A DNA stretch of 64,000 nt, taken from positions 674,501-738,500 of the forward strand of contig NZ_VMBG01000002.1 of the NCBI RefSeq assembly GCF_007559335.1. Reading direction: 5' to 3'. This DNA comes from Rariglobus hedericola (GTDB taxonomy: Bacteria; Verrucomicrobiota; Verrucomicrobiia; Opitutales; Opitutaceae). This document shows, one piece after another, positions 1-64,000 of the stretch. The translations under genes were made by a program, and so were the position numbers. Below the pieces are notes generated by a model, which was not told the DNA's origin, did no database searches, and saw nothing but the letters and a program-made list of their open reading frames with translations. Numbering within the stretch: the first letter of the stretch is position 1; the number at the start of each line of letters is the position of its first letter.

Positions 1-1
1 G

Positions 2-697
2 GAGATCATCGCGGCCGGGGCGGAAGAGTTTTCCGTGTCGGAACTGGCCAAAGATATGGGCCTGCCGAAAAGCCATGCGCATCGTTTGCTGCGCACGCTG
101 CTGGACGCGGGCTATGTGGCGCAGTCGGCCGACACACATAAATACCGGTCGGATTTCCGGTTACTGGCGCTGGCCGGCCCCTTTGCCGAGCGGCTGCCGT
201 TACGCGTGCACGGCGGGCCGGTGTTGCGGGCCTTGTCCGAGGCCGCGCACAGCAGTTCCTATATCGCGGTGCCGCATCAGGGAGCGCCGTTGATCATCAT
301 GAGCGACCTCTATCGCGGTGTGCGTCCGCCGCATGCGCTGGGGTTGGGAGAGCGGTTGGTGCGCCACGCGACGGCATTTGGAAAACTGTTTCTCGCGCTC
401 AAGCGGCTGCCGTTCGAGTCGGGCGAACTGAAGCGACTCACGCCGAATACGATCACCACCGTGCGCGAGCTGAGATCGGAACTCGCCGGCATCCGGCGCC
501 AGGGCTACGCGGTGAACCGGTGCGAGAATAGCAAAGATCTGTATTCGTTTGCGGCCCCAGTTTTCGACGCCACCGGAGTGCTTCAGGGCGCGATTGGGCT
601 GGCGGTGCCACCGGGCTTGGTCAACCGCGAGGGCGAGGAGCATTTCGTCGGATTGGTGCTCAAGGCCGCAGGGAAACTTTCCGCGCAGAGCCTTTAG
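2..697 (+). CDS. IclR family transcriptional regulator, 5' end cut by window
   Basis: Reading continues open to the window edge (…EIIAAGAEEFSVSELAKD), so the true start lies upstream; 231 residues are visible of a family usually near 250-270. The N-terminal part is the IclR winged helix-turn-helix (SVSELAKDMGLPKSHAHRLL, a textbook recognition helix region), followed by the IclR effector-binding domain, ending IGLAVPPGLV... IclR proteins typically control the catabolic operon next to them by binding a small organic acid or sugar-acid effector. It sits 18 bp ahead of the amidohydrolase gene on the same strand and probably controls or is cotranscribed with the downstream genes. The effector cannot be read from the sequence. 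Confidence 0.9.
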   Translation, partial: EIIAAGAEEFSVSELAKDMGLPKSHAHRLLRTLLDAGYVAQSADTHKYRSDFRLLALAGPFAERLPLRVHGGPVLRALSEAAHSSSYIAVPHQGAPLIIMSDLYRGVRPPHALGLGERLVRHATAFGKLFLALKRLPFESGELKRLTPNTITTVRELRSELAGIRRQGYAVNRCENSKDLYSFAAPVFDATGVLQGAIGLAVPPGLVNREGEEHFVGLVLKAAGKLSAQSL

Positions 698-715
698 CGG
701 CGACGATTTTTAATT

Positions 716-1768
716 ATGATCATCGACTGCGATATTCACGTTTACCCCAACAGCCGGTGTCCGCTCGCACCGTTTATTCCCGCGGCTTTTCGCGAGGCCG
801 TGGCCATGCGGCAAGACAGCAGTCCCGGTCATGGTTATGCCAATCCCTTTGGCGTGGACCGGCGGGATGTGGTGTCCGAGACGCCGGCGGATGTGGTGCG
901 GCTTCACCTCGATCCGCTCGGGATCACCTACGGTGTGCTCCAACCGCAACCGGGTATGAGCGTGTCGCTGATTCACTCGATCGATGTGGCCAACGCCCTG
1001 GCGCGCGCGGCGAACGACTGGCTCATCGAAACCTATCTGAGGCATGATCCGCGTTTCCTCGGATCGATCTGTGTGAACATGGCGGATCCGGCGGGTGCCG
1101 CGGCGGAAATCCGTCGCTTGGGAGCGCATCCGCAGATGGTGCAAGTGCTGACGTGCGGGGAGGGCCTGCATCTCTTCGGGCATCGTGCTTACGATCCGGT
1201 TTACGAAGCTTGCTGCGAGATGGGACTGGTGTTTGCGGTTCATCCCGGGTTCGAAGGCTCGTTGCGTTCGAGCACGCCGGTCGGGCGTCCTTCGAGTTAT
1301 TTTGAGTGGCACAATTCACTCCCGCTGACCTATCAGGCGCACGTCGGTAGTCTCGTTGCCGAGGGAACGTTTGAGAAATTCCCCGGGCTCAAAACGATTT
1401 TTGTCGAAGGCGGCGTGAGCTGGCTGGCGCCGTTGTTGTGGCGCATGGATAAAAACTTCAAGGCGCTGCGCAGCACGGTTCCCTGGTTGCGCGAGGCTCC
1501 ATCGGAGTATGTGCTGAGGCATTGCCGGCTGAGCACACAACCGGTCGAAGAACCGGAAAATCCCGCGCACTTGGTGCAGCTTTACGAGATGGTGAAGGCG
1601 GAAAAGACGCTGTGTTTTTCGACGGATTTTCCGCACTGGGATTTCGATGATCCCCAGCGCGCGTTCCCCTCAGCGTTGCCTCCGCTGATGAAGCAACGCA
1701 TTCTCTACGACAATGCGGCCGAGCTCTACGGCCTGCCCGTGCGGGTTAACGCGGAGGGTGTGTCGTGA
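716..1768 (+). CDS. amidohydrolase family (amidohydrolase_2, ACMSD-like) protein
   Basis: 350 residues with the TIM-barrel metal-hydrolase pattern of the amidohydrolase_2 family: an N-terminal MIIDCDIHVYP strand carrying the first metal-ligand motif in the D-x-H form, HPGFEG in the middle (about residue 180) and STDFPHWD near residue 300, whose Asp is the usual catalytic/metal residue. The family includes decarboxylases, hydratases and lactonases acting on aromatic or sugar-acid derivatives; the substrate is not evident. Its stop overlaps the GTG start of the Rieske gene (GTGA), so the two are translationally coupled. The company of a Rieske ferredoxin and a flavin reductase suggests an oxidative catabolic pathway, which is inference. 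Confidence 0.85.
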   Translation: MIIDCDIHVYPNSRCPLAPFIPAAFREAVAMRQDSSPGHGYANPFGVDRRDVVSETPADVVRLHLDPLGITYGVLQPQPGMSVSLIHSIDVANALARAANDWLIETYLRHDPRFLGSICVNMADPAGAAAEIRRLGAHPQMVQVLTCGEGLHLFGHRAYDPVYEACCEMGLVFAVHPGFEGSLRSSTPVGRPSSYFEWHNSLPLTYQAHVGSLVAEGTFEKFPGLKTIFVEGGVSWLAPLLWRMDKNFKALRSTVPWLREAPSEYVLRHCRLSTQPVEEPENPAHLVQLYEMVKAEKTLCFSTDFPHWDFDDPQRAFPSALPPLMKQRILYDNAAELYGLPVRVNAEGVS

Positions 1769-2229
1769 ACCGCGGTTCCCGCCCATGTGAAGCCGGCACG
1801 GCGGCACCGCTGAAATCCATTGATAAGGCGTTTGCGCTGGCGGGTGATCCCCAGGGTGCCGTTCCGAAAAAACGCACGCGCGAAGTCGTCGCGGGTCGGG
1901 CCGACGAGGTGCCGGAGGGCGCGCGAAAGATTGTGCAGATCGGACATCTTTCCATCGGCATCTTTCACCTGAAGGACGGCTATCACGCCGTGCGAAACTA
2001 TTGTCCGCACCAAGGCGCCGAGTTGTGCAAAGGCAGTTTGCACGGGACGCACCGCCCGGGTGCGGTGTCGGAATTCCTACCTGATTTTTCCGGCCGCGTG
2101 TTGCGTTGTCCGTGGCATGGCTGGGAGTTTGACCTCGTGACCGGCAAGGGCCTCTACGACGCGAAAAGCCGCGTGATGACCTACGAAGTCCGCGTGAATG
2201 AAACGGGGGACCTGATCTTGGTGGTGTGA
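1765..2229 (+). CDS. Rieske [2Fe-2S] domain protein
   Basis: 154 residues. The cluster ligands are C-P-H (NYCPHQGAEL) and C-P-W-H (RCPWHGWEF), with about 32 residues between the two pairs. That is longer than the usual 15-17 of ring-hydroxylating oxygenase ferredoxins, but I recall a subfamily with a long loop ending in CPWHGWEFDL. The N-terminal 35 residues are a variable extension. Starts with GTG inside the stop of the amidohydrolase gene. Probably an electron carrier or the Rieske part of an oxygenase; no catalytic mononuclear-iron domain is present in this protein. Confidence 0.88.
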   Translation: MNRGSRPCEAGTAAPLKSIDKAFALAGDPQGAVPKKRTREVVAGRADEVPEGARKIVQIGHLSIGIFHLKDGYHAVRNYCPHQGAELCKGSLHGTHRPGAVSEFLPDFSGRVLRCPWHGWEFDLVTGKGLYDAKSRVMTYEVRVNETGDLILVV

Positions 2230-2280
2230 GTGGATGCGGCGCGTTGCGTCCCTCGCGCAGCTGTGCACGGTGGATACATC

Positions 2281-2904
2281 ATGTTTCTCGATTTCACGAA
2301 GCTGGACCCGCGCGAAGCGTATGGCTGGATGGCCGACAGTATCACGCCGCGCCCCATCGCATGGGTGTCGACCATCTCGCCGGAAGGACGCACCAACCTC
2401 GCGCCGTTTTCGTTTTTCAATGGCATCACGGGCAACCCGCCCACGCTGATGTTTTCGGCGGTCAATCTACGCGATGGCACGAAGAAGGACACGGTGCGCA
2501 ACATCGAGGCGACCGGTCAGTTCGTGGTGAATCTGGTGTCGCACGCGCTCGCTGAAAAAATGAACGCCTGCGCCGCGCTGCTGCCGTATGGCGAGAGCGA
2601 GTTCGATGCGTTCGGCATCGCGCAAGCTGTGTCGGAACGCGTGAAGCCACCGCGGGTGGCGGAGGCTCCGGTGTCGTTTGAGTGCACGCTCCACACGATC
2701 CTGCCGATCGGTGAAGGCGCGGGGGCGGCGAACGTGGTGTTTGGCCGCATCGTTGCGGCGCACGTGACGGATGGCGTGTTGGGCGTGGATGGCGAAATTG
2801 ATCCGGCGTTGCTCGATACCGTGGGGCGTCTCGGTGGCGACAACTACGCGACCACGCGCGACCGCTTCGATCTGCGCCGTCCGGACCGACCGGTAAAATT
2901 CTAA
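2281..2904 (+). CDS. flavin reductase-like / FMN-binding split-barrel protein
   Basis: 207 residues from the ATG at 2281 (MFLDFTKLDP...). An in-frame GTG 51 bp upstream is possible but the family begins at about this ATG. Motifs of the DIM6/NTAB flavin reductase family are clear: ITPRPIAWVSTIS, NLAPFSFFNG, PPTLMFSAV and DTVRNIEATGQFVVNLVS. Members bind FMN and either supply reduced flavin to an oxygenase or act as flavoprotein oxidoreductases. It follows the Rieske gene by 51 bp and appears to belong to the same operon, where it could supply electrons together with the Rieske protein. Confidence 0.88.
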   Translation: MFLDFTKLDPREAYGWMADSITPRPIAWVSTISPEGRTNLAPFSFFNGITGNPPTLMFSAVNLRDGTKKDTVRNIEATGQFVVNLVSHALAEKMNACAALLPYGESEFDAFGIAQAVSERVKPPRVAEAPVSFECTLHTILPIGEGAGAANVVFGRIVAAHVTDGVLGVDGEIDPALLDTVGRLGGDNYATTRDRFDLRRPDRPVKF

Positions 2905-2970
2905 AGAGATGGACGTCCGCGCGTCTGCGGGCTTCCCATCGGCGGATGCTTGCGGCTAGCGTCCGTGCTC

Positions 2971-4260
2971 ATGGCGAAAAGCCGCAGTGCGGAGTCCCTC
3001 ACTTTGTCTTCATTTAAACCTGAGTCCCTGCGGGGGCGCGCAGGATTTTTCCGCGTCGGGCAGACGGCCGCCGGTCCGTGGTGGTTACTCGACCCGATTG
3101 ACCGGCCGTTTTTTTCGAAGGCGGTGGCGGCGGTCAACCGCCACGGTCGCGCCGGGGTGCCGCCCGCACATCGCGGTGCTTATGCGCAGGCGGTGGAGCG
3201 CGTGCACGGCCTGGAGGATCCGTCAGGGTTCGCTCGGGCGGCGTTGCAACGCCTGCGTAATTGGCAGGTGAATACACTGGGGCCGTGGGCTGAGCCGATG
3301 CTGGCGGTGGCGGGGCTTTATGCGACGGCGGTGGTTGATTTTCGCGGGGCGGGTGTTCCGGTGATCCATCTGCTCGGCACGCACCTGCCCGATGTGTTTG
3401 ATCCGGGCTGGCTCGCGGTGTGCGAGACGCAGGCCGCGACGGCGGCCGCGCCCTGGGCGGGGCGCACCGATTTCATCGGTTATTACACGGACGATGCGCT
3501 GGGCTGGGGTGAAGTGAAGGAAGGCCGGCCGTCGCTGCTGCAAGTCTGCCTGAGTCTGGAGCCGGGGTTTTCGGCGTATCATGCGGCGTGGGAATTTGTG
3601 CTGGCTCCGCATGCGGGCGATCTCGCGGGCCTGGCGCGCGAGTGGAGCGTCGAGCTGCCCAACAAGGAAGTCATCCGCCAACGCACGCTGGCGGAGCGAC
3701 CGCTCACCACGGCGGGTTATCTGCGTGATCACGCACGCTTCACGAAGGAGTTCGCGCATCGTTATTTCACGGCGACTTCAGCGGCGCTGCGCCGGCATGA
3801 TCCCGATCATTTGATTCTGGGTTGCCGGTTCACGCAGCCGCCCGGGGAAGACGTGTTGGGCGAGTGCGTGTATCCGCAGGTGGATGTGGTGTCGTGGCAT
3901 TGCCACGGGCCGGATTTTGAAGCGCAGGCCCGGCTGTATGCGGATGCGACGAAGATGCCGCTGCTGCTCACGGCGTTCGGGTTGTCCAACGAACGGTTTC
4001 GCAGTGCGTCGTTCAAACCGCATTCAGGGCCGACGCGGCTTGAGCGTATGTTACGCGATGGCCGGCGTGCGCTCACCGCGGCGTGCGCACATCCGGCGTT
4101 GGTGGGTTACGAATGGGCGCGTTGGGCGGATGAGTCTGATGAAGTGCCGCCCTTCGGCGCAGGCTTGGTGCACGTGGATGACCGCGAGGCCGTCGAGCAC
4201 ACGGAGCTGATCGCCCAGATCAACGCGCGGGCGGAACGCGTCCGCAGGCGGACGGTTTAA
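2971..4260 (+). CDS. agarase-like (GH50-type) glycosidase fold protein, both catalytic Glu replaced
   Basis: 429 residues from the ATG at 2971 (a TTG 21 bp earlier is possible). The pattern follows agarase-like TIM-barrel glycosidases: FFRVGQTAAGPWWLLDP near the start, NWQVNTLGPW, PDVFDPGW, FIGYYTDDALGWG, RYFTATSAALRRHDPDHL, and PLLLTAFGLSN. In active relatives the acid/base is the Glu of a D-N-E-L-type motif and the nucleophile the Glu of a G-E-F-type motif. Here these read DDAL and TAF, so both are Ala. No signal peptide is obvious, so it is probably cytoplasmic. It is last in the IclR-led operon and followed by a strong terminator. It may be a pseudo-glycosidase or use other residues; family assignment is from recalled motifs. 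Confidence 0.7.
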   Translation: MAKSRSAESLTLSSFKPESLRGRAGFFRVGQTAAGPWWLLDPIDRPFFSKAVAAVNRHGRAGVPPAHRGAYAQAVERVHGLEDPSGFARAALQRLRNWQVNTLGPWAEPMLAVAGLYATAVVDFRGAGVPVIHLLGTHLPDVFDPGWLAVCETQAATAAAPWAGRTDFIGYYTDDALGWGEVKEGRPSLLQVCLSLEPGFSAYHAAWEFVLAPHAGDLAGLAREWSVELPNKEVIRQRTLAERPLTTAGYLRDHARFTKEFAHRYFTATSAALRRHDPDHLILGCRFTQPPGEDVLGECVYPQVDVVSWHCHGPDFEAQARLYADATKMPLLLTAFGLSNERFRSASFKPHSGPTRLERMLRDGRRALTAACAHPALVGYEWARWADESDEVPPFGAGLVHVDDREAVEHTELIAQINARAERVRRRTV

Positions 4261-4300
4261 AGGAGTTTGAGCGTTCTTATCTCATTCAAAGCCAAAAGGA

Positions 4301-4341
4301 AAAGCCGGTTTGTAACTTATTAAGTTACAAACCGGCTTTTT
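4301..4341. terminator. perfect 19-bp-arm palindrome, bidirectional terminator; copy 1 of the short palindrome family
   Basis: Arms at 4301-4319 and 4321-4339 are perfectly complementary around a single central base, with an A-run on one side and a T-run on the other, between the convergent agarase-like and MFS genes. The core GTAACTTATTAAGTTAC is the same as in five other copies in the window, so this is a dispersed repeat serving as terminator. Confidence 0.75.
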
Positions 4342-4384
4342 GGCGAAAGGCTTTTGATGTAGAGCTACGGCGGGGCCGGCCGGG

Positions 4385-5560
4385 TTAGTGCGGGGCTCGC
4401 AGGCGGAGGACGAGGGGGAGCATCGCGAGGGGGGCGAGGGCGGAGATGGCGAGGCCCCAGTGGAGGTTGCTGTGGTCGGCGATCAGACCGACGAGCCAGG
4501 GCATAAAGATGCCGCCGGCGTTGCCGAGTGCCGCGAGCGCGCCGAACATGCTCGCGCCGCCTTGGGGATAACGGTCGGCGGTCACGGCAAGCATCGTGGG
4601 CCAGAGGCAGCTGCCGGTGAAGCCGGCGAGTATGCAGGCGGTGAGAGCCAGCGAGGGAATCGGAAGAAATGATCCCAGAATGAAAAGCACCACCGTGCTG
4701 GCGCAGCTCCAGGCCATGAGTTGAAAGGAGTTGAAGCGGGTGCCGGCGAAGCCGACCACCATGCGGCCGAGTGCCATCGCGACGGAGAAAAGGAGCAGTG
4801 AACCTCCGCTGATCCATGTGGGGAAACCGAGGGAAGTTTCGGCGTAGGCCGGCAGCCACTGGGCCATGCCGAGTTCGGTGGCGCCACCGAGGAAAATGCC
4901 GATGGCCGCGAACTGGAACCAGCGGTGCGTGAAGAGTGAGCGGACCGAGGTGCGGACGCTTTCATGCGGAAGATCGGGAAACTTTAGCGGGGCGAACGCG
5001 GCGAGCAGACCGAGCGGCAACGGGAGAAGCACGAGACAGGAGCCGCGCCAGCCGAAGCCGGCGGCGAGGGCGAGTGAACCCGCGAGCACGGTGACGGCGG
5101 CACCCACGCAGTAGAACGAGTGCAACCAGTTGAGGGCGACGGAACGGTTCGCGGGGTTGAGCGCGGAAACGATGGGACTGAGCACCATGTCGAGGACACC
5201 TGATCCGAGACCGAGGGCAAAGACGGCGAAGAGGAGCAGCGTGTAGGTGGGCGCGAAGGCCATCGCGACGAGACTGATGGCGATGAGCGCGAGGCCGAAT
5301 TGCGCGAAGGGTTTGGCTCCGTGGCGGTCGGCGAGCGGCCCGGTGATGACGATGCCGACGACGAGTCCGGCAAAGGCGAGACCGCCGAGACGACCGAGTT
5401 GTTCACCGCTCAGGCCCGCGGCACCGCCGTAAGTCGTGCTCAGTGTGGTGAGGAAGACCGGGAGCAGGTTGAGGCCGATGGCGAGGCTCATCATCGCGCC
5501 GTAGGAGAGCAGCGTGAGGAGGCGGGCGCGGATGAGCGGGGCGGATGCGGAAGCGGACAT
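4385..5560 (-). CDS. major facilitator superfamily transporter
   Basis: 391 residues from the ATG at 5560 (MSASASAPLIRARLL); an upstream in-frame Met would add 26 residues that do not look like the family. About 12 hydrophobic segments are visible. The MFS loop 2-3 motif is present as GPLADRHGAKP, and a weaker equivalent between helices 8 and 9 as LGRMVVGFAGTRF. Substrate is unknown; the overall look is of sugar or drug/metabolite carriers of the FucP-like broad class. It is transcribed toward the agarase-like gene and ends at the shared palindromic terminator. The gene upstream (hydroxyacid dehydrogenase) is divergent. Confidence 0.85.
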   Translation of the reverse strand: MSASASAPLIRARLLTLLSYGAMMSLAIGLNLLPVFLTTLSTTYGGAAGLSGEQLGRLGGLAFAGLVVGIVITGPLADRHGAKPFAQFGLALIAISLVAMAFAPTYTLLLFAVFALGLGSGVLDMVLSPIVSALNPANRSVALNWLHSFYCVGAAVTVLAGSLALAAGFGWRGSCLVLLPLPLGLLAAFAPLKFPDLPHESVRTSVRSLFTHRWFQFAAIGIFLGGATELGMAQWLPAYAETSLGFPTWISGGSLLLFSVAMALGRMVVGFAGTRFNSFQLMAWSCASTVVLFILGSFLPIPSLALTACILAGFTGSCLWPTMLAVTADRYPQGGASMFGALAALGNAGGIFMPWLVGLIADHSNLHWGLAISALAPLAMLPLVLRLRAPH

Positions 5561-5608
5561 GGAGCGAACCAAGGAGCACGCGGGCGGGGTGAAGGCAAGG
5601 GGCGGAGA

Positions 5609-5647
5609 TTTTTTTAACACGGAGTTTGCGGAGGTCACGGAGAGCGG
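5609..5647. repeat. degenerate copy of the dispersed TTAACxCGGAG-type repeat
   Basis: A T-run followed by TTAACACGGAG and TTGCGGAGGTCACGGAG, in the divergent gap between the MFS and hydroxyacid dehydrogenase genes. It resembles the other TTAACGCAGAGG-type sequences in this window but is weaker. Confidence 0.4.
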
Positions 5648-5707
5648 AGCCGCGGAGGCGAGTTATGACTGGGCGTGCGACGCGGGAGGCGTAGAGTTTC
5701 GGGCACT

Positions 5708-6685
5708 ATGAGTCATACGATCTGGTGCAATGCGGCGTTGAATGAGCGGGCGGAGCAGATGCTGGTGGACGGCGCGATGGGGCATCGGGTGATTTTTGCC
5801 AAGGAGCGGCTGGCTTCGGTGCTCAAGGCCGGGAAAAGCGACGAAGGTATCGCGGAGGCAGATGTGGTCTTCGGGCAGCCTGAGCCGGCGGAGTGTTTGC
5901 AGCGTGCGAAGATCAAGTGGGTGGCGGTGACGAGCGCGGGTTACGGGCGCTACGACACGCCGGAATTCCTGGAGAATTTTAAGGCGCGCGGGTCGGTGTT
6001 CTCGACGAGCTCGACGGTGTTTGCGGAGCCGTGCGCGCAACACGTGATGGCGATGATGTTGGCGCTCGGGCGTCAATTGCTTGAGTCATACGCGGAGCAA
6101 CGGGGCGACAAGCAGTGGAAGTTTTTCGAGCGGAGGTCGGCGTCGGTATTGATGAACGGGCAGACGGTGCTGCTGCTTGGTTACGGCACGATTGCGCGGC
6201 GGCTGACGGAGTTGCTGGCGCCGTTTGGTATGAAGATTTATGCGGTGCGGCGGAAGGCGCACAGCGAGCGCGGCGTGTTTGTGATTTCGGAGGAACGTGT
6301 GACGTCGGTGCTCGGCGAGGCGGATCATGTCGTAAACTTGCTCCCGGATAACGAAGCGACGCGGAATTATGTGAACGCGCGGCGGCTGGCGGCGTGCAAG
6401 CCGGGCGCGCGTTTCTACAACATCGGACGCGGGACGACGGTGGATGAAAATGCGCTGATGCAGGCGCTGGAAAACGGCAAGCTGGGCGCGGCTTACCTCG
6501 ATGTATTCGCCGAGGAACCGCTCCCGTCGTCGAGCCGGTTATGGACGACGCGAAATTGTTTTATCACGCCGCACACGGCGGGCGGACGCAGTGACCAGGA
6601 TGTGGCGCTGGTGAAACATTTCGTGGGAAATTTTAAGAAATTTGCCGAAGGCGAGACGGGCGCGATGGATGACCGTGTGGTGTAG
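5708..6685 (+). CDS. D-isomer-specific 2-hydroxyacid dehydrogenase, NAD-binding
   Basis: 325 residues from ATG 5708 (MSHTIWCNAAL). The Rossmann nucleotide loop is LLLGYGTIARRL (about residue 158), followed by the family signatures NLLPDNEATRNYV, FYNIGRGTTVDENAL and, for the catalytic His, CFITPHTAGG near residue 298. The Glu that pairs with this His is likely in the DVFAEEPLP segment. These enzymes reduce 2-oxoacids to D-2-hydroxyacids or the reverse; the substrate cannot be assigned. Single gene, followed five bases after its stop by a strong terminator. Confidence 0.9.
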   Translation: MSHTIWCNAALNERAEQMLVDGAMGHRVIFAKERLASVLKAGKSDEGIAEADVVFGQPEPAECLQRAKIKWVAVTSAGYGRYDTPEFLENFKARGSVFSTSSTVFAEPCAQHVMAMMLALGRQLLESYAEQRGDKQWKFFERRSASVLMNGQTVLLLGYGTIARRLTELLAPFGMKIYAVRRKAHSERGVFVISEERVTSVLGEADHVVNLLPDNEATRNYVNARRLAACKPGARFYNIGRGTTVDENALMQALENGKLGAAYLDVFAEEPLPSSSRLWTTRNCFITPHTAGGRSDQDVALVKHFVGNFKKFAEGETGAMDDRVV

Positions 6686-6689
6686 ATAT

Positions 6690-6724
6690 GAAGAAGGCCC
6701 GACGCGGGTGGTCGGGCCTTCTTC
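6690..6724. terminator. bidirectional rho-independent terminator
   Basis: GAAGAAGGCCCGAC (6690-6703) pairs perfectly with GTCGGGCCTTCTTC (6711-6724) across a 7-base loop, between the convergent hydroxyacid dehydrogenase and EF-hand protein genes. Confidence 0.9.
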
Positions 6725-6754
6725 AGAAAGCGAGGCTTAAGGCCGATGCTGCCG

Positions 6755-8974
6755 TTAGGGCGTGGGGGCGGGGGTGTTGGCGACGGGGGCTTCGACGACC
6801 GGGGTGATGGGAGCAACGACGACGACGGGCTTGGGGGCGGGTTGCCAGAAGTAGTGGCCGTTTTTTTGTTCGTCCCAGCGGATGACACTGGCGGCGAGGA
6901 TCGCGACGACGATGAGCGTCCAGATGAGTTTCTGGCGGCGGATGGCTTCTTTGTCGGAATAGGGATCGTTGAGGTCACGCTTGGAGCCGTTGGGGAGGAC
7001 GGCGCGTTCGGTGAGCTTGGTGCCGAACGGAATGTTGATCTTCACGCGTCCGTTGATGGCCCAGCCGTTGGCTTCGAGGATGGGGCCGATGTTGCGCTGA
7101 CGGAGCTTCAGCCACGCGATGAGCATCGAAGGGCCGGAGATGACTGCAATGAGGCCGATGAAGACGAGCGGGAGTTGCCAGAAAGTGAGTTTGGCGAGCC
7201 CGGTGGCGATGGCGCCGAGGGCACCACCAATCGCGCCGACGGCGACGCCCATCGCGGCGACGGTGCCGATGTCCATTTTCTTGGGCTCGGGCTTGGGACC
7301 GGCGGCCTTTTTGTCGGCGTTGGCGGCGGTCTCGGCGGCGGTGGCGAGCTTGGCGTTGCTCTCGGCATCGGCGGCTGCGGCGCGCTTGGCGACCTGCTCC
7401 TCGATCATACGCACGAATTTTTTATACGGGGAGAGGAACGCCTGACGGATGCTGATGGGGTTGTCGGCGATGCTGGTGATGGAGGCATCCCAGTCGCGGC
7501 CCTGACGGTCGTAGAAGACGCCGTTGCGACCGACGAAGAGGTAATCGCTGTCGCCGTTGGTGAAGCAGGCGGCGACCTTGATGGGGGCTTCACCGGCGCG
7601 TTTGCAGTCCACGTAGGCGATGAAGGCTTTGCTCATCGCGGCAAGGGGCGAAGGAGCGGCAACCTTGATGCAGAACTCGGTGCTGCGTGTATCGAGATAG
7701 AGCGTGCCGGCCTGGAAGTTGGCGTAGTGGTCAGGAGAGAAGAACTCGAAGAAGTTGACGAAATTATTGAGCAACGCGCGGAAGTCGCGAGAGAAGCGGA
7801 GGAGTTTTTCGACCGATGTGATGGCGACGAATTCGGGATCGAGGGCTTTGTCCTGCGCGATGAGTGCGAGGAGTGCGGCTTTTTGGTCGGCGGCGAGGAG
7901 GGCTTTGACGCGCTCGAGGCCGAGCTTCTCGACAGAGCCGCCACCTTTGGAACCGGCCCAGGCTTCGAAGGCGGCGACTTTGGCTTTGAGGGCGGTCCAG
8001 TCGGCTTCAGTGAGGCTGGTCTTGGCGGAACCGAACACGGGTGTGACGGCGGTGGCGTGAAGCGTCACGAGGGCGGCGGCCCAAGCGGGGTTGACGGCGG
8101 CGAGCAGAGGGAGCGGTTGGTCGGCCGCGATGCGCGCCAAGGGGAAGCCAGCGACTTCCTGGGTGGTGATGGAGAGGTCTTGCGCGGCGAGAGCGAGGTA
8201 TTCGGTCTCGGAGCGATTGAGCGCGGCGAGGGCGCGGGCGTCGTAGGCGGCGAGGCGGGTGCGAGAGAAATAATCGTCCACCTTGGTGCGCACGGCCTGG
8301 ATGGCGGTGAGGGCGGCGGAGGTATCGGCGCCGAGAGCGAGGACGTCGGCGGAGGCGCCTTTTTCGGACCACGCGGCGAAGGCGGTGAGGTCGGCGTAAA
8401 AGGTGGCGACGCGGGATTCGTCGATACCGGAGGCACCGGAGCGATCGGTGGTGCCGCCGATGGTGCCGACGATGTCTGCGACGAGGAGCTTGAGAGCTTC
8501 GTCGGTGGTGGAGTCGGGAGTGATGACTCCATCGCCATTGAAAGGCGTGGAAGAGAAGATGCGGGCGGTATCGGAGGCTTGGGCGAGGGTGATCTCGGTG
8601 GCCTCGGGCTGGCCGAAATTAGAGAGAATGCGTTTGGCGGCGATGAGGGCGGACTTGCCTTCAGGGGTGGAGGCTTTGAAAGCGGCGAGGGGCAGGGCGT
8701 CTTTGCGGCGCAGGAGAACGCCGAGGTCTTCGAGATGCAGGGCGGCCCAATCGATGGCGGCGAGCAACTCGGGGACGCGGATGCGCCCGTCTTTATCGGT
8801 GTCGATGAGCGCTAGAGTTTTCTCGTCGAGCTCGAGACCTTTTACGGGGCAGCTCAGAGCGACCCAGAGTTTTTGATCCAAGTCTTTCAGCGCGACCAGA
8901 TCGGCGCCGGATTCGATAGCAACTTGGTCGAGACCGCCGATGCGGAAGAATTTCCAGACGTGTGAGGTGGCCAT
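6755..8974 (-). CDS. large EF-hand-containing membrane protein, function unknown
   Basis: 739 residues from ATG 8974 (MATSHVWKFFRIGG). A canonical EF-hand loop is visible near residue 58 (DTDKDGRIRVPE) and a weaker Ca-site (FNGDGVITPD) near residue 170. The long middle part is Ala/Leu-rich and soluble. The last quarter contains two or three membrane segments (about residues 585-635 and 685-702), then a Pro/Val-rich tail of about 35 residues. An intervening soluble stretch reads NGRVKINIPFGTKLTERAVL. I recognise no enzyme domain. It probably is a calcium-responsive, membrane-anchored protein with the bulk on one side of the membrane. Single gene. Confidence 0.75.
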   Translation of the reverse strand: MATSHVWKFFRIGGLDQVAIESGADLVALKDLDQKLWVALSCPVKGLELDEKTLALIDTDKDGRIRVPELLAAIDWAALHLEDLGVLLRRKDALPLAAFKASTPEGKSALIAAKRILSNFGQPEATEITLAQASDTARIFSSTPFNGDGVITPDSTTDEALKLLVADIVGTIGGTTDRSGASGIDESRVATFYADLTAFAAWSEKGASADVLALGADTSAALTAIQAVRTKVDDYFSRTRLAAYDARALAALNRSETEYLALAAQDLSITTQEVAGFPLARIAADQPLPLLAAVNPAWAAALVTLHATAVTPVFGSAKTSLTEADWTALKAKVAAFEAWAGSKGGGSVEKLGLERVKALLAADQKAALLALIAQDKALDPEFVAITSVEKLLRFSRDFRALLNNFVNFFEFFSPDHYANFQAGTLYLDTRSTEFCIKVAAPSPLAAMSKAFIAYVDCKRAGEAPIKVAACFTNGDSDYLFVGRNGVFYDRQGRDWDASITSIADNPISIRQAFLSPYKKFVRMIEEQVAKRAAAADAESNAKLATAAETAANADKKAAGPKPEPKKMDIGTVAAMGVAVGAIGGALGAIATGLAKLTFWQLPLVFIGLIAVISGPSMLIAWLKLRQRNIGPILEANGWAINGRVKINIPFGTKLTERAVLPNGSKRDLNDPYSDKEAIRRQKLIWTLIVVAILAASVIRWDEQKNGHYFWQPAPKPVVVVAPITPVVEAPVANTPAPTP

Positions 8975-9027
8975 GGATAAATTTAAGTCGCGGCAGTATT
9001 GTCTGCAGCTGAGCACTGGCAACAGCT

Positions 9028-9927
9028 TTACGGGGCGGGCGGTTGGGGAGTTTTACGATGCACACGGTGCAGCTGCCAGGAGTTCCAGAGGTTGTGCCAG
9101 AGGATGTAGCAGGTGGGCCCGAGGGCGACCAGCGGGCTGGCGTAGGTCAATGCGAGGAAGAGCGTGAAACTGGTGTTCTTCTGGCCGAGCGACTGGCTGG
9201 CTTCGGGACCGTAGATGCGTCCGCCGATCCAGCGACCCAGCGCGAAATTGGCGGCGCAGATGAGGATCGTGACGGCGGCAATCTCCACCAGCATCAGGCG
9301 CGAAACATCGGCCTGAGTGCGCAGGAAGTGCGAGGCGTTGGCCATTACGAGGAAGAGCGTCATGACCCAGGCGCCGAAGGAAACGTCACGCAGTCGGGCG
9401 GGCCACTGAACCGCGGACGGATAAATTCGTCGCACGATGAGCGCCAGCGCCATGGGAGTGAAAATGAGCAGCGCCACGGTGCCGGTGACGCGCAGGAACA
9501 GCGTGGCATCGACCTCGCCGAGCACCCACGGCAGGAGCACGGGAAGCAGCGCGGCGACGACGAGATTGGTGACCAAAAAAGCCGCAGTCACATAGGTGAC
9601 GTCACGCCGCATGAAGCTGATGATGACCGGGGCCGCCGCGGCGGTGGGCGCGATACCCGCGAAGAAACCGGCGAGTCCCACCTCGCGCCCGCCGACCAGC
9701 CAGCCGAGCGCGAGTCCGGCGAAGGCCATGAAGAGATTGGCCGCGAGCAAAAGCAGATGGCTGCGCTGGAGGCTTTGGCGCGTCCAGTTCGTGCACAGGA
9801 AAACCAGAAAAAGCATGCCCATGATCAACCACTGGATCGCTCCCGAGAAAGCATGCGCCTGCGGAATCAGCGCCCCGAGAAGGAAGGCGACCAGAATGGC
9901 GGCGGTGCGGGCGAGGCCGGAGAACAT
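9028..9927 (-). CDS. bile acid:sodium symporter (BASS/SBF) family transporter
   Basis: 299 residues with about nine to ten hydrophobic segments covering nearly the whole chain. The pattern (GMLFLVFLCTNW..., FFAGIAPTAAAAPVIISFM, NTSFTLFLALTYASPLVALGP) matches the SBF/arsenical-resistance-3-like sodium symporters, including a crossover-type Pro/Ala-rich helix. Substrates in the family are organic acids, bile acids or pantothenate-like compounds; here unknown. It lies 53 bp downstream of a TTAACGCAAAGACGC repeat and in the same direction as the EF-hand gene. Confidence 0.8.
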   Translation of the reverse strand: MFSGLARTAAILVAFLLGALIPQAHAFSGAIQWLIMGMLFLVFLCTNWTRQSLQRSHLLLLAANLFMAFAGLALGWLVGGREVGLAGFFAGIAPTAAAAPVIISFMRRDVTYVTAAFLVTNLVVAALLPVLLPWVLGEVDATLFLRVTGTVALLIFTPMALALIVRRIYPSAVQWPARLRDVSFGAWVMTLFLVMANASHFLRTQADVSRLMLVEIAAVTILICAANFALGRWIGGRIYGPEASQSLGQKNTSFTLFLALTYASPLVALGPTCYILWHNLWNSWQLHRVHRKTPQPPAP

Positions 9928-9956
9928 GGAGCCGCCAGTGGTAGCGGAGTTAATTT

Positions 9957-9989
9957 TTAACGCAAAGACGCAAAGGCGCGAAGCGCGGA
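9957..9989. repeat. dispersed TTAACGCAAAGACGC repeat
   Basis: TTAACGCAAAGACGC followed by AAAGGCGCGAAGCGCGG in the gap between the BASS transporter and the subtilase. Same family as copies near 12616, 16305 and 40304. Confidence 0.6.
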
Positions 9990-10022
9990 AAATTAAGATA
10001 AGAGGTGGAGACGAAGCGGCGG

Positions 10023-11672
10023 TTAACGTCCGCTGAGATCAAGCAGGCTGGCGCGAATATTATTGGCGGGAACGGCGTCGATCATGTCGTCGGGCGTGCC
10101 GAGTAATGTCGTCATGCTGATCGGCGCGGCGGCGGTGGCGGCGTCGATGGGGAGCGACAAAGTCGTGCTTTGACCCGCGCCCAGGTTGCCGAGCACATAA
10201 GCGACGGGCGTCTGCTTATTGAGGGTGACGCTCAAAGTGCCGGCGCGCACCTCATGCTGACTGCGGTTTTGGACAACGACTTCGAGCGAGGCGGTCTCGG
10301 GATTGTAGTGATGGCTGGATACGGCGACATCGACGCGGGACCGATCATTGCGTGCGAGGGCCCAGCCGAGGTTGAGCGTGCCGTAACCGTAGTTGGCATC
10401 GGTGCCGGCGGCGCCGCCGTCGTCGGCGTGGGTTTGCAAGATTTCGACGGCCTGCACGGCGGTAAGCCCGGGCGACTGCGACATGAGGGCGGCCAGTGCA
10501 CCGGAGACGATGGGCGCGCTCGCCGAGGTGCCGCTAAAGAGGGTGCGCTCGTTATTGAGGCTGGCGGCCTGGATGCCGATGCCGGGCGCGGTGAGGTGAA
10601 GTTGCGCGCCGGAGTTGGAGAACGAGGCCTGGCGGCCGGTGGCATCGGTCGAGCCGACGGAGATGACGCGCGGATCGGCGGCGGGCCAGTGGAGGCGGCC
10701 CGCGCCGTCGTTGCCGGCGGCGGCCACGATCACCACGCCCTTGGCCTGCGCGTAGGAGATCGCGCGATTGATCGCCTCGGACGTGGAGTAGCCGCCGAGG
10801 CTGAGGTTGATGATCTGCGCGCCGGCATCGACCGCGGTGACGATGCCCTGCGTGACGGTGAAGATGTCGCTCTTGTCATCAGTATCAAATATTCGGATAC
10901 TCAATATCGAAGCGGCGGGGGCGACTCCGGGCGCGTCCAGACCTGAGCCGGCGGCGAGCGAAGCGACGGCGGTGCCGTGAAGACCGGTCTTGCCGGTGCC
11001 CGCGTAGCCCAGGCCGATGTCGAGGTAGCGCAGGCGTGCGCCGAGCGTGGGATCGGGCAACGCGCCGCCATCCAAAACCGCGATGGTGACGCCGCGGCCC
11101 CACGCCGACGTGTCGGTGCCGGCGGGGATGCCCAAGGTGGCGAGGAGATTGTTGCCCACGGCGATCTGGCGGCTGGCGACGCGCTCCTCGGGCACCGGTG
11201 GCATCTGGACGAATAGGTTGGCACTGACTCCGCCGTAATCGGCGGCGCGGGCGAGGAGTTCCGCGGCAAAGGTATCATAAGCGCGAATGCGCACCCGCAG
11301 GATGTTGAGCGCATCGATGCGGCCGGCGACGATCACGCCGGATTGTGCGGCGCGGGTGAGAAAGCGGCCGTAGCCGTCGGCGTTCTTAAAGATGAGCACG
11401 GCCTCATGCGCGCGCACGGACGGATGGTTAAGGCGGGTGGAAAGTTTTTCCGAAAGTGCGGCGACGTTCGCGGCCCGGGCGAGGTTTTCGTCATTCGCGG
11501 CGGGAGCGTCGGGTGCCGTGAGCGTGGTGGTGGAGTCGGCGTCGCTCACGGTCGTCTCGATGGGCGCGGGCATGGGCTCGATGGAGCGATGCGTGAGAAA
11601 AAACAACACGACCAGAATGAGCAGCAGGCCGCCTGCAAGGGGGACGAAGGAAGGATTTCGGGAGCGGCTCAT
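10023..11672 (-). CDS. S8 family serine peptidase (subtilase), membrane-anchored
   Basis: 549 residues from ATG 11672. An N-terminal hydrophobic helix (LAGGLLLILVVLFFL, about residues 9-25) acts as uncleaved anchor or signal. The catalytic triad of subtilases is visible: Asp in TIAVLDGGALP (about 202), His in GLHGTAVASLA (about 232), and Ser in FSGTSASAPIVSG (about 381); the oxyanion Asn is in AAAGNDGAG. The first 190 residues look like a propeptide-like region. A C-terminal beta-rich domain of about 110 residues follows the catalytic domain. It is divergent from the acetolactate decarboxylase gene, sharing a 134-bp promoter region. Confidence 0.92.
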   Translation of the reverse strand: MSRSRNPSFVPLAGGLLLILVVLFFLTHRSIEPMPAPIETTVSDADSTTTLTAPDAPAANDENLARAANVAALSEKLSTRLNHPSVRAHEAVLIFKNADGYGRFLTRAAQSGVIVAGRIDALNILRVRIRAYDTFAAELLARAADYGGVSANLFVQMPPVPEERVASRQIAVGNNLLATLGIPAGTDTSAWGRGVTIAVLDGGALPDPTLGARLRYLDIGLGYAGTGKTGLHGTAVASLAAGSGLDAPGVAPAASILSIRIFDTDDKSDIFTVTQGIVTAVDAGAQIINLSLGGYSTSEAINRAISYAQAKGVVIVAAAGNDGAGRLHWPAADPRVISVGSTDATGRQASFSNSGAQLHLTAPGIGIQAASLNNERTLFSGTSASAPIVSGALAALMSQSPGLTAVQAVEILQTHADDGGAAGTDANYGYGTLNLGWALARNDRSRVDVAVSSHHYNPETASLEVVVQNRSQHEVRAGTLSVTLNKQTPVAYVLGNLGAGQSTTLSLPIDAATAAAPISMTTLLGTPDDMIDAVPANNIRASLLDLSGR

Positions 11673-11806
11673 GAACAGGCGGTGCGAATCGGCTTGGGTA
11701 AAGGTGGGTGAAGGTGGCGAAACTTCAATCGCTAGACGCGGTGTGCGAGCCGAGGTTTCCACGGATGATTTATTGCTTTCGGAAGGGCGGATTGCAGCGT
11801 GCGTGC

Positions 11807-12589
11807 ATGAAGAAGCTTTTCATGTGCATGGCGGTGGTGGCGTTGAATCTGCCGGCTTTCACGCATGCGGCGGCGCCGGGGACGGTCACGCAATGGTCGA
11901 CCATCGATGCGTTGCTCAAGGGGCATTTTCAAGGCTCGGTGACGCTGGCCGAAGTGAAGCGGCACGGTGACTTCGGGCTGGGGACGTTTGAGGCGCTCGA
12001 CGGCGAACTGATTTTGCTGGATGGGAAAATGTATCGTATCGACGGATACGGAAAAGTGAGCGAGCCGGCGGACACGGTGAAAACGCCCTTTGTGGCGGTC
12101 GCGGAGTTCAAGGCTGACATCAAGCTGGAGGTGCCGGCAGGGCTCACCCTTGCCGAAGTCCAGGCTCGGGTGGATGCGGTCCTGCCCTCGAAGAACGTGT
12201 TTTATGCGGTGCGCGTGATGGGGAAGTTTGACGAAGTGCGCACACGCAGTGTGTCCGGGCAGAAAGAACCGTATCCAACCCTCGCTGAAGCCGTGAAAAC
12301 GCAGTCCTTGTTCACGATTGCGAAGACGGAAGGGACACTCGTCGGCCTTTGGTGTCCGACGTATGCGAAGACCCTGAATGTGCCCGGCTACCACTTCCAC
12401 TATCTATCGGCCGACCGCACCGCCGGCGGCCACGTGCTCGGGCTGGTGACGGGTAAAGACGTGACGGTGCAAGTGGCGGTGTTGCGGCAGTTGGCCGTGA
12501 AGCTGCCTGAGCTGGCGACGTTTGATGCGCTGGATTTGACCGGCGACAACTCGAAGGTGCTGCACGCGGTAGAGTCGGAGCGGAAGTGA
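11807..12589 (+). CDS. budA: secreted alpha-acetolactate decarboxylase
   Basis: 260 residues from ATG 11807, beginning with a signal peptide (MKKLFMCMAVVALNLPAFTHAAAP). Family features are clear: DFGLGTFEALDGELILLDG near residue 55, the zinc-binding GYHFHYLS and GGHVLG motifs near 190-205, and the final acidic segment. The enzyme converts acetolactate to acetoin. Exported versions are known in some Gram-positive bacteria, whereas most Gram-negative ones are cytoplasmic. No acetolactate synthase or butanediol dehydrogenase is adjacent, so its supply of substrate is unexplained. Confidence 0.9.
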   Translation: MKKLFMCMAVVALNLPAFTHAAAPGTVTQWSTIDALLKGHFQGSVTLAEVKRHGDFGLGTFEALDGELILLDGKMYRIDGYGKVSEPADTVKTPFVAVAEFKADIKLEVPAGLTLAEVQARVDAVLPSKNVFYAVRVMGKFDEVRTRSVSGQKEPYPTLAEAVKTQSLFTIAKTEGTLVGLWCPTYAKTLNVPGYHFHYLSADRTAGGHVLGLVTGKDVTVQVAVLRQLAVKLPELATFDALDLTGDNSKVLHAVESERK

Positions 12590-12615
12590 GCGCGGGCGCA
12601 GGGGAGGCGGAGTTA

Positions 12616-12678
12616 TTAACGCAGAGGCGCGGAGATAAACGGATCGGACGGCTCTGCGCCTCTGTGTCTCTGCGTTAA
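12616..12678. repeat. inverted-repeat copy of the TTAACGCAGAGG family
   Basis: TTAACGCAGAGGCGC (from 12616) is mirrored by GCGCCTCTGTGTCTCTGCG and TTAA at 12657-12678, forming a long imperfect hairpin between the convergent budA and ung genes, where it may also work as a terminator. Confidence 0.7.
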
Positions 12679-12687
12679 AATGTCGGG

Positions 12688-13386
12688 TCAAAGCGACCAG
12701 TCGATGGGCGGGCGGTTGCGGGAGACGAGGAGTTCGTTGGCCTTGGCGAAGTGGCCGTTGGCGGCGAACTTTTGCTCGGGAGGCAGCCGGTTTTGCGCGA
12801 GGGGCGACGGGTGTTGGTCGGCCAGGATCATGTGGCGCGACGTGTCGATGTGCGGACGGGCCGAGACCTCGGCTTTGCCACCCCAGAGCATGAAGACGAC
12901 GAACGGTGACTCGGCTTGAATGGTGCGCAGGAGGGCTTGGGTGAACGCCTGCCAGCCGAGTTTGGCGTGGCTCATGGGTTCGCCGGAGCGGACGGTGAGA
13001 ATGGTGTTGAGCAACAGCACGCCTTGATGGGCCCACGGTTCGAGATGACCGTTGGCCGGCGCTTTCCAGTCGGGAAAACTGCGGGCAAGCGAAGCGTAGA
13101 TGGCCTTGAGCGACGCGGGGAGTTTGACGGACGGCGGCACCGAGAACGAAAGCCCGTGGGCGTTGCCGGGCGAGGGGTAGGGATCTTGTCCGAGGATGAC
13201 GACCTTCACATCCGCCGGCCGGACGAGTTCGAGCGCGCGGAACAGATTTTCGCGGGAGGGAAAGACATCGGACGTCGCGTAGGCTTCGGAGACGGCGGCG
13301 GAGAGGGCTGCGAATTGTTCGCGCGTGTAGCCGTGTTCAAAGACGGAGTGCCAGGCAGAGGGGAGGCTTAGCGGAGAATGGGACAT
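12688..13386 (-). CDS. ung: uracil-DNA glycosylase, family 1
   Basis: 232 residues from ATG 13386. Carries the family-1 signatures: the water-activating loop GQDPYPSPGNAHGLSFSV (about 70-87), LLNTILTVRSGEP, and the DNA-intercalating loop HPSPL near residue 193. It removes uracil from DNA to start base-excision repair. Length matches the family (220-230). It is convergent with budA. A second enzyme handling deaminated bases, endonuclease Q, lies about 9 kb away. Confidence 0.96.
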   Translation of the reverse strand: MSHSPLSLPSAWHSVFEHGYTREQFAALSAAVSEAYATSDVFPSRENLFRALELVRPADVKVVILGQDPYPSPGNAHGLSFSVPPSVKLPASLKAIYASLARSFPDWKAPANGHLEPWAHQGVLLLNTILTVRSGEPMSHAKLGWQAFTQALLRTIQAESPFVVFMLWGGKAEVSARPHIDTSRHMILADQHPSPLAQNRLPPEQKFAANGHFAKANELLVSRNRPPIDWSL

Positions 13387-13412
13387 TTCAGAGCATTGAG
13401 AAGAGAGCACTC

Positions 13413-14102
13413 TTAACGTTTTGCCCATTCTGATTGTTCGGTGAGAGTCGGGACGTATTCGCCGATGCGGCATCCGGGAGGCAATGCATCCAGAATGTTT
13501 GATGTTTTCCCTTTGCCGTCGAAGCGGAGCAATTTGTCGTCGTCGGATATGAGGTTTCTGTAGAAGGCCACGTTTCCACCCATGAAGACGATATATCCGC
13601 CATCAGTTCCATACGGACTATGCTTTGCCCACGTTCCGTCGAGTTGAAGCCCGCGAGTCCATGCGATGGGCGTAGATGATGGCATTTCGTTGGTCAGCTT
13701 TCCAAGGGGGACGGCAATACAGGGTTTGATCTGGCGGAACAGGGGATCGAGTTGCCTCGGGTGAGAGTCGCCGGGCACTAAAACGGTGCGGGGCACGTCG
13801 GCAGAATCATTGAACGCCGGATCGACTTTAGATTGCCACATGGAGGCGACATCCAGTCCGCCTGATTCAGCTAGTTGACGGGCGAAATCCCAAACATGCG
13901 TTGCTTCTGGAAATCGATCATTATTCGACATCATGTAAATCAGACTGGCTTGTCCGATTTGACGGATGTTTGAGGAGTCTGGACCCCTTGGGACACTCTT
14001 AACACGACCTAACGTCGGGATGAGAATACCAGCCAGTAAGACGAGCAAGACTACGGCCAACAGAATAGTTGATAGGTAACTTTTAGGGGCGACGGGTTTC
14101 AT
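13413..14102 (-). CDS. H-X9-DG / prepilin-like membrane-anchored protein, copy B
   Basis: 229 residues: an N-terminal hydrophobic helix (about residues 8-28, TILLAVVLLVLLAGIL), then SSNIRQIGQASLIYM and WTRGLQLDGTWAKHSPYGTD, as in verrucomicrobial prepilin-like proteins that end in an H-X9-DG motif. Here the terminal motif reads GGYIVFMGGNVAF, so the His and Asp are replaced. No canonical K/R-G-F-T-L-x-E prepilin cleavage site is visible. It is a paralogue of the next gene, 12 bp upstream on the same strand. Function unknown; likely surface or periplasmic, inner-membrane-anchored. Confidence 0.7.
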   Translation of the reverse strand: MKPVAPKSYLSTILLAVVLLVLLAGILIPTLGRVKSVPRGPDSSNIRQIGQASLIYMMSNNDRFPEATHVWDFARQLAESGGLDVASMWQSKVDPAFNDSADVPRTVLVPGDSHPRQLDPLFRQIKPCIAVPLGKLTNEMPSSTPIAWTRGLQLDGTWAKHSPYGTDGGYIVFMGGNVAFYRNLISDDDKLLRFDGKGKTSNILDALPPGCRIGEYVPTLTEQSEWAKR

Positions 14103-14114
14103 GTGTGCAGTTCT

Positions 14115-14996
14115 TCAACAGGTCGGAATGATGATGGCTGCGAGAACTGTCAGGAGGATCGGCCAGAGAAGAATCGTGATTCCTCCGGGAATACCCTTGG
14201 TAAGACGGTAAACACTGATGACGAGGAACGGCCCCCATAGCAGTATTAGCGTGATGAGCGGTGTGTAGTTCCTTGCGCGTTCACTCAATGGTATCCGTGG
14301 GCCGTTCCAAGTCGCCTTTTCTTCGGGCGTTGGAATGTATTCGCCGATGCGCGTGCCGGGAGGCAGGGCCTCAAGGATGTTGTTCGTCGTGCCTTTGCCG
14401 TCATAGCGGACGAGTTCGCCGGCGGCAGTGGTGGAGCCGAGGTTTTTGAAATAACTGACGTTGCCCCCTAAAAACACGATGTGGCCTCCTTCGCCGCCGT
14501 AGGGACTGTGTTTGGCCCAAGTGCCGTCGGACTGTAGTCCTCGGGTCCATGCGATTGGTGTGCTGGCGGGAGCTGAGGTGGTGATTTTGCCTAAGACGAC
14601 TGCAAAGCTGGGTTTGATTTGGCGGAAGGTGGGGCTGATCACTCGGGCGTTTCCTTTTACTGCTGGAGCGAGGACGGAGAGAGTGGACCTAGTGGTTGAT
14701 TCAGTTGCTGGATCAATGCGGGATTGCCACATTCTGCCATTGTCGAGGATGTCGGATTCGGCGAGCAATCGGGCGTAGTCCCAGACGTCGGTGGCTTCTG
14801 GGAGGCGGTCTTTATGTAACTGTGCGTAGATGAGGCTGGCTTGGGCGATCTGGCGGAGGTTTGAGCCGTCGCTTACTTTGTAAGCGGGATGGGAGACGCG
14901 GCCGACCGTGGGGATGATAACGGCGGCGAGACCTAGTAGAACTAGGAGGAAAATAAGAGAGCGAAACGGGAGCGTTTTATGAAAGGGCTTTTTCAT
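14115..14996 (-). CDS. H-X9-DG / prepilin-like membrane protein, copy A
   Basis: 293 residues from ATG 14996. N-terminal membrane helix (LIFLLVLLGLAAVIIP), then the same architecture as copy B: SNLRQIAQASLIYAQLH, WTRGLQSDGTWAKHSPYG and GGHIVFLGGNVSYF, with GGN in place of the usual DGH. Unlike copy B it continues about 85 residues with two further hydrophobic segments at the C-terminus (ITLILLWGPFLVISVY and LLWPILLTVLAAIIIP). The two genes look like a tandem duplication in which one copy lost or gained the C-terminal membrane part. Confidence 0.68.
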   Translation of the reverse strand: MKKPFHKTLPFRSLIFLLVLLGLAAVIIPTVGRVSHPAYKVSDGSNLRQIAQASLIYAQLHKDRLPEATDVWDYARLLAESDILDNGRMWQSRIDPATESTTRSTLSVLAPAVKGNARVISPTFRQIKPSFAVVLGKITTSAPASTPIAWTRGLQSDGTWAKHSPYGGEGGHIVFLGGNVSYFKNLGSTTAAGELVRYDGKGTTNNILEALPPGTRIGEYIPTPEEKATWNGPRIPLSERARNYTPLITLILLWGPFLVISVYRLTKGIPGGITILLWPILLTVLAAIIIPTC

Positions 14997-15078
14997 GGGG
15001 TGGCCTTTGGTTTGCATCAAGGCGGTGGGCTATGCGAGCAGGGAACTGGTTCCACGGTTGGAGCTCTGTGTGGTTCAT

Positions 15079-16284
15079 ATGGATCTCACTTCCGGTTGCC
15101 CGTTTTGGCCGATTAAGAATGGGCTGATTGCGAATTATCCTCCGCTGGAGGCTGACGTTTCGTGCGAGGTGGTGGTGATCGGTGGCGGGATCACGGGGGC
15201 GTTGGTGGCGTATCATCTCGCGGAGGCGGGCGTCGATGTCGTCGTTCTGGACAAGCGTGACATGGGAACCGGCAGCACTTCGGGGAGCACTGGGTTGCTG
15301 CAATATGAGATCGATACCCCGCTGCATAAACTCATCGGCATGGTGGGCGAGGATCACGCCGTGCGGAGTTATCTGCTATGCCGCGATTCACTCAAAAAAA
15401 TCAAACGCCTGACGAAGCGGATCGGTGATTCGTGCGGGTTTGAAAAAAAGGAGAGCCTTTATCTGGCGAGCACGCCACGTGATGTGGCAGGGCTGCGAAA
15501 GGAATTCGAGGCGCGGGAAAAACACGGGCTCGATGTGGCGTGGTGGGATTGGGAAAAAATCGCGGCGGAGAGCAGCTTAAACCACGAGGCGGCGATCTGG
15601 TCGAAGGATGCGGCGCAGATCGATGTGTATCGTTTCACACAGTTTCTCCTGCTGGCTGCGCAGAAAAAAGGGGCGCGGCTCTATGATCGCACACGGGTGA
15701 CAAGTCGGGTGATGAAACCGCGTGGCGTGGAGTTGCTGACGGAACGCGGTGCGCGCGTGCGGGCAAAGAAGCAGGTGATGGCGACGGGTTACGAGGCGCA
15801 GGAATATCTGCCTGAAAAAGTCACCGAGATGGCGAGCACGTATGCGTTGGTGAGCGAGCCGTTGAGCGAGATGAAGGGCTGGCCGGGCGGCCGGTTGATC
15901 TGGGAGACGGCGCGCCCGTATTTTTATCTGCGCACGACGGTGGATGGCCGGGCGATCATCGGCGGTTATGACGAGCCGTTTCGAAATCCCAAGGCGCGGG
16001 ATGCGTTGTTGCCGGCGAAGACGGCGGCGTTGGTGCGGAGGTTCCGTCAGCTGTTTCCCAAGATCACGTCATTCGAGAGTGCCTATGCGTGGACGGGGAC
16101 GTTTGGCGGAACGAAGGACGGGTTGCCGTATATCGGCGGGCATGCGGCGCGTCCGCATACATATTTTGCGCTTGGATACGGAGGAAACGGAATCACCTAC
16201 AGCGTGATCGCGGCGGAGATCATCCGGGATCTGTATTTGGGGAAAGAGAACCGCGATGCGGAGATTTTTCGTTTTGGTCGGTGA
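15079..16284 (+). CDS. FAD-dependent oxidoreductase (DAO / glycine oxidase-like)
   Basis: 401 residues from ATG 15079. FAD-binding loop VVVIGGGITGALVAYHLAE at about residue 32, then VVVLDKRDMGTGSTSGSTGLLQYE, the usual DAO signature where the FAD pyrophosphate and isoalloxazine are bound. The C-terminal FAD motif is AWTGTFGGTKDGLPYIG followed by FALGYGGNGITYSVIAAEII. Family members oxidise secondary or primary amines of amino acids; substrate not evident. It is divergent from the H-X9-DG pair with an 82-bp gap. Confidence 0.87.
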   Translation: MDLTSGCPFWPIKNGLIANYPPLEADVSCEVVVIGGGITGALVAYHLAEAGVDVVVLDKRDMGTGSTSGSTGLLQYEIDTPLHKLIGMVGEDHAVRSYLLCRDSLKKIKRLTKRIGDSCGFEKKESLYLASTPRDVAGLRKEFEAREKHGLDVAWWDWEKIAAESSLNHEAAIWSKDAAQIDVYRFTQFLLLAAQKKGARLYDRTRVTSRVMKPRGVELLTERGARVRAKKQVMATGYEAQEYLPEKVTEMASTYALVSEPLSEMKGWPGGRLIWETARPYFYLRTTVDGRAIIGGYDEPFRNPKARDALLPAKTAALVRRFRQLFPKITSFESAYAWTGTFGGTKDGLPYIGGHAARPHTYFALGYGGNGITYSVIAAEIIRDLYLGKENRDAEIFRFGR

Positions 16285-16304
16285 AGATCCGGAGGAGAGG
16301 CGGA

Positions 16305-16330
16305 TTTTAACGCAGAGGCGCAGAGGCGCG
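16305..16330. repeat. dispersed TTAACGCAGAGGCGCAGAGG repeat
   Basis: TTTTAACGCAGAGGCGCAGA with a following GGCGCGG, just after the stop of the FAD oxidoreductase. Same family as the copy at 12616. Confidence 0.65.
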
Positions 16331-16363
16331 GTGAGAAGCCAAACAGGACGGAAGGAATGGTGC

Positions 16364-16398
16364 ATAAAAACGCCGCCACCGGTGAAGGTGGCGGCGTT
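16364..16398 (-). terminator. rho-independent terminator
   Basis: AACGCCGCCACC (16369-16380) pairs with GGTGGCGGCGTT (16387-16398); on the minus strand the stem is followed by a T-run. It ends the DUF2383 gene. Confidence 0.88.
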
Positions 16399-16420
16399 GA
16401 GAGGGCGGCGGCAGGGTTTC

Positions 16421-16888
16421 TTACGAAGCTTTGCGGTAGGTCGAGCCGTCGCGCAGCTGTTTGACGTGGTCGTGGGCGGCCTTCACGTCGGCGTATTGGC
16501 GGCTGATCAATTCCTGGGTGGGAAGATCGAGGTGGGTGGCCTCAAGGGCCTTGCGGTAAGCGGCCACGGCGGAATCTTCGCCACGCTCGGCTTCTTCGAG
16601 GACGGAGTGCGGCTCGTTGGAGGAGAGGGCGGATTTCAGGTTGATCCAGCCGCGGTGGATGCTGCCGCTGAGGCTGCCAGATGTTTCGACATCGGCGCCG
16701 AGACCGACCACGCGGGCTTGAAGCTCGGCGGCGAATTCGGCGCGCTGCTTGGCGTAGCGATCGAACACGCGGGCGAGCTCGGGAACCTTCACATCTTCAG
16801 CGGATGTCTTGAAGCCTTGCTGGCCGTCTTTGACGACTTCAATGAGGTCGTTGAGGGTCTTGATGGTGCTCTTGATATTGGAGTTCAT
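16421..16888 (-). CDS. PA2169 family four-helix-bundle protein (DUF2383)
   Basis: 155 residues, all helical with no signal peptide. The order of helices and motifs (STIKTLNDLIEVVKDGQQGF, RYAKQRAEFAAELQ, GSLSGSIHRGWINLKSALS, VLEEAERGEDSAVAAYRKAL, ISRQYADVKAAHDHVKQLRD) is that of the PA2169/DUF2383 family, a ferritin-like bundle often induced under stress; molecular role unknown. Monocistronic, with its own terminator. The 250 bp upstream contain no other gene. Confidence 0.88.
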   Translation of the reverse strand: MNSNIKSTIKTLNDLIEVVKDGQQGFKTSAEDVKVPELARVFDRYAKQRAEFAAELQARVVGLGADVETSGSLSGSIHRGWINLKSALSSNEPHSVLEEAERGEDSAVAAYRKALEATHLDLPTQELISRQYADVKAAHDHVKQLRDGSTYRKAS

Positions 16889-17138
16889 GGTATTGGGATT
16901 TTACAGGGTTAAGGGTGTGGTCGTCGGGAGGCCCGTCACATGAGAGACATGAGACCGCGTCCTTTTGACGGTGGATGCGGCTATAAATGCCTAGGTCGTG
17001 CCAACTCTCCCAAGCTTCATATTATGAGATCCTTAAGGCTTTAATGGGGGATTCCACCAGTCGTTTGGACTGCACTCTGCAAGGCGGAGAAAATGCGTTC
17101 CGCTCATTTTGCCCGATGAAGGGCAAGCCGCGGACGGC

Positions 17139-18128
17139 TTACGGGAGCACGGTTACCGGCAGGCCGGTCCAGGCGAGGGAGAGGAGGGTGCGGGCGTCCC
17201 AATTGGCGAGGCGGAAGCAGCCGTGGGATTCGGTGCGGCCCACGTGTTCGGGTGTAGGGGTTCCGTGGATACCGTAGCCGGGGCGGTCGAGGCCGATCCA
17301 GGCGACGCCAACGGGATTGTTGGGGCCGGGGGCGAGGATGAGTTTGCGGCCGAGGGTCTGGGCCTCGGCGGATTCGGTGAACGTCTCGGGGTCGAAAGTA
17401 TAGTTGGGATCGGGGATGACGACGGTGACGTGGAGTTCGCCGACGGGGCGCTTCTCGACCTTCTTGGCGATGCTCACGGGAAAGTGCGCGAGCAGTTTGC
17501 CATCGGCGTCGCGGGCTTGGAGGACGTTGTCGGCGAGGCGGACCTCGAGGCGGGCGGCTTTGGCGGTGAACGGAGCGAGCTTGATGGCGGGAACGGAAAG
17601 CGGGGTGCCAGCGGCGAGGGTGTTCCAGTTGACGGACGGGTTGAGTGACTGGAGGTAACGTGCGCTGGAGTGGGTGAGTTCGGAGACGAGCTCGAGCGGT
17701 GTTTCGTGAGCGAGGGCGGTTTGCTGGGATTTTTCGAGCCAGGTTTTGCCCAATGGCAGAAGCGTGGCCAGGTCCTCTTCGGTAAGGGCAAGCTGCGTGA
17801 GTGGCGGGGTGTCGAGCAGGAGGGCAGCCTGCGTGGAGTCGTCGAGGCGGCCGGTGGGCTTGAGGCCGGCGGATTCTTGAAAGGCGCGCAAGGCGGCGGC
17901 GGATTGGGCGCCGGCTACACCGTCGATGGGGCCGCTGGAAAAGCCGTGGCGGGCGAGGGCGATCTGCGCTTCGAGCCAGGATTCCACGGGGCGCGGGTAG
18001 GTGCGGGGGGCGGGCGGTGGGGTGAATTCGACGAGCGGCGACGAAGGCGCGGCGGGTTGCGCGGGGAGGAAAGCGGCGGTGGTGAGGCCGAGGCTGAAAA
18101 GAGTGATGAGGAGACGGAGCGAAGGCAC
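17139..18128 (-). CDS. L,D-transpeptidase (YkuD) with peptidoglycan-binding domain
   Basis: 329 residues with a signal peptide (LITLFSLGLTTAAFLPAQPAA). A peptidoglycan-binding_1 type domain follows (about 50-105: WLEAQIALARHGFSSGPIDG, then AALRAFQESAGLKPTGRLD). A LysM-like stretch (LNPSVNWNTLAAGTPLSVP) precedes the YkuD catalytic domain, whose active-site block reads GIHGTPTPEHVGRTESHGCF with the nucleophile Cys near residue 303 and the preceding His. These periplasmic enzymes form 3-3 cross-links or attach proteins to peptidoglycan. Single gene. Confidence 0.93.
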   Translation of the reverse strand: MPSLRLLITLFSLGLTTAAFLPAQPAAPSSPLVEFTPPPAPRTYPRPVESWLEAQIALARHGFSSGPIDGVAGAQSAAALRAFQESAGLKPTGRLDDSTQAALLLDTPPLTQLALTEEDLATLLPLGKTWLEKSQQTALAHETPLELVSELTHSSARYLQSLNPSVNWNTLAAGTPLSVPAIKLAPFTAKAARLEVRLADNVLQARDADGKLLAHFPVSIAKKVEKRPVGELHVTVVIPDPNYTFDPETFTESAEAQTLGRKLILAPGPNNPVGVAWIGLDRPGYGIHGTPTPEHVGRTESHGCFRLANWDARTLLSLAWTGLPVTVLP

Positions 18129-18265
18129 GGGTTAGGGCGGAGTTTTCCCTGCGGACAGCGGGGCGTCGAGGTGGTTCTTGTTTATGAGTTGGAGTGCGTG
18201 CTCCGGCGGCGGGTGATGGAAACTCTGTTTGTAATCGGGTCGGGTGCGCGGGATAACCGAGGTAA

Positions 18266-19000
18266 ATGGGACGAAGTGTTGTTAATAATCCGACGTTGAG
18301 GTGCGTGCGTTGCCAGCATGTGCCGCGCTGGTGCGTATGCGAAGGGCTGAGGATCGTGGAGTGTCCGCTGGCAGTGGATGTGATGATGCATTCGCGGGAA
18401 TTTTTTAGGCCGAGCAGCACGGGGCATCTGATCCAGCGCGTGGTGACGGGTGCGCGCACGCATGTGTGGCGGCACGATGCGACGCCGGCGCGGGAGAGTG
18501 TGGTGCGCGAAGGCAAAGAGCTGTGGGTGCTGCATCCGCTCGGCGAACTGATGCCGACGACGGGCGTGAACGTGGACAACGTGCAGGTGTTGTTGTTGGA
18601 CGGCAGCTGGGGCGAGGCGGCCGACATGAAGAAAGATGTCGAAGGCTGGGGGCGGCGGGTGAGCCTGCCGATGACGGGGACGAGCCGGTATCTGCTGCGC
18701 GCGCAGCAGGGGCCGGGGCAGTTTTCGACGATGGAGGCGTTGTTGTTTGTGTTGTCGGCGCTGGGGCTGAAGGAGGTGCACGATGCGCTTCGGGTGCAGC
18801 TGGAGTTACACGTGTATGCGGGGCTGCGGACGCGCGGGCAGTCGGTGATGGCGGCGGATTTTCTGGCGACGTCGCCATTGCGCACGGTGATGCCGGAGGT
18901 GATCGCGCGGATGCATCCGCAGTCGCCGGACGAGAAGGCGGCGTTCAGCGCATTGCTGAAGGAGCGGACGGCGGTGGCCCGAGTGTTAAAGGATGCGTGA
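18266..19000 (+). CDS. DTW-domain tRNA-uridine aminocarboxypropyltransferase
   Basis: 244 residues. Two cysteine pairs at the N-terminus (CVRCQHVPRWCVCEGL) form the zinc site typical of DTW proteins. The name-giving motif appears as LLDGSWGEAADM, with Ser where D-T-W/D-G-T-W members have Thr, followed by SRYLLRAQQGPGQFSTMEAL. Bacterial members (TapT/TuaA) transfer the 3-amino-3-carboxypropyl group of SAM to a tRNA uridine. The gene stands alone, 137 bp divergent from the transpeptidase. Confidence 0.85.
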   Translation: MGRSVVNNPTLRCVRCQHVPRWCVCEGLRIVECPLAVDVMMHSREFFRPSSTGHLIQRVVTGARTHVWRHDATPARESVVREGKELWVLHPLGELMPTTGVNVDNVQVLLLDGSWGEAADMKKDVEGWGRRVSLPMTGTSRYLLRAQQGPGQFSTMEALLFVLSALGLKEVHDALRVQLELHVYAGLRTRGQSVMAADFLATSPLRTVMPEVIARMHPQSPDEKAAFSALLKERTAVARVLKDA

Positions 19001-19187
19001 GGCTTGAGAGCGGAGGGACGGAGGACGGAGATCGGAATACGGAGGGTTCCGATTTCGGGGAGGGCTCGGTGACGGTTAGCGCTGGGTTACATTGGGCGGT
19101 AAATGCGAGGGGAGTTTGCGAAGCGTGGAAGAGTCGGCTTACGTCGCGATGTTCTGTCAGCCCTTACTTAACCCTGAATTAATTCAT

Positions 19188-19634
19188 ATGAGTTCTACCA
19201 TTGTTCCGATGATTCCTTGCAGCGCGGCTGGTCCGCTTGGCGTGCTTCACCTCCCCCGTCTTTGGCTGAAAGTGTCGCTTGAGGCGTGCGGCAAACTGGA
19301 TCCGGCTTATCCCGGCATCGGCAAGGGCTTCGATCAAATCGTGATCGATATGCTCGGCCTGAAGGCGGACGCGGTGCGCGATTTTATCACGAAGGAAAAG
19401 CCTTCGTATGCGCAGTTCGAATCGTGGGTGAAGTCGCAGGCGGGCGTGAAGCTCGACCGTGCGAATGTTTACAAGCTCAACTCGGTCGTGCTCGGCTATC
19501 ATCACGATGACGAGACGCGCAAAGCTGTGCTCAAGGCCGCGGGTTATCCGGATGACGGCAGTGTCCAGGGTTCAGCGGTCGAGTTGAACGCGATCGACGA
19601 CTGGGCGGCATTTCATGCCTCCGTGCTGAAGTAA
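19188..19634 (+). CDS. DUF5069-like protein
   Basis: 148 residues from ATG 19188; soluble and mostly helical, without signal peptide. I match it with moderate certainty to DUF5069 proteins (GPLGVLHLPRLWLKVSLEA, FDQIVIDMLGL, FESWVKSQAG, ELNAIDDWAAFHASVL), which are frequent in this phylum and of unknown function. Followed by a strong hairpin; upstream 190 bp contain no gene. Confidence 0.65.
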   Translation: MSSTIVPMIPCSAAGPLGVLHLPRLWLKVSLEACGKLDPAYPGIGKGFDQIVIDMLGLKADAVRDFITKEKPSYAQFESWVKSQAGVKLDRANVYKLNSVVLGYHHDDETRKAVLKAAGYPDDGSVQGSAVELNAIDDWAAFHASVLK

Positions 19635-19650
19635 GCTGACCGACAACGAT

Positions 19651-19690
19651 GAAGCCCGCACTCGAGTGATGAAAGGGGAGTGCGGGCTTC
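19651..19690 (+). terminator. hairpin terminator
   Basis: GAAGCCCGCACTC (19651-19663) pairs perfectly with GAGTGCGGGCTTC (19678-19690), 14-base loop, 17 bp after the stop of the DUF5069-like gene. No T-run follows, so it may act on both convergent genes as a processing or pausing hairpin. Confidence 0.7.
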
Positions 19691-19732
19691 ACTATGTGCC
19701 AATGGCACGACCGATGTTCTAACCTAAACCGG

Positions 19733-19906
19733 TCAAAGCACTTTTTTGCCGATGAAAATCGCCGCGACCACGAAGATGATCACCAAGGCGAGGAAGATGA
19801 AGAAAAGCACTTTCGCGATAGCGATCGAAGCGCCCGCGATGGTGGTGAAGCCGAGTGCGCCGGCGACGAGTGCGATCAGGAAAAAGATGAGGGCCCATTT
19901 AAGCAT
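19733..19906 (-). CDS. DUF1328 family small membrane protein
   Basis: 57 residues: [20 protein letters not shown], then [16 protein letters not shown], then a second hydrophobic helix ending FIGKKVL. This is the two-helix DUF1328 (YtjA-like) pattern, including the G-F-x(3)-A-G-A core. These small inner-membrane proteins are associated with envelope or stationary-phase stress; mechanism unknown. No Shine-Dalgarno is evident ahead of the ATG on its own strand. It follows the iron-permease-like gene by 78 bp, so they may be cotranscribed. Confidence 0.85.
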
Positions 19907-19984
19907 AAAGAGAGGAGGTTGTTCCGGCAGACCGGCTTTGGGTAAACCGGTTCCGACACGCTTTGCGGCGGGTAAGCACGGCGG

Positions 19985-20395
19985 TTATTTGCGGGGTGAG
20001 GTCTTGCGGGTGTGGAGTGTTTTTCGCGCGGCCTCGGCAAGTTTCTCGTAATCGGCGCGGATGCGGTCGAGTTCGGCTTCTTCAAGGTCCTCGAGGTCGA
20101 GCAGCGCATTGTGCGCCCGGCTGTTGGCGCGGATGAGTTCGTCGATCTTCAGGTGCAATGCCTCGGAGTCGCGGTTCTGGGTGTTCTGGATGAGGAACAC
20201 CATGAGGAACGTCACGATGGTCGTGCCGGTGTTGATGATGAGCTGCCAGGTGTCGCTGAAATGAAACAAGGGTCCCGACACGGCCCAGATGATCAGCACG
20301 AGCACGGCGATGCCGAAGGCGAGTGGCTGGCCCGAGGCGCGCGCGATGCGTTTGGCGAAGCGGGTGAAAAAAGAGTGCGGTCGGTTGGCTTTCAT
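19985..20395 (-). CDS. low-affinity iron permease family protein
   Basis: 136 residues from ATG 20395. Two membrane helices (AFGIAVLVLIIWAVSGPLF and LIINTGTTIVTFLMVFLIQ) followed by QNTQNRDSEALHLKIDEL, which is the signature block of the low-affinity iron permease (FET4-like) domain. The C-terminal 45 residues are acidic and probably coiled coil (NALLDLEDLEEAELDRIRAD). Despite the name, bacterial members are not proven iron transporters. Confidence 0.88.
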   Translation of the reverse strand: MKANRPHSFFTRFAKRIARASGQPLAFGIAVLVLIIWAVSGPLFHFSDTWQLIINTGTTIVTFLMVFLIQNTQNRDSEALHLKIDELIRANSRAHNALLDLEDLEEAELDRIRADYEKLAEAARKTLHTRKTSPRK

Positions 20396-20487
20396 TAAGG
20401 CGGAGAGAGGGAGGGGACGGGATGTGTCCACGCAGCCTCCTACTAGACCGACTTAACCCAAACAGGTAACGCGGCTTCGGGCCGGAA

Positions 20488-20949
20488 TTAGATCACGACC
20501 GAAGGGGTGGGTTCCGCTCCGCCCATATCGGGCAGGAACGGAATGGCGGGGCGCTCGGTGATTTCGAGCTGGAGAAACTCGCAGGCGGATTCCCACGTGG
20601 AAAACACCTCGAAGACGTGGCGGCCGGCCATGATGCGTTTATACACCATCGAACCGGCGGTGGCGGCCGGCGATGAAGTGATGACCGCCCACCGGCTGGT
20701 GCTCGTCTGGGTTTCGGACTTCAGGAAATCGACCAGCCCGTTCAAATCATCGAGACCTGCTGACGGCGTCATGCGGGAGATATCCACGATGCCGGGATAC
20801 GTTTTCGAATAGGCCGGATCGTTCCACAAGCGCCGGACGCAGGCGATGATCTGGGTGAGCGAGAACCGTCCTTCGAAGGCTTGGAAGATGACCTTCCGAT
20901 CGGAATCGATCATGTATCCGTAATTCATTACGTCATGTGCGGCGCTCAT
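20488..20949 (-). CDS. STAS/SpoIIAA-like hypothetical protein
   Basis: 153 residues from ATG 20949. Soluble, alternating alpha/beta. The block VDISRMTPSAGLDDLNGLVDF followed by WAVITSSPAATAGSMVYKRI and FEVFSTWESACEFL resembles proteins of the SpoIIAA-like fold found in Gram-negative bacteria, in which a strand pattern precedes a phospho-acceptor helix; no serine switch is assignable. Single gene, 40 bp downstream of the aldo/keto reductase and possibly in its operon. Confidence 0.55.
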   Translation of the reverse strand: MSAAHDVMNYGYMIDSDRKVIFQAFEGRFSLTQIIACVRRLWNDPAYSKTYPGIVDISRMTPSAGLDDLNGLVDFLKSETQTSTSRWAVITSSPAATAGSMVYKRIMAGRHVFEVFSTWESACEFLQLEITERPAIPFLPDMGGAEPTPSVVI

Positions 20950-20989
20950 GGTGGATTGCCGGTTGAGCAAAAAGCAGGCCGGTTTGTTA

Positions 20990-21952
20990 TCAAGGAACCT
21001 TTTGACCGCGGGCGGCGGCGAGCAGCGAATACCATTCTTCGCGGGTGAGCACGACGTCGTCGGCTGCGGTGCTGGCGCGAACGCGGTCGGCCTTGGTCGT
21101 GCCGATGATCGGTTGCATGCCGGCGGGGTGGCGGAGAATCCAGGCGAGCAGGATGGCCTCGGCGGAGACTTTTTTCGCTGCGGCGAGCTCGGTGATAAGC
21201 GGAGCGGCGGGGTGGTCGGGCTTGAAGAGCTTGCCTCCGCCCACGGGTGACCACGGTTGAACGAGGATTTCGTGACGACGGCAGTAATCGAGGGTGCCGG
21301 AAGCGAGGTTGGCCTCGGCCATGGCGCCGGTGCGGTTGGCCATGAAGCCCTCGACCACGAGGGCGGGCTGGGCGAGGGAGAATTCGAGCTGGTTTACCAC
21401 GAGAGGCTGGCGGACGTAGTGACGCAGCAGCTCGATCTGGGCGGGCGTGTGGTTGCTCACACCAAAGTGGCGGACCTTGCCGGAGCGGAGTAGTTCGTCG
21501 AAGGCGCGGGCGACCTCGGCGGGTTCGCCGAGCGGGTCGGGGCGATGGAGGAGCAGCAGATCGAGATGATCGACGCCGAGGCGGGCGAGGATGGCTTCGG
21601 TAGAGCGGATGATGTGGTCGTAGCTGAAGTCGTAGCGCGCGGGTTCGCCGCTGAGGTAGGCGTCGTTGGCGAAGCGGATGCCGACCTTGGACTGGAGGAC
21701 GATGCGGTCGCGGAGGCCGGGAGTGGATTTGAGGATGCGGCCGAAGAGCGTCTCGGATTTGCCGGCGGTGTAGATGTCGGCGTGGTCGAAGAAGTTGATG
21801 CCACAGTCGAGCGCGGCGGCGACGGTGTCGCGGGCGGTTTTCTCGATTTCGGAAGAGATGGGCTCATGATCCCACGTGCCGCCGATCTTCATGCAACCAT
21901 AGGCGATGCGGGAAACAGTGAGGTCGGTCTTGGGGATGCGGTAGGTTTTCAT
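20990..21952 (-). CDS. aldo/keto reductase
   Basis: 320 residues with the (beta/alpha)8 AKR pattern: GINFFDHADIYTAGKSETLFG contains the catalytic Asp and Tyr. RIVLQSKVGIRF carries the Lys. LDLLLLHRPDPLGEPAEVARAF has the catalytic His, and GVSNHTPAQIELLR follows. The NADPH site is MQPIIGTTKADRVR near the C-terminus. It is of the YdhF-like (AKR11/YdhF) type judging from the LARLGVDHLDLLLLHRPDP block. Reduces carbonyl compounds; specific substrate unknown. Confidence 0.92.
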   Translation of the reverse strand: MKTYRIPKTDLTVSRIAYGCMKIGGTWDHEPISSEIEKTARDTVAAALDCGINFFDHADIYTAGKSETLFGRILKSTPGLRDRIVLQSKVGIRFANDAYLSGEPARYDFSYDHIIRSTEAILARLGVDHLDLLLLHRPDPLGEPAEVARAFDELLRSGKVRHFGVSNHTPAQIELLRHYVRQPLVVNQLEFSLAQPALVVEGFMANRTGAMAEANLASGTLDYCRRHEILVQPWSPVGGGKLFKPDHPAAPLITELAAAKKVSAEAILLAWILRHPAGMQPIIGTTKADRVRASTAADDVVLTREEWYSLLAAARGQKVP

Positions 21953-22092
21953 GGGGTAGTAAGCAGAATGTGATTTCCAGCGTGCACGTCTTCATGACGG
22001 GGCCGCAAGAGAATGCTTTTTCCTGCAAATTTGCAGCAGCAGGCTTCTGTTGCGGGCAAGGCAGACGCGTCATTAGCTCACAGTTTATCGTT

Positions 22093-23334
22093 ATGATTCT
22101 GGCCGCCGATCTGCACATTCATTCCCGCTATGCGAGCGCGGTGTCGAAGGACATGACTCTGGAGAATATTTCGCTCTATGCGCGCAAGAAGGGCGTGGAT
22201 CTGATCGGCACGGGCGATTGCGTGCAGCCGGACTGGTTAAGGGAATTGGAGGCGGGTTTGCAGCCGGTGAAAAGCCAGCCGGGATTTTTTGCGCTGCGGA
22301 AAGAGCTCGGTGAAGCGGCGTCGGCGCAGTTGTCGGAGAAGCTGCGCAGGCCGCTGCGGTTTTTGTTGAGCACGGAGATTCATTGTTCACCGGCGGGAAC
22401 GGCGGAACTACGCGGACCGCATCACCTGGTTTATTTTCCGACGTTTGACGTGGCGTGGGCGTTTCATCGGAAGCTTTCGCCTTACGGTGATCTTAACGAG
22501 GGGCGTCCGCGGGTGAGGCTGTCGTCGCGCGAGTTGCTGGAGATGGTGCTGGAGCACGGCGAAGGCTCGGAATTTGCTCCGGCGCATTGGTTGAATCCGT
22601 TTTTCTCGATCTGCGGGAGTCAGGGCGGTGGCGATGGAACGCTCGTGGAGCAATTTGGTTCGCTCGCGCCGCACGTGACACTGGTTGAAACGGGGCTGAC
22701 TTCCACGCCGCCGATGTGCCGGCGGGTGTCGGGCTTGGACGGGCGACGGTTGTATTCAAATTCGGATGCGCACTCGTTGGAGAACATCGGGCGCGAGGTG
22801 ACGTTGATCGAGGGTGCGACGGATTATGAGGCGGTCTTTGCGGCTCTGCGTGGAATCGGATCGGGGCGCGTGGTGAGCACGGTGAAGTATGCGATCGAGC
22901 GCACGCGTTACTTCCGCAACTGGTGCGGGATTTGTCAGGAATCGGTCGATGGGATGCTGTGCCCGACCTGTGGACGAAAGCTGGCGATGGGATCGCGAGA
23001 TCGCGTGGAGCAGATCGCGGATCGGGCGGAGCCGGTGTTTCCGGCGGATGCGCCGCCGTGGATGATGATTCTTCCGCTGGCGGAAGTGTTGTCGGACGTG
23101 CTCGGGGTGGACGACAGCGCGAAGGCGGTGCAGCAACAGCACGCGCGGTTGTTGGAAGAGCTGGGGAATGAGCGCTATATTTTGACCGAGGCCACGCATG
23201 ATGAAATCGCGCGCGTGGGCACGGCGCAACTGGCGCGAATCATCGTTGGCCAGCGGACACAGCCGCCCGGACGGAAGCCGCCGAAACTTAAGCGGGCGGG
23301 CGGCGACGACCAGTTCTCACTGGGCATCAGTTAA
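22093..23334 (+). CDS. endonuclease Q family protein (PHP domain plus zinc ribbon)
   Basis: 413 residues from ATG 22093. The N-terminal PHP domain has the metal-binding ADLHIHSRYA motif, IGTGDCVQP, STEIHCSP and the final YSNSDAHSLENIG. A zinc ribbon follows (CGICQESVDGMLCPTCGRKL, about residues 277-297), then a helical C-terminal part. This is the layout of endonuclease Q, which nicks DNA 5' of deaminated bases and abasic sites; it was described first in archaea and is present in scattered bacteria. Its last 18 bp overlap the convergent MscS gene. Confidence 0.82.
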   Translation: MILAADLHIHSRYASAVSKDMTLENISLYARKKGVDLIGTGDCVQPDWLRELEAGLQPVKSQPGFFALRKELGEAASAQLSEKLRRPLRFLLSTEIHCSPAGTAELRGPHHLVYFPTFDVAWAFHRKLSPYGDLNEGRPRVRLSSRELLEMVLEHGEGSEFAPAHWLNPFFSICGSQGGGDGTLVEQFGSLAPHVTLVETGLTSTPPMCRRVSGLDGRRLYSNSDAHSLENIGREVTLIEGATDYEAVFAALRGIGSGRVVSTVKYAIERTRYFRNWCGICQESVDGMLCPTCGRKLAMGSRDRVEQIADRAEPVFPADAPPWMMILPLAEVLSDVLGVDDSAKAVQQQHARLLEELGNERYILTEATHDEIARVGTAQLARIIVGQRTQPPGRKPPKLKRAGGDDQFSLGIS

Positions 23335-24621
23335 CGGTCCTTGAGCCAACGCGGGACGGCTGCGAAGGGCGCTCGCGGCCGCTTCGATGTCGGAGCCCGA
23401 TGCGTTTTGGAAAACGCGCAGGTCAAATTGTCCGATCACGGCCAGCAAGTGATCGAAGATGTCGGACTGCACATCCTCATAAAAAGCCCAGCGGATATCG
23501 GTGGTGAAAACGTAGAGTTCAAGCGGGACGCCATGTTCGGTGGGCTGGAGCTGGCGCACGAGGAACGTCATGTCCTGATGGATACCCGGATGAGCTTTCA
23601 AGTAGGCGATGCAGTAGGCGCGGAAGGTGCCGAGGTTGGTGAGCCGGCGCCCATTGCCGAGCACGCCGGTGTCTTGGCCGGGCTGATTCTTTTCTGAGGC
23701 GATGGCGGCTAGTTTTTCATCGAGGTAGGGCTTGAGCAGTCGAAGGCCGTTCCAGCGGGCGAGTTGCTGCTCGGTGGCGAAGGCCACGGTATGCATATCG
23801 ATGTAGAGCGATCGCTTGATGCGGCGACCGCCGCTGTCGGTCATGCCGCGCCAGTTTTTGAAGGAGTCGGAGATGAGCGAGTAGGTCGGGATGGTGGTGA
23901 TGGTCTTGTCCCAGTTGCGCACCTTGACGGTGGTGAGGGAGACATCGATTACATCGCCGTCGGCGCCGTTTTTCGGCATCTCGATCCAATCGCCGACGCG
24001 GACGAGTTGGTTGACGGAGATCTGGATGCCGGCGACGAAGCCGAGGATGGCATCTTTGAAGATGAGGATGATGATGGCGGTGAGGGCGCCGATGCCGGAG
24101 AGGAAATACACCGGCGATTTTCCCATGAGGGCGGCGAGGATGAAGATGCCGGTGATGAGCGTGGCGAGCAGCATGATGCCCTGAGTGAAACCCTTGATGG
24201 GAATCTGCGCGCCGCGTGTGGTGCGACCGAGGATCAGCTGCGCGGTGTTGAGGAGGGCGTGAAGAACCATCAGGCCGATGATGAGCAGGTAAATGCTGGT
24301 GGCGGTTTCGACGGCGGCGAGGGTCTCGGAGTTGTGCCCGAGTGCAACGGGGCCGAGCGCATCGATGACAAGGGCGGGAGCGAGGTGGGAGAGCCGGGTG
24401 AACACGCCGGTTTCAAGCAGCACGTCGTCCCACGTGACGGTGGTGCGCTTGGCGATGGATTTAACCGTCCGGAGAATGATGTGCTTGGCGATCCAGTTGG
24501 CGGCGAAGGCCAGCAGGAGCATGGCGACAACGGACGAGGCACGGGCGAGCCAAAGTGATTGTTCGAGCGAGGCGCCATGGGCCTGCAACCAGAGGGTGAA
24601 TTTGTCTATGAACGATTCCAT
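23317..24621 (-). CDS. mechanosensitive ion channel, MscS superfamily (YbdG-like)
   Basis: 434 residues from ATG 24621. About five membrane segments; the pore-lining TM3 region is GIGALTAIIILIFKDAILGFVAGIQ followed by the beta domain (VRVGDWIEMPKNGADGDVIDVSLTTVKV). The insertion pattern and the long C-terminal domain with WNGLRLLKPYLDEKL resemble YbdG miniconductance channels of the MscS superfamily (KTITTIPTYSLISDSFKNW is a recognisable block). It releases osmolytes on hypo-osmotic shock. Overlaps endonuclease Q by 18 bp at the 3' end. Confidence 0.9.
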   Translation of the reverse strand: MESFIDKFTLWLQAHGASLEQSLWLARASSVVAMLLLAFAANWIAKHIILRTVKSIAKRTTVTWDDVLLETGVFTRLSHLAPALVIDALGPVALGHNSETLAAVETATSIYLLIIGLMVLHALLNTAQLILGRTTRGAQIPIKGFTQGIMLLATLITGIFILAALMGKSPVYFLSGIGALTAIIILIFKDAILGFVAGIQISVNQLVRVGDWIEMPKNGADGDVIDVSLTTVKVRNWDKTITTIPTYSLISDSFKNWRGMTDSGGRRIKRSLYIDMHTVAFATEQQLARWNGLRLLKPYLDEKLAAIASEKNQPGQDTGVLGNGRRLTNLGTFRAYCIAYLKAHPGIHQDMTFLVRQLQPTEHGVPLELYVFTTDIRWAFYEDVQSDIFDHLLAVIGQFDLRVFQNASGSDIEAAASALRSRPALAQGPLTDAQ

Positions 24622-24687
24622 CACCGTCCATTCAAAGGCGTGCCGCCGCATCTGGCTAGACGCGATCAGAGGCGGCGGCAGTTTTTA

Positions 24688-25584
24688 TCAGGAACGGATC
24701 GCGGGCTTCATCAACGAGGATGCGGCGGTGCCGGCGAGGATGAGGGTGCCGCCCAGCAGTTCGAGAGCGGTGAAGTGTTCGTGGAAGAAGGTGACTCCGC
24801 CGATGGCAATCCCGAGGGGCACGAGCATTTGCAGGAGGGAACCCTCGGACACAGAGAGATTGCGAAAGGCGTGGGTCATGAGGAGTTGTCCTGCTGCGGC
24901 GGATACGCTCGCGAGAATCAGCAGGCTGGCCGTGATCGGAGTGAGTGAAGGGAGGTGGGCCACGGCGGGACCGGCGCAGATCAGCAGGCCGTAAACGCAT
25001 TGGGCGGCGAAGATGGTGGAGGTGTGTTCGCGGGCGTGGAGCTTGCGGATGGTCACGACGATCCACGCGGCACCGAAGGCGTTGAGCAGTGCGAAGGCGT
25101 CGAGCCAGCCGGTGTGGGTGCCGTGGGAAAACGGATTGGTGAGCAGGCCGAGTCCGAGCAGCGCAGCAACGGCACCAGTGAGGAGCGCGGGGCGCAGATG
25201 TTCGCGCAGGGCGAAGACGGCGAAGAATCCGCCCCAGATGACGTAGGTGTTGTTGATGAACGTGGCGCGACCGGCGCCGAGATGGACGACGGTATAGTAG
25301 AACCCAAACGTGCAGATGCCGCCGAGGACGCCGCGTTCGACGAGCTTCGGGTTGGTGAAGAGATTGCGAGGTTGGAACTCGCGCCGGTAGAGCGTGAACA
25401 CGAGGGCGATGCCGACGAGAAAACGGGCGGACACGACAACCCAGACGCTCACGTTGCCGAAGCTCGCGAGGGCGCGGATGAGCAGCACGTTGGTGATGAA
25501 GCACGCGGCGGAGCCGAGCATCATCAAGATACTGTTGCGGTGGGACCGGTTGGTCGTGGAGCCGGGTGATGAGACGGAGGTCAT
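24688..25584 (-). CDS. DMT superfamily (EamA) transporter
   Basis: 298 residues from ATG 25584. Ten hydrophobic segments in two EamA halves; the second half ends with the usual NLSVSEGSLLQMLVPLGIAIGG and FHEHFTALELLGGTLILAG. Likely exports or imports a small metabolite; direction not determinable. Follows no other gene closely, 66 bp ahead of the MscS gene on the same strand. Confidence 0.85.
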   Translation of the reverse strand: MTSVSSPGSTTNRSHRNSILMMLGSAACFITNVLLIRALASFGNVSVWVVVSARFLVGIALVFTLYRREFQPRNLFTNPKLVERGVLGGICTFGFYYTVVHLGAGRATFINNTYVIWGGFFAVFALREHLRPALLTGAVAALLGLGLLTNPFSHGTHTGWLDAFALLNAFGAAWIVVTIRKLHAREHTSTIFAAQCVYGLLICAGPAVAHLPSLTPITASLLILASVSAAAGQLLMTHAFRNLSVSEGSLLQMLVPLGIAIGGVTFFHEHFTALELLGGTLILAGTAASSLMKPAIRS

Positions 25585-25626
25585 GGCGGTTGTCGTGAGG
25601 ACGAAACCGGTCCGATGACGGCGCAT

Positions 25627-25656
25627 AAAAAAACCGCGCCGGAATCGGGCGCGGTT
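25627..25656 (-). terminator. rho-independent terminator
   Basis: AACCGCGCC (25632-25640) pairs with GGCGCGGTT (25648-25656); on the minus strand the stem is followed by a run of T. It lies 180 bp downstream of the giant subtilase and ends transcription before the DMT gene. Confidence 0.85.
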
Positions 25657-25833
25657 GCGAAGGGGAGATGTTTCTTGGTTGTGGGATTAAGAAACGATCA
25701 CCGACCGTGCAGCCGCGCATCCGCTGACGCGAATGGCGCGCCAGAGAGCGAGTGCGGTTACACGGACTTTATGCTGATGGAGCATGGGTGAGGGAGTTAA
25801 TAGAGTTAGGCGAGGAGGGTTGGCAATAACGAG

Positions 25834-28800
25834 TTAGGGCGCGTCGACTTGGAGGCGGACAAACACGCGGCCGGTGCCGAGGGCAGGGTTGATGCGAAGG
25901 GTTACGGTTTCGGTGAGGCCGTCGGGATTGGCGACGGTTGAGAGCACTTCGGGTGCGGTGGCGGGGGCGGACCACGTGGTAAGGTTCGTCGACGTGGTCA
26001 CGGTGTAGGTAAGCGCGCCGGGATAAATTAAGCGGCGATAGGTATAGACGAGGTGGCTTTGTCCGGACTCGGGATGCGTCGCGGTGGTGCTGGTGGTGGG
26101 GGCCTGTGCTTCCGCTGAGTTGGGATCGAGGCCCATCGCGTATTCGAGGAGATTTGGAATGCCGTCGAGGTCGGGATCACCGAGGCGGCCATGATCGGCC
26201 GTAGCGGAGTCGGGATTGAATCCATGTGTAGTTTCCCAAGCGTCAGGTAGACCGTCGGCGTCAAGATCGGGCAGAGGCTCCAGTATGACGAAGGGAGAGC
26301 TTTGTCCAAAGATGCCGTTTCGGCGGGCTTGTAGTGTAATCGGTGAGTTGGACGCAGAACCCAACGAAACATCCCCCGTCCAGTTACCACCTAAAAACGG
26401 AATGGTTGTTCCGGGGGTTACGGTTACGGAGTTGGCACGACCGATTCTCAGGTCTGCCGTTACATAATTATGTGAAGGGCTGGGATTAATTCCGACCCAG
26501 GTAGAGGGCGCGCCATAGGCCATGGACTCGCTGGTGATCAGACGTATCTCACTCTCTGCTGAAGTGCGAACAGAGCATGTCGAATTGTAGTTGGTCGCGG
26601 TATTATCGAAGCTAAAATCCACCATCAGGTTGCTTACGCCGTCATAATTGAATGCGGTTGGAAGTGGGAAGTCGACCCATCCGCTACTTCCTGGGGGCAA
26701 GGTGACCGTGCTTCCATGAACAGTGGTCCAGTCATTGGATTGCCAGCCTATCGAGCGGAGCGCGGAAAAATGCTTCAGTCTGATGGTCCAGTTTTGAAGC
26801 TGGGTGCCGGTTTGTGCTGCGTAGAGGTATAGCCCGAGTGATTTGAGTGCGCCTGCCGGACCTATTTGTTGGGGTGAGTAAATGACCTGAATCCGGCCGA
26901 CTTTGCTACTAGCGGTGATAAACGGAAGGATCGTGCTGGATGTCTGGTTTCCAGTTACACGAGAGGCTGGGCCGACGGAAAGCTCAGCCGAGCTTGCAAA
27001 CGAGGTGATGGTGTTGCCGTAAGCATCCTGGGCAATGATCGTTGCTTGAACAGGGCGTCCGACCACGGGCGCTGTAGATGGAGACAGAGTCACAGCAAAG
27101 TTGGTGTGTGCGCCCACACCCAGTTGAAACGTATTGCTGGTTCCGGTATGTCCGCTGCCATCATCCAGGATCAGGCTGGCTGCGGTATCTTGCGCGTTAA
27201 TGGAAACGTAAGTTGCGGCAAATCCTTCGCTGAAGCTCAAGTTTGCCGGCGTGATGGGAAGAAGACCATTAGAGCCCATCGCTTTTAAAGGGATGGAGCT
27301 GTTAAAATTTACGATTCTGGCACCGTCTTTGTTGAGGGGTTGAGCGGTTATCCAGAATGACCGATTGGCGATTTGAGAGCTGGCGATCGCATTAAATGCA
27401 AAGCGATCCGCATCGTTATCGGAAATAGATATGGTCGCAGTGGCCGAGGTGAATCCTGCCGCGGTGGCCGTGACTCCGACATCCACGATGTTTTCAATTT
27501 GGGTGTCTTCGACAGCCGTCATCACGAAACCAACCGAGGTGGCACCTGCCGGAATGATTACGGTTGGAGGAACAGTGAGCTGGGCGGGGTTGGCGGAGGT
27601 CAGTGAGACGCTCATCGGAGCCAGTAGTGAACCGGTAAGTTGAACGTATCCGGTGCGCGTGGCTCCTTCGAACAAAGAGTAGTCGTCTACTTTTAAAACA
27701 GCGGCTTCGTCATCAGTGACCGTGAACTGAGCCGTGGCAGGCGTTGTGCCCAGTAAAGTGGCCGATAAGGTGCAGGTTCTGTTTCCGTTGAGCTGAGTGT
27801 TGTTAATCGGGGTGATCGTAAACGTCGCGGTTGTCTGTCCGCGGCTCAGCAACAGGGTTTCGGGCACCGAAGCGGCCGATGGATCGCTGGAATTAAGAAA
27901 CACCGTGACTGCAGCGGCTGATGCCGTTTGGAGGGTGAGGGTTGCGGTGACAGACTGATTGGTGTTCTCCGCAAAAATTGCGGGTGTGATCACGAGCCCC
28001 ATGGCCGAAGCGTCGTCGTCGGTAATGGTTACATCCGTGAATCCGTTGAACAGACCGGCGCCCTCCGGCGGGCTGGCGGTAACCGTGATTACGCGGTGAC
28101 CGTCGAAGAGCTCATCATTAATGGGAGTAGCGGTAAATGTGACGCTGGTTTCTCCGGCGGGCAGGGTGAGCGTCGGAGGCAGGGACAGTTTGGCCGGCGC
28201 TGACGAGATCAGGCTGAACACAGTAGGCGATGATCTCGCAGTGGCCAAGGAAAGCGTTCCGCTAACTTGGGAAGCCGATTCTGCGAGCACTGACTGAAGC
28301 GACAAAACGGGCCGGTTCACCGGGGTTGCGGTGATGGAGATGTCATCCAATGCAATGCCACCATCCGGAGGGAATTTATCGCCATACCGGCTAAACCGAA
28401 TTCGAAATCCGGATGTGTAGGCGATGCCGTGTGTTGCGATGGCGGCATCAAGATTTATCGTGAACTGGCTCCATGCATTGGTGAGTGCCGGTGCGCGCAG
28501 AGGCTGAATTTCATACCATGTCACGCCGTCATTGCTGATCGCCACGCCATCAAAATTGGCCGAGCCGGTAAACGGGTTGGAGGAAGGCGCGTTGGCCACT
28601 TCGTTGAAGCCCTTGGCCCAAAAGCTAAGCAACGCGCCTGTGCGACCTGCAAGGTCTAGCGTAAGAGTCGCCTCTTTTCGCATGGCCAAACTGTAGTTGG
28701 AAGACGCGATGACCAGGTGTTTGGCGTCTCCGTGGGGTTGATGGGCGGTGGTGATCGCGGGCAGGTTATTGTCGCTGCCACTCAGGCTCCAGGCTGCGGA

Positions 28801-31641
28801 TGGGGAGCCCGCCTCCCAGTTTTCGGTGAGCGGCGGAAGAGCGGCAGGTCGTGGCGGAGTGGATACACTGAATGTATTGGAATAGCCTGTTGCCTCGGGC
28901 GCGGCGTCGTGGGCGCGCAGCTGGATTTCATTTGAGGCATGGGGGGACGACATCGAACCGCTCCAAACGCCATTCACCAGAGATGCGGAGGAGGGACGGA
29001 CAGGAATGGCCTCCAGATCTTTGAAGCGGATGGTTGGAGCAAAAGAGGACAAAGTGCCCCAAGTGTAAGCGAAAGGATCCAAGGCTGTTGAATCGGACTT
29101 GGTGATGGATCGGTTCGCGGGATAATGATAGGAAGATGATGAGCTCAGGTAGTTCGAGTCAGTGGCTGTGTTTACGAAGCTAAAATCCACCAAGAGAGAA
29201 CTGCTGCCATCGTAGTCGAACGGCGTTGAGAAAACAAAGGAGTGCCAGCCATGGGAGGTCGGGGCAGCGTTTGAAACGTGGACAGTGGTCCATCCCTTGG
29301 AGTCGAATACCGGATTGGAAATGGAGGTTTTAGATGAGTTTTTTAGCCGTATCGTCCAATTACGAAACAGGGCGGCTGGATGACTGGTGCCCACATATAA
29401 ATCCAACGAAATGAGCCGGCGGGGAATGCCGCCTATTTCGGAAGCAGGATAAATGACTTGCTGGCGGCTGGCGCGACCATAGCTGGACGCGAAAGGATAG
29501 GAGTCGGTGGAGGAGGAACTCGTCGGTGCCAGTGTGCGAGGGACAAGGGCGAAGAGGGTTGCCGGCCCGGAATAAAGAACAGGATTTCCGCCTGCATCGG
29601 CGGCGCGAAGCGTTACGGCGAAGGGCGTATCGGTCAATTGTGACGAAGGGATCGGGTCCCATGTAAATTGCGCGAGAGGGCCGGTGATCACCGAAAATAC
29701 GCTGCTTGAGATGGCTGGGGCGATTCCGGTTGCGGGTGCGGTAAGCTGCGCCGAAGCCGAAAAAGCCGCGGGAGTGATCTGTCCGGTCCAAACGCCTCCG
29801 ATCCACCCGGTAGCAACCACGGGGGCGGCCAATGTTGTGCCGGTGGCTCCAAGCGTAACCGGCGAATTAAAGCCACCTGCGGGCAGCCCATCGGCAGAGA
29901 TGGCGCGTAATCGCACGGTGACAGGAACTCCGCGGATCAATGTTGCAGGCAACGGATCGAACACGAAGTGGTGCAGGGTGCGGTTGCGGCCGGTGACCGC
30001 GGCAGCTGCATTCAGGCGCCCGCCGGTGACGGACCGACCGTTCATCGATGGTATGGGATCGACGTTGGCCAGCAGGATCGACTTGAGCTTGGCGGCGGTA
30101 AGCGGGCCGTTGTGAGCCAGAACCAGCGCGGCAACACCTGACACATGCGGAGCAGCCATGGAGGTGCCGCTATCCACGACATAAAAAAATATATTCTCAT
30201 TACTGGTGCTGTAGATACCGACGCCCGGGGCTGAGAGATCGACGGAGCTCGCGCCGTAGTCGGAAAACGAAGCAAGTGCATCCGAACGGTCGGTGGCCGC
30301 CACGGAGATGATATTCGGGAGATTAAAGGATGCGGGATAAGCGGGGAGGACATCGTTGTTACGGCCATCGTTGCCCGCCGCGGCCACAAACAGACGATTC
30401 GCCGCATTTACCTGGGCGATCGTATCGTAGAGGATTTGTGAATACGCATCGCCACCCCAGGAGTTGGACGTTAGCTCCAGTCCCAGGTTTGTTGCGTAGG
30501 TGATTGCGGCCACGGCATCCGAGGTGGCGCCGTCGCCGTGTGAGTCGAGAAACTTGATGGGAACCAGACTGACCTGCCAGTTTACGCCGACAACGCCCAC
30601 GTCATTGTCGCCGAGCGCTCCGATGGTTCCCGCGCAATGCGTGCCGTGGCCGTCGTCATCCCAAGGATTCGCATCACTGTTAACAAAGTCCCAGCCGCGC
30701 ACGTCGTCCACGTAACCGTTGTGATCGTCGTCGATACCGTTGCCGGCGATTTCAGCCGGATTGGTCCATATGTTGGCAGCAAGGTCCGGGTGGGTATAAT
30801 TAATGCCGGTATCGATCACGCCGACGCGGATGGATCGGGAGCCGGTGGTGAGTTCCCATGCCTCGGGAGCATCAATGTCTGCATCGATTACGCCCCCATC
30901 CTGCCCGGTGTTATTCAATCCGTAGAGTTGCGGATAGTATGAATCGCCCGGTGTGGCAGTCGCGTGAACGATAAAATCAGGTTCGACAACGGCGACGACA
31001 GAGGAAGCCGCCTTGAGGGCTTCGATCGTCTGCTGGAGGCTGTTCAAATCAAAAGGATCACGGGTCTCGACAAGATAGAGCTGTGCTGCGGGTTGAGCAG
31101 AACGAATTTTTCCACCGGCGCGGGTTATCGCTGAAACCAAGGCAATCCGGTCAGTTCCGGCGGTGGCTGTAACCAAAACATGGTCTGCGACCATGGCGGT
31201 TTGTTTGACGAGGACATCTACTCCTGTCTGCGCATCTTTACGGAGCGTTTCTTCAATACGGAGCAAAGGATATTTGAATCCCGTGCGGACGATGCGGACT
31301 CGATGACGAAATGTGCGATCCACTGGATCGATAGTGATGGCTTCGGAAATGACGGGAGCTTGTGACCAGCGATCTTTTACCGCTGGCACGAGTGCCAGTT
31401 TATCGGTGGAGATGGGCGCTAATAAACGGGGCGAGACCGCGCTAACGGGACTTGCCTTTAAAACATGGACCGGCGTCGTCGGCGCGCCTGATGCCGTTTG
31501 AGAGACGGCGGTGGGTATAGGCTCCGTGGTGGAAGCGGGTGCTTTTTTCCAATCAAGCCCGAGCACGAACCAAAGCCCCAGCAGCAGACTTAATGCAGAG
31601 AAGATGGCAATCAGCTGACGACGTGAACGTGGAGCGGGCAT
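25834..31641 (-). CDS. giant modular S8 subtilase with Calx-beta-like and Ca-binding repeats
   Basis: 1,935 residues. N-terminal hydrophobic helix (IFSALSLLLGLWFVLGL) as signal or anchor, then a propeptide-like region. The catalytic domain has Asp in VGVIDTGINYTHPDL (about 274), His in DDDGHGTHCAGTIG (about 334), Asn in AAAGNDG, and Ser in DSGTSMAAPHVSG (about 494). Downstream are Ig-like domains, each hosting an inserted module with NWTIRLK (about 704-877 and 1560-1727), a jelly-roll-like domain in between, three tandem Calx-beta-like repeats (about 1107-1414) and a thrombospondin-type-3-like Ca stretch (DLDADGLPDAWE ... DPDLDGIPNLLEYAMGLDP, about 1790-1840) ending in a C-terminal beta domain typical of verrucomicrobial exported proteins. 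Probably secreted or surface-bound protease degrading complex polymers. Confidence 0.88.
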   Translation of the reverse strand: MPAPRSRRQLIAIFSALSLLLGLWFVLGLDWKKAPASTTEPIPTAVSQTASGAPTTPVHVLKASPVSAVSPRLLAPISTDKLALVPAVKDRWSQAPVISEAITIDPVDRTFRHRVRIVRTGFKYPLLRIEETLRKDAQTGVDVLVKQTAMVADHVLVTATAGTDRIALVSAITRAGGKIRSAQPAAQLYLVETRDPFDLNSLQQTIEALKAASSVVAVVEPDFIVHATATPGDSYYPQLYGLNNTGQDGGVIDADIDAPEAWELTTGSRSIRVGVIDTGINYTHPDLAANIWTNPAEIAGNGIDDDHNGYVDDVRGWDFVNSDANPWDDDGHGTHCAGTIGALGDNDVGVVGVNWQVSLVPIKFLDSHGDGATSDAVAAITYATNLGLELTSNSWGGDAYSQILYDTIAQVNAANRLFVAAAGNDGRNNDVLPAYPASFNLPNIISVAATDRSDALASFSDYGASSVDLSAPGVGIYSTSNENIFFYVVDSGTSMAAPHVSGVAALVLAHNGPLTAAKLKSILLANVDPIPSMNGRSVTGGRLNAAAAVTGRNRTLHHFVFDPLPATLIRGVPVTVRLRAISADGLPAGGFNSPVTLGATGTTLAAPVVATGWIGGVWTGQITPAAFSASAQLTAPATGIAPAISSSVFSVITGPLAQFTWDPIPSSQLTDTPFAVTLRAADAGGNPVLYSGPATLFALVPRTLAPTSSSSTDSYPFASSYGRASRQQVIYPASEIGGIPRRLISLDLYVGTSHPAALFRNWTIRLKNSSKTSISNPVFDSKGWTTVHVSNAAPTSHGWHSFVFSTPFDYDGSSSLLVDFSFVNTATDSNYLSSSSSYHYPANRSITKSDSTALDPFAYTWGTLSSFAPTIRFKDLEAIPVRPSSASLVNGVWSGSMSSPHASNEIQLRAHDAAPEATGYSNTFSVSTPPRPAALPPLTENWEAGSPSAAWSLSGSDNNLPAITTAHQPHGDAKHLVIASSNYSLAMRKEATLTLDLAGRTGALLSFWAKGFNEVANAPSSNPFTGSANFDGVAISNDGVTWYEIQPLRAPALTNAWSQFTINLDAAIATHGIAYTSGFRIRFSRYGDKFPPDGGIALDDISITATPVNRPVLSLQSVLAESASQVSGTLSLATARSSPTVFSLISSAPAKLSLPPTLTLPAGETSVTFTATPINDELFDGHRVITVTASPPEGAGLFNGFTDVTITDDDASAMGLVITPAIFAENTNQSVTATLTLQTASAAAVTVFLNSSDPSAASVPETLLLSRGQTTATFTITPINNTQLNGNRTCTLSATLLGTTPATAQFTVTDDEAAVLKVDDYSLFEGATRTGYVQLTGSLLAPMSVSLTSANPAQLTVPPTVIIPAGATSVGFVMTAVEDTQIENIVDVGVTATAAGFTSATATISISDNDADRFAFNAIASSQIANRSFWITAQPLNKDGARIVNFNSSIPLKAMGSNGLLPITPANLSFSEGFAATYVSINAQDTAASLILDDGSGHTGTSNTFQLGVGAHTNFAVTLSPSTAPVVGRPVQATIIAQDAYGNTITSFASSAELSVGPASRVTGNQTSSTILPFITASSKVGRIQVIYSPQQIGPAGALKSLGLYLYAAQTGTQLQNWTIRLKHFSALRSIGWQSNDWTTVHGSTVTLPPGSSGWVDFPLPTAFNYDGVSNLMVDFSFDNTATNYNSTCSVRTSAESEIRLITSESMAYGAPSTWVGINPSPSHNYVTADLRIGRANSVTVTPGTTIPFLGGNWTGDVSLGSASNSPITLQARRNGIFGQSSPFVILEPLPDLDADGLPDAWETTHGFNPDSATADHGRLGDPDLDGIPNLLEYAMGLDPNSAEAQAPTTSTTATHPESGQSHLVYTYRRLIYPGALTYTVTTSTNLTTWSAPATAPEVLSTVANPDGLTETVTLRINPALGTGRVFVRLQVDAP

Positions 31642-31734
31642 GGCTGTGGAATGAGGGCATGAGCAAGAACACCCCGATGGCGCTTACAAGTGATCAATCT
31701 GCAAAAACTCCGAACTTTTGGATACGTCGATCGT

Positions 31735-31752
31735 ATAGCTAGATCTAGCTAT
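31735..31752. promoter_or_regulatory. perfect 18-bp palindrome upstream of the giant subtilase
   Basis: ATAGCTAGATCTAGCTAT is a perfect palindrome 94 bp ahead of the subtilase start codon and 34 bp past the stop of metH. A near-palindrome (ATACGTCGATCGTAT) abuts it at 31723-31737. It has the size of a regulator operator; no protein is assigned. Confidence 0.4.
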
Positions 31753-31785
31753 TGATAGGGTTGTGTAATGTCTGCGATGAGCGTT

Positions 31786-35700
<3,915 letters not shown>

Positions 35701-35854
35701 GGCTTGAGAGGGTTTAACGCAAAAAAGGGAACGCAATGGCGCGGTAAATGCAAGAAACATATCCTCGTATGCGGATGTGTTGATATGTTTTATGGATTGG
35801 GGCTTGATTCGCGAAGGACGGGGCAACAGCTTCCGCGTGGTTCGTCGTTCTTTT

Positions 35855-36030
35855 TAATCACTTTGCAGAGGCGGAGAAGGCCGTGAGAACCGGCCACAGT
35901 TGCGCTGCGGTATCGCATCAATCCAGACCCACAACCCGTGCCTTCAGGCGCACGGGTCCAAAGCCAATCGAGACGCGAGTCTCGGTGAAGGCGAGGGGCG
36001 AGGACGCACGACTCCCTGTCAGCCAGGCTC
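35855..36030 (+). promoter_or_regulatory. candidate cobalamin riboswitch ahead of btuB
   Basis: On the plus strand GGAGAAGGCCGTGAGAACC and CACAGTTGCGCTGCGGTA resemble the conserved P3-P6 core of cobalamin aptamers (G-G-x-x-A-A, CCGGTGAGAA-type, CAGT-x-GCGC-x-GCGGT). A stem-loop CGAGACGCGAGTCTCG (35969-35984), a GAAGGCG box near 35987 and a terminal CCTG-loop-CAGG hairpin around 36014-36027 follow. The gene 240 bp downstream starts a cobalamin-type uptake operon. The final B12-box is not in the exact textbook form, so this is a structural candidate rather than a certain call. Confidence 0.6.
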
Positions 36031-36055
36031 GTTTGTAACTTATTAAGTTACAAAC
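36031..36055. repeat. short palindrome family, copy 2
   Basis: GTTTGTAACTTA and TAAGTTACAAAC around one central base, identical in core to the terminator at 4301 and again with CCGGCTT on the right. It directly follows the riboswitch candidate, so it could act as part of the expression platform. Confidence 0.8.
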
Positions 36056-36193
36056 CGGCTTGGGCCGCAGGAGGTCGGGCCACATATGCGGAGTCCGAAC
36101 ATCCTCTTTGCGGAGTCTCACCTGTCTCGATGCGATTGCGCGCAGCGGGACGTTTCCTTCATCGCAAAAATGAAGCGTGAGAGTAGCTGCTTT

Positions 36194-36223
36194 TTCGGAC
36201 CGGGGTCAGCGACCCCGGCTACA
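36194..36223. repeat. GGGGTCAGCGACCCC element, copy 2
   Basis: Thirty bases identical to the copy in metH (34547), here non-coding and 48 bp ahead of the btuB start. Between this copy and 35700 there is no convincing protein gene. Confidence 0.75.
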
Positions 36224-36270
36224 TTTTCCGGAAGGGGCCTGCTCTTGCCTTGGCCAGTAGCAGACTTCCT

Positions 36271-38286
36271 ATGAACAGCTCTTTGCGCGCCCGTATTCCG
36301 GGTCGCCTTTTCCTCGCGTGCGCCGTTGTGGCGCCGCTCGTTTCCTTGCGCGCTGACGTCGACTCCGCGTCGGATAAAAATAATCCGCCCATCCAATTGC
36401 CCGAGGTGGTCGTCACCGCGCGCCGCGTGCCGGAAAATCCGCTCAACGTCCCTGCCTACACGCAGGTCATCACGCGCGACCAGATCCGCGAGAGCGGCGC
36501 GACCAATCTCATCGACCTGCTCGAGAGCCAGGCGAACTTGCAGTTCAATTCCTTCGTGAGCAGCCCGACCAGCGCGAACATCTCGTTGCGCGGCACCGGC
36601 GGCTCCAGCGCGATCGGCAACGGCCGCACGCTCGTCCTCCTTGACGGCATCCGTACGAATCGTCCCGACCAAGGCCAGTTCAACTGGCTCCAGTTCAACC
36701 TCCAGTCCATCGAGTCGGTCGAGGTCATCCAAGGTCCGCAGGGCGCGTTCTACGGCGACAACGCCGTGGGCGGCGTCATCAAAATCAACACGCTCGGTGC
36801 TCCCGCGAAAAGCGGTGGCGGCGCGCAGGTGCTCGTCGGCAGCGAGGGCACGTTTAAAATTTCCGGCGGCTACACCGAGCGTGTGGGCAAGGCGTGGGCG
36901 ACGCTCTCGGGCGGTTACGATACGTCGGACGGCTATCGCGATCACTCGGGTTACGAGAATAAATATGCGACGCTCGGCTTCGGTTACGACAATCAGAAGA
37001 ACTCTGTCACGCGCTTGAATCTGTCGTATCAGGACACTGAGTTCGATCAGCCCGGCGCGCTCACGAAGGCTCAGCTGGATCAGGACCCGACGCAGATTGG
37101 CACATCGATCGGCAACGGCACGACTGAATATCGCCGCATCGCCGTGAGCAACGAATACGGCGCGGCGGATGCCCCGGTTAAACTCCTCACCGACGCCGGC
37201 GTGAGTCTGGCTGACGAGTATTTCAACGCGTTTGCCGACCTCCCGTTCGCGACCCAATACAACCGCGATCTCGAAGGTTATTTCTTCGCACCAAAACTGC
37301 GCATCACGACGGATGATTTCACGTTCACGCCGGGCATCGATGTGAACCACGACCGTGTTGACGTGGTCGGCACCACGCCGGTGGACAGCACCGTGAAACG
37401 CTTCGTGTTGAGCCCGTATTTGCTCTCCGAATGGCGAGCGAGCGAGCAGTTCACTTTCTCAGCAGGCTATCGCCACGAGTGGAATAAAACCGAGGCCCGC
37501 GAGCGCGTGGTCAACGATACCGGCGAGCGTCGCGACACGGCGGATGCATGGCAGCTGGCGGTGAACTACCGTCCGACCGAGACGCTGCGTTTTTATGCGA
37601 AATACGACCGCACCTATCGTTTCCCCGCGACCGACGAGATGGCATATTACCAGGGTTTCCCGTCGCCGGTTTTCTTCGATGCGAATCTGAAGCCCGAGAC
37701 GAGCGACAACTTCGAAGTCGGCGCCAACGTGAAGCGCGACGGCTGGAATGGCGGCGTCTCCACTTATTATCTGAAAACCGAGGACGAGATTTTCTTCAAC
37801 GGTTTCCCCGTCTTCCAAAACCAGAATCTGCCCGAGACGCGTCGCGTGGGCGCGCAGGCGAATGTCGGCTACACGGCGAAGATCGCGGGCTTCCGTTCGC
37901 AGATCGATTTCGTGGACGCGGACCTCGTTAAAGGCGCGGGCACGGTGTTGACCGGGCCGCTGCGTCAGGTGCCCGAGTGGCGTCTCACCAACACGGTGTT
38001 CGTGAAGCCGGTCGAGAACTGGACGCTCAGCGTGACGCACCGCCATCTGGGCGAAAGTTACATGGATGATTTCTACGCGACGACGAATCCGCCCAAGGTG
38101 AAATCCGAGGAAGTGTTCGATGCGAAGATCACCTTCCGGGCGACGACAAACTGGAGCGTGTATGCGGGCGTGAACAACATCTTCGACCGCACCACGGTGT
38201 CGTATGCGTCCACGTCGTTTGGCACGGATTCGTATTATCCGGGACTGGGCCGCTTTATTTATACTGGGGCTTCGGTGCAGTTCTAA
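36271..38286 (+). CDS. btuB: TonB-dependent outer membrane receptor, probably for cobalamin
   Basis: 671 residues from ATG 36271 with a signal peptide (LFLACAVVAPLVSLRADV) and a TonB box-like LPEVVVTARR. The plug domain is typical (VITRDQIRESGATNLIDLLE, ISLRGTGGSS, TLVLLDGIRTNR, VIQGPQGAFYGDNAVGGVIK), and the barrel ends in the aromatic GASVQF. Substrate is inferred, not proven: it opens an operon of btuF-, btuC- and btuD-like genes preceded by a cobalamin riboswitch candidate and next to B12-dependent metH. An iron-siderophore receptor would look the same in sequence. Confidence 0.8.
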   Translation: MNSSLRARIPGRLFLACAVVAPLVSLRADVDSASDKNNPPIQLPEVVVTARRVPENPLNVPAYTQVITRDQIRESGATNLIDLLESQANLQFNSFVSSPTSANISLRGTGGSSAIGNGRTLVLLDGIRTNRPDQGQFNWLQFNLQSIESVEVIQGPQGAFYGDNAVGGVIKINTLGAPAKSGGGAQVLVGSEGTFKISGGYTERVGKAWATLSGGYDTSDGYRDHSGYENKYATLGFGYDNQKNSVTRLNLSYQDTEFDQPGALTKAQLDQDPTQIGTSIGNGTTEYRRIAVSNEYGAADAPVKLLTDAGVSLADEYFNAFADLPFATQYNRDLEGYFFAPKLRITTDDFTFTPGIDVNHDRVDVVGTTPVDSTVKRFVLSPYLLSEWRASEQFTFSAGYRHEWNKTEARERVVNDTGERRDTADAWQLAVNYRPTETLRFYAKYDRTYRFPATDEMAYYQGFPSPVFFDANLKPETSDNFEVGANVKRDGWNGGVSTYYLKTEDEIFFNGFPVFQNQNLPETRRVGAQANVGYTAKIAGFRSQIDFVDADLVKGAGTVLTGPLRQVPEWRLTNTVFVKPVENWTLSVTHRHLGESYMDDFYATTNPPKVKSEEVFDAKITFRATTNWSVYAGVNNIFDRTTVSYASTSFGTDSYYPGLGRFIYTGASVQF

Positions 38287-38288
38287 TC

Positions 38289-38462
38289 AGGGTGTGTTTA
38301 TGCAATACCTTAGGGCGTCGAACTCTGCGAGTGAGCGGGAAACAGGATTGGGCCGGCGTTGGCCTCGGTGGCACGGGCCTCTGGCCCGCCTCCACCTCGG
38401 CCGCCTTGGCCGAACCCCGTTTCCCACTCACGCCGACCTAATTTATTTCATAAAAACACCCT
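38289..38462. repeat. 174-bp imperfect palindromic element between btuB and btuF
   Basis: Left arm AGGGTGTGTTTATG and right arm CATAAAAACACCCT pair with one mismatch, and pairing continues inward (GAGTGAGCGGGAAAC with GTTTCCCACTCAC; CCGGCGTTGGCC opposite GGCCGCCTTGG; GGGCCTCTGGCCC at the tip). It fills nearly the whole gap between the two genes. Confidence 0.7.
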
Positions 38463-38473
38463 AAGGTGCTCCC

Positions 38474-39310
38474 ATGATTCGGCTGCTCATTCTCTTTATC
38501 TGTCTGTCGGAGCTCGCGCACGCGGTGACGCCGGTGCGTGTGGTTTCGCAGACGGTGGGGACGGATGAGCTGCTCATCGCGTTGGCCGAGCCGGCGCAGA
38601 TCGCGGCGCTGAGCCATATCTCAAAGCAGGCGGAGTTCTCTTCAGTGGCAGAGCAGGCGAAGGCGTATCCGAGCATCTCGGCGGGCGACAGCGAGGCGAT
38701 CCTGCGCTATAAACCGACACTGGTGCTGTTTGCCGATTACAGCCGCGCGGAACTCGTCGCGAACGTGAAAAAGACAGGTGTGCGCGTGATCGTGTTCGAT
38801 CGTTACGCGACGCTGGCGGATGTGTATTCAAATTTAAGGACGCTTGGGAAGGAACTCGGGCGCGAGGCGCGGGCGGAAGAATTAATCGCTGAGTGCGAGG
38901 CGCGGATGGCGCGGTTGCGGGAAAAGTTAAAGGGCGTGAAACCGGTGCGCGTGGTGAACGCCTCGACGTATGGGCTGTTGTCGGGGGCGGGGACGACGTT
39001 TCAAGATTTGTGTGATCATGCGGGGGCGGAAAATCTGGCGACGACGTTGGGCGGGATGAAGGGCGTCGCGCCGGAAGTGTCGGAGAAAATGCTGGTGTGG
39101 CCGATTGATGCCGTGGTGCTGGGCGGTGAGGGAACGGTGGAGGAGGCGTTGGCGCCGCTGCGGGGAATTTTGCCGTATCGGCATGTCGCGGCGGTGAAAA
39201 ACGGGCGCGCGGTGGTGTTGCCCTCGGCATTGCTGGCGAGCGTTTCGCATCATCGCATCGAGGCGTATGAACGGCTCGCACGCGGGTTGCATCCGGAGGT
39301 GTTCAAGTGA
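38474..39310 (+). CDS. btuF: periplasmic cobalamin-type binding protein (BtuF-like)
   Basis: 278 residues with a signal peptide (LLILFICLSELAHA). It belongs to the helical-backbone (BtuF/FepB) binding proteins: PVRVVSQTVGTDELLIALAEP, EAILRYKPTLVLF, GVRVIVFDRYATLADVYSN and NASTYGLLSGAGTTFQDLC. The stop overlaps the GTG start of the permease gene (GTGA). Substrate inferred from operon context. Confidence 0.82.
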   Translation: MIRLLILFICLSELAHAVTPVRVVSQTVGTDELLIALAEPAQIAALSHISKQAEFSSVAEQAKAYPSISAGDSEAILRYKPTLVLFADYSRAELVANVKKTGVRVIVFDRYATLADVYSNLRTLGKELGREARAEELIAECEARMARLREKLKGVKPVRVVNASTYGLLSGAGTTFQDLCDHAGAENLATTLGGMKGVAPEVSEKMLVWPIDAVVLGGEGTVEEALAPLRGILPYRHVAAVKNGRAVVLPSALLASVSHHRIEAYERLARGLHPEVFK

Positions 39311-40284
39311 CGCGACGCGGCGAACAACGCTGGGTCCTGCCGGCGCTGGGCGCGGTGTTGATCGTGCTGGTGTTCGTGTCGCTGGGCTGGGGCGAGCTGG
39401 AATTTTCATGGGCGCAGTTGTGGGCCGGATTGACGGGCGCGGATGAATTGGCGCGGACGGTGTTGCTGGATCTGCGACTGCCGCGGGTGATCACGGGCGT
39501 GTTGACGGGCGCGGCGCTGGCGGCGGGCGGGTTGATCATGCAGGCGTATTTTCGAAACAGCCTGGCGAGCCCGGATCTGCTCGGCGTGAGCAGCGGCGCG
39601 GCGGCGGGCGCGGTGTCCGCGATCGTGTGGGGCTGGACGCTGGCGGGGCTCTGGGTGCTGCCGTTGACGGCGGTGGCGGGCGCGGTGGTGGCAACGCTGG
39701 CGGTGCTGGTGCTGGCGAAGCGAGGGGCGAGCAGCGAACGCTTGTTGCTGGCCGGCGTGGCGCTCAACGCGTTGCTCGGCGCGGTGACGAGTTACCAGTT
39801 GTCGCACGGCGTGGCGTTGTGGGAACGCAACGCGCAGCTGCTATTCTGGCTGCTCGGCGGATTGGAAGATCGCAGCTGGTTGCACGTGCTGGCTGCGCTG
39901 CCGATTCTGGTGGCGGCGGCGGTGTTGTGGCCGCTCGGGCGGCAGATGGATTTGCTGAGTCTCGGTGAGACGGAGGCGCAGAGTCTGGGCGTGGATGTGA
40001 AGCGGTTGCGGCGCGTGTTGCTGGCCCTGGCGACGGTGCTGGCGGCGACGGCGACGTCTGTGGCGGGCATCGTGGGCTTTGTGGGGTTGGTGGTGCCGCA
40101 CGGGTTACGGTTGATCGTCGGTCCTGAACACCGGCGGTTGGTGCCGCTGTGTCTGGTAGGTGGCGCGGTGTTTGTGCTCGGGTGTGATTTGGTGGGGCGG
40201 CTCGGTGGCGGGCTGCGGTTGGGGATCGTGACGGCGTTGATCGGCGGACCGTTTTTTCTGTGGCTGTTGAGGAGGCGCGCGTGA
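39307..40284 (+). CDS. btuC: FecCD-family ABC permease (BtuC-like)
   Basis: 325 residues, about ten membrane helices. Carries LDLRLPRVITGVLTGAALAAGG, the FecCD block with the coupling helix region, NSLASPDLLGVSSGAA and GIVGFVGLVVPHGLRLIVG. Imports the substrate through the inner membrane with BtuD. GTG start overlapping the binding-protein stop shows coupling. The ATPase gene is 175 bp downstream, separated by repeat sequence. Confidence 0.88.
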   Translation: MTRRGEQRWVLPALGAVLIVLVFVSLGWGELEFSWAQLWAGLTGADELARTVLLDLRLPRVITGVLTGAALAAGGLIMQAYFRNSLASPDLLGVSSGAAAGAVSAIVWGWTLAGLWVLPLTAVAGAVVATLAVLVLAKRGASSERLLLAGVALNALLGAVTSYQLSHGVALWERNAQLLFWLLGGLEDRSWLHVLAALPILVAAAVLWPLGRQMDLLSLGETEAQSLGVDVKRLRRVLLALATVLAATATSVAGIVGFVGLVVPHGLRLIVGPEHRRLVPLCLVGGAVFVLGCDLVGRLGGGLRLGIVTALIGGPFFLWLLRRRA

Positions 40285-40303
40285 TGACGACGATGATAAC
40301 GAA

Positions 40304-40400
40304 TTTTTTAACCGCAGATTGCGCAGATGGGCGCAGATATCGGAGTTGTTTCACAGAGGCGGAAGGAGTGAGCACAGAGCTTCACAGAGTTCGGAGGGAT
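40304..40400. repeat. repeat-rich spacer, TTAACCGCAGATTGCGCAG type
   Basis: TTAACCGCAGATTGCGCAGA, then CACAGAGGCGG and CACAGAGCTTCACAGAG, and a matching CTCTGTGAC at 40437, between btuC and btuD. No reading frame that looks like a protein. Confidence 0.55.
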
Positions 40401-40459
40401 GGGACTCGGTGGAACTCGGTGCAGCCTCTGGCTTGGCTCTGTGACGAAGGTCTAAATCG

Positions 40460-41176
40460 ATGAACGCACTGACATTAAAAAATGTGAGCGTGGCGGGGCG
40501 GTTGACGGACGTGAGTCTGGAGCTGCCGGGCGGGGCGTTGGTCGGATTGGTCGGGCCAAATGGATCGGGGAAATCCACGTTGCTGCAGGCGGCGGCGGGG
40601 TTGCTGCCGATGTCGGCGGGTGAAGTATCGTGGGGGGAGGTGAAGGTGGAAAAAGTTGCGATTATGGAGCGGGCTCGACGGCTGGCTTGGGTGCCGCAGG
40701 AGGCGCGATTTGAGTTTGGGTTTTCGGTGCGCGCGGTCGTGCAGCAAGGGCGCTACGCGCACGGTGATGACGATACGGGCGTCGAAGCGGCACTGACGCG
40801 GTTTGATTTGATGGGACTGGCGGAGCGTCCGGTGAACCAGTTGTCGGGCGGGGAGCGTCAGCGCGTGATGCTGGCGCGGGCGCTGGTGACGGGGGCGAAG
40901 TTGCAGTTGTGGGACGAACCGCTGGCATCGCTCGATCCCCGGCATGGGTTGGAAGTGTTGATGCTGGCCAACGAACTCAAGGAGGTGGGCACGACGGTAG
41001 TGATGTCGCTGCACGACCTGCGGGTGGCGCATTGCCTGGACCTGGTGGTCGTGTTGAGCGGGCGAAAAGTGAGGGCGGTGGGAAAACCGCGCGAGGTGCT
41101 GACGCCTGAATTGTTGCGCGAGGTATTCGGCGTGACGGCGCGAATGGGCGAGACGTTGATCCTCGAATTATCGTGA
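40460..41176 (+). CDS. btuD: ABC ATPase (BtuD-like)
   Basis: 238 residues with Walker A GLVGPNGSGKSTLLQ, Q-loop WVPQEARFEF, signature LSGGERQRVMLARAL, Walker B LQLWDEPLASLD and switch His in VMSLHDLRVAH. Closest in form to the FecE/BtuD importers of vitamin B12 and iron chelates; completes the uptake operon although a repeat-filled 175-bp gap separates it from the permease gene. Confidence 0.88.
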   Translation: MNALTLKNVSVAGRLTDVSLELPGGALVGLVGPNGSGKSTLLQAAAGLLPMSAGEVSWGEVKVEKVAIMERARRLAWVPQEARFEFGFSVRAVVQQGRYAHGDDDTGVEAALTRFDLMGLAERPVNQLSGGERQRVMLARALVTGAKLQLWDEPLASLDPRHGLEVLMLANELKEVGTTVVMSLHDLRVAHCLDLVVVLSGRKVRAVGKPREVLTPELLREVFGVTARMGETLILELS

Positions 41177-41292
41177 GCTGAAGGTTTCGGCTCGAAATCC
41201 GCAGCGAGGTCGGGAATGCTCAAGTTCATGCCCATGAACGTATCGCAGTGTTGCGGTCGGATGAAAAAGAAACGGGCGAGGGGAGGCGTGGC

Positions 41293-43635
41293 ATGCCTGT
41301 AAGCGCTTCCGGACCCACGATGCGGATATTACGCCGGCTGCGTTCACCGGCGGGATGGATTACGGGCGTGTATGCGGTGGTCGCGACGCTGTGGATTTTT
41401 TTGTCGGACCGGGCGTTGGGTTTATGGGTGGCAGATCCGGCGCGGCTGGTTGAGCTGAGTGTTTACAAGGGCTGCGCTTTTGTGGCGGTGACGTCGGTTT
41501 TGCTGCTGCTTTTGATGCGGTATGCGTTCGGCACGGCGGAGTCGCGGTATGCGACGCTGCGTGAGCAGGAGCGCGAAATCCGCCGGCTCAACCGCCTCAA
41601 CGCAGCGCTGGGACACATCAACCAGGCGATCGTCCGCCTGCCGGTGCGTGAGGAGCTTTTCAAGCGGGTGTGCGACGTGCTCGTCGAGCAGGGCGGGTTC
41701 CGGCTGGCTTGGATCGGCTGGCGTAATCCCGAGACGGAGCGACTGGAGCCGCTGGGCGTGGCGGGCGATGAAAACGACTACATCAAAAACATCCAGGTCT
41801 ATGCCGACGAGCGGCCCGAGGGGATGGGACCGTCGGGCCGGGCGTTTCGCAGCAAGCATGCGTATGTCTGCAACGACATGCTGAACGACGAGGCCACGAG
41901 CCCATGGCGAGCGGAGTTGATCCGCCGCCGGTTTCGGGCGTCGGTGGCGATTCCGATCCGGGTCGATGATCAGGTGGGCGGCGTGCTCAGCGTTTACTCC
42001 GACGAGAAGGATTTTTTTCAGGACAAGGAAATGGCACTCTTAAACGAAGCTGCCACCGACATCGCCTTCGCGCTGGCAAACCTCGCGCGTGAGAATGAAC
42101 GCCATGCGGCGGAGTTGCGGGCGCAGAACGAGCGGAGGTTCTCGGACACGATGATAGAGAGCATGCCGGGCATTCTGTATTTCTACGATATGGACGGGCG
42201 GTTCCTGCGGTGGAATCGCAACTTTGAACGCGTCTCGGGTTACTCGGGTGAACAACTCGCGGGCATGCAGCCGCTCGATTTTTTTGCAGCGGAGGACAAG
42301 CCCGCCCTGGAGCAACGCATCGGTGAGGTGTTCAGACTCGGGGAGTCCTCGATCGAGGCGCCCTTTTTGTCGAAGGACGGCGGCAAGACGCCGTATTTTT
42401 TCACGGGGCGGCGCGTGGAATCGGAAGGGCGGCTTTGCCTGGTCGGCGTGGGTATCGACATCACCGAGCGCAAGCGTGCCGAGGAGGCGTTGCATACGAG
42501 CGAAGAACGCTACCGCAGCACGCTCGACAGCATTCTGGAAGGGTGCCAGCTGCTCGGGCACGACTGGCGGTATCTTTATCTGAACAACGCGGCGGCCATT
42601 CAAAATCGCCGGCCGAACGCGGAATTGCTGGGCCGGACGATGTCCGAGGCGTGGCCGGGCATCGAGGACAGTCCGGTTTTTGCGATGCTCAAGATCTGTC
42701 TGGAGCAGCGCGTGGCGCTTCACGATGAGATCGAGTTCCGGTTCATGGACGGGACAAGCGGGTGGTTTGACGTGCGATGCCAGCCGGTGCCGGAGGGCAT
42801 CTTTGTGCTGTCGATCGACATCACAGAGCGGAAAAAAGCGGAGGATGCGTTGCGGGAACTCAACGTGAACCTGGAGCACAAGGTCGTGGCGCGCACCGAT
42901 GAGTTGCGGGCGGCGCTGGTGCGGGCGGAGGCGGCGGACCGGCTCAAATCGGCATTCCTCGCGACGATGTCGCACGAGCTGCGCACGCCGCTCAACTCCA
43001 TCATCGGCTTCACCGGCATCGTGCTTCAGGGGCTCGCCGGCCCGCTGAACGCCGAGCAAACCAAACAACTCGGCATGGTGCGCGGCAGTGCGCGGCACCT
43101 GCTCGAGTTGATCAATGACGTGCTCGACATCTCGAAGATCGAGGCGGGCCAGCTGGAGGTGCGCGCGGAGCCGTTTGATTTGCGCGAGTCGGTTGAGCGC
43201 GTGGCGGCCTCGGTGCGGCCGCTGGCCGAAAAGAAAGGCCTGGAGCTGGTGGTGCAGTTCCCGCCGGGTCCGGGTGCGATGACCGGTGACCGGCGGCGGG
43301 TGGAGCAGGTGCTGATCAACCTGCTCAACAACGCCATCAAGTTTACCGACCAAGGGAGGGTGAAGCTCGACGTCGAAGGGCTTGCCTCGACGGTGCGCCT
43401 GCGTGTGACGGACACTGGCATCGGCATAAAGCCGCACGACCTCGCCACGTTGTTCCAGCCGTTCCGCCAGATCGACACGGGGCTCTCGCGCCAGCATGAA
43501 GGCACGGGACTCGGGCTCGCTATCTGCCGCCGGCTGGTCATGTTGATGGGCGGCGAAATTACGGCATCCAGCGAGTGGTCTCGTGGCAGCGATTTTATGG
43601 TTACCCTTCCGCTTCAACCCCAAGCAGAGTCATGA
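41293..43635 (+). CDS. membrane sensor histidine kinase with GAF and two PAS domains
   Basis: 780 residues from ATG 41293, preceded by a good GGGAGG ribosome-binding site. Two membrane helices at the start (about 15-35 and 55-75), a GAF domain (about 100-265), PAS domains (about 285-395 and 400-515), HisKA with SHELRTPLNSIIGF (phospho-acceptor His near 560), then HATPase with NLLNNAIKFTDQG, TDTGIGI and GTGLGLAIC. No receiver domain of its own. Its TGA overlaps the ATG of the next gene, so kinase and regulator are coupled. Confidence 0.93.
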   Translation: MPVSASGPTMRILRRLRSPAGWITGVYAVVATLWIFLSDRALGLWVADPARLVELSVYKGCAFVAVTSVLLLLLMRYAFGTAESRYATLREQEREIRRLNRLNAALGHINQAIVRLPVREELFKRVCDVLVEQGGFRLAWIGWRNPETERLEPLGVAGDENDYIKNIQVYADERPEGMGPSGRAFRSKHAYVCNDMLNDEATSPWRAELIRRRFRASVAIPIRVDDQVGGVLSVYSDEKDFFQDKEMALLNEAATDIAFALANLARENERHAAELRAQNERRFSDTMIESMPGILYFYDMDGRFLRWNRNFERVSGYSGEQLAGMQPLDFFAAEDKPALEQRIGEVFRLGESSIEAPFLSKDGGKTPYFFTGRRVESEGRLCLVGVGIDITERKRAEEALHTSEERYRSTLDSILEGCQLLGHDWRYLYLNNAAAIQNRRPNAELLGRTMSEAWPGIEDSPVFAMLKICLEQRVALHDEIEFRFMDGTSGWFDVRCQPVPEGIFVLSIDITERKKAEDALRELNVNLEHKVVARTDELRAALVRAEAADRLKSAFLATMSHELRTPLNSIIGFTGIVLQGLAGPLNAEQTKQLGMVRGSARHLLELINDVLDISKIEAGQLEVRAEPFDLRESVERVAASVRPLAEKKGLELVVQFPPGPGAMTGDRRRVEQVLINLLNNAIKFTDQGRVKLDVEGLASTVRLRVTDTGIGIKPHDLATLFQPFRQIDTGLSRQHEGTGLGLAICRRLVMLMGGEITASSEWSRGSDFMVTLPLQPQAES

Positions 43636-44024
43636 GCCGCAACGTCCTCCTCATCGAAGACAACGAGCAGAACCGCTACCTCGCGACGTTTCTGCTGGAG
43701 AAAAACGGATACAACGTGACCGCTGCGTTCGATGGTCCGGGCGGGGTCGAACTCGCGCAAACGCTCCGGCCCGATCTCGTCTTGCTGGATATCCAGCTGC
43801 CCGGCATGGACGGCTACGCGGTGGCCCGGGCGTTGCGCCGGATCGAGGCATTGCAGGCCACGCCGATCATCGCGGTGACGTCGTATGCGATGGTGGGCGA
43901 CCGGGAGAAATCACTGGAGTCCGGTTGCAACGGCTACATCGAGAAACCGATCAATCCCGACACATTTGTGGCGGAGATCGAACGCTTCGTCGGTCCAACG
44001 TCTTCGTCCACACCCCCATCATGA
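43632..44024 (+). CDS. single-domain response regulator
   Basis: 130 residues; the CheY-like receiver only. Acid pocket LLIEDNEQNR, phospho-acceptor Asp in VLLDIQLPGMDGY (about residue 53), Thr/Ser switch in IAVTSYAMVGD, Lys in IEKPINPDTF. No output domain, so it probably relays phosphate to the following hybrid kinase or another partner. ATGA overlaps on both sides make it the middle of a coupled trio. Confidence 0.94.
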   Translation: MSRNVLLIEDNEQNRYLATFLLEKNGYNVTAAFDGPGGVELAQTLRPDLVLLDIQLPGMDGYAVARALRRIEALQATPIIAVTSYAMVGDREKSLESGCNGYIEKPINPDTFVAEIERFVGPTSSSTPPS

Positions 44025-46078
44025 CGCGCGTTCTCATCGTCGACGACAAGGAGGAGAATGTTTATTACCTGCAGGCGCTGCTCACCGGCCACGGCTTTGA
44101 GGTCGAGACGGCGCGGCACGGTGCCGAGGCGCTGGTCAAGGCGCGCCAGCATCCGCCCGAGCTGATCGTGTCAGATCTGCTCATGCCGGTGATGGACGGT
44201 TACACGCTGCTGCGACATTGGAAATCGGATGCCGCACTGCGGTTGATTCCCTTCATCGTTTACACGGCGACCTATACGGAGGAGCAGGACGAGAAACTGG
44301 CGTTCAGTCTCGGCGCGGACGCGTTTATTCTGAAGCCGGCGGAGCCGGAGGATTTTCTGACGCGCATTCGCACGGTGCAATCCGCCCCGGCGGTGGCGCA
44401 GCCCGTGACGCATTTCGACTCGGTCGGCGGCGAGCAGGACACGCTGAAAATCTATAGCGAGACGCTCATTCGGAAACTGGAGGAAAAGACGCTGCAACTG
44501 GAGCAGAGCAACCAGGCGTTGCAGAAGGACATCGCCGAGCGCACGCGGATGGAGGAGAGCCTGCGCGAGAGCGAAGAACGCTTCCGCGCGACCTTCGAGC
44601 AGGCGGCGGTGGGCATCGCGCACGTGGGCGTGGACGGACGCTTTTTGCGGGTGAACGACAAGCTCTGCGAGATCACCGGGTATCCGCGGGAGGAGTTGCT
44701 GCGCCTCACCTTCATCGAACTCACGATGCATGAAGACCGCGTGGCGGGCGACCAGGCGCGCCTGGAGATGCTGGGCCACGCGCGGACGGATTTTTCCGCG
44801 GAAAAACGCTACCTGCGCAAGAACGGCGCCGTGTTCTGGGTGAGCGTGGTCACGACGCTGTTGCGCGATCATCAGGGCGCGGCGAAATACTTCATCTCGG
44901 TGATCGCCGACATCACCGAGCGGAAAACGCTGGAGCAGCAGTTTCTGCGGGCGCAGCGCATGGAAAGCATCGGCACGCTGGCCGGCGGCATAGCGCATGA
45001 CCTGAACAATCTGCTCGCCCCGATCATGATGGGCGTGGAGCTGCTGCGCTTCAACAGCATCGACCCCAAGACGGCCAAGATGATCGACAACATGGAGCGG
45101 AGCGCGAAACGCGCCGCCAGCCTGGTGCGCCAGGTGCTCTCTTTTGCACGCGGTGTCGACGGCCAGCGCGTGCTGATTCAAGTGCGGCACATCATCAACG
45201 AAGTCGAAGCCATCATCGAAAGCACCTTCCCGAAAAATATCAGGCTGGAGAGCAGCCTCGGCGCCGATCTCTGGCCGGTCGTGAGTGATCCGACTCAACT
45301 TAACCAGGTCCTCCTCAACCTGTGCGTGAACGCCCGCGATGCCATGCCCGATGGGGGCTGCCTCACGCTGAAGACGTCATGCGCGACACTCGACGAGCAG
45401 TCTGCCGCGATGAATCCGGGTGCGACCGCCGGCAGCTATGTTTTGATCGAAGTGGCCGACACGGGTTGCGGCATCCCCAAGAATATTCTGGACCGGATAT
45501 TCGATCCATTTTTCACCACGAAGGAGCTGGGCAAGGGCACGGGGCTCGGTCTTTCGACCGTGCTGGGCATCGTGCGCAGCCACGAAGGCTTCGTGACTGT
45601 TCACAGCGAGCCGGGCGAGGGGACGACGTTTCGCGTCTATCTGCCCGCCCAAGTGGAGGAAGAAGCGGAGGCTCCGGCGCAAGGCGCGATGGATTCGGCT
45701 CCATCGGGCGAAGGCCAACTGGTGCTAGTCGTGGATGATGAAAGTTCGATCCGCGACATCATGAAACATACGTTGGAAGCGTTTGGCTATCGTGTGATCA
45801 CGGCCGAGGACGGGGTGCAGGCGCTGGGGATTTACGTCCTTCAAAGCCGGGAGGTGGCCGTCGTGATCACCGACATGATGATGCCGGCGATGGACGGCCC
45901 CATGCTGATTGCCGCGCTGCGCCGCATCAATCCGTCCGTGCGTATCATCGGGGTGAGCGGGCTCAACGCCCAATGCAGTCTGTCCGCAGGGCAGGACGGT
46001 GGGGTGAAGCATTTTCTCAACAAGCCCTACACGGCGGAAACCTTGCTGGTGCTGTTAAAAAAAGTGCTCGCCGAGTGA
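44021..46078 (+). CDS. hybrid histidine kinase, REC-PAS-HisKA-HATPase-REC
   Basis: 685 residues, cytoplasmic. First receiver domain ([10 protein letters not shown], Asp in [12 protein letters not shown] near 50), a coiled-coil linker, PAS (about 190-310), HisKA with [16 protein letters not shown] (His near 325), HATPase with [14 protein letters not shown] and [14 protein letters not shown], and a second receiver domain (VVDDESS, Asp in [11 protein letters not shown] near 620, Lys in FLNKPYTAE). A receiver at both ends fits a multi-step phosphorelay with the two preceding genes. The stimulus is unknown. Confidence 0.93.
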
Positions 46079-46085
46079 GCACCGG

Positions 46086-46487
46086 CTAGCGAAGCGCGAG
46101 CCAGCCGTAGAAGCTCGTGAAGACGACGAACAAGCCGGTGAGACCGTGGTAGCCGAGCCGCAACCACACGCTTTTCAGATGCGGTGCGAAGTCGTAAGTG
46201 CGTTGGAGGAGGAGGCGCGCACCCCAGAATAAAGCGATGTAAGCGCACACCGCGCGCGCCAGCGGAATGCCGGAAGCGAGATCGGGCGCGCAGAAGAGCG
46301 AGACGAGTCCGAGTGCGGCGATGGTGACGCCGGTGTAGGCTTGGTAAACGTTGCACATCTGGCGCAGCAGACGGGGCAGGCTTGCGAGTTCTTCATCCCA
46401 ACGCAGATTGACTGGCGCGTAAAACATCGCGGTGAGCGATACGAGATGCGCGAGGCCGGCGAGACGGATGAGAAGCACGGTATCCAC
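46086..46487 (-). CDS. small four-helix membrane protein, function unknown
   Basis: 133 residues, with about four hydrophobic segments (LIRLAGLAHLVSLTAMFY, GVTIAALGLVSLFCAP, IPLARAVCAYIALFWGARLLL, LGYHGLTGLFVVFTSFYG). No motif that I recognise. Convergent with the hybrid kinase (7-bp gap) and downstream of recQ by 8 bp, so it may be cotranscribed with recQ. Confidence 0.7.
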   Translation of the reverse strand: MDTVLLIRLAGLAHLVSLTAMFYAPVNLRWDEELASLPRLLRQMCNVYQAYTGVTIAALGLVSLFCAPDLASGIPLARAVCAYIALFWGARLLLQRTYDFAPHLKSVWLRLGYHGLTGLFVVFTSFYGWLALR

Positions 46488-46495
46488 GGGGCGGA

Positions 46496-48325
46496 TCAGT
46501 TGTTAAAGGTCATGCGCGAATTGTCCTGGAGGTAGGAGGAGATTTCGCTGGAGAAAACTTCGCTGAATTCGGCGCGTTTTTTCTGACCCATGCCGAAGAT
46601 GCCGGCCATGGCGTCATCAGATTGTGGATACTCGCGGGCCATCTGGCGGAGCGTGGCGTCGCCAAAGATGACGTAGGCGGGAACCTTGCGTTCGTCGGCG
46701 AGTTTTTTGCGGAGGTCGCGCAGGCGGCTGAAGAGGATTTCGTCGCACTCGATGTCGCCCTCGCGGCGGACGACTTTGCGGACTTTGGGCGTCTCCATCG
46801 GCTTGGTGAGCGTGAGGGTGCGTTTTTCTTTGAGGAACGCCATGCCGTCGGCGGAGAGCTGGAGCGTGGGGAATTCGCCTTCGCTTTGGGCGAGGAGACC
46901 GAGGCGGAGGAGTTCGCGGCCGACACCGGCCCAGACGGGGCGGGGGAAATCTTTGCCGATGCCGTAGGTGGAAATACGATCGTGTTCCCAGCGGCGGATT
47001 TTGTCGGTATCGGCGCCGGTGAGGACTTCGCACACGTGGTTGATGCCGACGCCGAAGCGGGAGGCGGCATTGATGCGATAAACACAGGAGAGAAATTTTT
47101 GCGCCTGGAGCGTGCCGTCGTAGCGGTCGCGGGGTTCGGAGCAATTGTCGCAGGCGCCGCAGTTATCGAGGGGGAATTTTTCGCCGAAGTAGGCGAGCAA
47201 TTCGCCTCGACGGCAGCCGGAGCCCTCGGCGTAACGCATGATCTGGCGGAGCTGGTTGCGGGCGACCTGCGCCTCCTGCTCGTTGGTCATCTCATCGATG
47301 AAGTGCGTTTGTTTCGCGGCATCGCCGGCGGAGAAAAGCAGCAGGCAATCGCCGGGCAGACCATCGCGTCCCGCACGACCGGTTTCCTGGTAGTAGCCCT
47401 CGATGTTTTTGGGGAGATCGTAATGAATGACCCAGCGGACGTTGGGCTTGTTGATACCCATGCCGAACGCGATCGTGGCGCACATGATGCGGACCTCGTC
47501 GCGGAGGAAGAGCTCCTGGTTGCGGGCACGTTCGTCGGTGGGGAGGCCGGCGTGGTAGGGGCGGGCGCTGTAGCCCTTGCCGGCGAGGGCCTCGGCGACG
47601 CGCTCGGTGGCGGCGCGGGAAGCGCAGTAAACGATGCCGGATTCGTCTTCGCGTTTTTTAACCCAGGCGATGATTTGGTCGGTGGGTTTTTCCTTGGGCG
47701 TGACTTTGTAGGTGAGGTTGGGGCGGTTGAAGGACGCGACGAAAACGGACGGATCGCGGAGCTTGAGATGTTTGATGATGTCCACGCGCACGCGCTCGGT
47801 GGCGGTGGCCGTGAGAGCCATCAACGGAACGTCGGGCAGGAGTTCGCGGAGCTTCGAAATCTGGCGGTATTCGGGGCGGAAATCGTGACCCCATTCGGAG
47901 ACACAGTGAGCCTCGTCGATGGCGATGGCGGCGACGTTCCAGGCTTTTAAGTTTTCCTGCCAGTTATCGAGCATGAGACGCTCAGGGGCGACGTAGAGGA
48001 GCTTCCATTCGTTGCGATGGAGACCGGCGAGACGCGAGCGGGCTTCGGCCGATGACAACGTGGAATTGAGAAACGTGGCGGCGACGCCGGCGGCTTGGAG
48101 TTGGTCCACCTGATCCTTCATCAACGCGATGAGCGGCGACACGACGATGGTCAGGCCGGGGCGGTGAAGAGCGGGGATTTGGAAGCAAAGGGATTTGCCT
48201 CCGCCGGTGGGCAGGAGAGCAAACACATCGCGGCCGGCGAGTGAGGTTTCGATGATCGCACGCTGAAGCGGACGGAATTCGGGATAGCCGAAGGTGGTGT
48301 GGAGCGTTTGAAGGAGTTCGGGCAC
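46496..48325 (-). CDS. recQ: ATP-dependent DNA helicase RecQ
   Basis: 609 residues from a GTG start, the same length as E. coli RecQ. Motif I LLPTGGGKSLCFQ (about 38-50), motif II IDEAHCVSEWGHDFRPEY, motif V/VI ETGRAGRDGLPGDC, then the zinc-binding cysteines (GCRRGELLAYFGEKFPLDNC, then GACDNC), the RQC winged helix and a C-terminal HRDC domain (about 520-600). Unwinds DNA 3' to 5' in recombination and fork repair. Confidence 0.96.
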   Translation of the reverse strand: MPELLQTLHTTFGYPEFRPLQRAIIETSLAGRDVFALLPTGGGKSLCFQIPALHRPGLTIVVSPLIALMKDQVDQLQAAGVAATFLNSTLSSAEARSRLAGLHRNEWKLLYVAPERLMLDNWQENLKAWNVAAIAIDEAHCVSEWGHDFRPEYRQISKLRELLPDVPLMALTATATERVRVDIIKHLKLRDPSVFVASFNRPNLTYKVTPKEKPTDQIIAWVKKREDESGIVYCASRAATERVAEALAGKGYSARPYHAGLPTDERARNQELFLRDEVRIMCATIAFGMGINKPNVRWVIHYDLPKNIEGYYQETGRAGRDGLPGDCLLLFSAGDAAKQTHFIDEMTNEQEAQVARNQLRQIMRYAEGSGCRRGELLAYFGEKFPLDNCGACDNCSEPRDRYDGTLQAQKFLSCVYRINAASRFGVGINHVCEVLTGADTDKIRRWEHDRISTYGIGKDFPRPVWAGVGRELLRLGLLAQSEGEFPTLQLSADGMAFLKEKRTLTLTKPMETPKVRKVVRREGDIECDEILFSRLRDLRKKLADERKVPAYVIFGDATLRQMAREYPQSDDAMAGIFGMGQKKRAEFSEVFSSEISSYLQDNSRMTFNN

Positions 48326-48405
48326 GGGAGAATCGAGCCCGAGATTGGGTCCCGTCCGTGATGCCTCAACGGTGAATCGCAGGAAAAATCCGGATATCCC
48401 GGACC

Positions 48406-48432
48406 AGTTTGTAACGTATTAAGTGACAAACT
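48406..48432. repeat. short palindrome family, copy 3
   Basis: AGTTTGTAACGTA, central T, TAAGTGACAAACT; two mismatches between arms. Lies 80 bp ahead of recQ. Confidence 0.7.
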
Positions 48433-48523
48433 TGCTTGGTTTTACGGCGTAACAAAAAAGCGCGAGGGGCGTTCGGCGCGGTGCGCCACGTCGGCGTTGT
48501 CGGCGTAAGGACTCCAAGGACGC

Positions 48524-48560
48524 AAAAAAACCCGGCGGGATCAGTGATGATCCGCCGGGT
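48524..48560 (-). terminator. rho-independent terminator
   Basis: CCCGGCGGGATCA (48531-48543) and TGATCCGCCGGGT (48548-48560) around GTGA; minus-strand T-run follows. Ends the sigma factor gene. Confidence 0.9.
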
Positions 48561-48628
48561 CTACACACACTACCTACAAACAAGATTCTATACGGGGTTA
48601 ATGATCCGTTGCCGGACCAAAGGGGGGG

Positions 48629-49360
48629 TTAAGCGTAAGCGACGGTATGGTGACCGTGGCTGACGCGGCCGCTCTCGAAGAAGTCGCCGGGAGCGGACTC
48701 GGGGCCGAACTCGGGAGCGCAATCGGCGAGGAGCTTGCGGAGGTTTTCGCGAGCACGGGCGATACGGCTCTTAACCGTGCCGACGTTGATGCGAAGGGCC
48801 TTCGAGATGTCTTCGTAGGGAAGATCGAGCACGTTGCGCATGGTGAGGATTTCACGGTGCGAGGCGTCGAGTTTGTCCATGCACAAAGAGATCAGGGAAA
48901 CGAACTCGTTGGTGGTTGTCTCGTGGGCCGGATCGGCTTCCTCGGAAGCGATCAAGTCGGAGAACGTCGCATCGGATTCGTCGGACAACGGACGCTCGAG
49001 GGAGAGCGAGTCCTGACGACGACGACGGAAGAAATACCAGTAACGGTTGCGGGAAAGATTGAGCGCGATGCGGTAAAGCCAGGTGGCGAGCGAGGAATCG
49101 CCGCGGAAGTTGGCCAGGCCGCGGTGGGCGCGGATGAAGGCGTCCTGAACGATCTCCTCGGCATCGGCGGCGTTGCGGAGAAGGTTGTGGGCGAGACTGA
49201 AAAGGCGGCTGTGGTAACGCTGCATGATTTCAACGAAGGCGGCTTCGTCGCCGGCGTTGAAGCGGGTCACGAGGATGGTGTCGTAAGCGGACTCGGCGGC
49301 GGATTCAGGTTTGGCCGGAGTGTAAGTGCGGACGGGGCGGGCGGTCGCTTGTGTGTTCAT
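48629..49360 (-). CDS. ECF-type RNA polymerase sigma factor
   Basis: 243 residues. Region 2 with FVEIMQRYHSRLFSLAHNLL, DAEEIVQDAFIRAHRGLANF and the -10 recognition block FRGDSSLATWLYRIALN. After a 50-residue linker, region 4 has LDASHREILTMRNVLDLPYE, IAKAL-type helix (DISKALRINVGTVKSRIARA), matching the RpoE group. The tail is His-rich (SGRVSHGHHTVAYA). No anti-sigma gene is adjacent. A CATAGGTA dyad (49456-49493) lies in the promoter region. Confidence 0.93.
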   Translation of the reverse strand: MNTQATARPVRTYTPAKPESAAESAYDTILVTRFNAGDEAAFVEIMQRYHSRLFSLAHNLLRNAADAEEIVQDAFIRAHRGLANFRGDSSLATWLYRIALNLSRNRYWYFFRRRRQDSLSLERPLSDESDATFSDLIASEEADPAHETTTNEFVSLISLCMDKLDASHREILTMRNVLDLPYEDISKALRINVGTVKSRIARARENLRKLLADCAPEFGPESAPGDFFESGRVSHGHHTVAYA

Positions 49361-49562
49361 GGGTGGATTCCGTTGAAGTTAAAATGTGTCGAACGGATAC
49401 CCATATAACTAGACTCGTGCCACCGGCCTTGGGGTTGAGTTAACCTATTCTAAATCATAGGTATAAACATAGGCATCAGGCGGTTTACCTATGCCTCTCT
49501 ATTGCATAATGCGCGATGGATTTTTCATCCGTCGTGCACGCTGCATGACCAAAAATCCGGTC

Positions 49563-51290
49563 TCAGCGGGGGCTGCCCAAATAAGCCAGCCAGCCGCCCA
49601 AAGAGGAGATGTTGCGAGCGCCGTTGAGGGCGTGAGGTTCGCAGAGAAAGCTTTTGACCCACGTTCCGTCATTCAGTTCGGCATTACCGATAACAAGGGG
49701 CGCGGGAACGGCGGCTGTGAAGCGTCCGAAGGCTTCAAGGGTGAGCGCGTAAGTCTCCACCGCGATGGGAGCGCCACCGGATTCATCGGAGGCGATGCGC
49801 ACGAGTCCGGGTTTGGGCGGCGTGGTGTGGGCGAGCGCGTAAAGTTGGTAACGCGCCGAGGTGGTGGTTGCGGCGAGGAAGCGGGCTCCGAGTGTCGTGA
49901 GCTGGTGGTGGAGGGGTTGCCCGCGCAAGTGCGCACCGCAGACGGCGAGCGTGATCTCGGATGCGACTGGCGAGGGCGACGCGGGCGAAGGGGGAGCGGC
50001 GGGTTTGTCACTTATTAAGTTACAAACCGGTTGGGTGTTTTCGCCGAGATAGCGGGCGCCGAGGACGAGGAGTTGTGCGTCTTGCCAGGCGGGGGCGATG
50101 AACGTGATGCCGAAGCCGGGGCCGAACGTGTAACGACCGGCGGGGACGGTGAGTCCGCAGAGGTCGAGGAGGTTCATGAAATTGTTGTAGCGGCCGAGAT
50201 TCGAGTTCAGGCGGATCGGATCGGCTTCCATTTCGGCGACGGTGTAGATCGTGCCGGCCGTGGGAGCGACGAGCGCGTCGACGGTGGGGAGGATGGTGTC
50301 GGCGGCGCGTCGGAGTTCGGCGAGACGGTAGGTGGCGCGGAAGGCGTCGACGGCGGATGCGGTTTTTCCGCCGAGGATGATTTTGGCGACCGTGGGATCG
50401 AGTCCGGCGGCGCGTGCGGCTTCGGGCGTGGCAGAGTGTTGCTCGATGAATTCACCGACGGCCGCATAACGCTCGGCAGTCCACGGGCCTTCGTAGAGGA
50501 GGCGTGCGGCGTCGAGGAACGGCGCGAAATCGACCTCGATGATTTCAGCGCCGAGAGCGCGCAGGCGGTCGAGGGCGGTGGCGAACAGCGCAGGCGACTC
50601 GGTGTTGCCGAACCACTCGAGCTGATCGGCGCGAGGGGCGCCGAGGCGGGGTTTCCCGGAGGAAGTGTCACCTATTAGGTGACAATTTGGTTTGGGGCGG
50701 GAAAAAGGATCGGCGGGGTCGTAGCCTTCGGCGGCGGCGAGGACGCGGGTGGTGGTGGCGATGTCGCGGGCGAAGATCGAGACGCAGTCGAGGGACCGGC
50801 AGGCGGGGACGACGCCGCGGGTGGAGAGACGACCCTTGGTGGGTTTGAGTCCGATGATCTGGTTGAAGGCGGCCGGGACGCGTCCGGAGCCGGCGGTGTC
50901 GGTGCCGAGGGCGAAATCGACGAGTCCGGAGGCGACGGCGACGGCGGAGCCGCTGGAAGAGCCGCCAGAGATGTAGTCAGAGTTGAATACGCAGCGCGGA
51001 GCGCCGTGGGGTGAGCGCGTGCCGACGAGGCCGGTGGCGAATTGGTCGAGGTTGGTCTTGCCGACAGGAAGCGCGCCGGCGGTGAGGAGGTTTTGGACGA
51101 CGTGGGCGGAGGCGGAGGGAGTGTAGGTGAAGCCCGGGCAGGCGGCGGTCGTGGGGATGCCCACGAGGTCAATGTTGTCTTTGATCGCGAAGGTCAGGCC
51201 AGCCAACGGGCCCGTCGAGGCGGTGGGCGTGAAGCGAGCTTGTTCGGCTGTGTTGAGGCGATGAATCCAGATCGCGGTATCGGTGCTCAT
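49563..51290 (-). CDS. atzF: allophanate hydrolase (amidase signature family)
   Basis: 575 residues. The amidase-signature triad is visible: Lys in LTFAIKDNIDLVG (about 35), the cis-Ser in SGGSSSGSAVAV, and the Ser in GTDTAGSGRVPAA. The C-terminal domain (about 440-575, LAVCGAHLRGQPLHHQL) is that of allophanate hydrolases such as AtzF. It converts allophanate to carbon dioxide and ammonia. Two short palindromes lie inside the gene (at 50002 and 50665), both read in frame: residues 202-209 (NCHLIGDT) and 420-429 (CNLISDKP). Six bp downstream of the carboxylase gene. Confidence 0.93.
   Translation of the reverse strand: MSTDTAIWIHRLNTAEQARFTPTASTGPLAGLTFAIKDNIDLVGIPTTAACPGFTYTPSASAHVVQNLLTAGALPVGKTNLDQFATGLVGTRSPHGAPRCVFNSDYISGGSSSGSAVAVASGLVDFALGTDTAGSGRVPAAFNQIIGLKPTKGRLSTRGVVPACRSLDCVSIFARDIATTTRVLAAAEGYDPADPFSRPKPNCHLIGDTSSGKPRLGAPRADQLEWFGNTESPALFATALDRLRALGAEIIEVDFAPFLDAARLLYEGPWTAERYAAVGEFIEQHSATPEAARAAGLDPTVAKIILGGKTASAVDAFRATYRLAELRRAADTILPTVDALVAPTAGTIYTVAEMEADPIRLNSNLGRYNNFMNLLDLCGLTVPAGRYTFGPGFGITFIAPAWQDAQLLVLGARYLGENTQPVCNLISDKPAAPPSPASPSPVASEITLAVCGAHLRGQPLHHQLTTLGARFLAATTTSARYQLYALAHTTPPKPGLVRIASDESGGAPIAVETYALTLEAFGRFTAAVPAPLVIGNAELNDGTWVKSFLCEPHALNGARNISSLGGWLAYLGSPR
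50002..50028. repeat. short palindrome family, copy 4, in atzF
   Basis: GGTTTGTCACTTA, T, TAAGTTACAAACC with one mismatch between arms. Encodes CNLISDKP in the linker before the C-terminal domain. Confidence 0.8.
50665..50685. repeat. short palindrome family, copy 5, in atzF
   Basis: TGTCACCTA, T, TAGGTGACA: two positions differ from the other copies, and both arms change together (compensatory). Encodes NCHLIGDT in the same frame as copy 4. Confidence 0.75.
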
Positions 51291-51296
51291 GTGAAT

Positions 51297-54200
51297 TTAG
51301 CCTTCGAGGACGATGAGGGTTTCGCCGGCGTTGACGGGGCGGCCTTCGGCGCAGCGGATTTCGCGGATCACGCCGGCGCGGGTCGCAGAGACGGTGACTT
51401 CCATTTTCATGGATTCGAGGATCACGAGCGGCTGGCCTTCGGTCACGGTGTCGTTGGGGGAAACGAGGATTTTCCAGACGTTGCCGGGGATGTGGGCGGG
51501 GAGCGCGACGCAGCCTTCGGGAATCGCGGACTCGTCGAGCGAGGAAGCGGATTCGTCGGATGCGGAGAAGTTGATCTGGCCGGAGTCGATCCAGCGCTGG
51601 CGCTCGGCTTCGAAGGCGGGCTGCTGATGGGTCTTGAAGGCGGTGATGGTAGCTTCGTTTTCGGAAAGGAAGCGCTGGTAGTCGCGGAGTTTGAAGGTGG
51701 TTTCTTCGATGCGAAGTTTGACGCGACCTTGCGGGAAGTCTTCGCGGAACTGGGTGAGCTCGGCGTTGGAGACAGGGTAGAATTTGATTTGGTCGAAGAA
51801 GCGGAGGAGCCAGGGTTTTCCGTCCGTGAAGTCGGCGGTCTGTTTGTGGCGGTTCCACATCTGGCAGGTGCGGCCGATGAATTGGTAGCCGCCGGGGCCT
51901 TCCATGCCGTAGATGCAGAGGTAGGCGCCGCCGATGCCGACGGCGTTCTCGGGCGTCCACGTGCGGGCGGGGTTATACTTTGTAGTGACTAAGCGGTGAC
52001 GCGGGTCGACGGGCGTGGCCACGGGGGCACCGAGATAGACGTCGCCGAGGGCGAGGACGAGGTAGCTCGCGTCGAAACAGATGCGGTAAACTTCTTCGAG
52101 GTTGGGGAGGTCGTTGATGCGGCGGATGAACTCGAGGTTGCTCGGGCACCACGGGGCATCCTTGCGGACGATCTGCATGTATTTGCGGATCGCGAGGAGG
52201 GTGGACTCGTCTTCCCAGGAGAGCGGGAGGTGGACGATGCGCGAAGGGACCTCGATGTCGTCGATGGCGGGGAGTTCGCTTTCGGCGCGGAGGAGGATTT
52301 CGAGCAGGCGCTCCATGGGGAGCAGGCGGTAATCGAAGTGGACCTGGAGGGAGCGGATGCCGGGGGTGAGGTCGATGAGGCCGGGGACCTTGTGGCGTTC
52401 GAGCCAGGTTTGCAGCGCGTGGACGCGCATGCGCATGGCGATGTCGAGCTGGAGCGGGCCGTATTCGATGAGGAGGTTGGCGTCGCCTTGGCGGCGATAG
52501 ACTGCGGCGGGCGCGGTGGGGCGTGCGGGGAGTTCGTGGAGGACGGCGGGCTCCGGAGGGGTGTCTCGCGAAGGGTGGGAAGGGAGCGAAGGTTCGGAGG
52601 AAGGGTTCGGAGTTTTAGAACTTTGGTTTGAACCTTCGCTTCCTTCGTATCCTTCGCGAGACAATGGCTTGGAGGTTCGCGAGGGGCGGAGGGTTTCGAT
52701 GGTGGATTCCTGGGCGTAGGCGAGTTCGCGGGCGTGTTGGGCGGTGAGCGCAACGAAGCGGACTTTGTCGCCGGGCTTGAGCTGGCCCATTTTCCAGAGC
52801 TCGGCTTGCACGATCGTGAAGGGGCAGACGAAGCCGCCGCAGCTCGGTCCGTCGGGGCCGAGGATGATGGGCATGTCGCCGGTGAAATCTACGGCGCCGA
52901 TGGCGTAGGCGTTGTCGTGGATGTTGGACGGATGCAGGCCGGCTTCGCCGCCGTCGCGGCGCGCCCACTCGGGTTTGGGTCCGATGAGGCGGACGCCGGT
53001 GCGGGCGGAGTTGTAGTGGACTTCGTAGGCGGTGGTGAGGAGGACGGAGATGTCGGCTTCGGTGAAGAAGTCGGGGGCGCCGTGCGGGCCGTAGAGGACG
53101 CCGATCGACCATTCGCGGGTGAGGGGTGGCTGGATGGCGGCGGGGGCGCGGAGAAGCGGGGCGTCGGTGGTGACGCCGCCGGGCGTGGAGGTGTGGACGC
53201 GGAGGACGTCGCCGGTGCGGAGGGCGCGGCCGGAGTGTCCGCCGAAGAGGCCGAGGGTGAAGGTGGACTTGCTGCCGAGGTAGTCGGGCACGTCGAGGCC
53301 GTGGCGGATCGCAAGATAGGCGCGTAGTCCCGCGCCGGATACGGAGCCGATGCGGAGGGTTTGGCCGGCGCGGATGCGGAAGGCGCGGTGGGGGGCGACG
53401 GGTTTGTTATCGAGCGTCGCGGGCATGTGGGCACCGGTGAGGGCGACGACGGCGGCGGTGTTGAAGCGGAGGGACGGGCCGTTGACGGTGAGTTCGAGGG
53501 CGGCTGCCGTGTCGGGGTTACCGACGAGGCGGTTGGCCAGGCGGAAGGACAGGTTGTCCATCGGGCCGGAGGGCGGGACGCCGACGTCCCAGTAGCCGAT
53601 GCGGCCTGGGTAGTCTTGGACGGTGGTCTGCGTGCCGCCTTCGAGGACCTCGATGGTGGAGGGGACGAAGGGGAGGCCGTTGAGGTATTTGGTTGTGACG
53701 GAGCCGGTGTGGAAACCTTCGCTGGCGATGATCTGGCGGAGGTAGGGAAGGTTGGTTTCGAGTCCGTAGACGCGGGTGTCGGCGAGGGCGGAATCGAGGC
53801 GGGCGAGAGCGTCGGCACGGTCGGTGCCGCGGACGATGATCTTGGCAATCATCGGGTCGTAGAAGGCGGAGACTTCGCTGCCGGTCTCGACCCAGGTTTC
53901 GATGCGCGCCGATGACTGGAAGTGGACGTCGGTGAGCGTGCCGGCGGCGGGTTGAAAGTTTTTGCCGGCGTCCTCGGCGTAGAGGCGGACTTGGATGGAA
54001 GCGCCGGTGGCGGAGGGAACGTAGTTGCGGAGGTCGAGTTCGCCGGCGGCGGAGAGGATCATCCATTCGACGAGGTCGATGCCGGTGACTTCTTCGGTGA
54101 CGCCATGTTCGACCTGGAGGCGGGTGTTGACCTCGAGGAAGTAGAAATGGCCGGTGGCGTTGTCGTAGACGAACTCGACGGTGCCGGCGTTGGTGTAGCC

Positions 54201-54995
54201 GGCGGCGGTGCCGAGGCGGGCGGCGCAGGCGAGGAGTTCGGTGCGTTGGTCGGCAGTGAGTCCGGGGGCGGGGGTTTCTTCGACGACCTTTTGGTTGCGG
54301 CGTTGGACGGAGCAGTCGCGTTCGCCGAGGGCGACGACGTGACCGTGGGAATCGCCGAGGATCTGGACTTCGATGTGGCGGGCGTGCTCGACGAATTTCT
54401 CGAGGAAGACACCGCCGTCCTTGAAATTGTTTTTGGCGAGGCGGACGACGGATTCGAAGGCGGGGGCGAGTTCGGCGGGTTTGCGGATGAGGGACATGCC
54501 GATGCCGCCGCCGCCGCCGGTGCTTTTCAGCATGACGGGGTAGCCGATGCGGGCGGCTTCGCGTTTCGCGGTTTCTAGGTCGGGGAGGAGGTCGGTGCCG
54601 GGGAGAAGGGGAACACCGTGGGCCTTGGCGAGGGCGCGGGCGGAGTGTTTGGGGCCGAGCTGGCGCATCTGCGCGGCGCGGGGGCCGATGAAGGCGATGC
54701 CGGCGGCTTCGCAGGCTTCGACGAAGGCGGCGTTTTCGGAGAGGAAGCCGTAGCCGGGGTGGATGGCTTGGGCGCCGGTGGCCTTGGCGGCGGCGAGGAT
54801 TTTGTCAGCGTCGAGGTAGCTTTGCGCGGCGGGGGACGGGCCGATGTGGATGGCTTCGTCGGCTTGGGAGACGTGGAGGCTGTGGCGGTCGGCGTCGGAA
54901 TAGACGGCGACGCTGGCGATGCCCATTTTCTTGAGCGTGCGGATGACGCGGCAAGCGATGGCTCCGCGGTTGGCGATGAGGACTTTTGAAAACAT
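51297..54995 (-). CDS. urea carboxylase family enzyme, probably guanidine carboxylase
   Basis: 1,232 residues from ATG 54995. Biotin carboxylase domain (1-450: FSKVLIANRGAIACRVIRT, ATP loop MLKSTGGGGGIGMS, EKFVEHARHIEVQILGD). Carboxyltransferase half one of KipA type (VLEGGTQTTVQDYPGRIGY, about 475-770), a linker of repeat sequence (772-813), carboxyltransferase half two of KipI type (860-1150), then biotin carrier with ESMKME (about 1198). The family carboxylates urea or guanidine. UAAP1 and UAAP2 in the same operon favour guanidine: product carboxyguanidine, then allophanate after deimination. The residue separating urea from guanidine specificity was not resolved here. Confidence 0.9.
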   Translation of the reverse strand: MFSKVLIANRGAIACRVIRTLKKMGIASVAVYSDADRHSLHVSQADEAIHIGPSPAAQSYLDADKILAAAKATGAQAIHPGYGFLSENAAFVEACEAAGIAFIGPRAAQMRQLGPKHSARALAKAHGVPLLPGTDLLPDLETAKREAARIGYPVMLKSTGGGGGIGMSLIRKPAELAPAFESVVRLAKNNFKDGGVFLEKFVEHARHIEVQILGDSHGHVVALGERDCSVQRRNQKVVEETPAPGLTADQRTELLACAARLGTAAGYTNAGTVEFVYDNATGHFYFLEVNTRLQVEHGVTEEVTGIDLVEWMILSAAGELDLRNYVPSATGASIQVRLYAEDAGKNFQPAAGTLTDVHFQSSARIETWVETGSEVSAFYDPMIAKIIVRGTDRADALARLDSALADTRVYGLETNLPYLRQIIASEGFHTGSVTTKYLNGLPFVPSTIEVLEGGTQTTVQDYPGRIGYWDVGVPPSGPMDNLSFRLANRLVGNPDTAAALELTVNGPSLRFNTAAVVALTGAHMPATLDNKPVAPHRAFRIRAGQTLRIGSVSGAGLRAYLAIRHGLDVPDYLGSKSTFTLGLFGGHSGRALRTGDVLRVHTSTPGGVTTDAPLLRAPAAIQPPLTREWSIGVLYGPHGAPDFFTEADISVLLTTAYEVHYNSARTGVRLIGPKPEWARRDGGEAGLHPSNIHDNAYAIGAVDFTGDMPIILGPDGPSCGGFVCPFTIVQAELWKMGQLKPGDKVRFVALTAQHARELAYAQESTIETLRPSRTSKPLSREGYEGSEGSNQSSKTPNPSSEPSLPSHPSRDTPPEPAVLHELPARPTAPAAVYRRQGDANLLIEYGPLQLDIAMRMRVHALQTWLERHKVPGLIDLTPGIRSLQVHFDYRLLPMERLLEILLRAESELPAIDDIEVPSRIVHLPLSWEDESTLLAIRKYMQIVRKDAPWCPSNLEFIRRINDLPNLEEVYRICFDASYLVLALGDVYLGAPVATPVDPRHRLVTTKYNPARTWTPENAVGIGGAYLCIYGMEGPGGYQFIGRTCQMWNRHKQTADFTDGKPWLLRFFDQIKFYPVSNAELTQFREDFPQGRVKLRIEETTFKLRDYQRFLSENEATITAFKTHQQPAFEAERQRWIDSGQINFSASDESASSLDESAIPEGCVALPAHIPGNVWKILVSPNDTVTEGQPLVILESMKMEVTVSATRAGVIREIRCAEGRPVNAGETLIVLEG
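52563..52672. repeat. GTCTCGCGAAGG dyad, element A, inside the carboxylase gene
   Basis: Starts GTCTCGCGAAGG and ends CCTTCGCGAGAC with matching inner arms (GGGAGCGAAGGTTC / GAACCTTCGCTTCC). Translated in frame as a Ser/Pro-rich linker between the two carboxyltransferase halves. Confidence 0.8.
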
Positions 54996-54998
54996 GAT

Positions 54999-55040
54999 GT
55001 CTCGCGAAGGAGGCGAAGGGAGCGAAGGTTCGGAGGAAGG
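54999..55040. repeat. GTCTCGCGAAGG half element B
   Basis: GTCTCGCGAAGGAGGCGAAG and then GGAGCGAAGGTTCGG, one arm of the same dyad, ending next to the stop of the GxxExxY gene and 3 bp ahead of the carboxylase ATG. Confidence 0.75.
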
Positions 55041-55042
55041 TG

Positions 55043-55444
55043 TCAACGGAAGGTGGGCTTGCCTTCGGCTCCGTTGACTATGCGGGTGATGCCGTTTTTG
55101 AGATGGGCTTCGTTGAAGTTGATGATAAAGCCGAGTTGGAGCGGGATGAGACGAAGATAGTTGTAGGTGATCTTTTTGAAGAGATCGGTGACCTCCGAGA
55201 CGGACTTGAGCTCGATGAGGACGAGGTGGTTGACGATGAGATCGGCGCGAAAGGCGACTTCTTCGAGAAGTTCGTCGTCGTAGTGGACGAGAATGGGCTT
55301 TTGTCGCTCAACGGTGAATCCGCGTTTGATGAGTTCTCGGACGAGGGCTGCTTCGTATACGGATTCAAGCAGACCGGGGCCGAGTTTGGTGTGCACGGTG
55401 AAGGCGGCGTCGAGAATGGCTTTTCCGATTTCTTCTTGGTTCAT
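55043..55444 (-). CDS. GxxExxY family protein (PD-(D/E)XK-like)
   Basis: 133 residues from ATG 55444 (MNQEEIGKAILDAAF); the open frame extends 33 codons upstream through repeat element C, which is unlikely to be real protein. The name motif is G-P-G-L-L-E-S-V-Y (about residue 22-30), and a nuclease-superfamily-like D...ELK block is FRADLIVNHLVLIELKS. Function unproven in this widespread family; a nuclease fold is inferred. It interrupts an otherwise metabolic operon and is bracketed by elements B and C. Confidence 0.88.
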   Translation of the reverse strand: MNQEEIGKAILDAAFTVHTKLGPGLLESVYEAALVRELIKRGFTVERQKPILVHYDDELLEEVAFRADLIVNHLVLIELKSVSEVTDLFKKITYNYLRLIPLQLGFIINFNEAHLKNGITRIVNGAEGKPTFR

Positions 55445-55454
55445 GACGGAGAGG

Positions 55455-55541
55455 GTCTCGCAAGGAGGGGAAGGGATCGAAGGTTCTGAGAGGGGATTAC
55501 TTTGGTTTGGTCCTTCGCTTCCTTCGTATCCTTCGCGAGAC
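55455..55541. repeat. GTCTCGCGAAGG dyad, element C
   Basis: Begins GTCTCGCAAGG and ends CCTTCGCTTCC...CCTTCGCGAGAC, with imperfect arms, filling the gap between UAAP2 and the GxxExxY gene. Confidence 0.8.
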
Positions 55542-55545
55542 ATAT

Positions 55546-56205
55546 TCAGGGATTCCAGATGAGGACTTCGACGGGGGTGGGGTTCCAGCCGTTGCAGGGG
55601 TTGTTGAGTTGGGGGCAGTTGCTGATGAGGGCCACGATGTCCATGCGGGCGGTCATCTCGACGTATTTGCCGGGGGAGGAGACGCCGTCGGCGAATTGGA
55701 GGCCGCCCTCCGGTGTCACCGGGACGTTCATGAAGAAGTTTATGTTCGCTGGGATGTCGCGTTTGTTGAGGTCGAAGGTGCTGCCGGGCCAGGTCATGAG
55801 TCCGAGGAGAAAACTCTGGCGGCAGGAGTGCATGTGGCGCGTGCCGTGGCCGTAGCGGAGGGTGTTGGCTTCGCAGGAACAGGCTCCGCCGAGGGTGTCG
55901 TGGCGTCCGCAGGTGTCGGCGGTGATTTCGGCGAGGACGTTTAGTTCGTTGGAATAGAGCTTGGTGCCGGTGGTGAGATAGATGCCGCCGTTTTCGCGGA
56001 TGGTGTCCTGGGCGCTGTAGCGTTCGCGGAAGTCGGCGGCGGCGTAGAAGAGGGTGTCGGCGGCCTGGTTGCCTTCGAGGTCGAGGATGCGGAGGACTTG
56101 GCCGGCTTTGATTTCGTGCATCCAGAAGTCGCCGGCGGGGATGACATGGCGGTAGGCGGCGTCGGCAGGAGTGAGCGAAGATTCGGTGTAGATGAGCGTG
56201 CTCAT
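55546..56205 (-). CDS. urea carboxylase-associated protein 2 (DUF1989), carboxyguanidine deiminase subunit
   Basis: 219 residues. DUF1989 pattern: [49 protein letters not shown] and [13 protein letters not shown], with Cys and His that suit a metal site. Members formerly called UAAP1/UAAP2 were assigned as the two subunits (CgdA/CgdB) of carboxyguanidine deiminase, which turns carboxyguanidine into allophanate and ammonia; which subunit is which I cannot fix here. It follows UAAP1 by 6 bp. Confidence 0.88.
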
Positions 56206-56211
56206 GGCCGG

Positions 56212-57012
56212 TCAGAGGGAGAAGAGTTCGGAGTTGTAGAGGGCTCGCTCGTTTTCGGGGCGGTAGGTGCGGCAGTAGTCGGTAGCGGAGGGCGGGTCGG
56301 TGCGGTAGAGTTGGAGTCGGATGGGAGCTGGGCCGTAGGCGAGGCGTGTATCCATGGGGTGGTGACAGGTTGTCAGGATCACGAGGACGTCGAGCTCGGC
56401 GCGGAGGTCGAGGTGGTCGCCGGCTTTGGAGTGGTTGGGGACGAAGCTCAGGCGTCCGTCGGAGTCGGTGGAGAGCTTGCTGAAGAAGTTGATGTTGGGG
56501 ACGAGGTCGCGGGCGTTAAGTCCGTGTTTGGAGAGCTCGATGAGGAAGTGGTCGTGGGAGTTGCGGTGCCAGTCGTTGCGGGCGGTCTGGTAGTTCTTCT
56601 TGCCCCATTTCTTTTCGACGTGGGCGGCGGTGTCGTGTCCGCCGAGCGGGTCGTGCCAGCCGAGGGTGTCGCCGGTAATGGAGAAGAGGGCGCGGGCCAT
56701 GTCCGAGTAGAGCATGCATCCCGTGGTGAGCTTGGAGGTGTGCTGGCCCTTGAGCGTGTCGGCCATGTTGTAGCGGTCGACGGGCTCTGCGCGGTTGAAG
56801 CAGAGGAAGGAGATGTTGGCACCGGCTTCGAGGGCGGTGAGGCGGAGCGTGGTGTGGCGACGGACTACGAAAGACACGGCGGAGCCGCCAGGAATGGTTT
56901 CCTCGACGAGCAGGCGGTCGGCGGGAATGGGCGCGGGCTGCGGGACCGGGCCGGTCGGGCGCGGCGTGGTGAAGGAGGTGCCGGAAGGAGCGGGTGGCGT
57001 AAGGAGCGGCAT
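56212..57012 (-). CDS. urea carboxylase-associated protein 1 (DUF1989), carboxyguanidine deiminase subunit
   Basis: 266 residues. Same fold as UAAP2 but longer: GGSAVSFVVRRHTTLRLTAL, ANISFLCFNRAEPVDRYN, KLTTGCMLYSDMARALFSIT, GDTLGWHDPLGGHDTAAH and INFFSKLSTDSDGRLSFVP. Forms the hetero-enzyme with UAAP2. A 28-bp dyad (57017-57044) ends 5 bp before its ATG and matches the one ahead of the binding-protein gene, so transcription may also start here. Confidence 0.88.
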   Translation of the reverse strand: MPLLTPPAPSGTSFTTPRPTGPVPQPAPIPADRLLVEETIPGGSAVSFVVRRHTTLRLTALEAGANISFLCFNRAEPVDRYNMADTLKGQHTSKLTTGCMLYSDMARALFSITGDTLGWHDPLGGHDTAAHVEKKWGKKNYQTARNDWHRNSHDHFLIELSKHGLNARDLVPNINFFSKLSTDSDGRLSFVPNHSKAGDHLDLRAELDVLVILTTCHHPMDTRLAYGPAPIRLQLYRTDPPSATDYCRTYRPENERALYNSELFSL

Positions 57013-57016
57013 GGCG

Positions 57017-57044
57017 GTGTTACGAAATATTAAAAAAGTAATAC
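57017..57044. promoter_or_regulatory. operator candidate ahead of UAAP1
   Basis: GTGTTAC-N14-GTAATAC; the arms are inverted repeats with one mismatch and centres 21 bp apart, two helical turns, as used by ribbon-helix-helix tetramers such as NikR. Same left half and spacing as at 62910. Confidence 0.6.
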
Positions 57045-57091
57045 TGCACGAACAATGCCAGTCCAGCCTGATGATGGGTCTTTTTCCGCGC

Positions 57092-57532
57092 TTAAAGCAG
57101 AGGCGGGATGGTGGTGGCGGTGAGGTTGAGCTTGCCGGTGCGGACGCCGCGGCAGGTGGTCAGCTCATTGGCCAAGGTCTGGAGGTCGGAGGCTTTGCCC
57201 TGAACGAGGAGGACCTCCATGTAATTATGGTGCTCGAGGTGAACGTGCATGCTGGAGACGACGAGCAGGTAGTGGCGGTGTTGAATCTCGGCCAGGCGGG
57301 TTTGAAGGCCCTTGGTGGTGTGGTCGTAAACCAGGCTGATGGTGCCGGCGACGGACTCGGTGCCGAGGCGGGCGGCGTTTTCGATGAGACCGTCTCGGGC
57401 GAGGGCGGCGACGGCTTGGGAGCGGCTCGCATAGCCGCGGCTCTGCACCATCGCGTCGAGCTCATCGAGGAGGCTCTCGGGGAGCGAAACGCTGAAGCGG
57501 GCGAGGCGGTCTTTTTTGGCGGCGGCGGTCAT
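57092..57532 (-). CDS. NikR-like ribbon-helix-helix regulator lacking the nickel Cys
   Basis: 146 residues. N-terminal ribbon-helix-helix (LARFSVSLPESLLDELDAMV, RGYASRSQAVAAL) and ACT-like C-terminal domain. Compared with E. coli NikR from memory: QH of His76 is kept (EIQHRH), His87 and His89 are kept (MHVHLEH), but Cys95 is Tyr (HHNYMEV). Without that ligand the square-planar nickel site cannot form. No urease or nickel transporter is nearby; the neighbours are biotin-dependent guanidine genes. It may sense another ligand and bind the dyads at 57017 and 62910 (inference). Confidence 0.85.
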   Translation of the reverse strand: MTAAAKKDRLARFSVSLPESLLDELDAMVQSRGYASRSQAVAALARDGLIENAARLGTESVAGTISLVYDHTTKGLQTRLAEIQHRHYLLVVSSMHVHLEHHNYMEVLLVQGKASDLQTLANELTTCRGVRTGKLNLTATTIPPLL

Positions 57533-57542
57533 GAGGAGAAGT

Positions 57543-57624
57543 GTCGCGCGAAGGACGCGAAGGGCGCGAAGATTTGGAGCGGAACCGGCTCGAACCTTTG
57601 TTTCCTTCGCGTGCTTCGCGCGAC
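57543..57624. repeat. GTCGCGCGAAG dyad, element D
   Basis: GTCGCGCGAAGGACGCGAAG is mirrored by CTTCGCGTGCTTCGCGCGAC; inner arms GAGC...GCTC. Lies between the glutamine-synthetase-like gene and the NikR-like gene. Confidence 0.8.
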
Positions 57625-57631
57625 TATTTTT

Positions 57632-58996
57632 TTAGAACATGCGGGCGTAGCGGTCGATTTCCCAGGCGCTGACCTGCTGGTGGTATTGGCGCCACTCTTC
57701 GGATTTGTAGGCGATGAACTCGTCGCGGAGACCCTGGCCGAGGACCTTCGTGACCCACGGGTCGGCGGCGAAGGCTTTGACGGCTTCGTCGAGCGTGCGG
57801 GGCAGCTCCTGGATGTTGCGCTTGGCGAATTCCTCGGCGCTGAGTTCGTAGAGGTTGTCCTCTTGCGGGGCGCCCGGATCGAGTTTTTCGCGGATGCCTT
57901 CAAGGCCGGCGGCGAGGGCGAGGGTGGCGGCGAGATACGGGTTGCAGGCGGAGTCGGCGTTGCGGCTTTCGCAGCGTCCGCCGCCCATGGGGACGCGGAC
58001 GGAGTTGGTGCGGTTGTTGGTGCCGAAACTGTTGAAGACGGGAGCCCACGAGAAGTAGCTCATGAGTCCGCGGCGGACGAGACGCTTGTAGCTGTTCACC
58101 GTCGGAGCCATGGCGGCGCAGATGGCGGGGCCGTGGCGGAGGATGCCGGCGATGAAGTGGTAGGCGACGGGTGTGAGGCCGAGTCCGCGCGGGTCGTCTT
58201 TCGGGTCGCACTTGAAGGCGTTGGCGCCGGTGGCGAGGTCGGAGAGCGACATGTTGAAGTGCGCGCCGTTGCCGGTTTTGTCGGCGAAGGGTTTGGGCAT
58301 GAAGGTGGCGAGGAGGCCTTCCTCGGCGGCGTAGTGGCGGGCCATCATGCGAAAGAAGACGTAGCGATCGCACATGGTGAGGGCGTCGCTGTAGTTGAAA
58401 TCGAATTCGAACTGGCTGTTGGCGTCCTCGTGGTCGAGCGAGTAGAGATCCCAGCCGAGGTCGTTGATGGCGGTGGAGACTTTGTTGAGCCAAGGGTAGC
58501 GATCCATAAAACCCTGGACGTCGTAGCAGGCCTTGTTGAGGCGGTCGTCGGGGTTGGGCATCAGGAGGGATTTGCCGTCGGGGCCGAGCTTGACGACGTA
58601 AACTTCGCACTCGATGCCGAGGTTCATGCCGAAGCCGAGGCTGGCGGCGTCGGCGAGGACTTTTTTCAACGCGACGCGTGTGCTGATGTCGTAGGGTTCA
58701 CCATGGAACGTGTTGTCGGCGGGGAACCAGGCGACCTCTTTGTTCCAAGGCAAAATGATGCCGCGATCGAGGTCGGGAAGGGAGGCGATTTCGTCGTCGT
58801 TGGGGGACTGGCCGAGGCCGTCGAGGGCGTAGCCGGTGTAGAGTTCGGAGCCGTGGGCGAAGTGGGCAAAGTGATCGATGGGGACGAATTTGCCCTTGGG
58901 GACGCCGTGGATGTCCACGTAGGCGCCGACGACGTATTTGACGCCTTTGGATTTGAGGTCGCCTTGGAGGGCGAGGATTTCGGATTCGGATTTCAT
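57632..58996 (-). CDS. glutamine synthetase family (GlnT / gamma-glutamylmethylamide synthetase-like)
   Basis: 454 residues from ATG 58996. [20 protein letters not shown] at the start, [14 protein letters not shown] (metal Glu), [49 protein letters not shown] and [20 protein letters not shown]. This resembles GlnT and GMAS proteins rather than housekeeping GlnA. It may glutamylate an amine or assimilate the ammonia released by the pathway; substrate unknown. Element E lies ahead of the start. Confidence 0.85.
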
Positions 58997-59019
58997 GAAG
59001 GAGTTGGTTTCGGAAGTGG

Positions 59020-59063
59020 GTCTCGCGAAGGAGACGAAGGACGCGAAGGTTCGGAGAAAGGGA
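59020..59063. repeat. GTCTCGCGAAGG half element E
   Basis: GTCTCGCGAAGGAGACGAAG and then GACGCGAAGGTTCGGAG, one arm of the same dyad, ending 24 bp ahead of the glutamine-synthetase-like gene. Confidence 0.75.
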
Positions 59064-59124
59064 GGGATGAGGGCACGGCAGTGGCCTTGGGAGGCGCGGA
59101 TGGCCGGTGGGCGGGGTAAGGGGT

Positions 59125-59145
59125 TTGTCACTTATTAAGTGACAA
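59125..59145. repeat. short palindrome family, copy 6, supplies a stop codon
   Basis: TTGTCACTTA, T, TAAGTGACAA; perfect arms. The TAA stop of the creatininase-family gene (59135-59137) is in its centre, and the last residues Leu-Val-Thr are encoded by it. Confidence 0.8.
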
Positions 59146-59944
59146 GTGGGTTCGGTCCGTTGGTGAAATACGGGGTGTCGAGCGGGGCGTTTTCGGAGAG
59201 GGCGCGGCGGATGGTTTGCGTGAGGTCGGCGACGATCCAGGCGAAGAGGCGGTTGCCTTGCGCGACGGTCGCGCGCGAGGGCGTGCCGGTGACGCCGTTG
59301 AGACTGGTGCGGTTGACGGGGTGCGCGAAAATGAGCCCCGTGGTGCGGTCGGGGTCGTCCGACGTGGCGAGAAGTTTGGGCCGCGCGAGGACGGAAGCGC
59401 GGGCGAGCATAAGGGACGTCTCGGCTTGGTTGGCGTGCCAGTCCGCTGCGTCGGCGAAGAAGGTTTCGCGGACGCGCGGGCTGACTTCGGCGGTGTTGAT
59501 CACAGCGATCATGAAGCCGTCGTGGCGGGCGCGCAGGACTTCGAGTGCGCAGCGGAGCGGGGCGGAGTTGGTGACGTGGCTGTTGACGATGAACAGGCGG
59601 CGGATGCCGGCGTGCCAGAGCCAGTCGCCGATGTCGGTAACGAGGGCGATCAACGTTTGCGGCGATAAGGCAAGCGTGCCGGGCCAGCGGTGGGAATGGC
59701 CGAGCGAACAGCCGTAGGAAAGCGAGGGAAGGACAGGCACGCCGGTGGCGGCGGAAACGGCGGCGCAGACGTCGGTGGCGAGGGCGGTGTCCATGCCGGT
59801 GCCGAGGTGCGGACCGTGTTGCTCAGTGGCGCCGCACGGGAGAATCGCGGAGCGAGGGCCGTCGGCGATAAGCGCGCCGATCTCGGGCCACGTGAGGTGT
59901 GACCAGAGAAGCGGTGAGCGCGTGCGGCGACGGGTGGACGGCAT
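59135..59944 (-). CDS. creatininase-family hydrolase
   Basis: 269 residues. Metal-binding blocks: LPCGATEQHGPHLG (Glu and His), GMDTALATDV (Asp), and HANQAETSLMLA (His and Glu). The usual NGHGGN reads NSHVTN here, keeping the His. The family includes creatinine amidohydrolase and other cyclic-amide hydrolases, so a guanidine-containing substrate is plausible given the operon. The C-terminus is set by palindrome copy 6. Confidence 0.85.
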   Translation of the reverse strand: MPSTRRRTRSPLLWSHLTWPEIGALIADGPRSAILPCGATEQHGPHLGTGMDTALATDVCAAVSAATGVPVLPSLSYGCSLGHSHRWPGTLALSPQTLIALVTDIGDWLWHAGIRRLFIVNSHVTNSAPLRCALEVLRARHDGFMIAVINTAEVSPRVRETFFADAADWHANQAETSLMLARASVLARPKLLATSDDPDRTTGLIFAHPVNRTSLNGVTGTPSRATVAQGNRLFAWIVADLTQTIRRALSENAPLDTPYFTNGPNPLVT

Positions 59945-59950
59945 GACGGG

Positions 59951-60850
59951 TTATTCGACGTCGTCGCCGACTTGGGTAAGACGGACGATGGGCAGGTGTT
60001 CGGACGTGGCGTGGAGTTTGGGGTGGATCAACTCGTCGAGGCGGCGGCGGGTGGCTTGGAACTCGGGTGATTGGAGCTGGCCGAGCGTGCGGGGGCGCGG
60101 GACGTTGACCTCGATGACCTCTTGGATTTCGCCGGGGTTGGCTTTGAGGACGATGATGCGATCGGCGAGGAAGATGGCTTCGTCGAGATCGTGGGTGATG
60201 AAAAGAATCGTGACGTCAACGTTGCGCCAGATGTCGAGCAGGTGGGACTGCATCTGCGCGCGGGTTTGCGCGTCGAGGGCGCCGAACGGTTCGTCCATGA
60301 GGAGGACGCGGGGATTGGGCGCGAGGGCGCGGGCGATGGCGACGCGTTGTTTCATGCCGCCGGAGAGTTGGTGCGGGAAGGTGTCGGCGGATTTGGAGAG
60401 GCCGACGAGGTCGATCCACTGGCGGGCTTCGCCCTCGGCCTCGCTCACGGATTTGCCGGCCATTTCCAGGCCGAACATCACGTTTTTCTTCACGGTGAGC
60501 CACGGAAAGAGCGTGTAGCCTTGGAAGACCATGCCGCGCTCGGGGGACGGGCCGGAGGTTTCTTTTCCGTCCACGAGCATGCGGCCGGAAGTGGGATCAT
60601 CGAGGCCGGCGATGATGCGGATGAGCGTGGATTTGCCGCAGCCGGAAGGGCCGATCACGCAGACGAATTCGCGTCGGTGGATTTGCAGGGAGATGTCGCG
60701 CAGGGCGGTGACGGGACCGTGTTCGCCGGGGAATTGGCGGCCGAGGTTTTCAATCTCCATGACGACGGGGCGCTCTTTGATTTTGGCAAAGCGCGCGGCG
60801 ACCTCGGGGGATTGCGTGCGGTAGTCGGGAAGGGAATCGGGGGCGCTCAT
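59951..60850 (-). CDS. ABC transporter ATP-binding protein, nitrate/sulfonate/taurine type
   Basis: 299 residues. Walker [17 protein letters not shown], signature [17 protein letters not shown], Walker [19 protein letters not shown]-loop [10 protein letters not shown]. The pattern is SsuB/TauB-like. ATGA overlap with the permease gene shows coupling. Six bp upstream of the creatininase gene. Confidence 0.93.
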
Positions 60851-61884
60851 GTGGAGGAGGGCTTATCCGGAAAGAGGAGGACATCGCGGCCGGCGAAGAG
60901 GCGGGTGAAGAACGTGCGAAAGCGGCTCGGGCGGGGATTTTTCCAGGTGAAGAGACGGTTGCCGATCCAGCCGAGTGCCTGATCCGTCGCGAGACCGATG
61001 AAACCGATGATGAGGATGGCGGCGTAAACGTTGTCGAAGTTGCGATACTTGGCCTGCTGGTTGATGAAAAACGTGATGCCGCTGCTCACCCCGATGACCT
61101 CGGCTACGATCAGGTAAGTCCACGCCCAGCCGAGAAGGATGCGCAGGTCGTTGTAGAGATCGGGCAGGCTGGCGGGGAGGATGACGCGGAGGACGAGCTG
61201 GCGGCGTTTGGCGCCGAGGGTTTGCGCGGCTTCGAGGAGACCGCCGTCGACTTTGCGCACGGTGTTGGCGACGACGAGGACCTGTTGGAAAAATGTGCCG
61301 ATAACGATGATGGCGATCTTGGGTTCGAGGTGGATGCCGAAGACGGCGACCATGAGCGCGCCGAAGGCGGGCGCGGGCATGTAGCGCACGAAGTCCACGA
61401 ACGGTTCGGTGAGGCGCGAGGCGGAGACGAACGAACCGCAGAGGATGCCGAGCGGGACGCCGATGGCGGAGGAAATGACGAAGCCCCAGAAGATCGTCTT
61501 GATGCTCATGGCGAGACTCTCGTGGAGCCAGAGATCGCCGCGAAGAACGGGCTTGGTGGTGAACGCGGTGTAGAGCGCGCGGCCGACCTCGTGAGGGGCG
61601 GGCAGATAAATCGGGTTGGCGCGGATGCCGGCGGGTGGGCGCGTGCCGGCGGCTTCGGCTTGGGTGACCAACTCGGCGAATTCGTGACGGTTGAGCTGGG
61701 TATCAACGCGGAGCCAGGAAACGTCACCGGCGTCGGCGACCTTGATGTTGGGATGCCAGATGAACGGGACGTAGCTGACGATGCTCCACAAGAGGAGCGG
61801 CAATAAAAATGCCGCGACTCCCAGCAGGCGCCGGCGAGACGGTGAGATCTCCTGGCGGACGGCGAACCAGCGGGAGTGCGGCAT
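60847..61884 (-). CDS. ABC transporter permease, nitrate/sulfonate/taurine type
   Basis: 345 residues with six or so helices: LFMS-type start [21 protein letters not shown], an extended periplasmic loop (40-110), and the permease signature [20 protein letters not shown] with the coupling EAA loop. The C-terminal tail of about 25 residues is basic. Moves the substrate delivered by the next protein. Confidence 0.92.
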
Positions 61885-61921
61885 GAGTGACGAGTTCGAG
61901 GACTGGAGTCGAAGGACCGGC

Positions 61922-62896
61922 TTACTTCTTGAGGGCGTCGGCGGAGACCGAGGCGTCGATGTAAGAGGCGGCGTCTTGCGATTCCTTATATACTTCGTTC
62001 TTCACGTTGAAGTCGTTGGCGATCTTCGAGGAACCGAGCACGGAGTCGAAGCCGGTGGTCTTGGCGCTGAGAACCTTGGAGCCCTCGGCGAGCGTGTGGA
62101 ACTTGGTGCCGGGCATGAAGGCCGCGTATTCTTTCGGATCAACACCGGCGCGGGCGGCCATGATCTTGATGCCGTCTTCCTTGGTTTTCGGATCGGCGAG
62201 GTAGGCGACGACTTTGTCCCAGACCTTGGCGACCTTGACCCACTCGGCGCGGTGTTGCGCGAGGCTTTGCGGGGTCACGGCGATGACGTCGTAAATGAGG
62301 CCGGGTTCATCGGCACTCGTGTAGATGGCGGTCGCGCCAGGGACGGCTTTGAGGGCTTCGCCGGAGTTGGGCTGCCAGGCACCGATGGCGTCCACCTGAC
62401 CGGAGGCGAGGACCTGCGGAGTCTGATTGGTGGGCGTGGGAACGAGTTCGACATCAGACTCGGTGAGGCCGACTTTCTTGAGGCCGTTGAGGAGGAGGAG
62501 ATGTTCGACGAAACCGATCTCGATGCCGACCTTCTTGCCCTTGAAATCCTTGAGGGACTTGATGCCGGGTTTGGCGACGATCATGTCATTACCGTTGGAA
62601 TAATCGGTGACGATGACGGCGATGTTTTTACCGCCGCCGGCGCCGGTGACGAGGGCGTCGCCGTTGGTCATGGTAACGGCGTCCACCTTGCCGGCGGTGA
62701 AGGCCTCCATGGACGGGCCGTATTCAAACCAGAGAAGTTCGACGTCGACGCCGGCTTCCTTGAACCAGCCCTTTTGTTCGGCGATGGCGAGGGCGGTCCA
62801 GCCCGGCCAGTCGGAGTAGGCGATCTTGAGGGGAGCGGCGGAAAGGAGGGAAGCGGTGCTGACCGCGGCGGCGAGGAGGAGATGACGTAGGCGCAT
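61922..62896 (-). CDS. ABC transporter substrate-binding protein (NMT1/SsuA-like)
   Basis: 324 residues with a signal peptide (LLLAAAVSTASLLSAAPL). LKIAYSDWPGWTALAIAEQK, GWFKEAGVDVELLWFEYG, and KSLKDFKGKKVGIEIGFVEHLLLL are the NMT1-like blocks. Probably binds guanidine, urea or a related nitrogen source. First gene of the operon, with an operator candidate 14 bp ahead of its ATG. Confidence 0.9.
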   Translation of the reverse strand: MRLRHLLLAAAVSTASLLSAAPLKIAYSDWPGWTALAIAEQKGWFKEAGVDVELLWFEYGPSMEAFTAGKVDAVTMTNGDALVTGAGGGKNIAVIVTDYSNGNDMIVAKPGIKSLKDFKGKKVGIEIGFVEHLLLLNGLKKVGLTESDVELVPTPTNQTPQVLASGQVDAIGAWQPNSGEALKAVPGATAIYTSADEPGLIYDVIAVTPQSLAQHRAEWVKVAKVWDKVVAYLADPKTKEDGIKIMAARAGVDPKEYAAFMPGTKFHTLAEGSKVLSAKTTGFDSVLGSSKIANDFNVKNEVYKESQDAASYIDASVSADALKK

Positions 62897-62909
62897 GATG
62901 TTTTCGTTA

Positions 62910-62937
62910 GTGTTACGTTTTTGGCAAAAAGTATTAC
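62910..62937. promoter_or_regulatory. operator candidate ahead of the binding-protein gene
   Basis: GTGTTAC-N14-GTATTAC, the same left half-site and identical spacing as 57017. On the coding strand both sites read GTAWTACTTTTT-N8-CGTAACAC. Confidence 0.6.
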
Positions 62938-63000
62938 CGACCGCATTTAAGCAGGTCCCATGCCCGCAGCGTCCGTTGTGCGGAATTGAGCAGTGGACGC

Positions 63001-63021
63001 GGCCTCACGCGAGGTGAGGCC
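63001..63021. repeat. hairpin GGCCTCAC-GCGAG-GTGAGGCC
   Basis: Perfect 8-bp stem between the operon and the next upstream gene; lacks a T-run, so it is a weak terminator at best and may be a dispersed repeat. Confidence 0.5.
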
Positions 63022-63033
63022 CTACGAGATCTA

Positions 63034-64000
63034 TTACGGAACGAGGTAGACGCCTTTGAGCGGATGGAGATCCAGAACGTTCGGTTCCCAGCCGCGCACG
63101 CTGGGAGAAGCGAGGTAGTTGCGGCGTCCGTAAACGAGCGGGGCGATTGGCATATCGTTGATGAGGAGCTGCTCGGCTTGGTGATAGAGCGGATAGCGCA
63201 CGGCGTTGTCGCCGGCCTTGAGAGCCTCGGCGAGAAGGCGGTCGTAGGCCGCGCTCGACCAGCCGGTGTGGTTGTTGCCGCCACCGGTGCGGAAAACATC
63301 CAAGAAACTCGTGGGATCGAGGTAGTCGCCGACCCAGCCGGCGGGCGCGATGTCGAAACTGTGCGTGCGCAACGAATCGAAGAACACGCGGCCCTCTTGG
63401 AGCACGATGGCGATGTCGATGCCGAGATGAGTCTTCCACATCTGCTGCATGGCTTCGGGCATCTGGCTGCTGCCGCCTTTGGCGGTGAGGAGTTCGAGGC
63501 GCGGGAAACCTTTCCCATCGGGAAAGCCGGCGTCGGCGAGAAGTCTTTTGGCTTCGGCGATGTCTTCTTTGAAACCGGGCGTGGCTTCGTAGCCGGCGAT
63601 GCCGGGCGGGGTGAAGGTGTAGGCAGGGGTGCGACCGCCCAGCAGCACCTTTTCGCAGAGAGCGGCGCGGTCGATCACGAGGGCGAGGGCGCGGCGGACG
63701 CGGACGTCGTTGAGCGGGGCCTTGGTAGTATTGTAAGTGAGGAAGTAGCTGGCAAACGTCGCCTCCTGGCGGAGGAGCTGCGGCTGGTCGCGTTTGTAGG
63801 TGGCGATTTTGTCGGGCGGGATGGTGGCGGTGACGTGAAGTTGTCCGGCGCGGAACGACGCTTCCTCCGTGGCGCGATCCTCGATGGGATAAAAGTTAAC
63901 CGCTTTGAGGCGCACGGCGTCGCGGTCCCAATAGGTTTCGCTCTTCACGAGACGCAGGACCTGGTTGGGCTCCCAGGCGTCGAGGGTGAAAGGTCCGTTG
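63034..64000 (-). CDS. oligopeptide-type ABC binding protein (SBP_bac_5), 5' end cut by window
   Basis: 321 residues visible, C-terminal part; the frame stays open past 64000 (NGPFTLDAWEPNQVLRL). Family blocks: TYWDRDAVRLKAVNFYPI, NDVRVRRALALVIDRAAL, GLKED-type GFKEDIAEAKRLLADAGF, DYLDPTSFLDVF and APLVYGRRNYLASPSVRGWE. Periplasmic binding of oligopeptides, nickel or other solutes; not part of the guanidine operon, from which it is separated by 137 bp. Confidence 0.88.
   Translation of the reverse strand, partial: NGPFTLDAWEPNQVLRLVKSETYWDRDAVRLKAVNFYPIEDRATEEASFRAGQLHVTATIPPDKIATYKRDQPQLLRQEATFASYFLTYNTTKAPLNDVRVRRALALVIDRAALCEKVLLGGRTPAYTFTPPGIAGYEATPGFKEDIAEAKRLLADAGFPDGKGFPRLELLTAKGGSSQMPEAMQQMWKTHLGIDIAIVLQEGRVFFDSLRTHSFDIAPAGWVGDYLDPTSFLDVFRTGGGNNHTGWSSAAYDRLLAEALKAGDNAVRYPLYHQAEQLLINDMPIAPLVYGRRNYLASPSVRGWEPNVLDLHPLKGVYLVP

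What the first reader, a model, noticed from the sequence alone, without database searches (positions are those of the whole stretch)
4301..59145. Six copies of a short palindrome (core GTAACTTATTAAGTTAC) with compensatory changes
Copies at 4301, 36031, 48406, 50002, 50665 and 59125. Variants change in both arms (GTAAC/GTTAC, GTCAC/GTGAC, CCTA/TAGG), so pairing or dyad symmetry is kept. Several end with ACCGGCTT or ACCGGTT on the right, so the unit is bigger than the core. It occurs between genes, as terminator, after a riboswitch candidate and inside genes.
Basis: seen in the sequence. Interest (0 to 1): 0.72.

Follow-up and report, generated by a model that had tools for sequence, protein, structure and literature searches.

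The report
Palindromic DNA inserts inside bacterial genes
A short mirror-image DNA element sits at dozens of places in these soil and water bacteria, often in frame inside working genes, and related species often carry it at the same place in a different spelling, which hints that something in the cell reads and reshapes the copies.

Summary
The six copies are real. They belong to a family of 63 in the 4.15-Mb genome; the reversed control pattern gave none in 13 genomes of the genus. All 119 stretches returned by a species-genome scan are Opitutia/Verrucomicrobia records (capped). The unit is a 21-23 bp palindrome in an element of about 39 bp. Window copies 50007 and 50667 lie in frame inside an allophanate hydrolase gene; 13 of 63 copies lie strictly inside or between matched protein domains. 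One phase is stop-free and reads C-N/H-L-I/L-S/G-Y/D-K/T on either strand. Several relatives lack the insert. It works like Rickettsia palindromic elements and the intragenic REPs of Opitutus terrae, but has no GTAG/CGTC tag, and no REP-type transposase was found beside it. Unexpected: places are shared within the genus (29 of 50 site-genome pairs; 0 of 13 outside), one spelling tends to predominate per genome, spellings change symmetrically in both arms, and close pairs are spaced at about 10.8-bp steps. I read it as an old REP/RPE-like insert maintained by an unknown dimeric DNA-recognising factor; that factor is inferred.

The parts
4302..4340 (+). copy 1, intergenic, between ORF 2950-4260(+) (no Pfam match) and the convergent MFS transporter gene 5638-4385(-); perfect extended hairpin with A and T tracts, terminator-like
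36025..36063 (+). copy 2, between ORF 35826-31786(-) and a TonB-receptor gene 36250-38286(+)
48401..48439 (+). copy 3, between a sigma-70-type factor gene 49360-48629(-) and a RecQ-type helicase gene 48325-46496(-); mismatched at +-3 and +-6. L157 holds a copy about 38 bp from the predicted place, a pair that did not pass the stricter filter; G006 (L273) has none
49997..50035 (+). copy 4, in frame in the linker between the Amidase and AH_C domains of allophanate hydrolase; minus strand encodes QPVCNLISDKPA
50657..50695 (+). copy 5, in frame inside the Amidase domain of the same gene; minus strand encodes PNCHLIGDTSSGK (B-type core)
59117..59155 (+). copy 6; the stop codon (TAA, 59137-59135) of the creatininase gene 59944-59135(-) lies in the core of the palindrome
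49563..51290 (-). allophanate hydrolase gene (575 aa) carrying two in-frame copies

Best explanation
An old family of REP/RPE-like palindromic inserts of about 39 bp in Opitutaceae and relatives. SHOWN: copies lie between genes and, in frame, inside conserved genes; one phase of the palindrome is stop-free and gives nearly the same 7-residue peptide on both strands; places are shared among species of the genus; one spelling tends to predominate in a genome; spellings differ between genomes by changes in both arms. INFERRED: copies inserted long ago and stayed where the host protein tolerated a flexible loop. Since then a trans-acting factor that reads the palindrome as a dimer (a DNA-binding or DNA-processing protein) has kept copies palindromic and pulls them, half-site by half-site, towards its current specificity. 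Close pairs sit on a similar face of the helix because the factor binds both. Where the factor is lost, copies decay into ordinary linkers (possibly G003, G006, G008). Some intergenic copies also act as terminators.
For: 63 copies in G000, 0 control hits in 13 genomes. In-frame location within conserved enzymes. Shorter loops in some relatives and solved homologues. Both amidase inserts fall in low-confidence coil of the AlphaFold2 model, around residues 203-211 and 420-442. The two copies read in another phase (L018, L028) both lack the stop codon of that phase; the L018 orthologue in L193 has the same base. Shared places in loci fetched by gene: 29 of 50 site-genome pairs in congeners (33 of 67 loci against 2.1 expected by random placement). 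Ten of 11 bridged pairs with G002 loci (0.8 expected). Predominant spelling at +-3/+-6: G002 48 of 49, JACQFT 15 of 15, JAQSDJ 13 of 14, G010 12 of 13, CAJAKX 8 of 9. Half-site shift in G000: +-6 is A-T in 45, one-sided in 15 and C-G in 3 of 63, while G010, G009 and G004 have C-G in 12 of 13, 13 of 18 and 9 of 13. Spacing of 33 independent close pairs periodic near 10.8 bp.
Against: No trans-acting factor was identified. Uniformity is not general: the commonest +-3/+-6 combination covers only 34 of 63 copies in G000, 11 of 18 in G009, 9 of 13 in G004, 5 of 11 in JANXLP and 4 of 8 in JAGGDC. A and B types coexist in G010 (61 and 19 hits) and G001, and the named loci were chosen with an A-type pattern, so B copies are missing from those counts. 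Site 1 of the amidase is B-type in G000, G010, G001 and G002, which looks like plain inheritance. Outside the genus 0 of 13 site-genome pairs share a copy in gene-fetched loci. Net insert length varies, and at amidase site 1 out-of-genus loops are similar in length without a palindrome. The spacing gaps were noticed before the test was made. G002 and named-contig loci were chosen because they hold a copy.
Confidence: 0.5

Rival explanations
1. Ordinary REP/REPIN elements moved by a RAYT-type tyrosine transposase; predominance of one spelling reflects recent spread, shared places reflect inheritance, hot spots or replacement of old copies.
For: Size, palindromy, inverted doublets, in-frame tandem amplification with 90-nt steps in G002, patchy copy number 0-84 in one genus, coexisting spellings in G010 and G001, known intragenic GTAG REPs in Opitutus terrae (PMC3733652).
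Against: No copies at 30 Y1-gene loci, about 11 of them from element-bearing genomes. G004 (72 copies) has only a 322-aa Y1 match and G012 none. No GTAG/CGTC tag. Fifteen of 63 own copies are changed in one half only at +-6, which copy-and-paste replacement would not give directly.
Confidence: 0.25
2. Transcription terminators or RNA-processing hairpins under selection for pairing only.
For: The copy at 4312 is a strong bidirectional terminator-like hairpin; 13 of 63 copies have fully paired outer arms (G-U allowed) against 2.3 expected; covariation when genomes are pooled.
Against: Thirteen of 63 copies lie in the middle of matched domains or between them. The core is conserved in sequence well beyond pairing. 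Copies at 48411 and 59127 fold weakly. Pairing alone does not explain a predominant spelling per genome.
Confidence: 0.07
3. The conserved thing is the encoded peptide (C-N/H-L-I/L-S-Y/D-K), a functional protein tag.
For: Same peptide in unrelated enzymes and in both orientations.
Against: Most own copies are not shown to lie inside a gene; the phase is forced because the other phases hold stops; hosts are unrelated; spelling changes alter the peptide freely (CNLISYK, CHLISDK, CHLIGDT, SNTMGYT).
Confidence: 0.05
4. DNA-uptake-type signal: copies are kept and rewritten by biased uptake of own DNA, as with dialects of the Neisseria DNA uptake sequence.
For: Predominant spelling per genome, in-gene copies in one phase, inverted pairs; dialects are an established behaviour of uptake sequences (PMC3630211, seen only as title and start of abstract).
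Against: Only tens of copies per genome, whereas uptake sequences are recalled to number in the thousands; the unit is long and palindromic.
Confidence: 0.07

Closest known systems
Intragenic GTAG REPs of Opitutus terrae (Di Nocera et al. 2013, PMC3733652; section 15 and passages read)
   Same: Short palindromic repeats, singles and dimers, many in frame inside genes of a related bacterium; that paper also notes different REPs at about the same site of recB in Xanthomonas campestris and X. oryzae.
   Different: No GTAG/GTGG tag here; long AT-rich palindromic core. Sequence identity to the O. terrae families could not be compared because figures are not held.
Rickettsia palindromic elements (RPE; passages of PMC10969869 and PMC3733652 read)
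   Same: Palindromic, repeated, inserted in frame in unrelated genes, encoding a conserved peptide.
   Different: About 39 bp instead of ~150 bp; another phylum; the stop-free phase gives nearly the same peptide in both orientations.
REPIN/RAYT system (recalled; PMC3116915 seen only in a search listing with the start of its abstract)
   Same: Inverted doublets, species-specific sequence.
   Different: No RAYT association found in the loci examined.
DNA uptake sequence dialects (PMC3630211, search listing and start of abstract only)
   Same: Species-specific spelling; sites in genes and as inverted pairs (recalled).
   Different: Far fewer copies, longer unit, shared insertion places.

Membership tests
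REP (tagged, GTAG/CGTC superfamilies) | palindromic 20-40 bp repeat in many dispersed copies | tested here: met
   63 copies, unit about 39 bp
REP (tagged, GTAG/CGTC superfamilies) | unpaired GTAG or CGTC tag at one end | tested here: not met
   column counts to +-40 in the 63 own copies show a TTGG tail and no GTAG/CGTC columns
REPIN/RAYT | cognate RAYT gene flanked by copies | tested here: inconclusive
   0 of 30 fetched Y1 loci hold a copy at up to 3 mismatches, but only about 11 are from element-bearing genomes and many Y1 hits were not fetched
REPIN/RAYT | inverted doublets | tested here: met
   inverted and direct pairs with centres 43-91 bp apart in many genomes
Rickettsia palindromic elements | in-frame insertion in unrelated protein genes, with relatives lacking it | tested here: met
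Rickettsia palindromic elements | occurrence in Rickettsia and length about 150 bp | tested here: not met
Intrinsic terminator | GC-rich hairpin followed by T run at gene ends | tested here: inconclusive
   met by the copy at 4312 among the six window copies folded
DNA uptake sequence | promotes uptake of DNA | not testable with these tools
   needs a transformation assay

The most novel reading that the evidence does not exclude
A genome-wide site system: tens of long-lived palindromic sites, many forced into proteins as in-frame loops, whose sequence is dictated by an unknown dimeric DNA-recognising protein. When the protein's specificity changes, the sites of the genome are rewritten in place, half-site by half-site, giving a predominant spelling per species at shared positions, with paired sites helically phased.
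Probability: 0.3. Interest if true: 0.85.

Novelty: new variant of a known kind. Interest (0 to 1): 0.58.

Why it matters
Intragenic REP/RPE elements are known, but what keeps them and what reads them is not. Here sites keep their places between species while the spelling shifts in both arms, the pattern expected of sites for a trans-acting reader. The family also shows palindromes supplying extra loops to core enzymes.

Tried and rejected
RAYT link: PF01797 searched in 56 genomes; no copies at 30 fetched loci and no match with copy number. Rfam: nothing at gathering score in the window. Home-made gene finding with periodic Markov models called mostly one strand and is used for no claim. Frame-opening counts over all copies do not show a general in-gene excess in other genomes: at 200 nt on both sides 51, 46 and 36 by phase (stop-free phase 46), against 11, 22 and 5 in the own genome. 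Frames broken at a copy looked like gene ends; they were not tested with Pfam, so interrupted genes are not excluded. Orientation versus GC skew: the T-centred strand is G-rich in 50 of 65 own rows, 23 of 50 in G002, and mixed elsewhere (196 of 331 rows in all), so polarity was dropped. The DUF1365 host protein has no solved relative at the default cut-off. Literature: eight searches and passages of three papers; none of the listings or passages I saw reports this family. RepRanger (PMC12306157) has no occurrence of the six terms I looked for. On re-checking several named records proved to be the same genomes as congeners by shared 80-mers (DFYA=G001, JANXRL=G007 or G005, CAMBLN=G010, JAQSWS=G004, JANJTQ=G009) and CAIKHO=G029; counts were remade, 'shared between genera' was reduced to 'possibly', and the odds were lowered from 0.55 to 0.5 and from 0.35 to 0.3, the REP/RAYT rival raised from 0.22 to 0.25.
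Full report
Observation. They are the only matches to TTGTNACNTATTANGTNACAA in the window at up to 3 mismatches, against 0.03 expected by shuffling. The own genome (G000, 4.15 Mb, 16 contigs) holds 63 copies of GTNACNTATTANGTNAC (all 63 read with flanks). The wider pattern TGTNACNNANTNNGTNACA also gives 63 in G000; in its congeners it gives 34, 60, 1, 72, 7, 1, 34, 0, 54, 84, 16 and 5 (G001 to G012), and the reversed pattern gives 0 in all 13.

Anatomy. Conservation runs from about -18 to +20 around a central T. Outer arms are bimodal: 13 of 63 copies pair at all seven positions 12-18, G-U allowed (2.3 expected after shuffling arms), while 15 pair at two or fewer. There is no GTAG or CGTC tag, only a TTGG tail.

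In-frame inserts. The ORF 51290-49563(-) is an allophanate hydrolase (Pfam Amidase 15-408, AH_C 446-571). Copies 5 and 4 fall inside the Amidase match and in the linker between the two matches. Genome-wide, 39 of 63 copies have some spanning ORF of at least 100 aa in one of six frames, many of which need not be genes. I gave Pfam 20 of those ORFs plus the window ORF; these 21 ORFs carry 24 copies. Thirteen copies lie strictly inside one match or between two matches: amidase twice, HPPK-PabB twice, a DinG-like helicase (left match weak), carboxypeptidase Taq, methionyl-tRNA formyltransferase, a methyltransferase, NAD(P)HX dehydratase, DUF1365, a P-type ATPase, TatD, and MGMT. Two more (AMP-binding L005, aminotransferase L010) lie beside a match that has a second stretch. 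The other nine are near N-termini, after the match, or in ORFs without a family. Of the 24, 22 are read in the phase TGT-AAC-TTA-(A/T)TA-AGT-(T/G)AC-AAA and its variants; the other phases of the standard core hold stop codons. The two exceptions, L018 and L028, carry a base that removes the stop of their phase. In L018 it is the only C at +3 among 63 copies, and the orthologue in L193 has it too (its frame was not checked). L028's copy may lie upstream of the true start. This favours translation through the element, not skipping.

Relatives without the insert. Carboxypeptidase Taq carries it in 7 of 12 congeners; 5 congeners and the 7 out-of-genus orthologues aligned show no recognisable one. 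DNA alignment gives a net 21 nt in comparisons with G003, G005, G006 and G007 and 30 nt with G008, and the solved homologue 5giv has a 15-residue gap there against the G000 protein. The amidase linker insert is present in 4 of the 9 congeners whose orthologue covers it. The first PabB site has recognisable versions in G001, G004, G007, G009, G010 and G011, an altered one in G002, and shorter loops in G003 and G005. At amidase site 1 the nine congeners covering it all have some insert-like loop (7 match the patterns), and out-of-genus loops are similar in length in three of four, so insertion is not demonstrated there. In the AlphaFold2 model (mean pLDDT 73, 11 sequences) both element-encoded stretches are coil with pLDDT under 50; four other stretches fall under 50 too.

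Shared places. Flank translations of the 63 own copies were searched against all fetched loci of other genomes; I kept pairs where both sides predict the same point. In loci fetched only by gene homology, after merging loci of one genome, a copy lies at the orthologous place in 29 of 50 site-genome pairs within the genus and 0 of 13 outside, over six own sites; by locus it is 33 of 67, with 2.1 expected if copies were placed at random. For G002 loci, chosen for holding a copy, it is 10 of 11 (0.8 expected), being nine different G002 copies. For named contigs, also chosen for holding a copy, it is 21 of 25 (0.9 expected); 19 of these 25 pairs are with records that proved to be congeners, and of the six others three have a copy (LNEH, JAQTYQ, CAIRTK; genus not established; flank identities 57-81%). 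Sharing beyond the genus is thus possible, not shown.

Spelling. G002 has GTGTCACCTATTAGGTGACAC (B type), G000 mostly TTTGTAACTTATTAAGTTACAAA (A type); a third type around TAACACAATGGGTTA was seen at the Taq site of G012 and amidase site 1 of G011. The commonest +-3/+-6 combination covers 48 of 49 G002 copies, 15 of 15 JACQFT, 13 of 14 JAQSDJ, 12 of 13 G010 and 8 of 9 CAJAKX, but 34 of 63 in G000, 11 of 18 in G009, 9 of 13 in G004, 5 of 11 in JANXLP and 4 of 8 in JAGGDC: these are all ten groups with eight or more copies. The named loci were chosen with an A-type pattern free at +-3 and +-6, so B copies of those genomes are mostly not in these counts; G010 has both A (61 hits) and B (19), and G001 has some B. 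Changes are symmetric: over 320 distinct copies +-3 is T-A in 113, G-C in 100 and C-G in 71 (286 paired, 106 expected); +-6 is C-G in 181 and A-T in 110 (291 paired, 168 expected). In G000 +-6 is A-T in 45 of 63, one-sided in 15 and C-G in 3, where congeners G010, G009 and G004 mostly read C-G. Whole-copy replacement would not directly leave such mixed copies. Against a strict rewriting model, amidase site 1 is B-type in G000, G001, G002 and G010, as if simply inherited.

Pair spacing. Sixty-five distinct close pairs fall into 38 groups once homologous flanks or spacers are merged, the shortest spacing standing for each group. The 33 spacings under 100 bp fall at 43-48, 53-58, 66-67, 77-80 and 86, best period near 10.85 bp. 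No uniform set in 5000 and no exponential set in 5000 reached the observed strength; without the closest cluster the counts are 5 and 12 in 5000. The gaps were seen before the test was made.

Mechanism. Shown: dispersal, in-frame location, translation-compatible phase, shared places within the genus, predominant spelling in some genomes, two-sided changes. Inferred: origin by insertion, and a dimeric reader that maintains and shifts copies. A classical REP/RAYT system is the main rival; the missing tag, the missing transposase association in the loci seen, and the mixed half-sites weaken it, the coexistence of spellings in G010 and G001 helps it. [quoted passage not shown] I therefore call this a new variant of a known kind.

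Noticed in passing
L342 about 1536-1822 and L359 about 1552-1749 (G002): Tandem amplification of the B-type element with 90-nt steps; in L342 four copies in one long open frame, i.e. a 30-residue protein repeat built from the palindrome.
   Followed up: partly
window 59135-59137: The stop codon of the creatininase gene lies exactly in the palindrome core.
   Followed up: partly
L282, L285, L287 (carboxypeptidase Taq orthologues without this insert): Some loops without this element hold other GC-rich inverted repeats (such as GAGCGGCCGCTC in L287), possibly a different palindromic family at the same place.
   Followed up: no
L002 661-2676: HPPK and PabB-type domains fused in one ORF of 672 aa; in G003, G005 and G007 the two parts match as separate pieces.
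   Followed up: no
L269 about 1483-1528 (G004): Two elements of different spelling side by side, 45 bp apart, at amidase site 1.
   Followed up: no
own genome copies: The T-centred strand is the G-rich strand in 50 of 65 rows in G000, but not in G002 (23 of 50); probably a strand-composition effect.
   Followed up: partly
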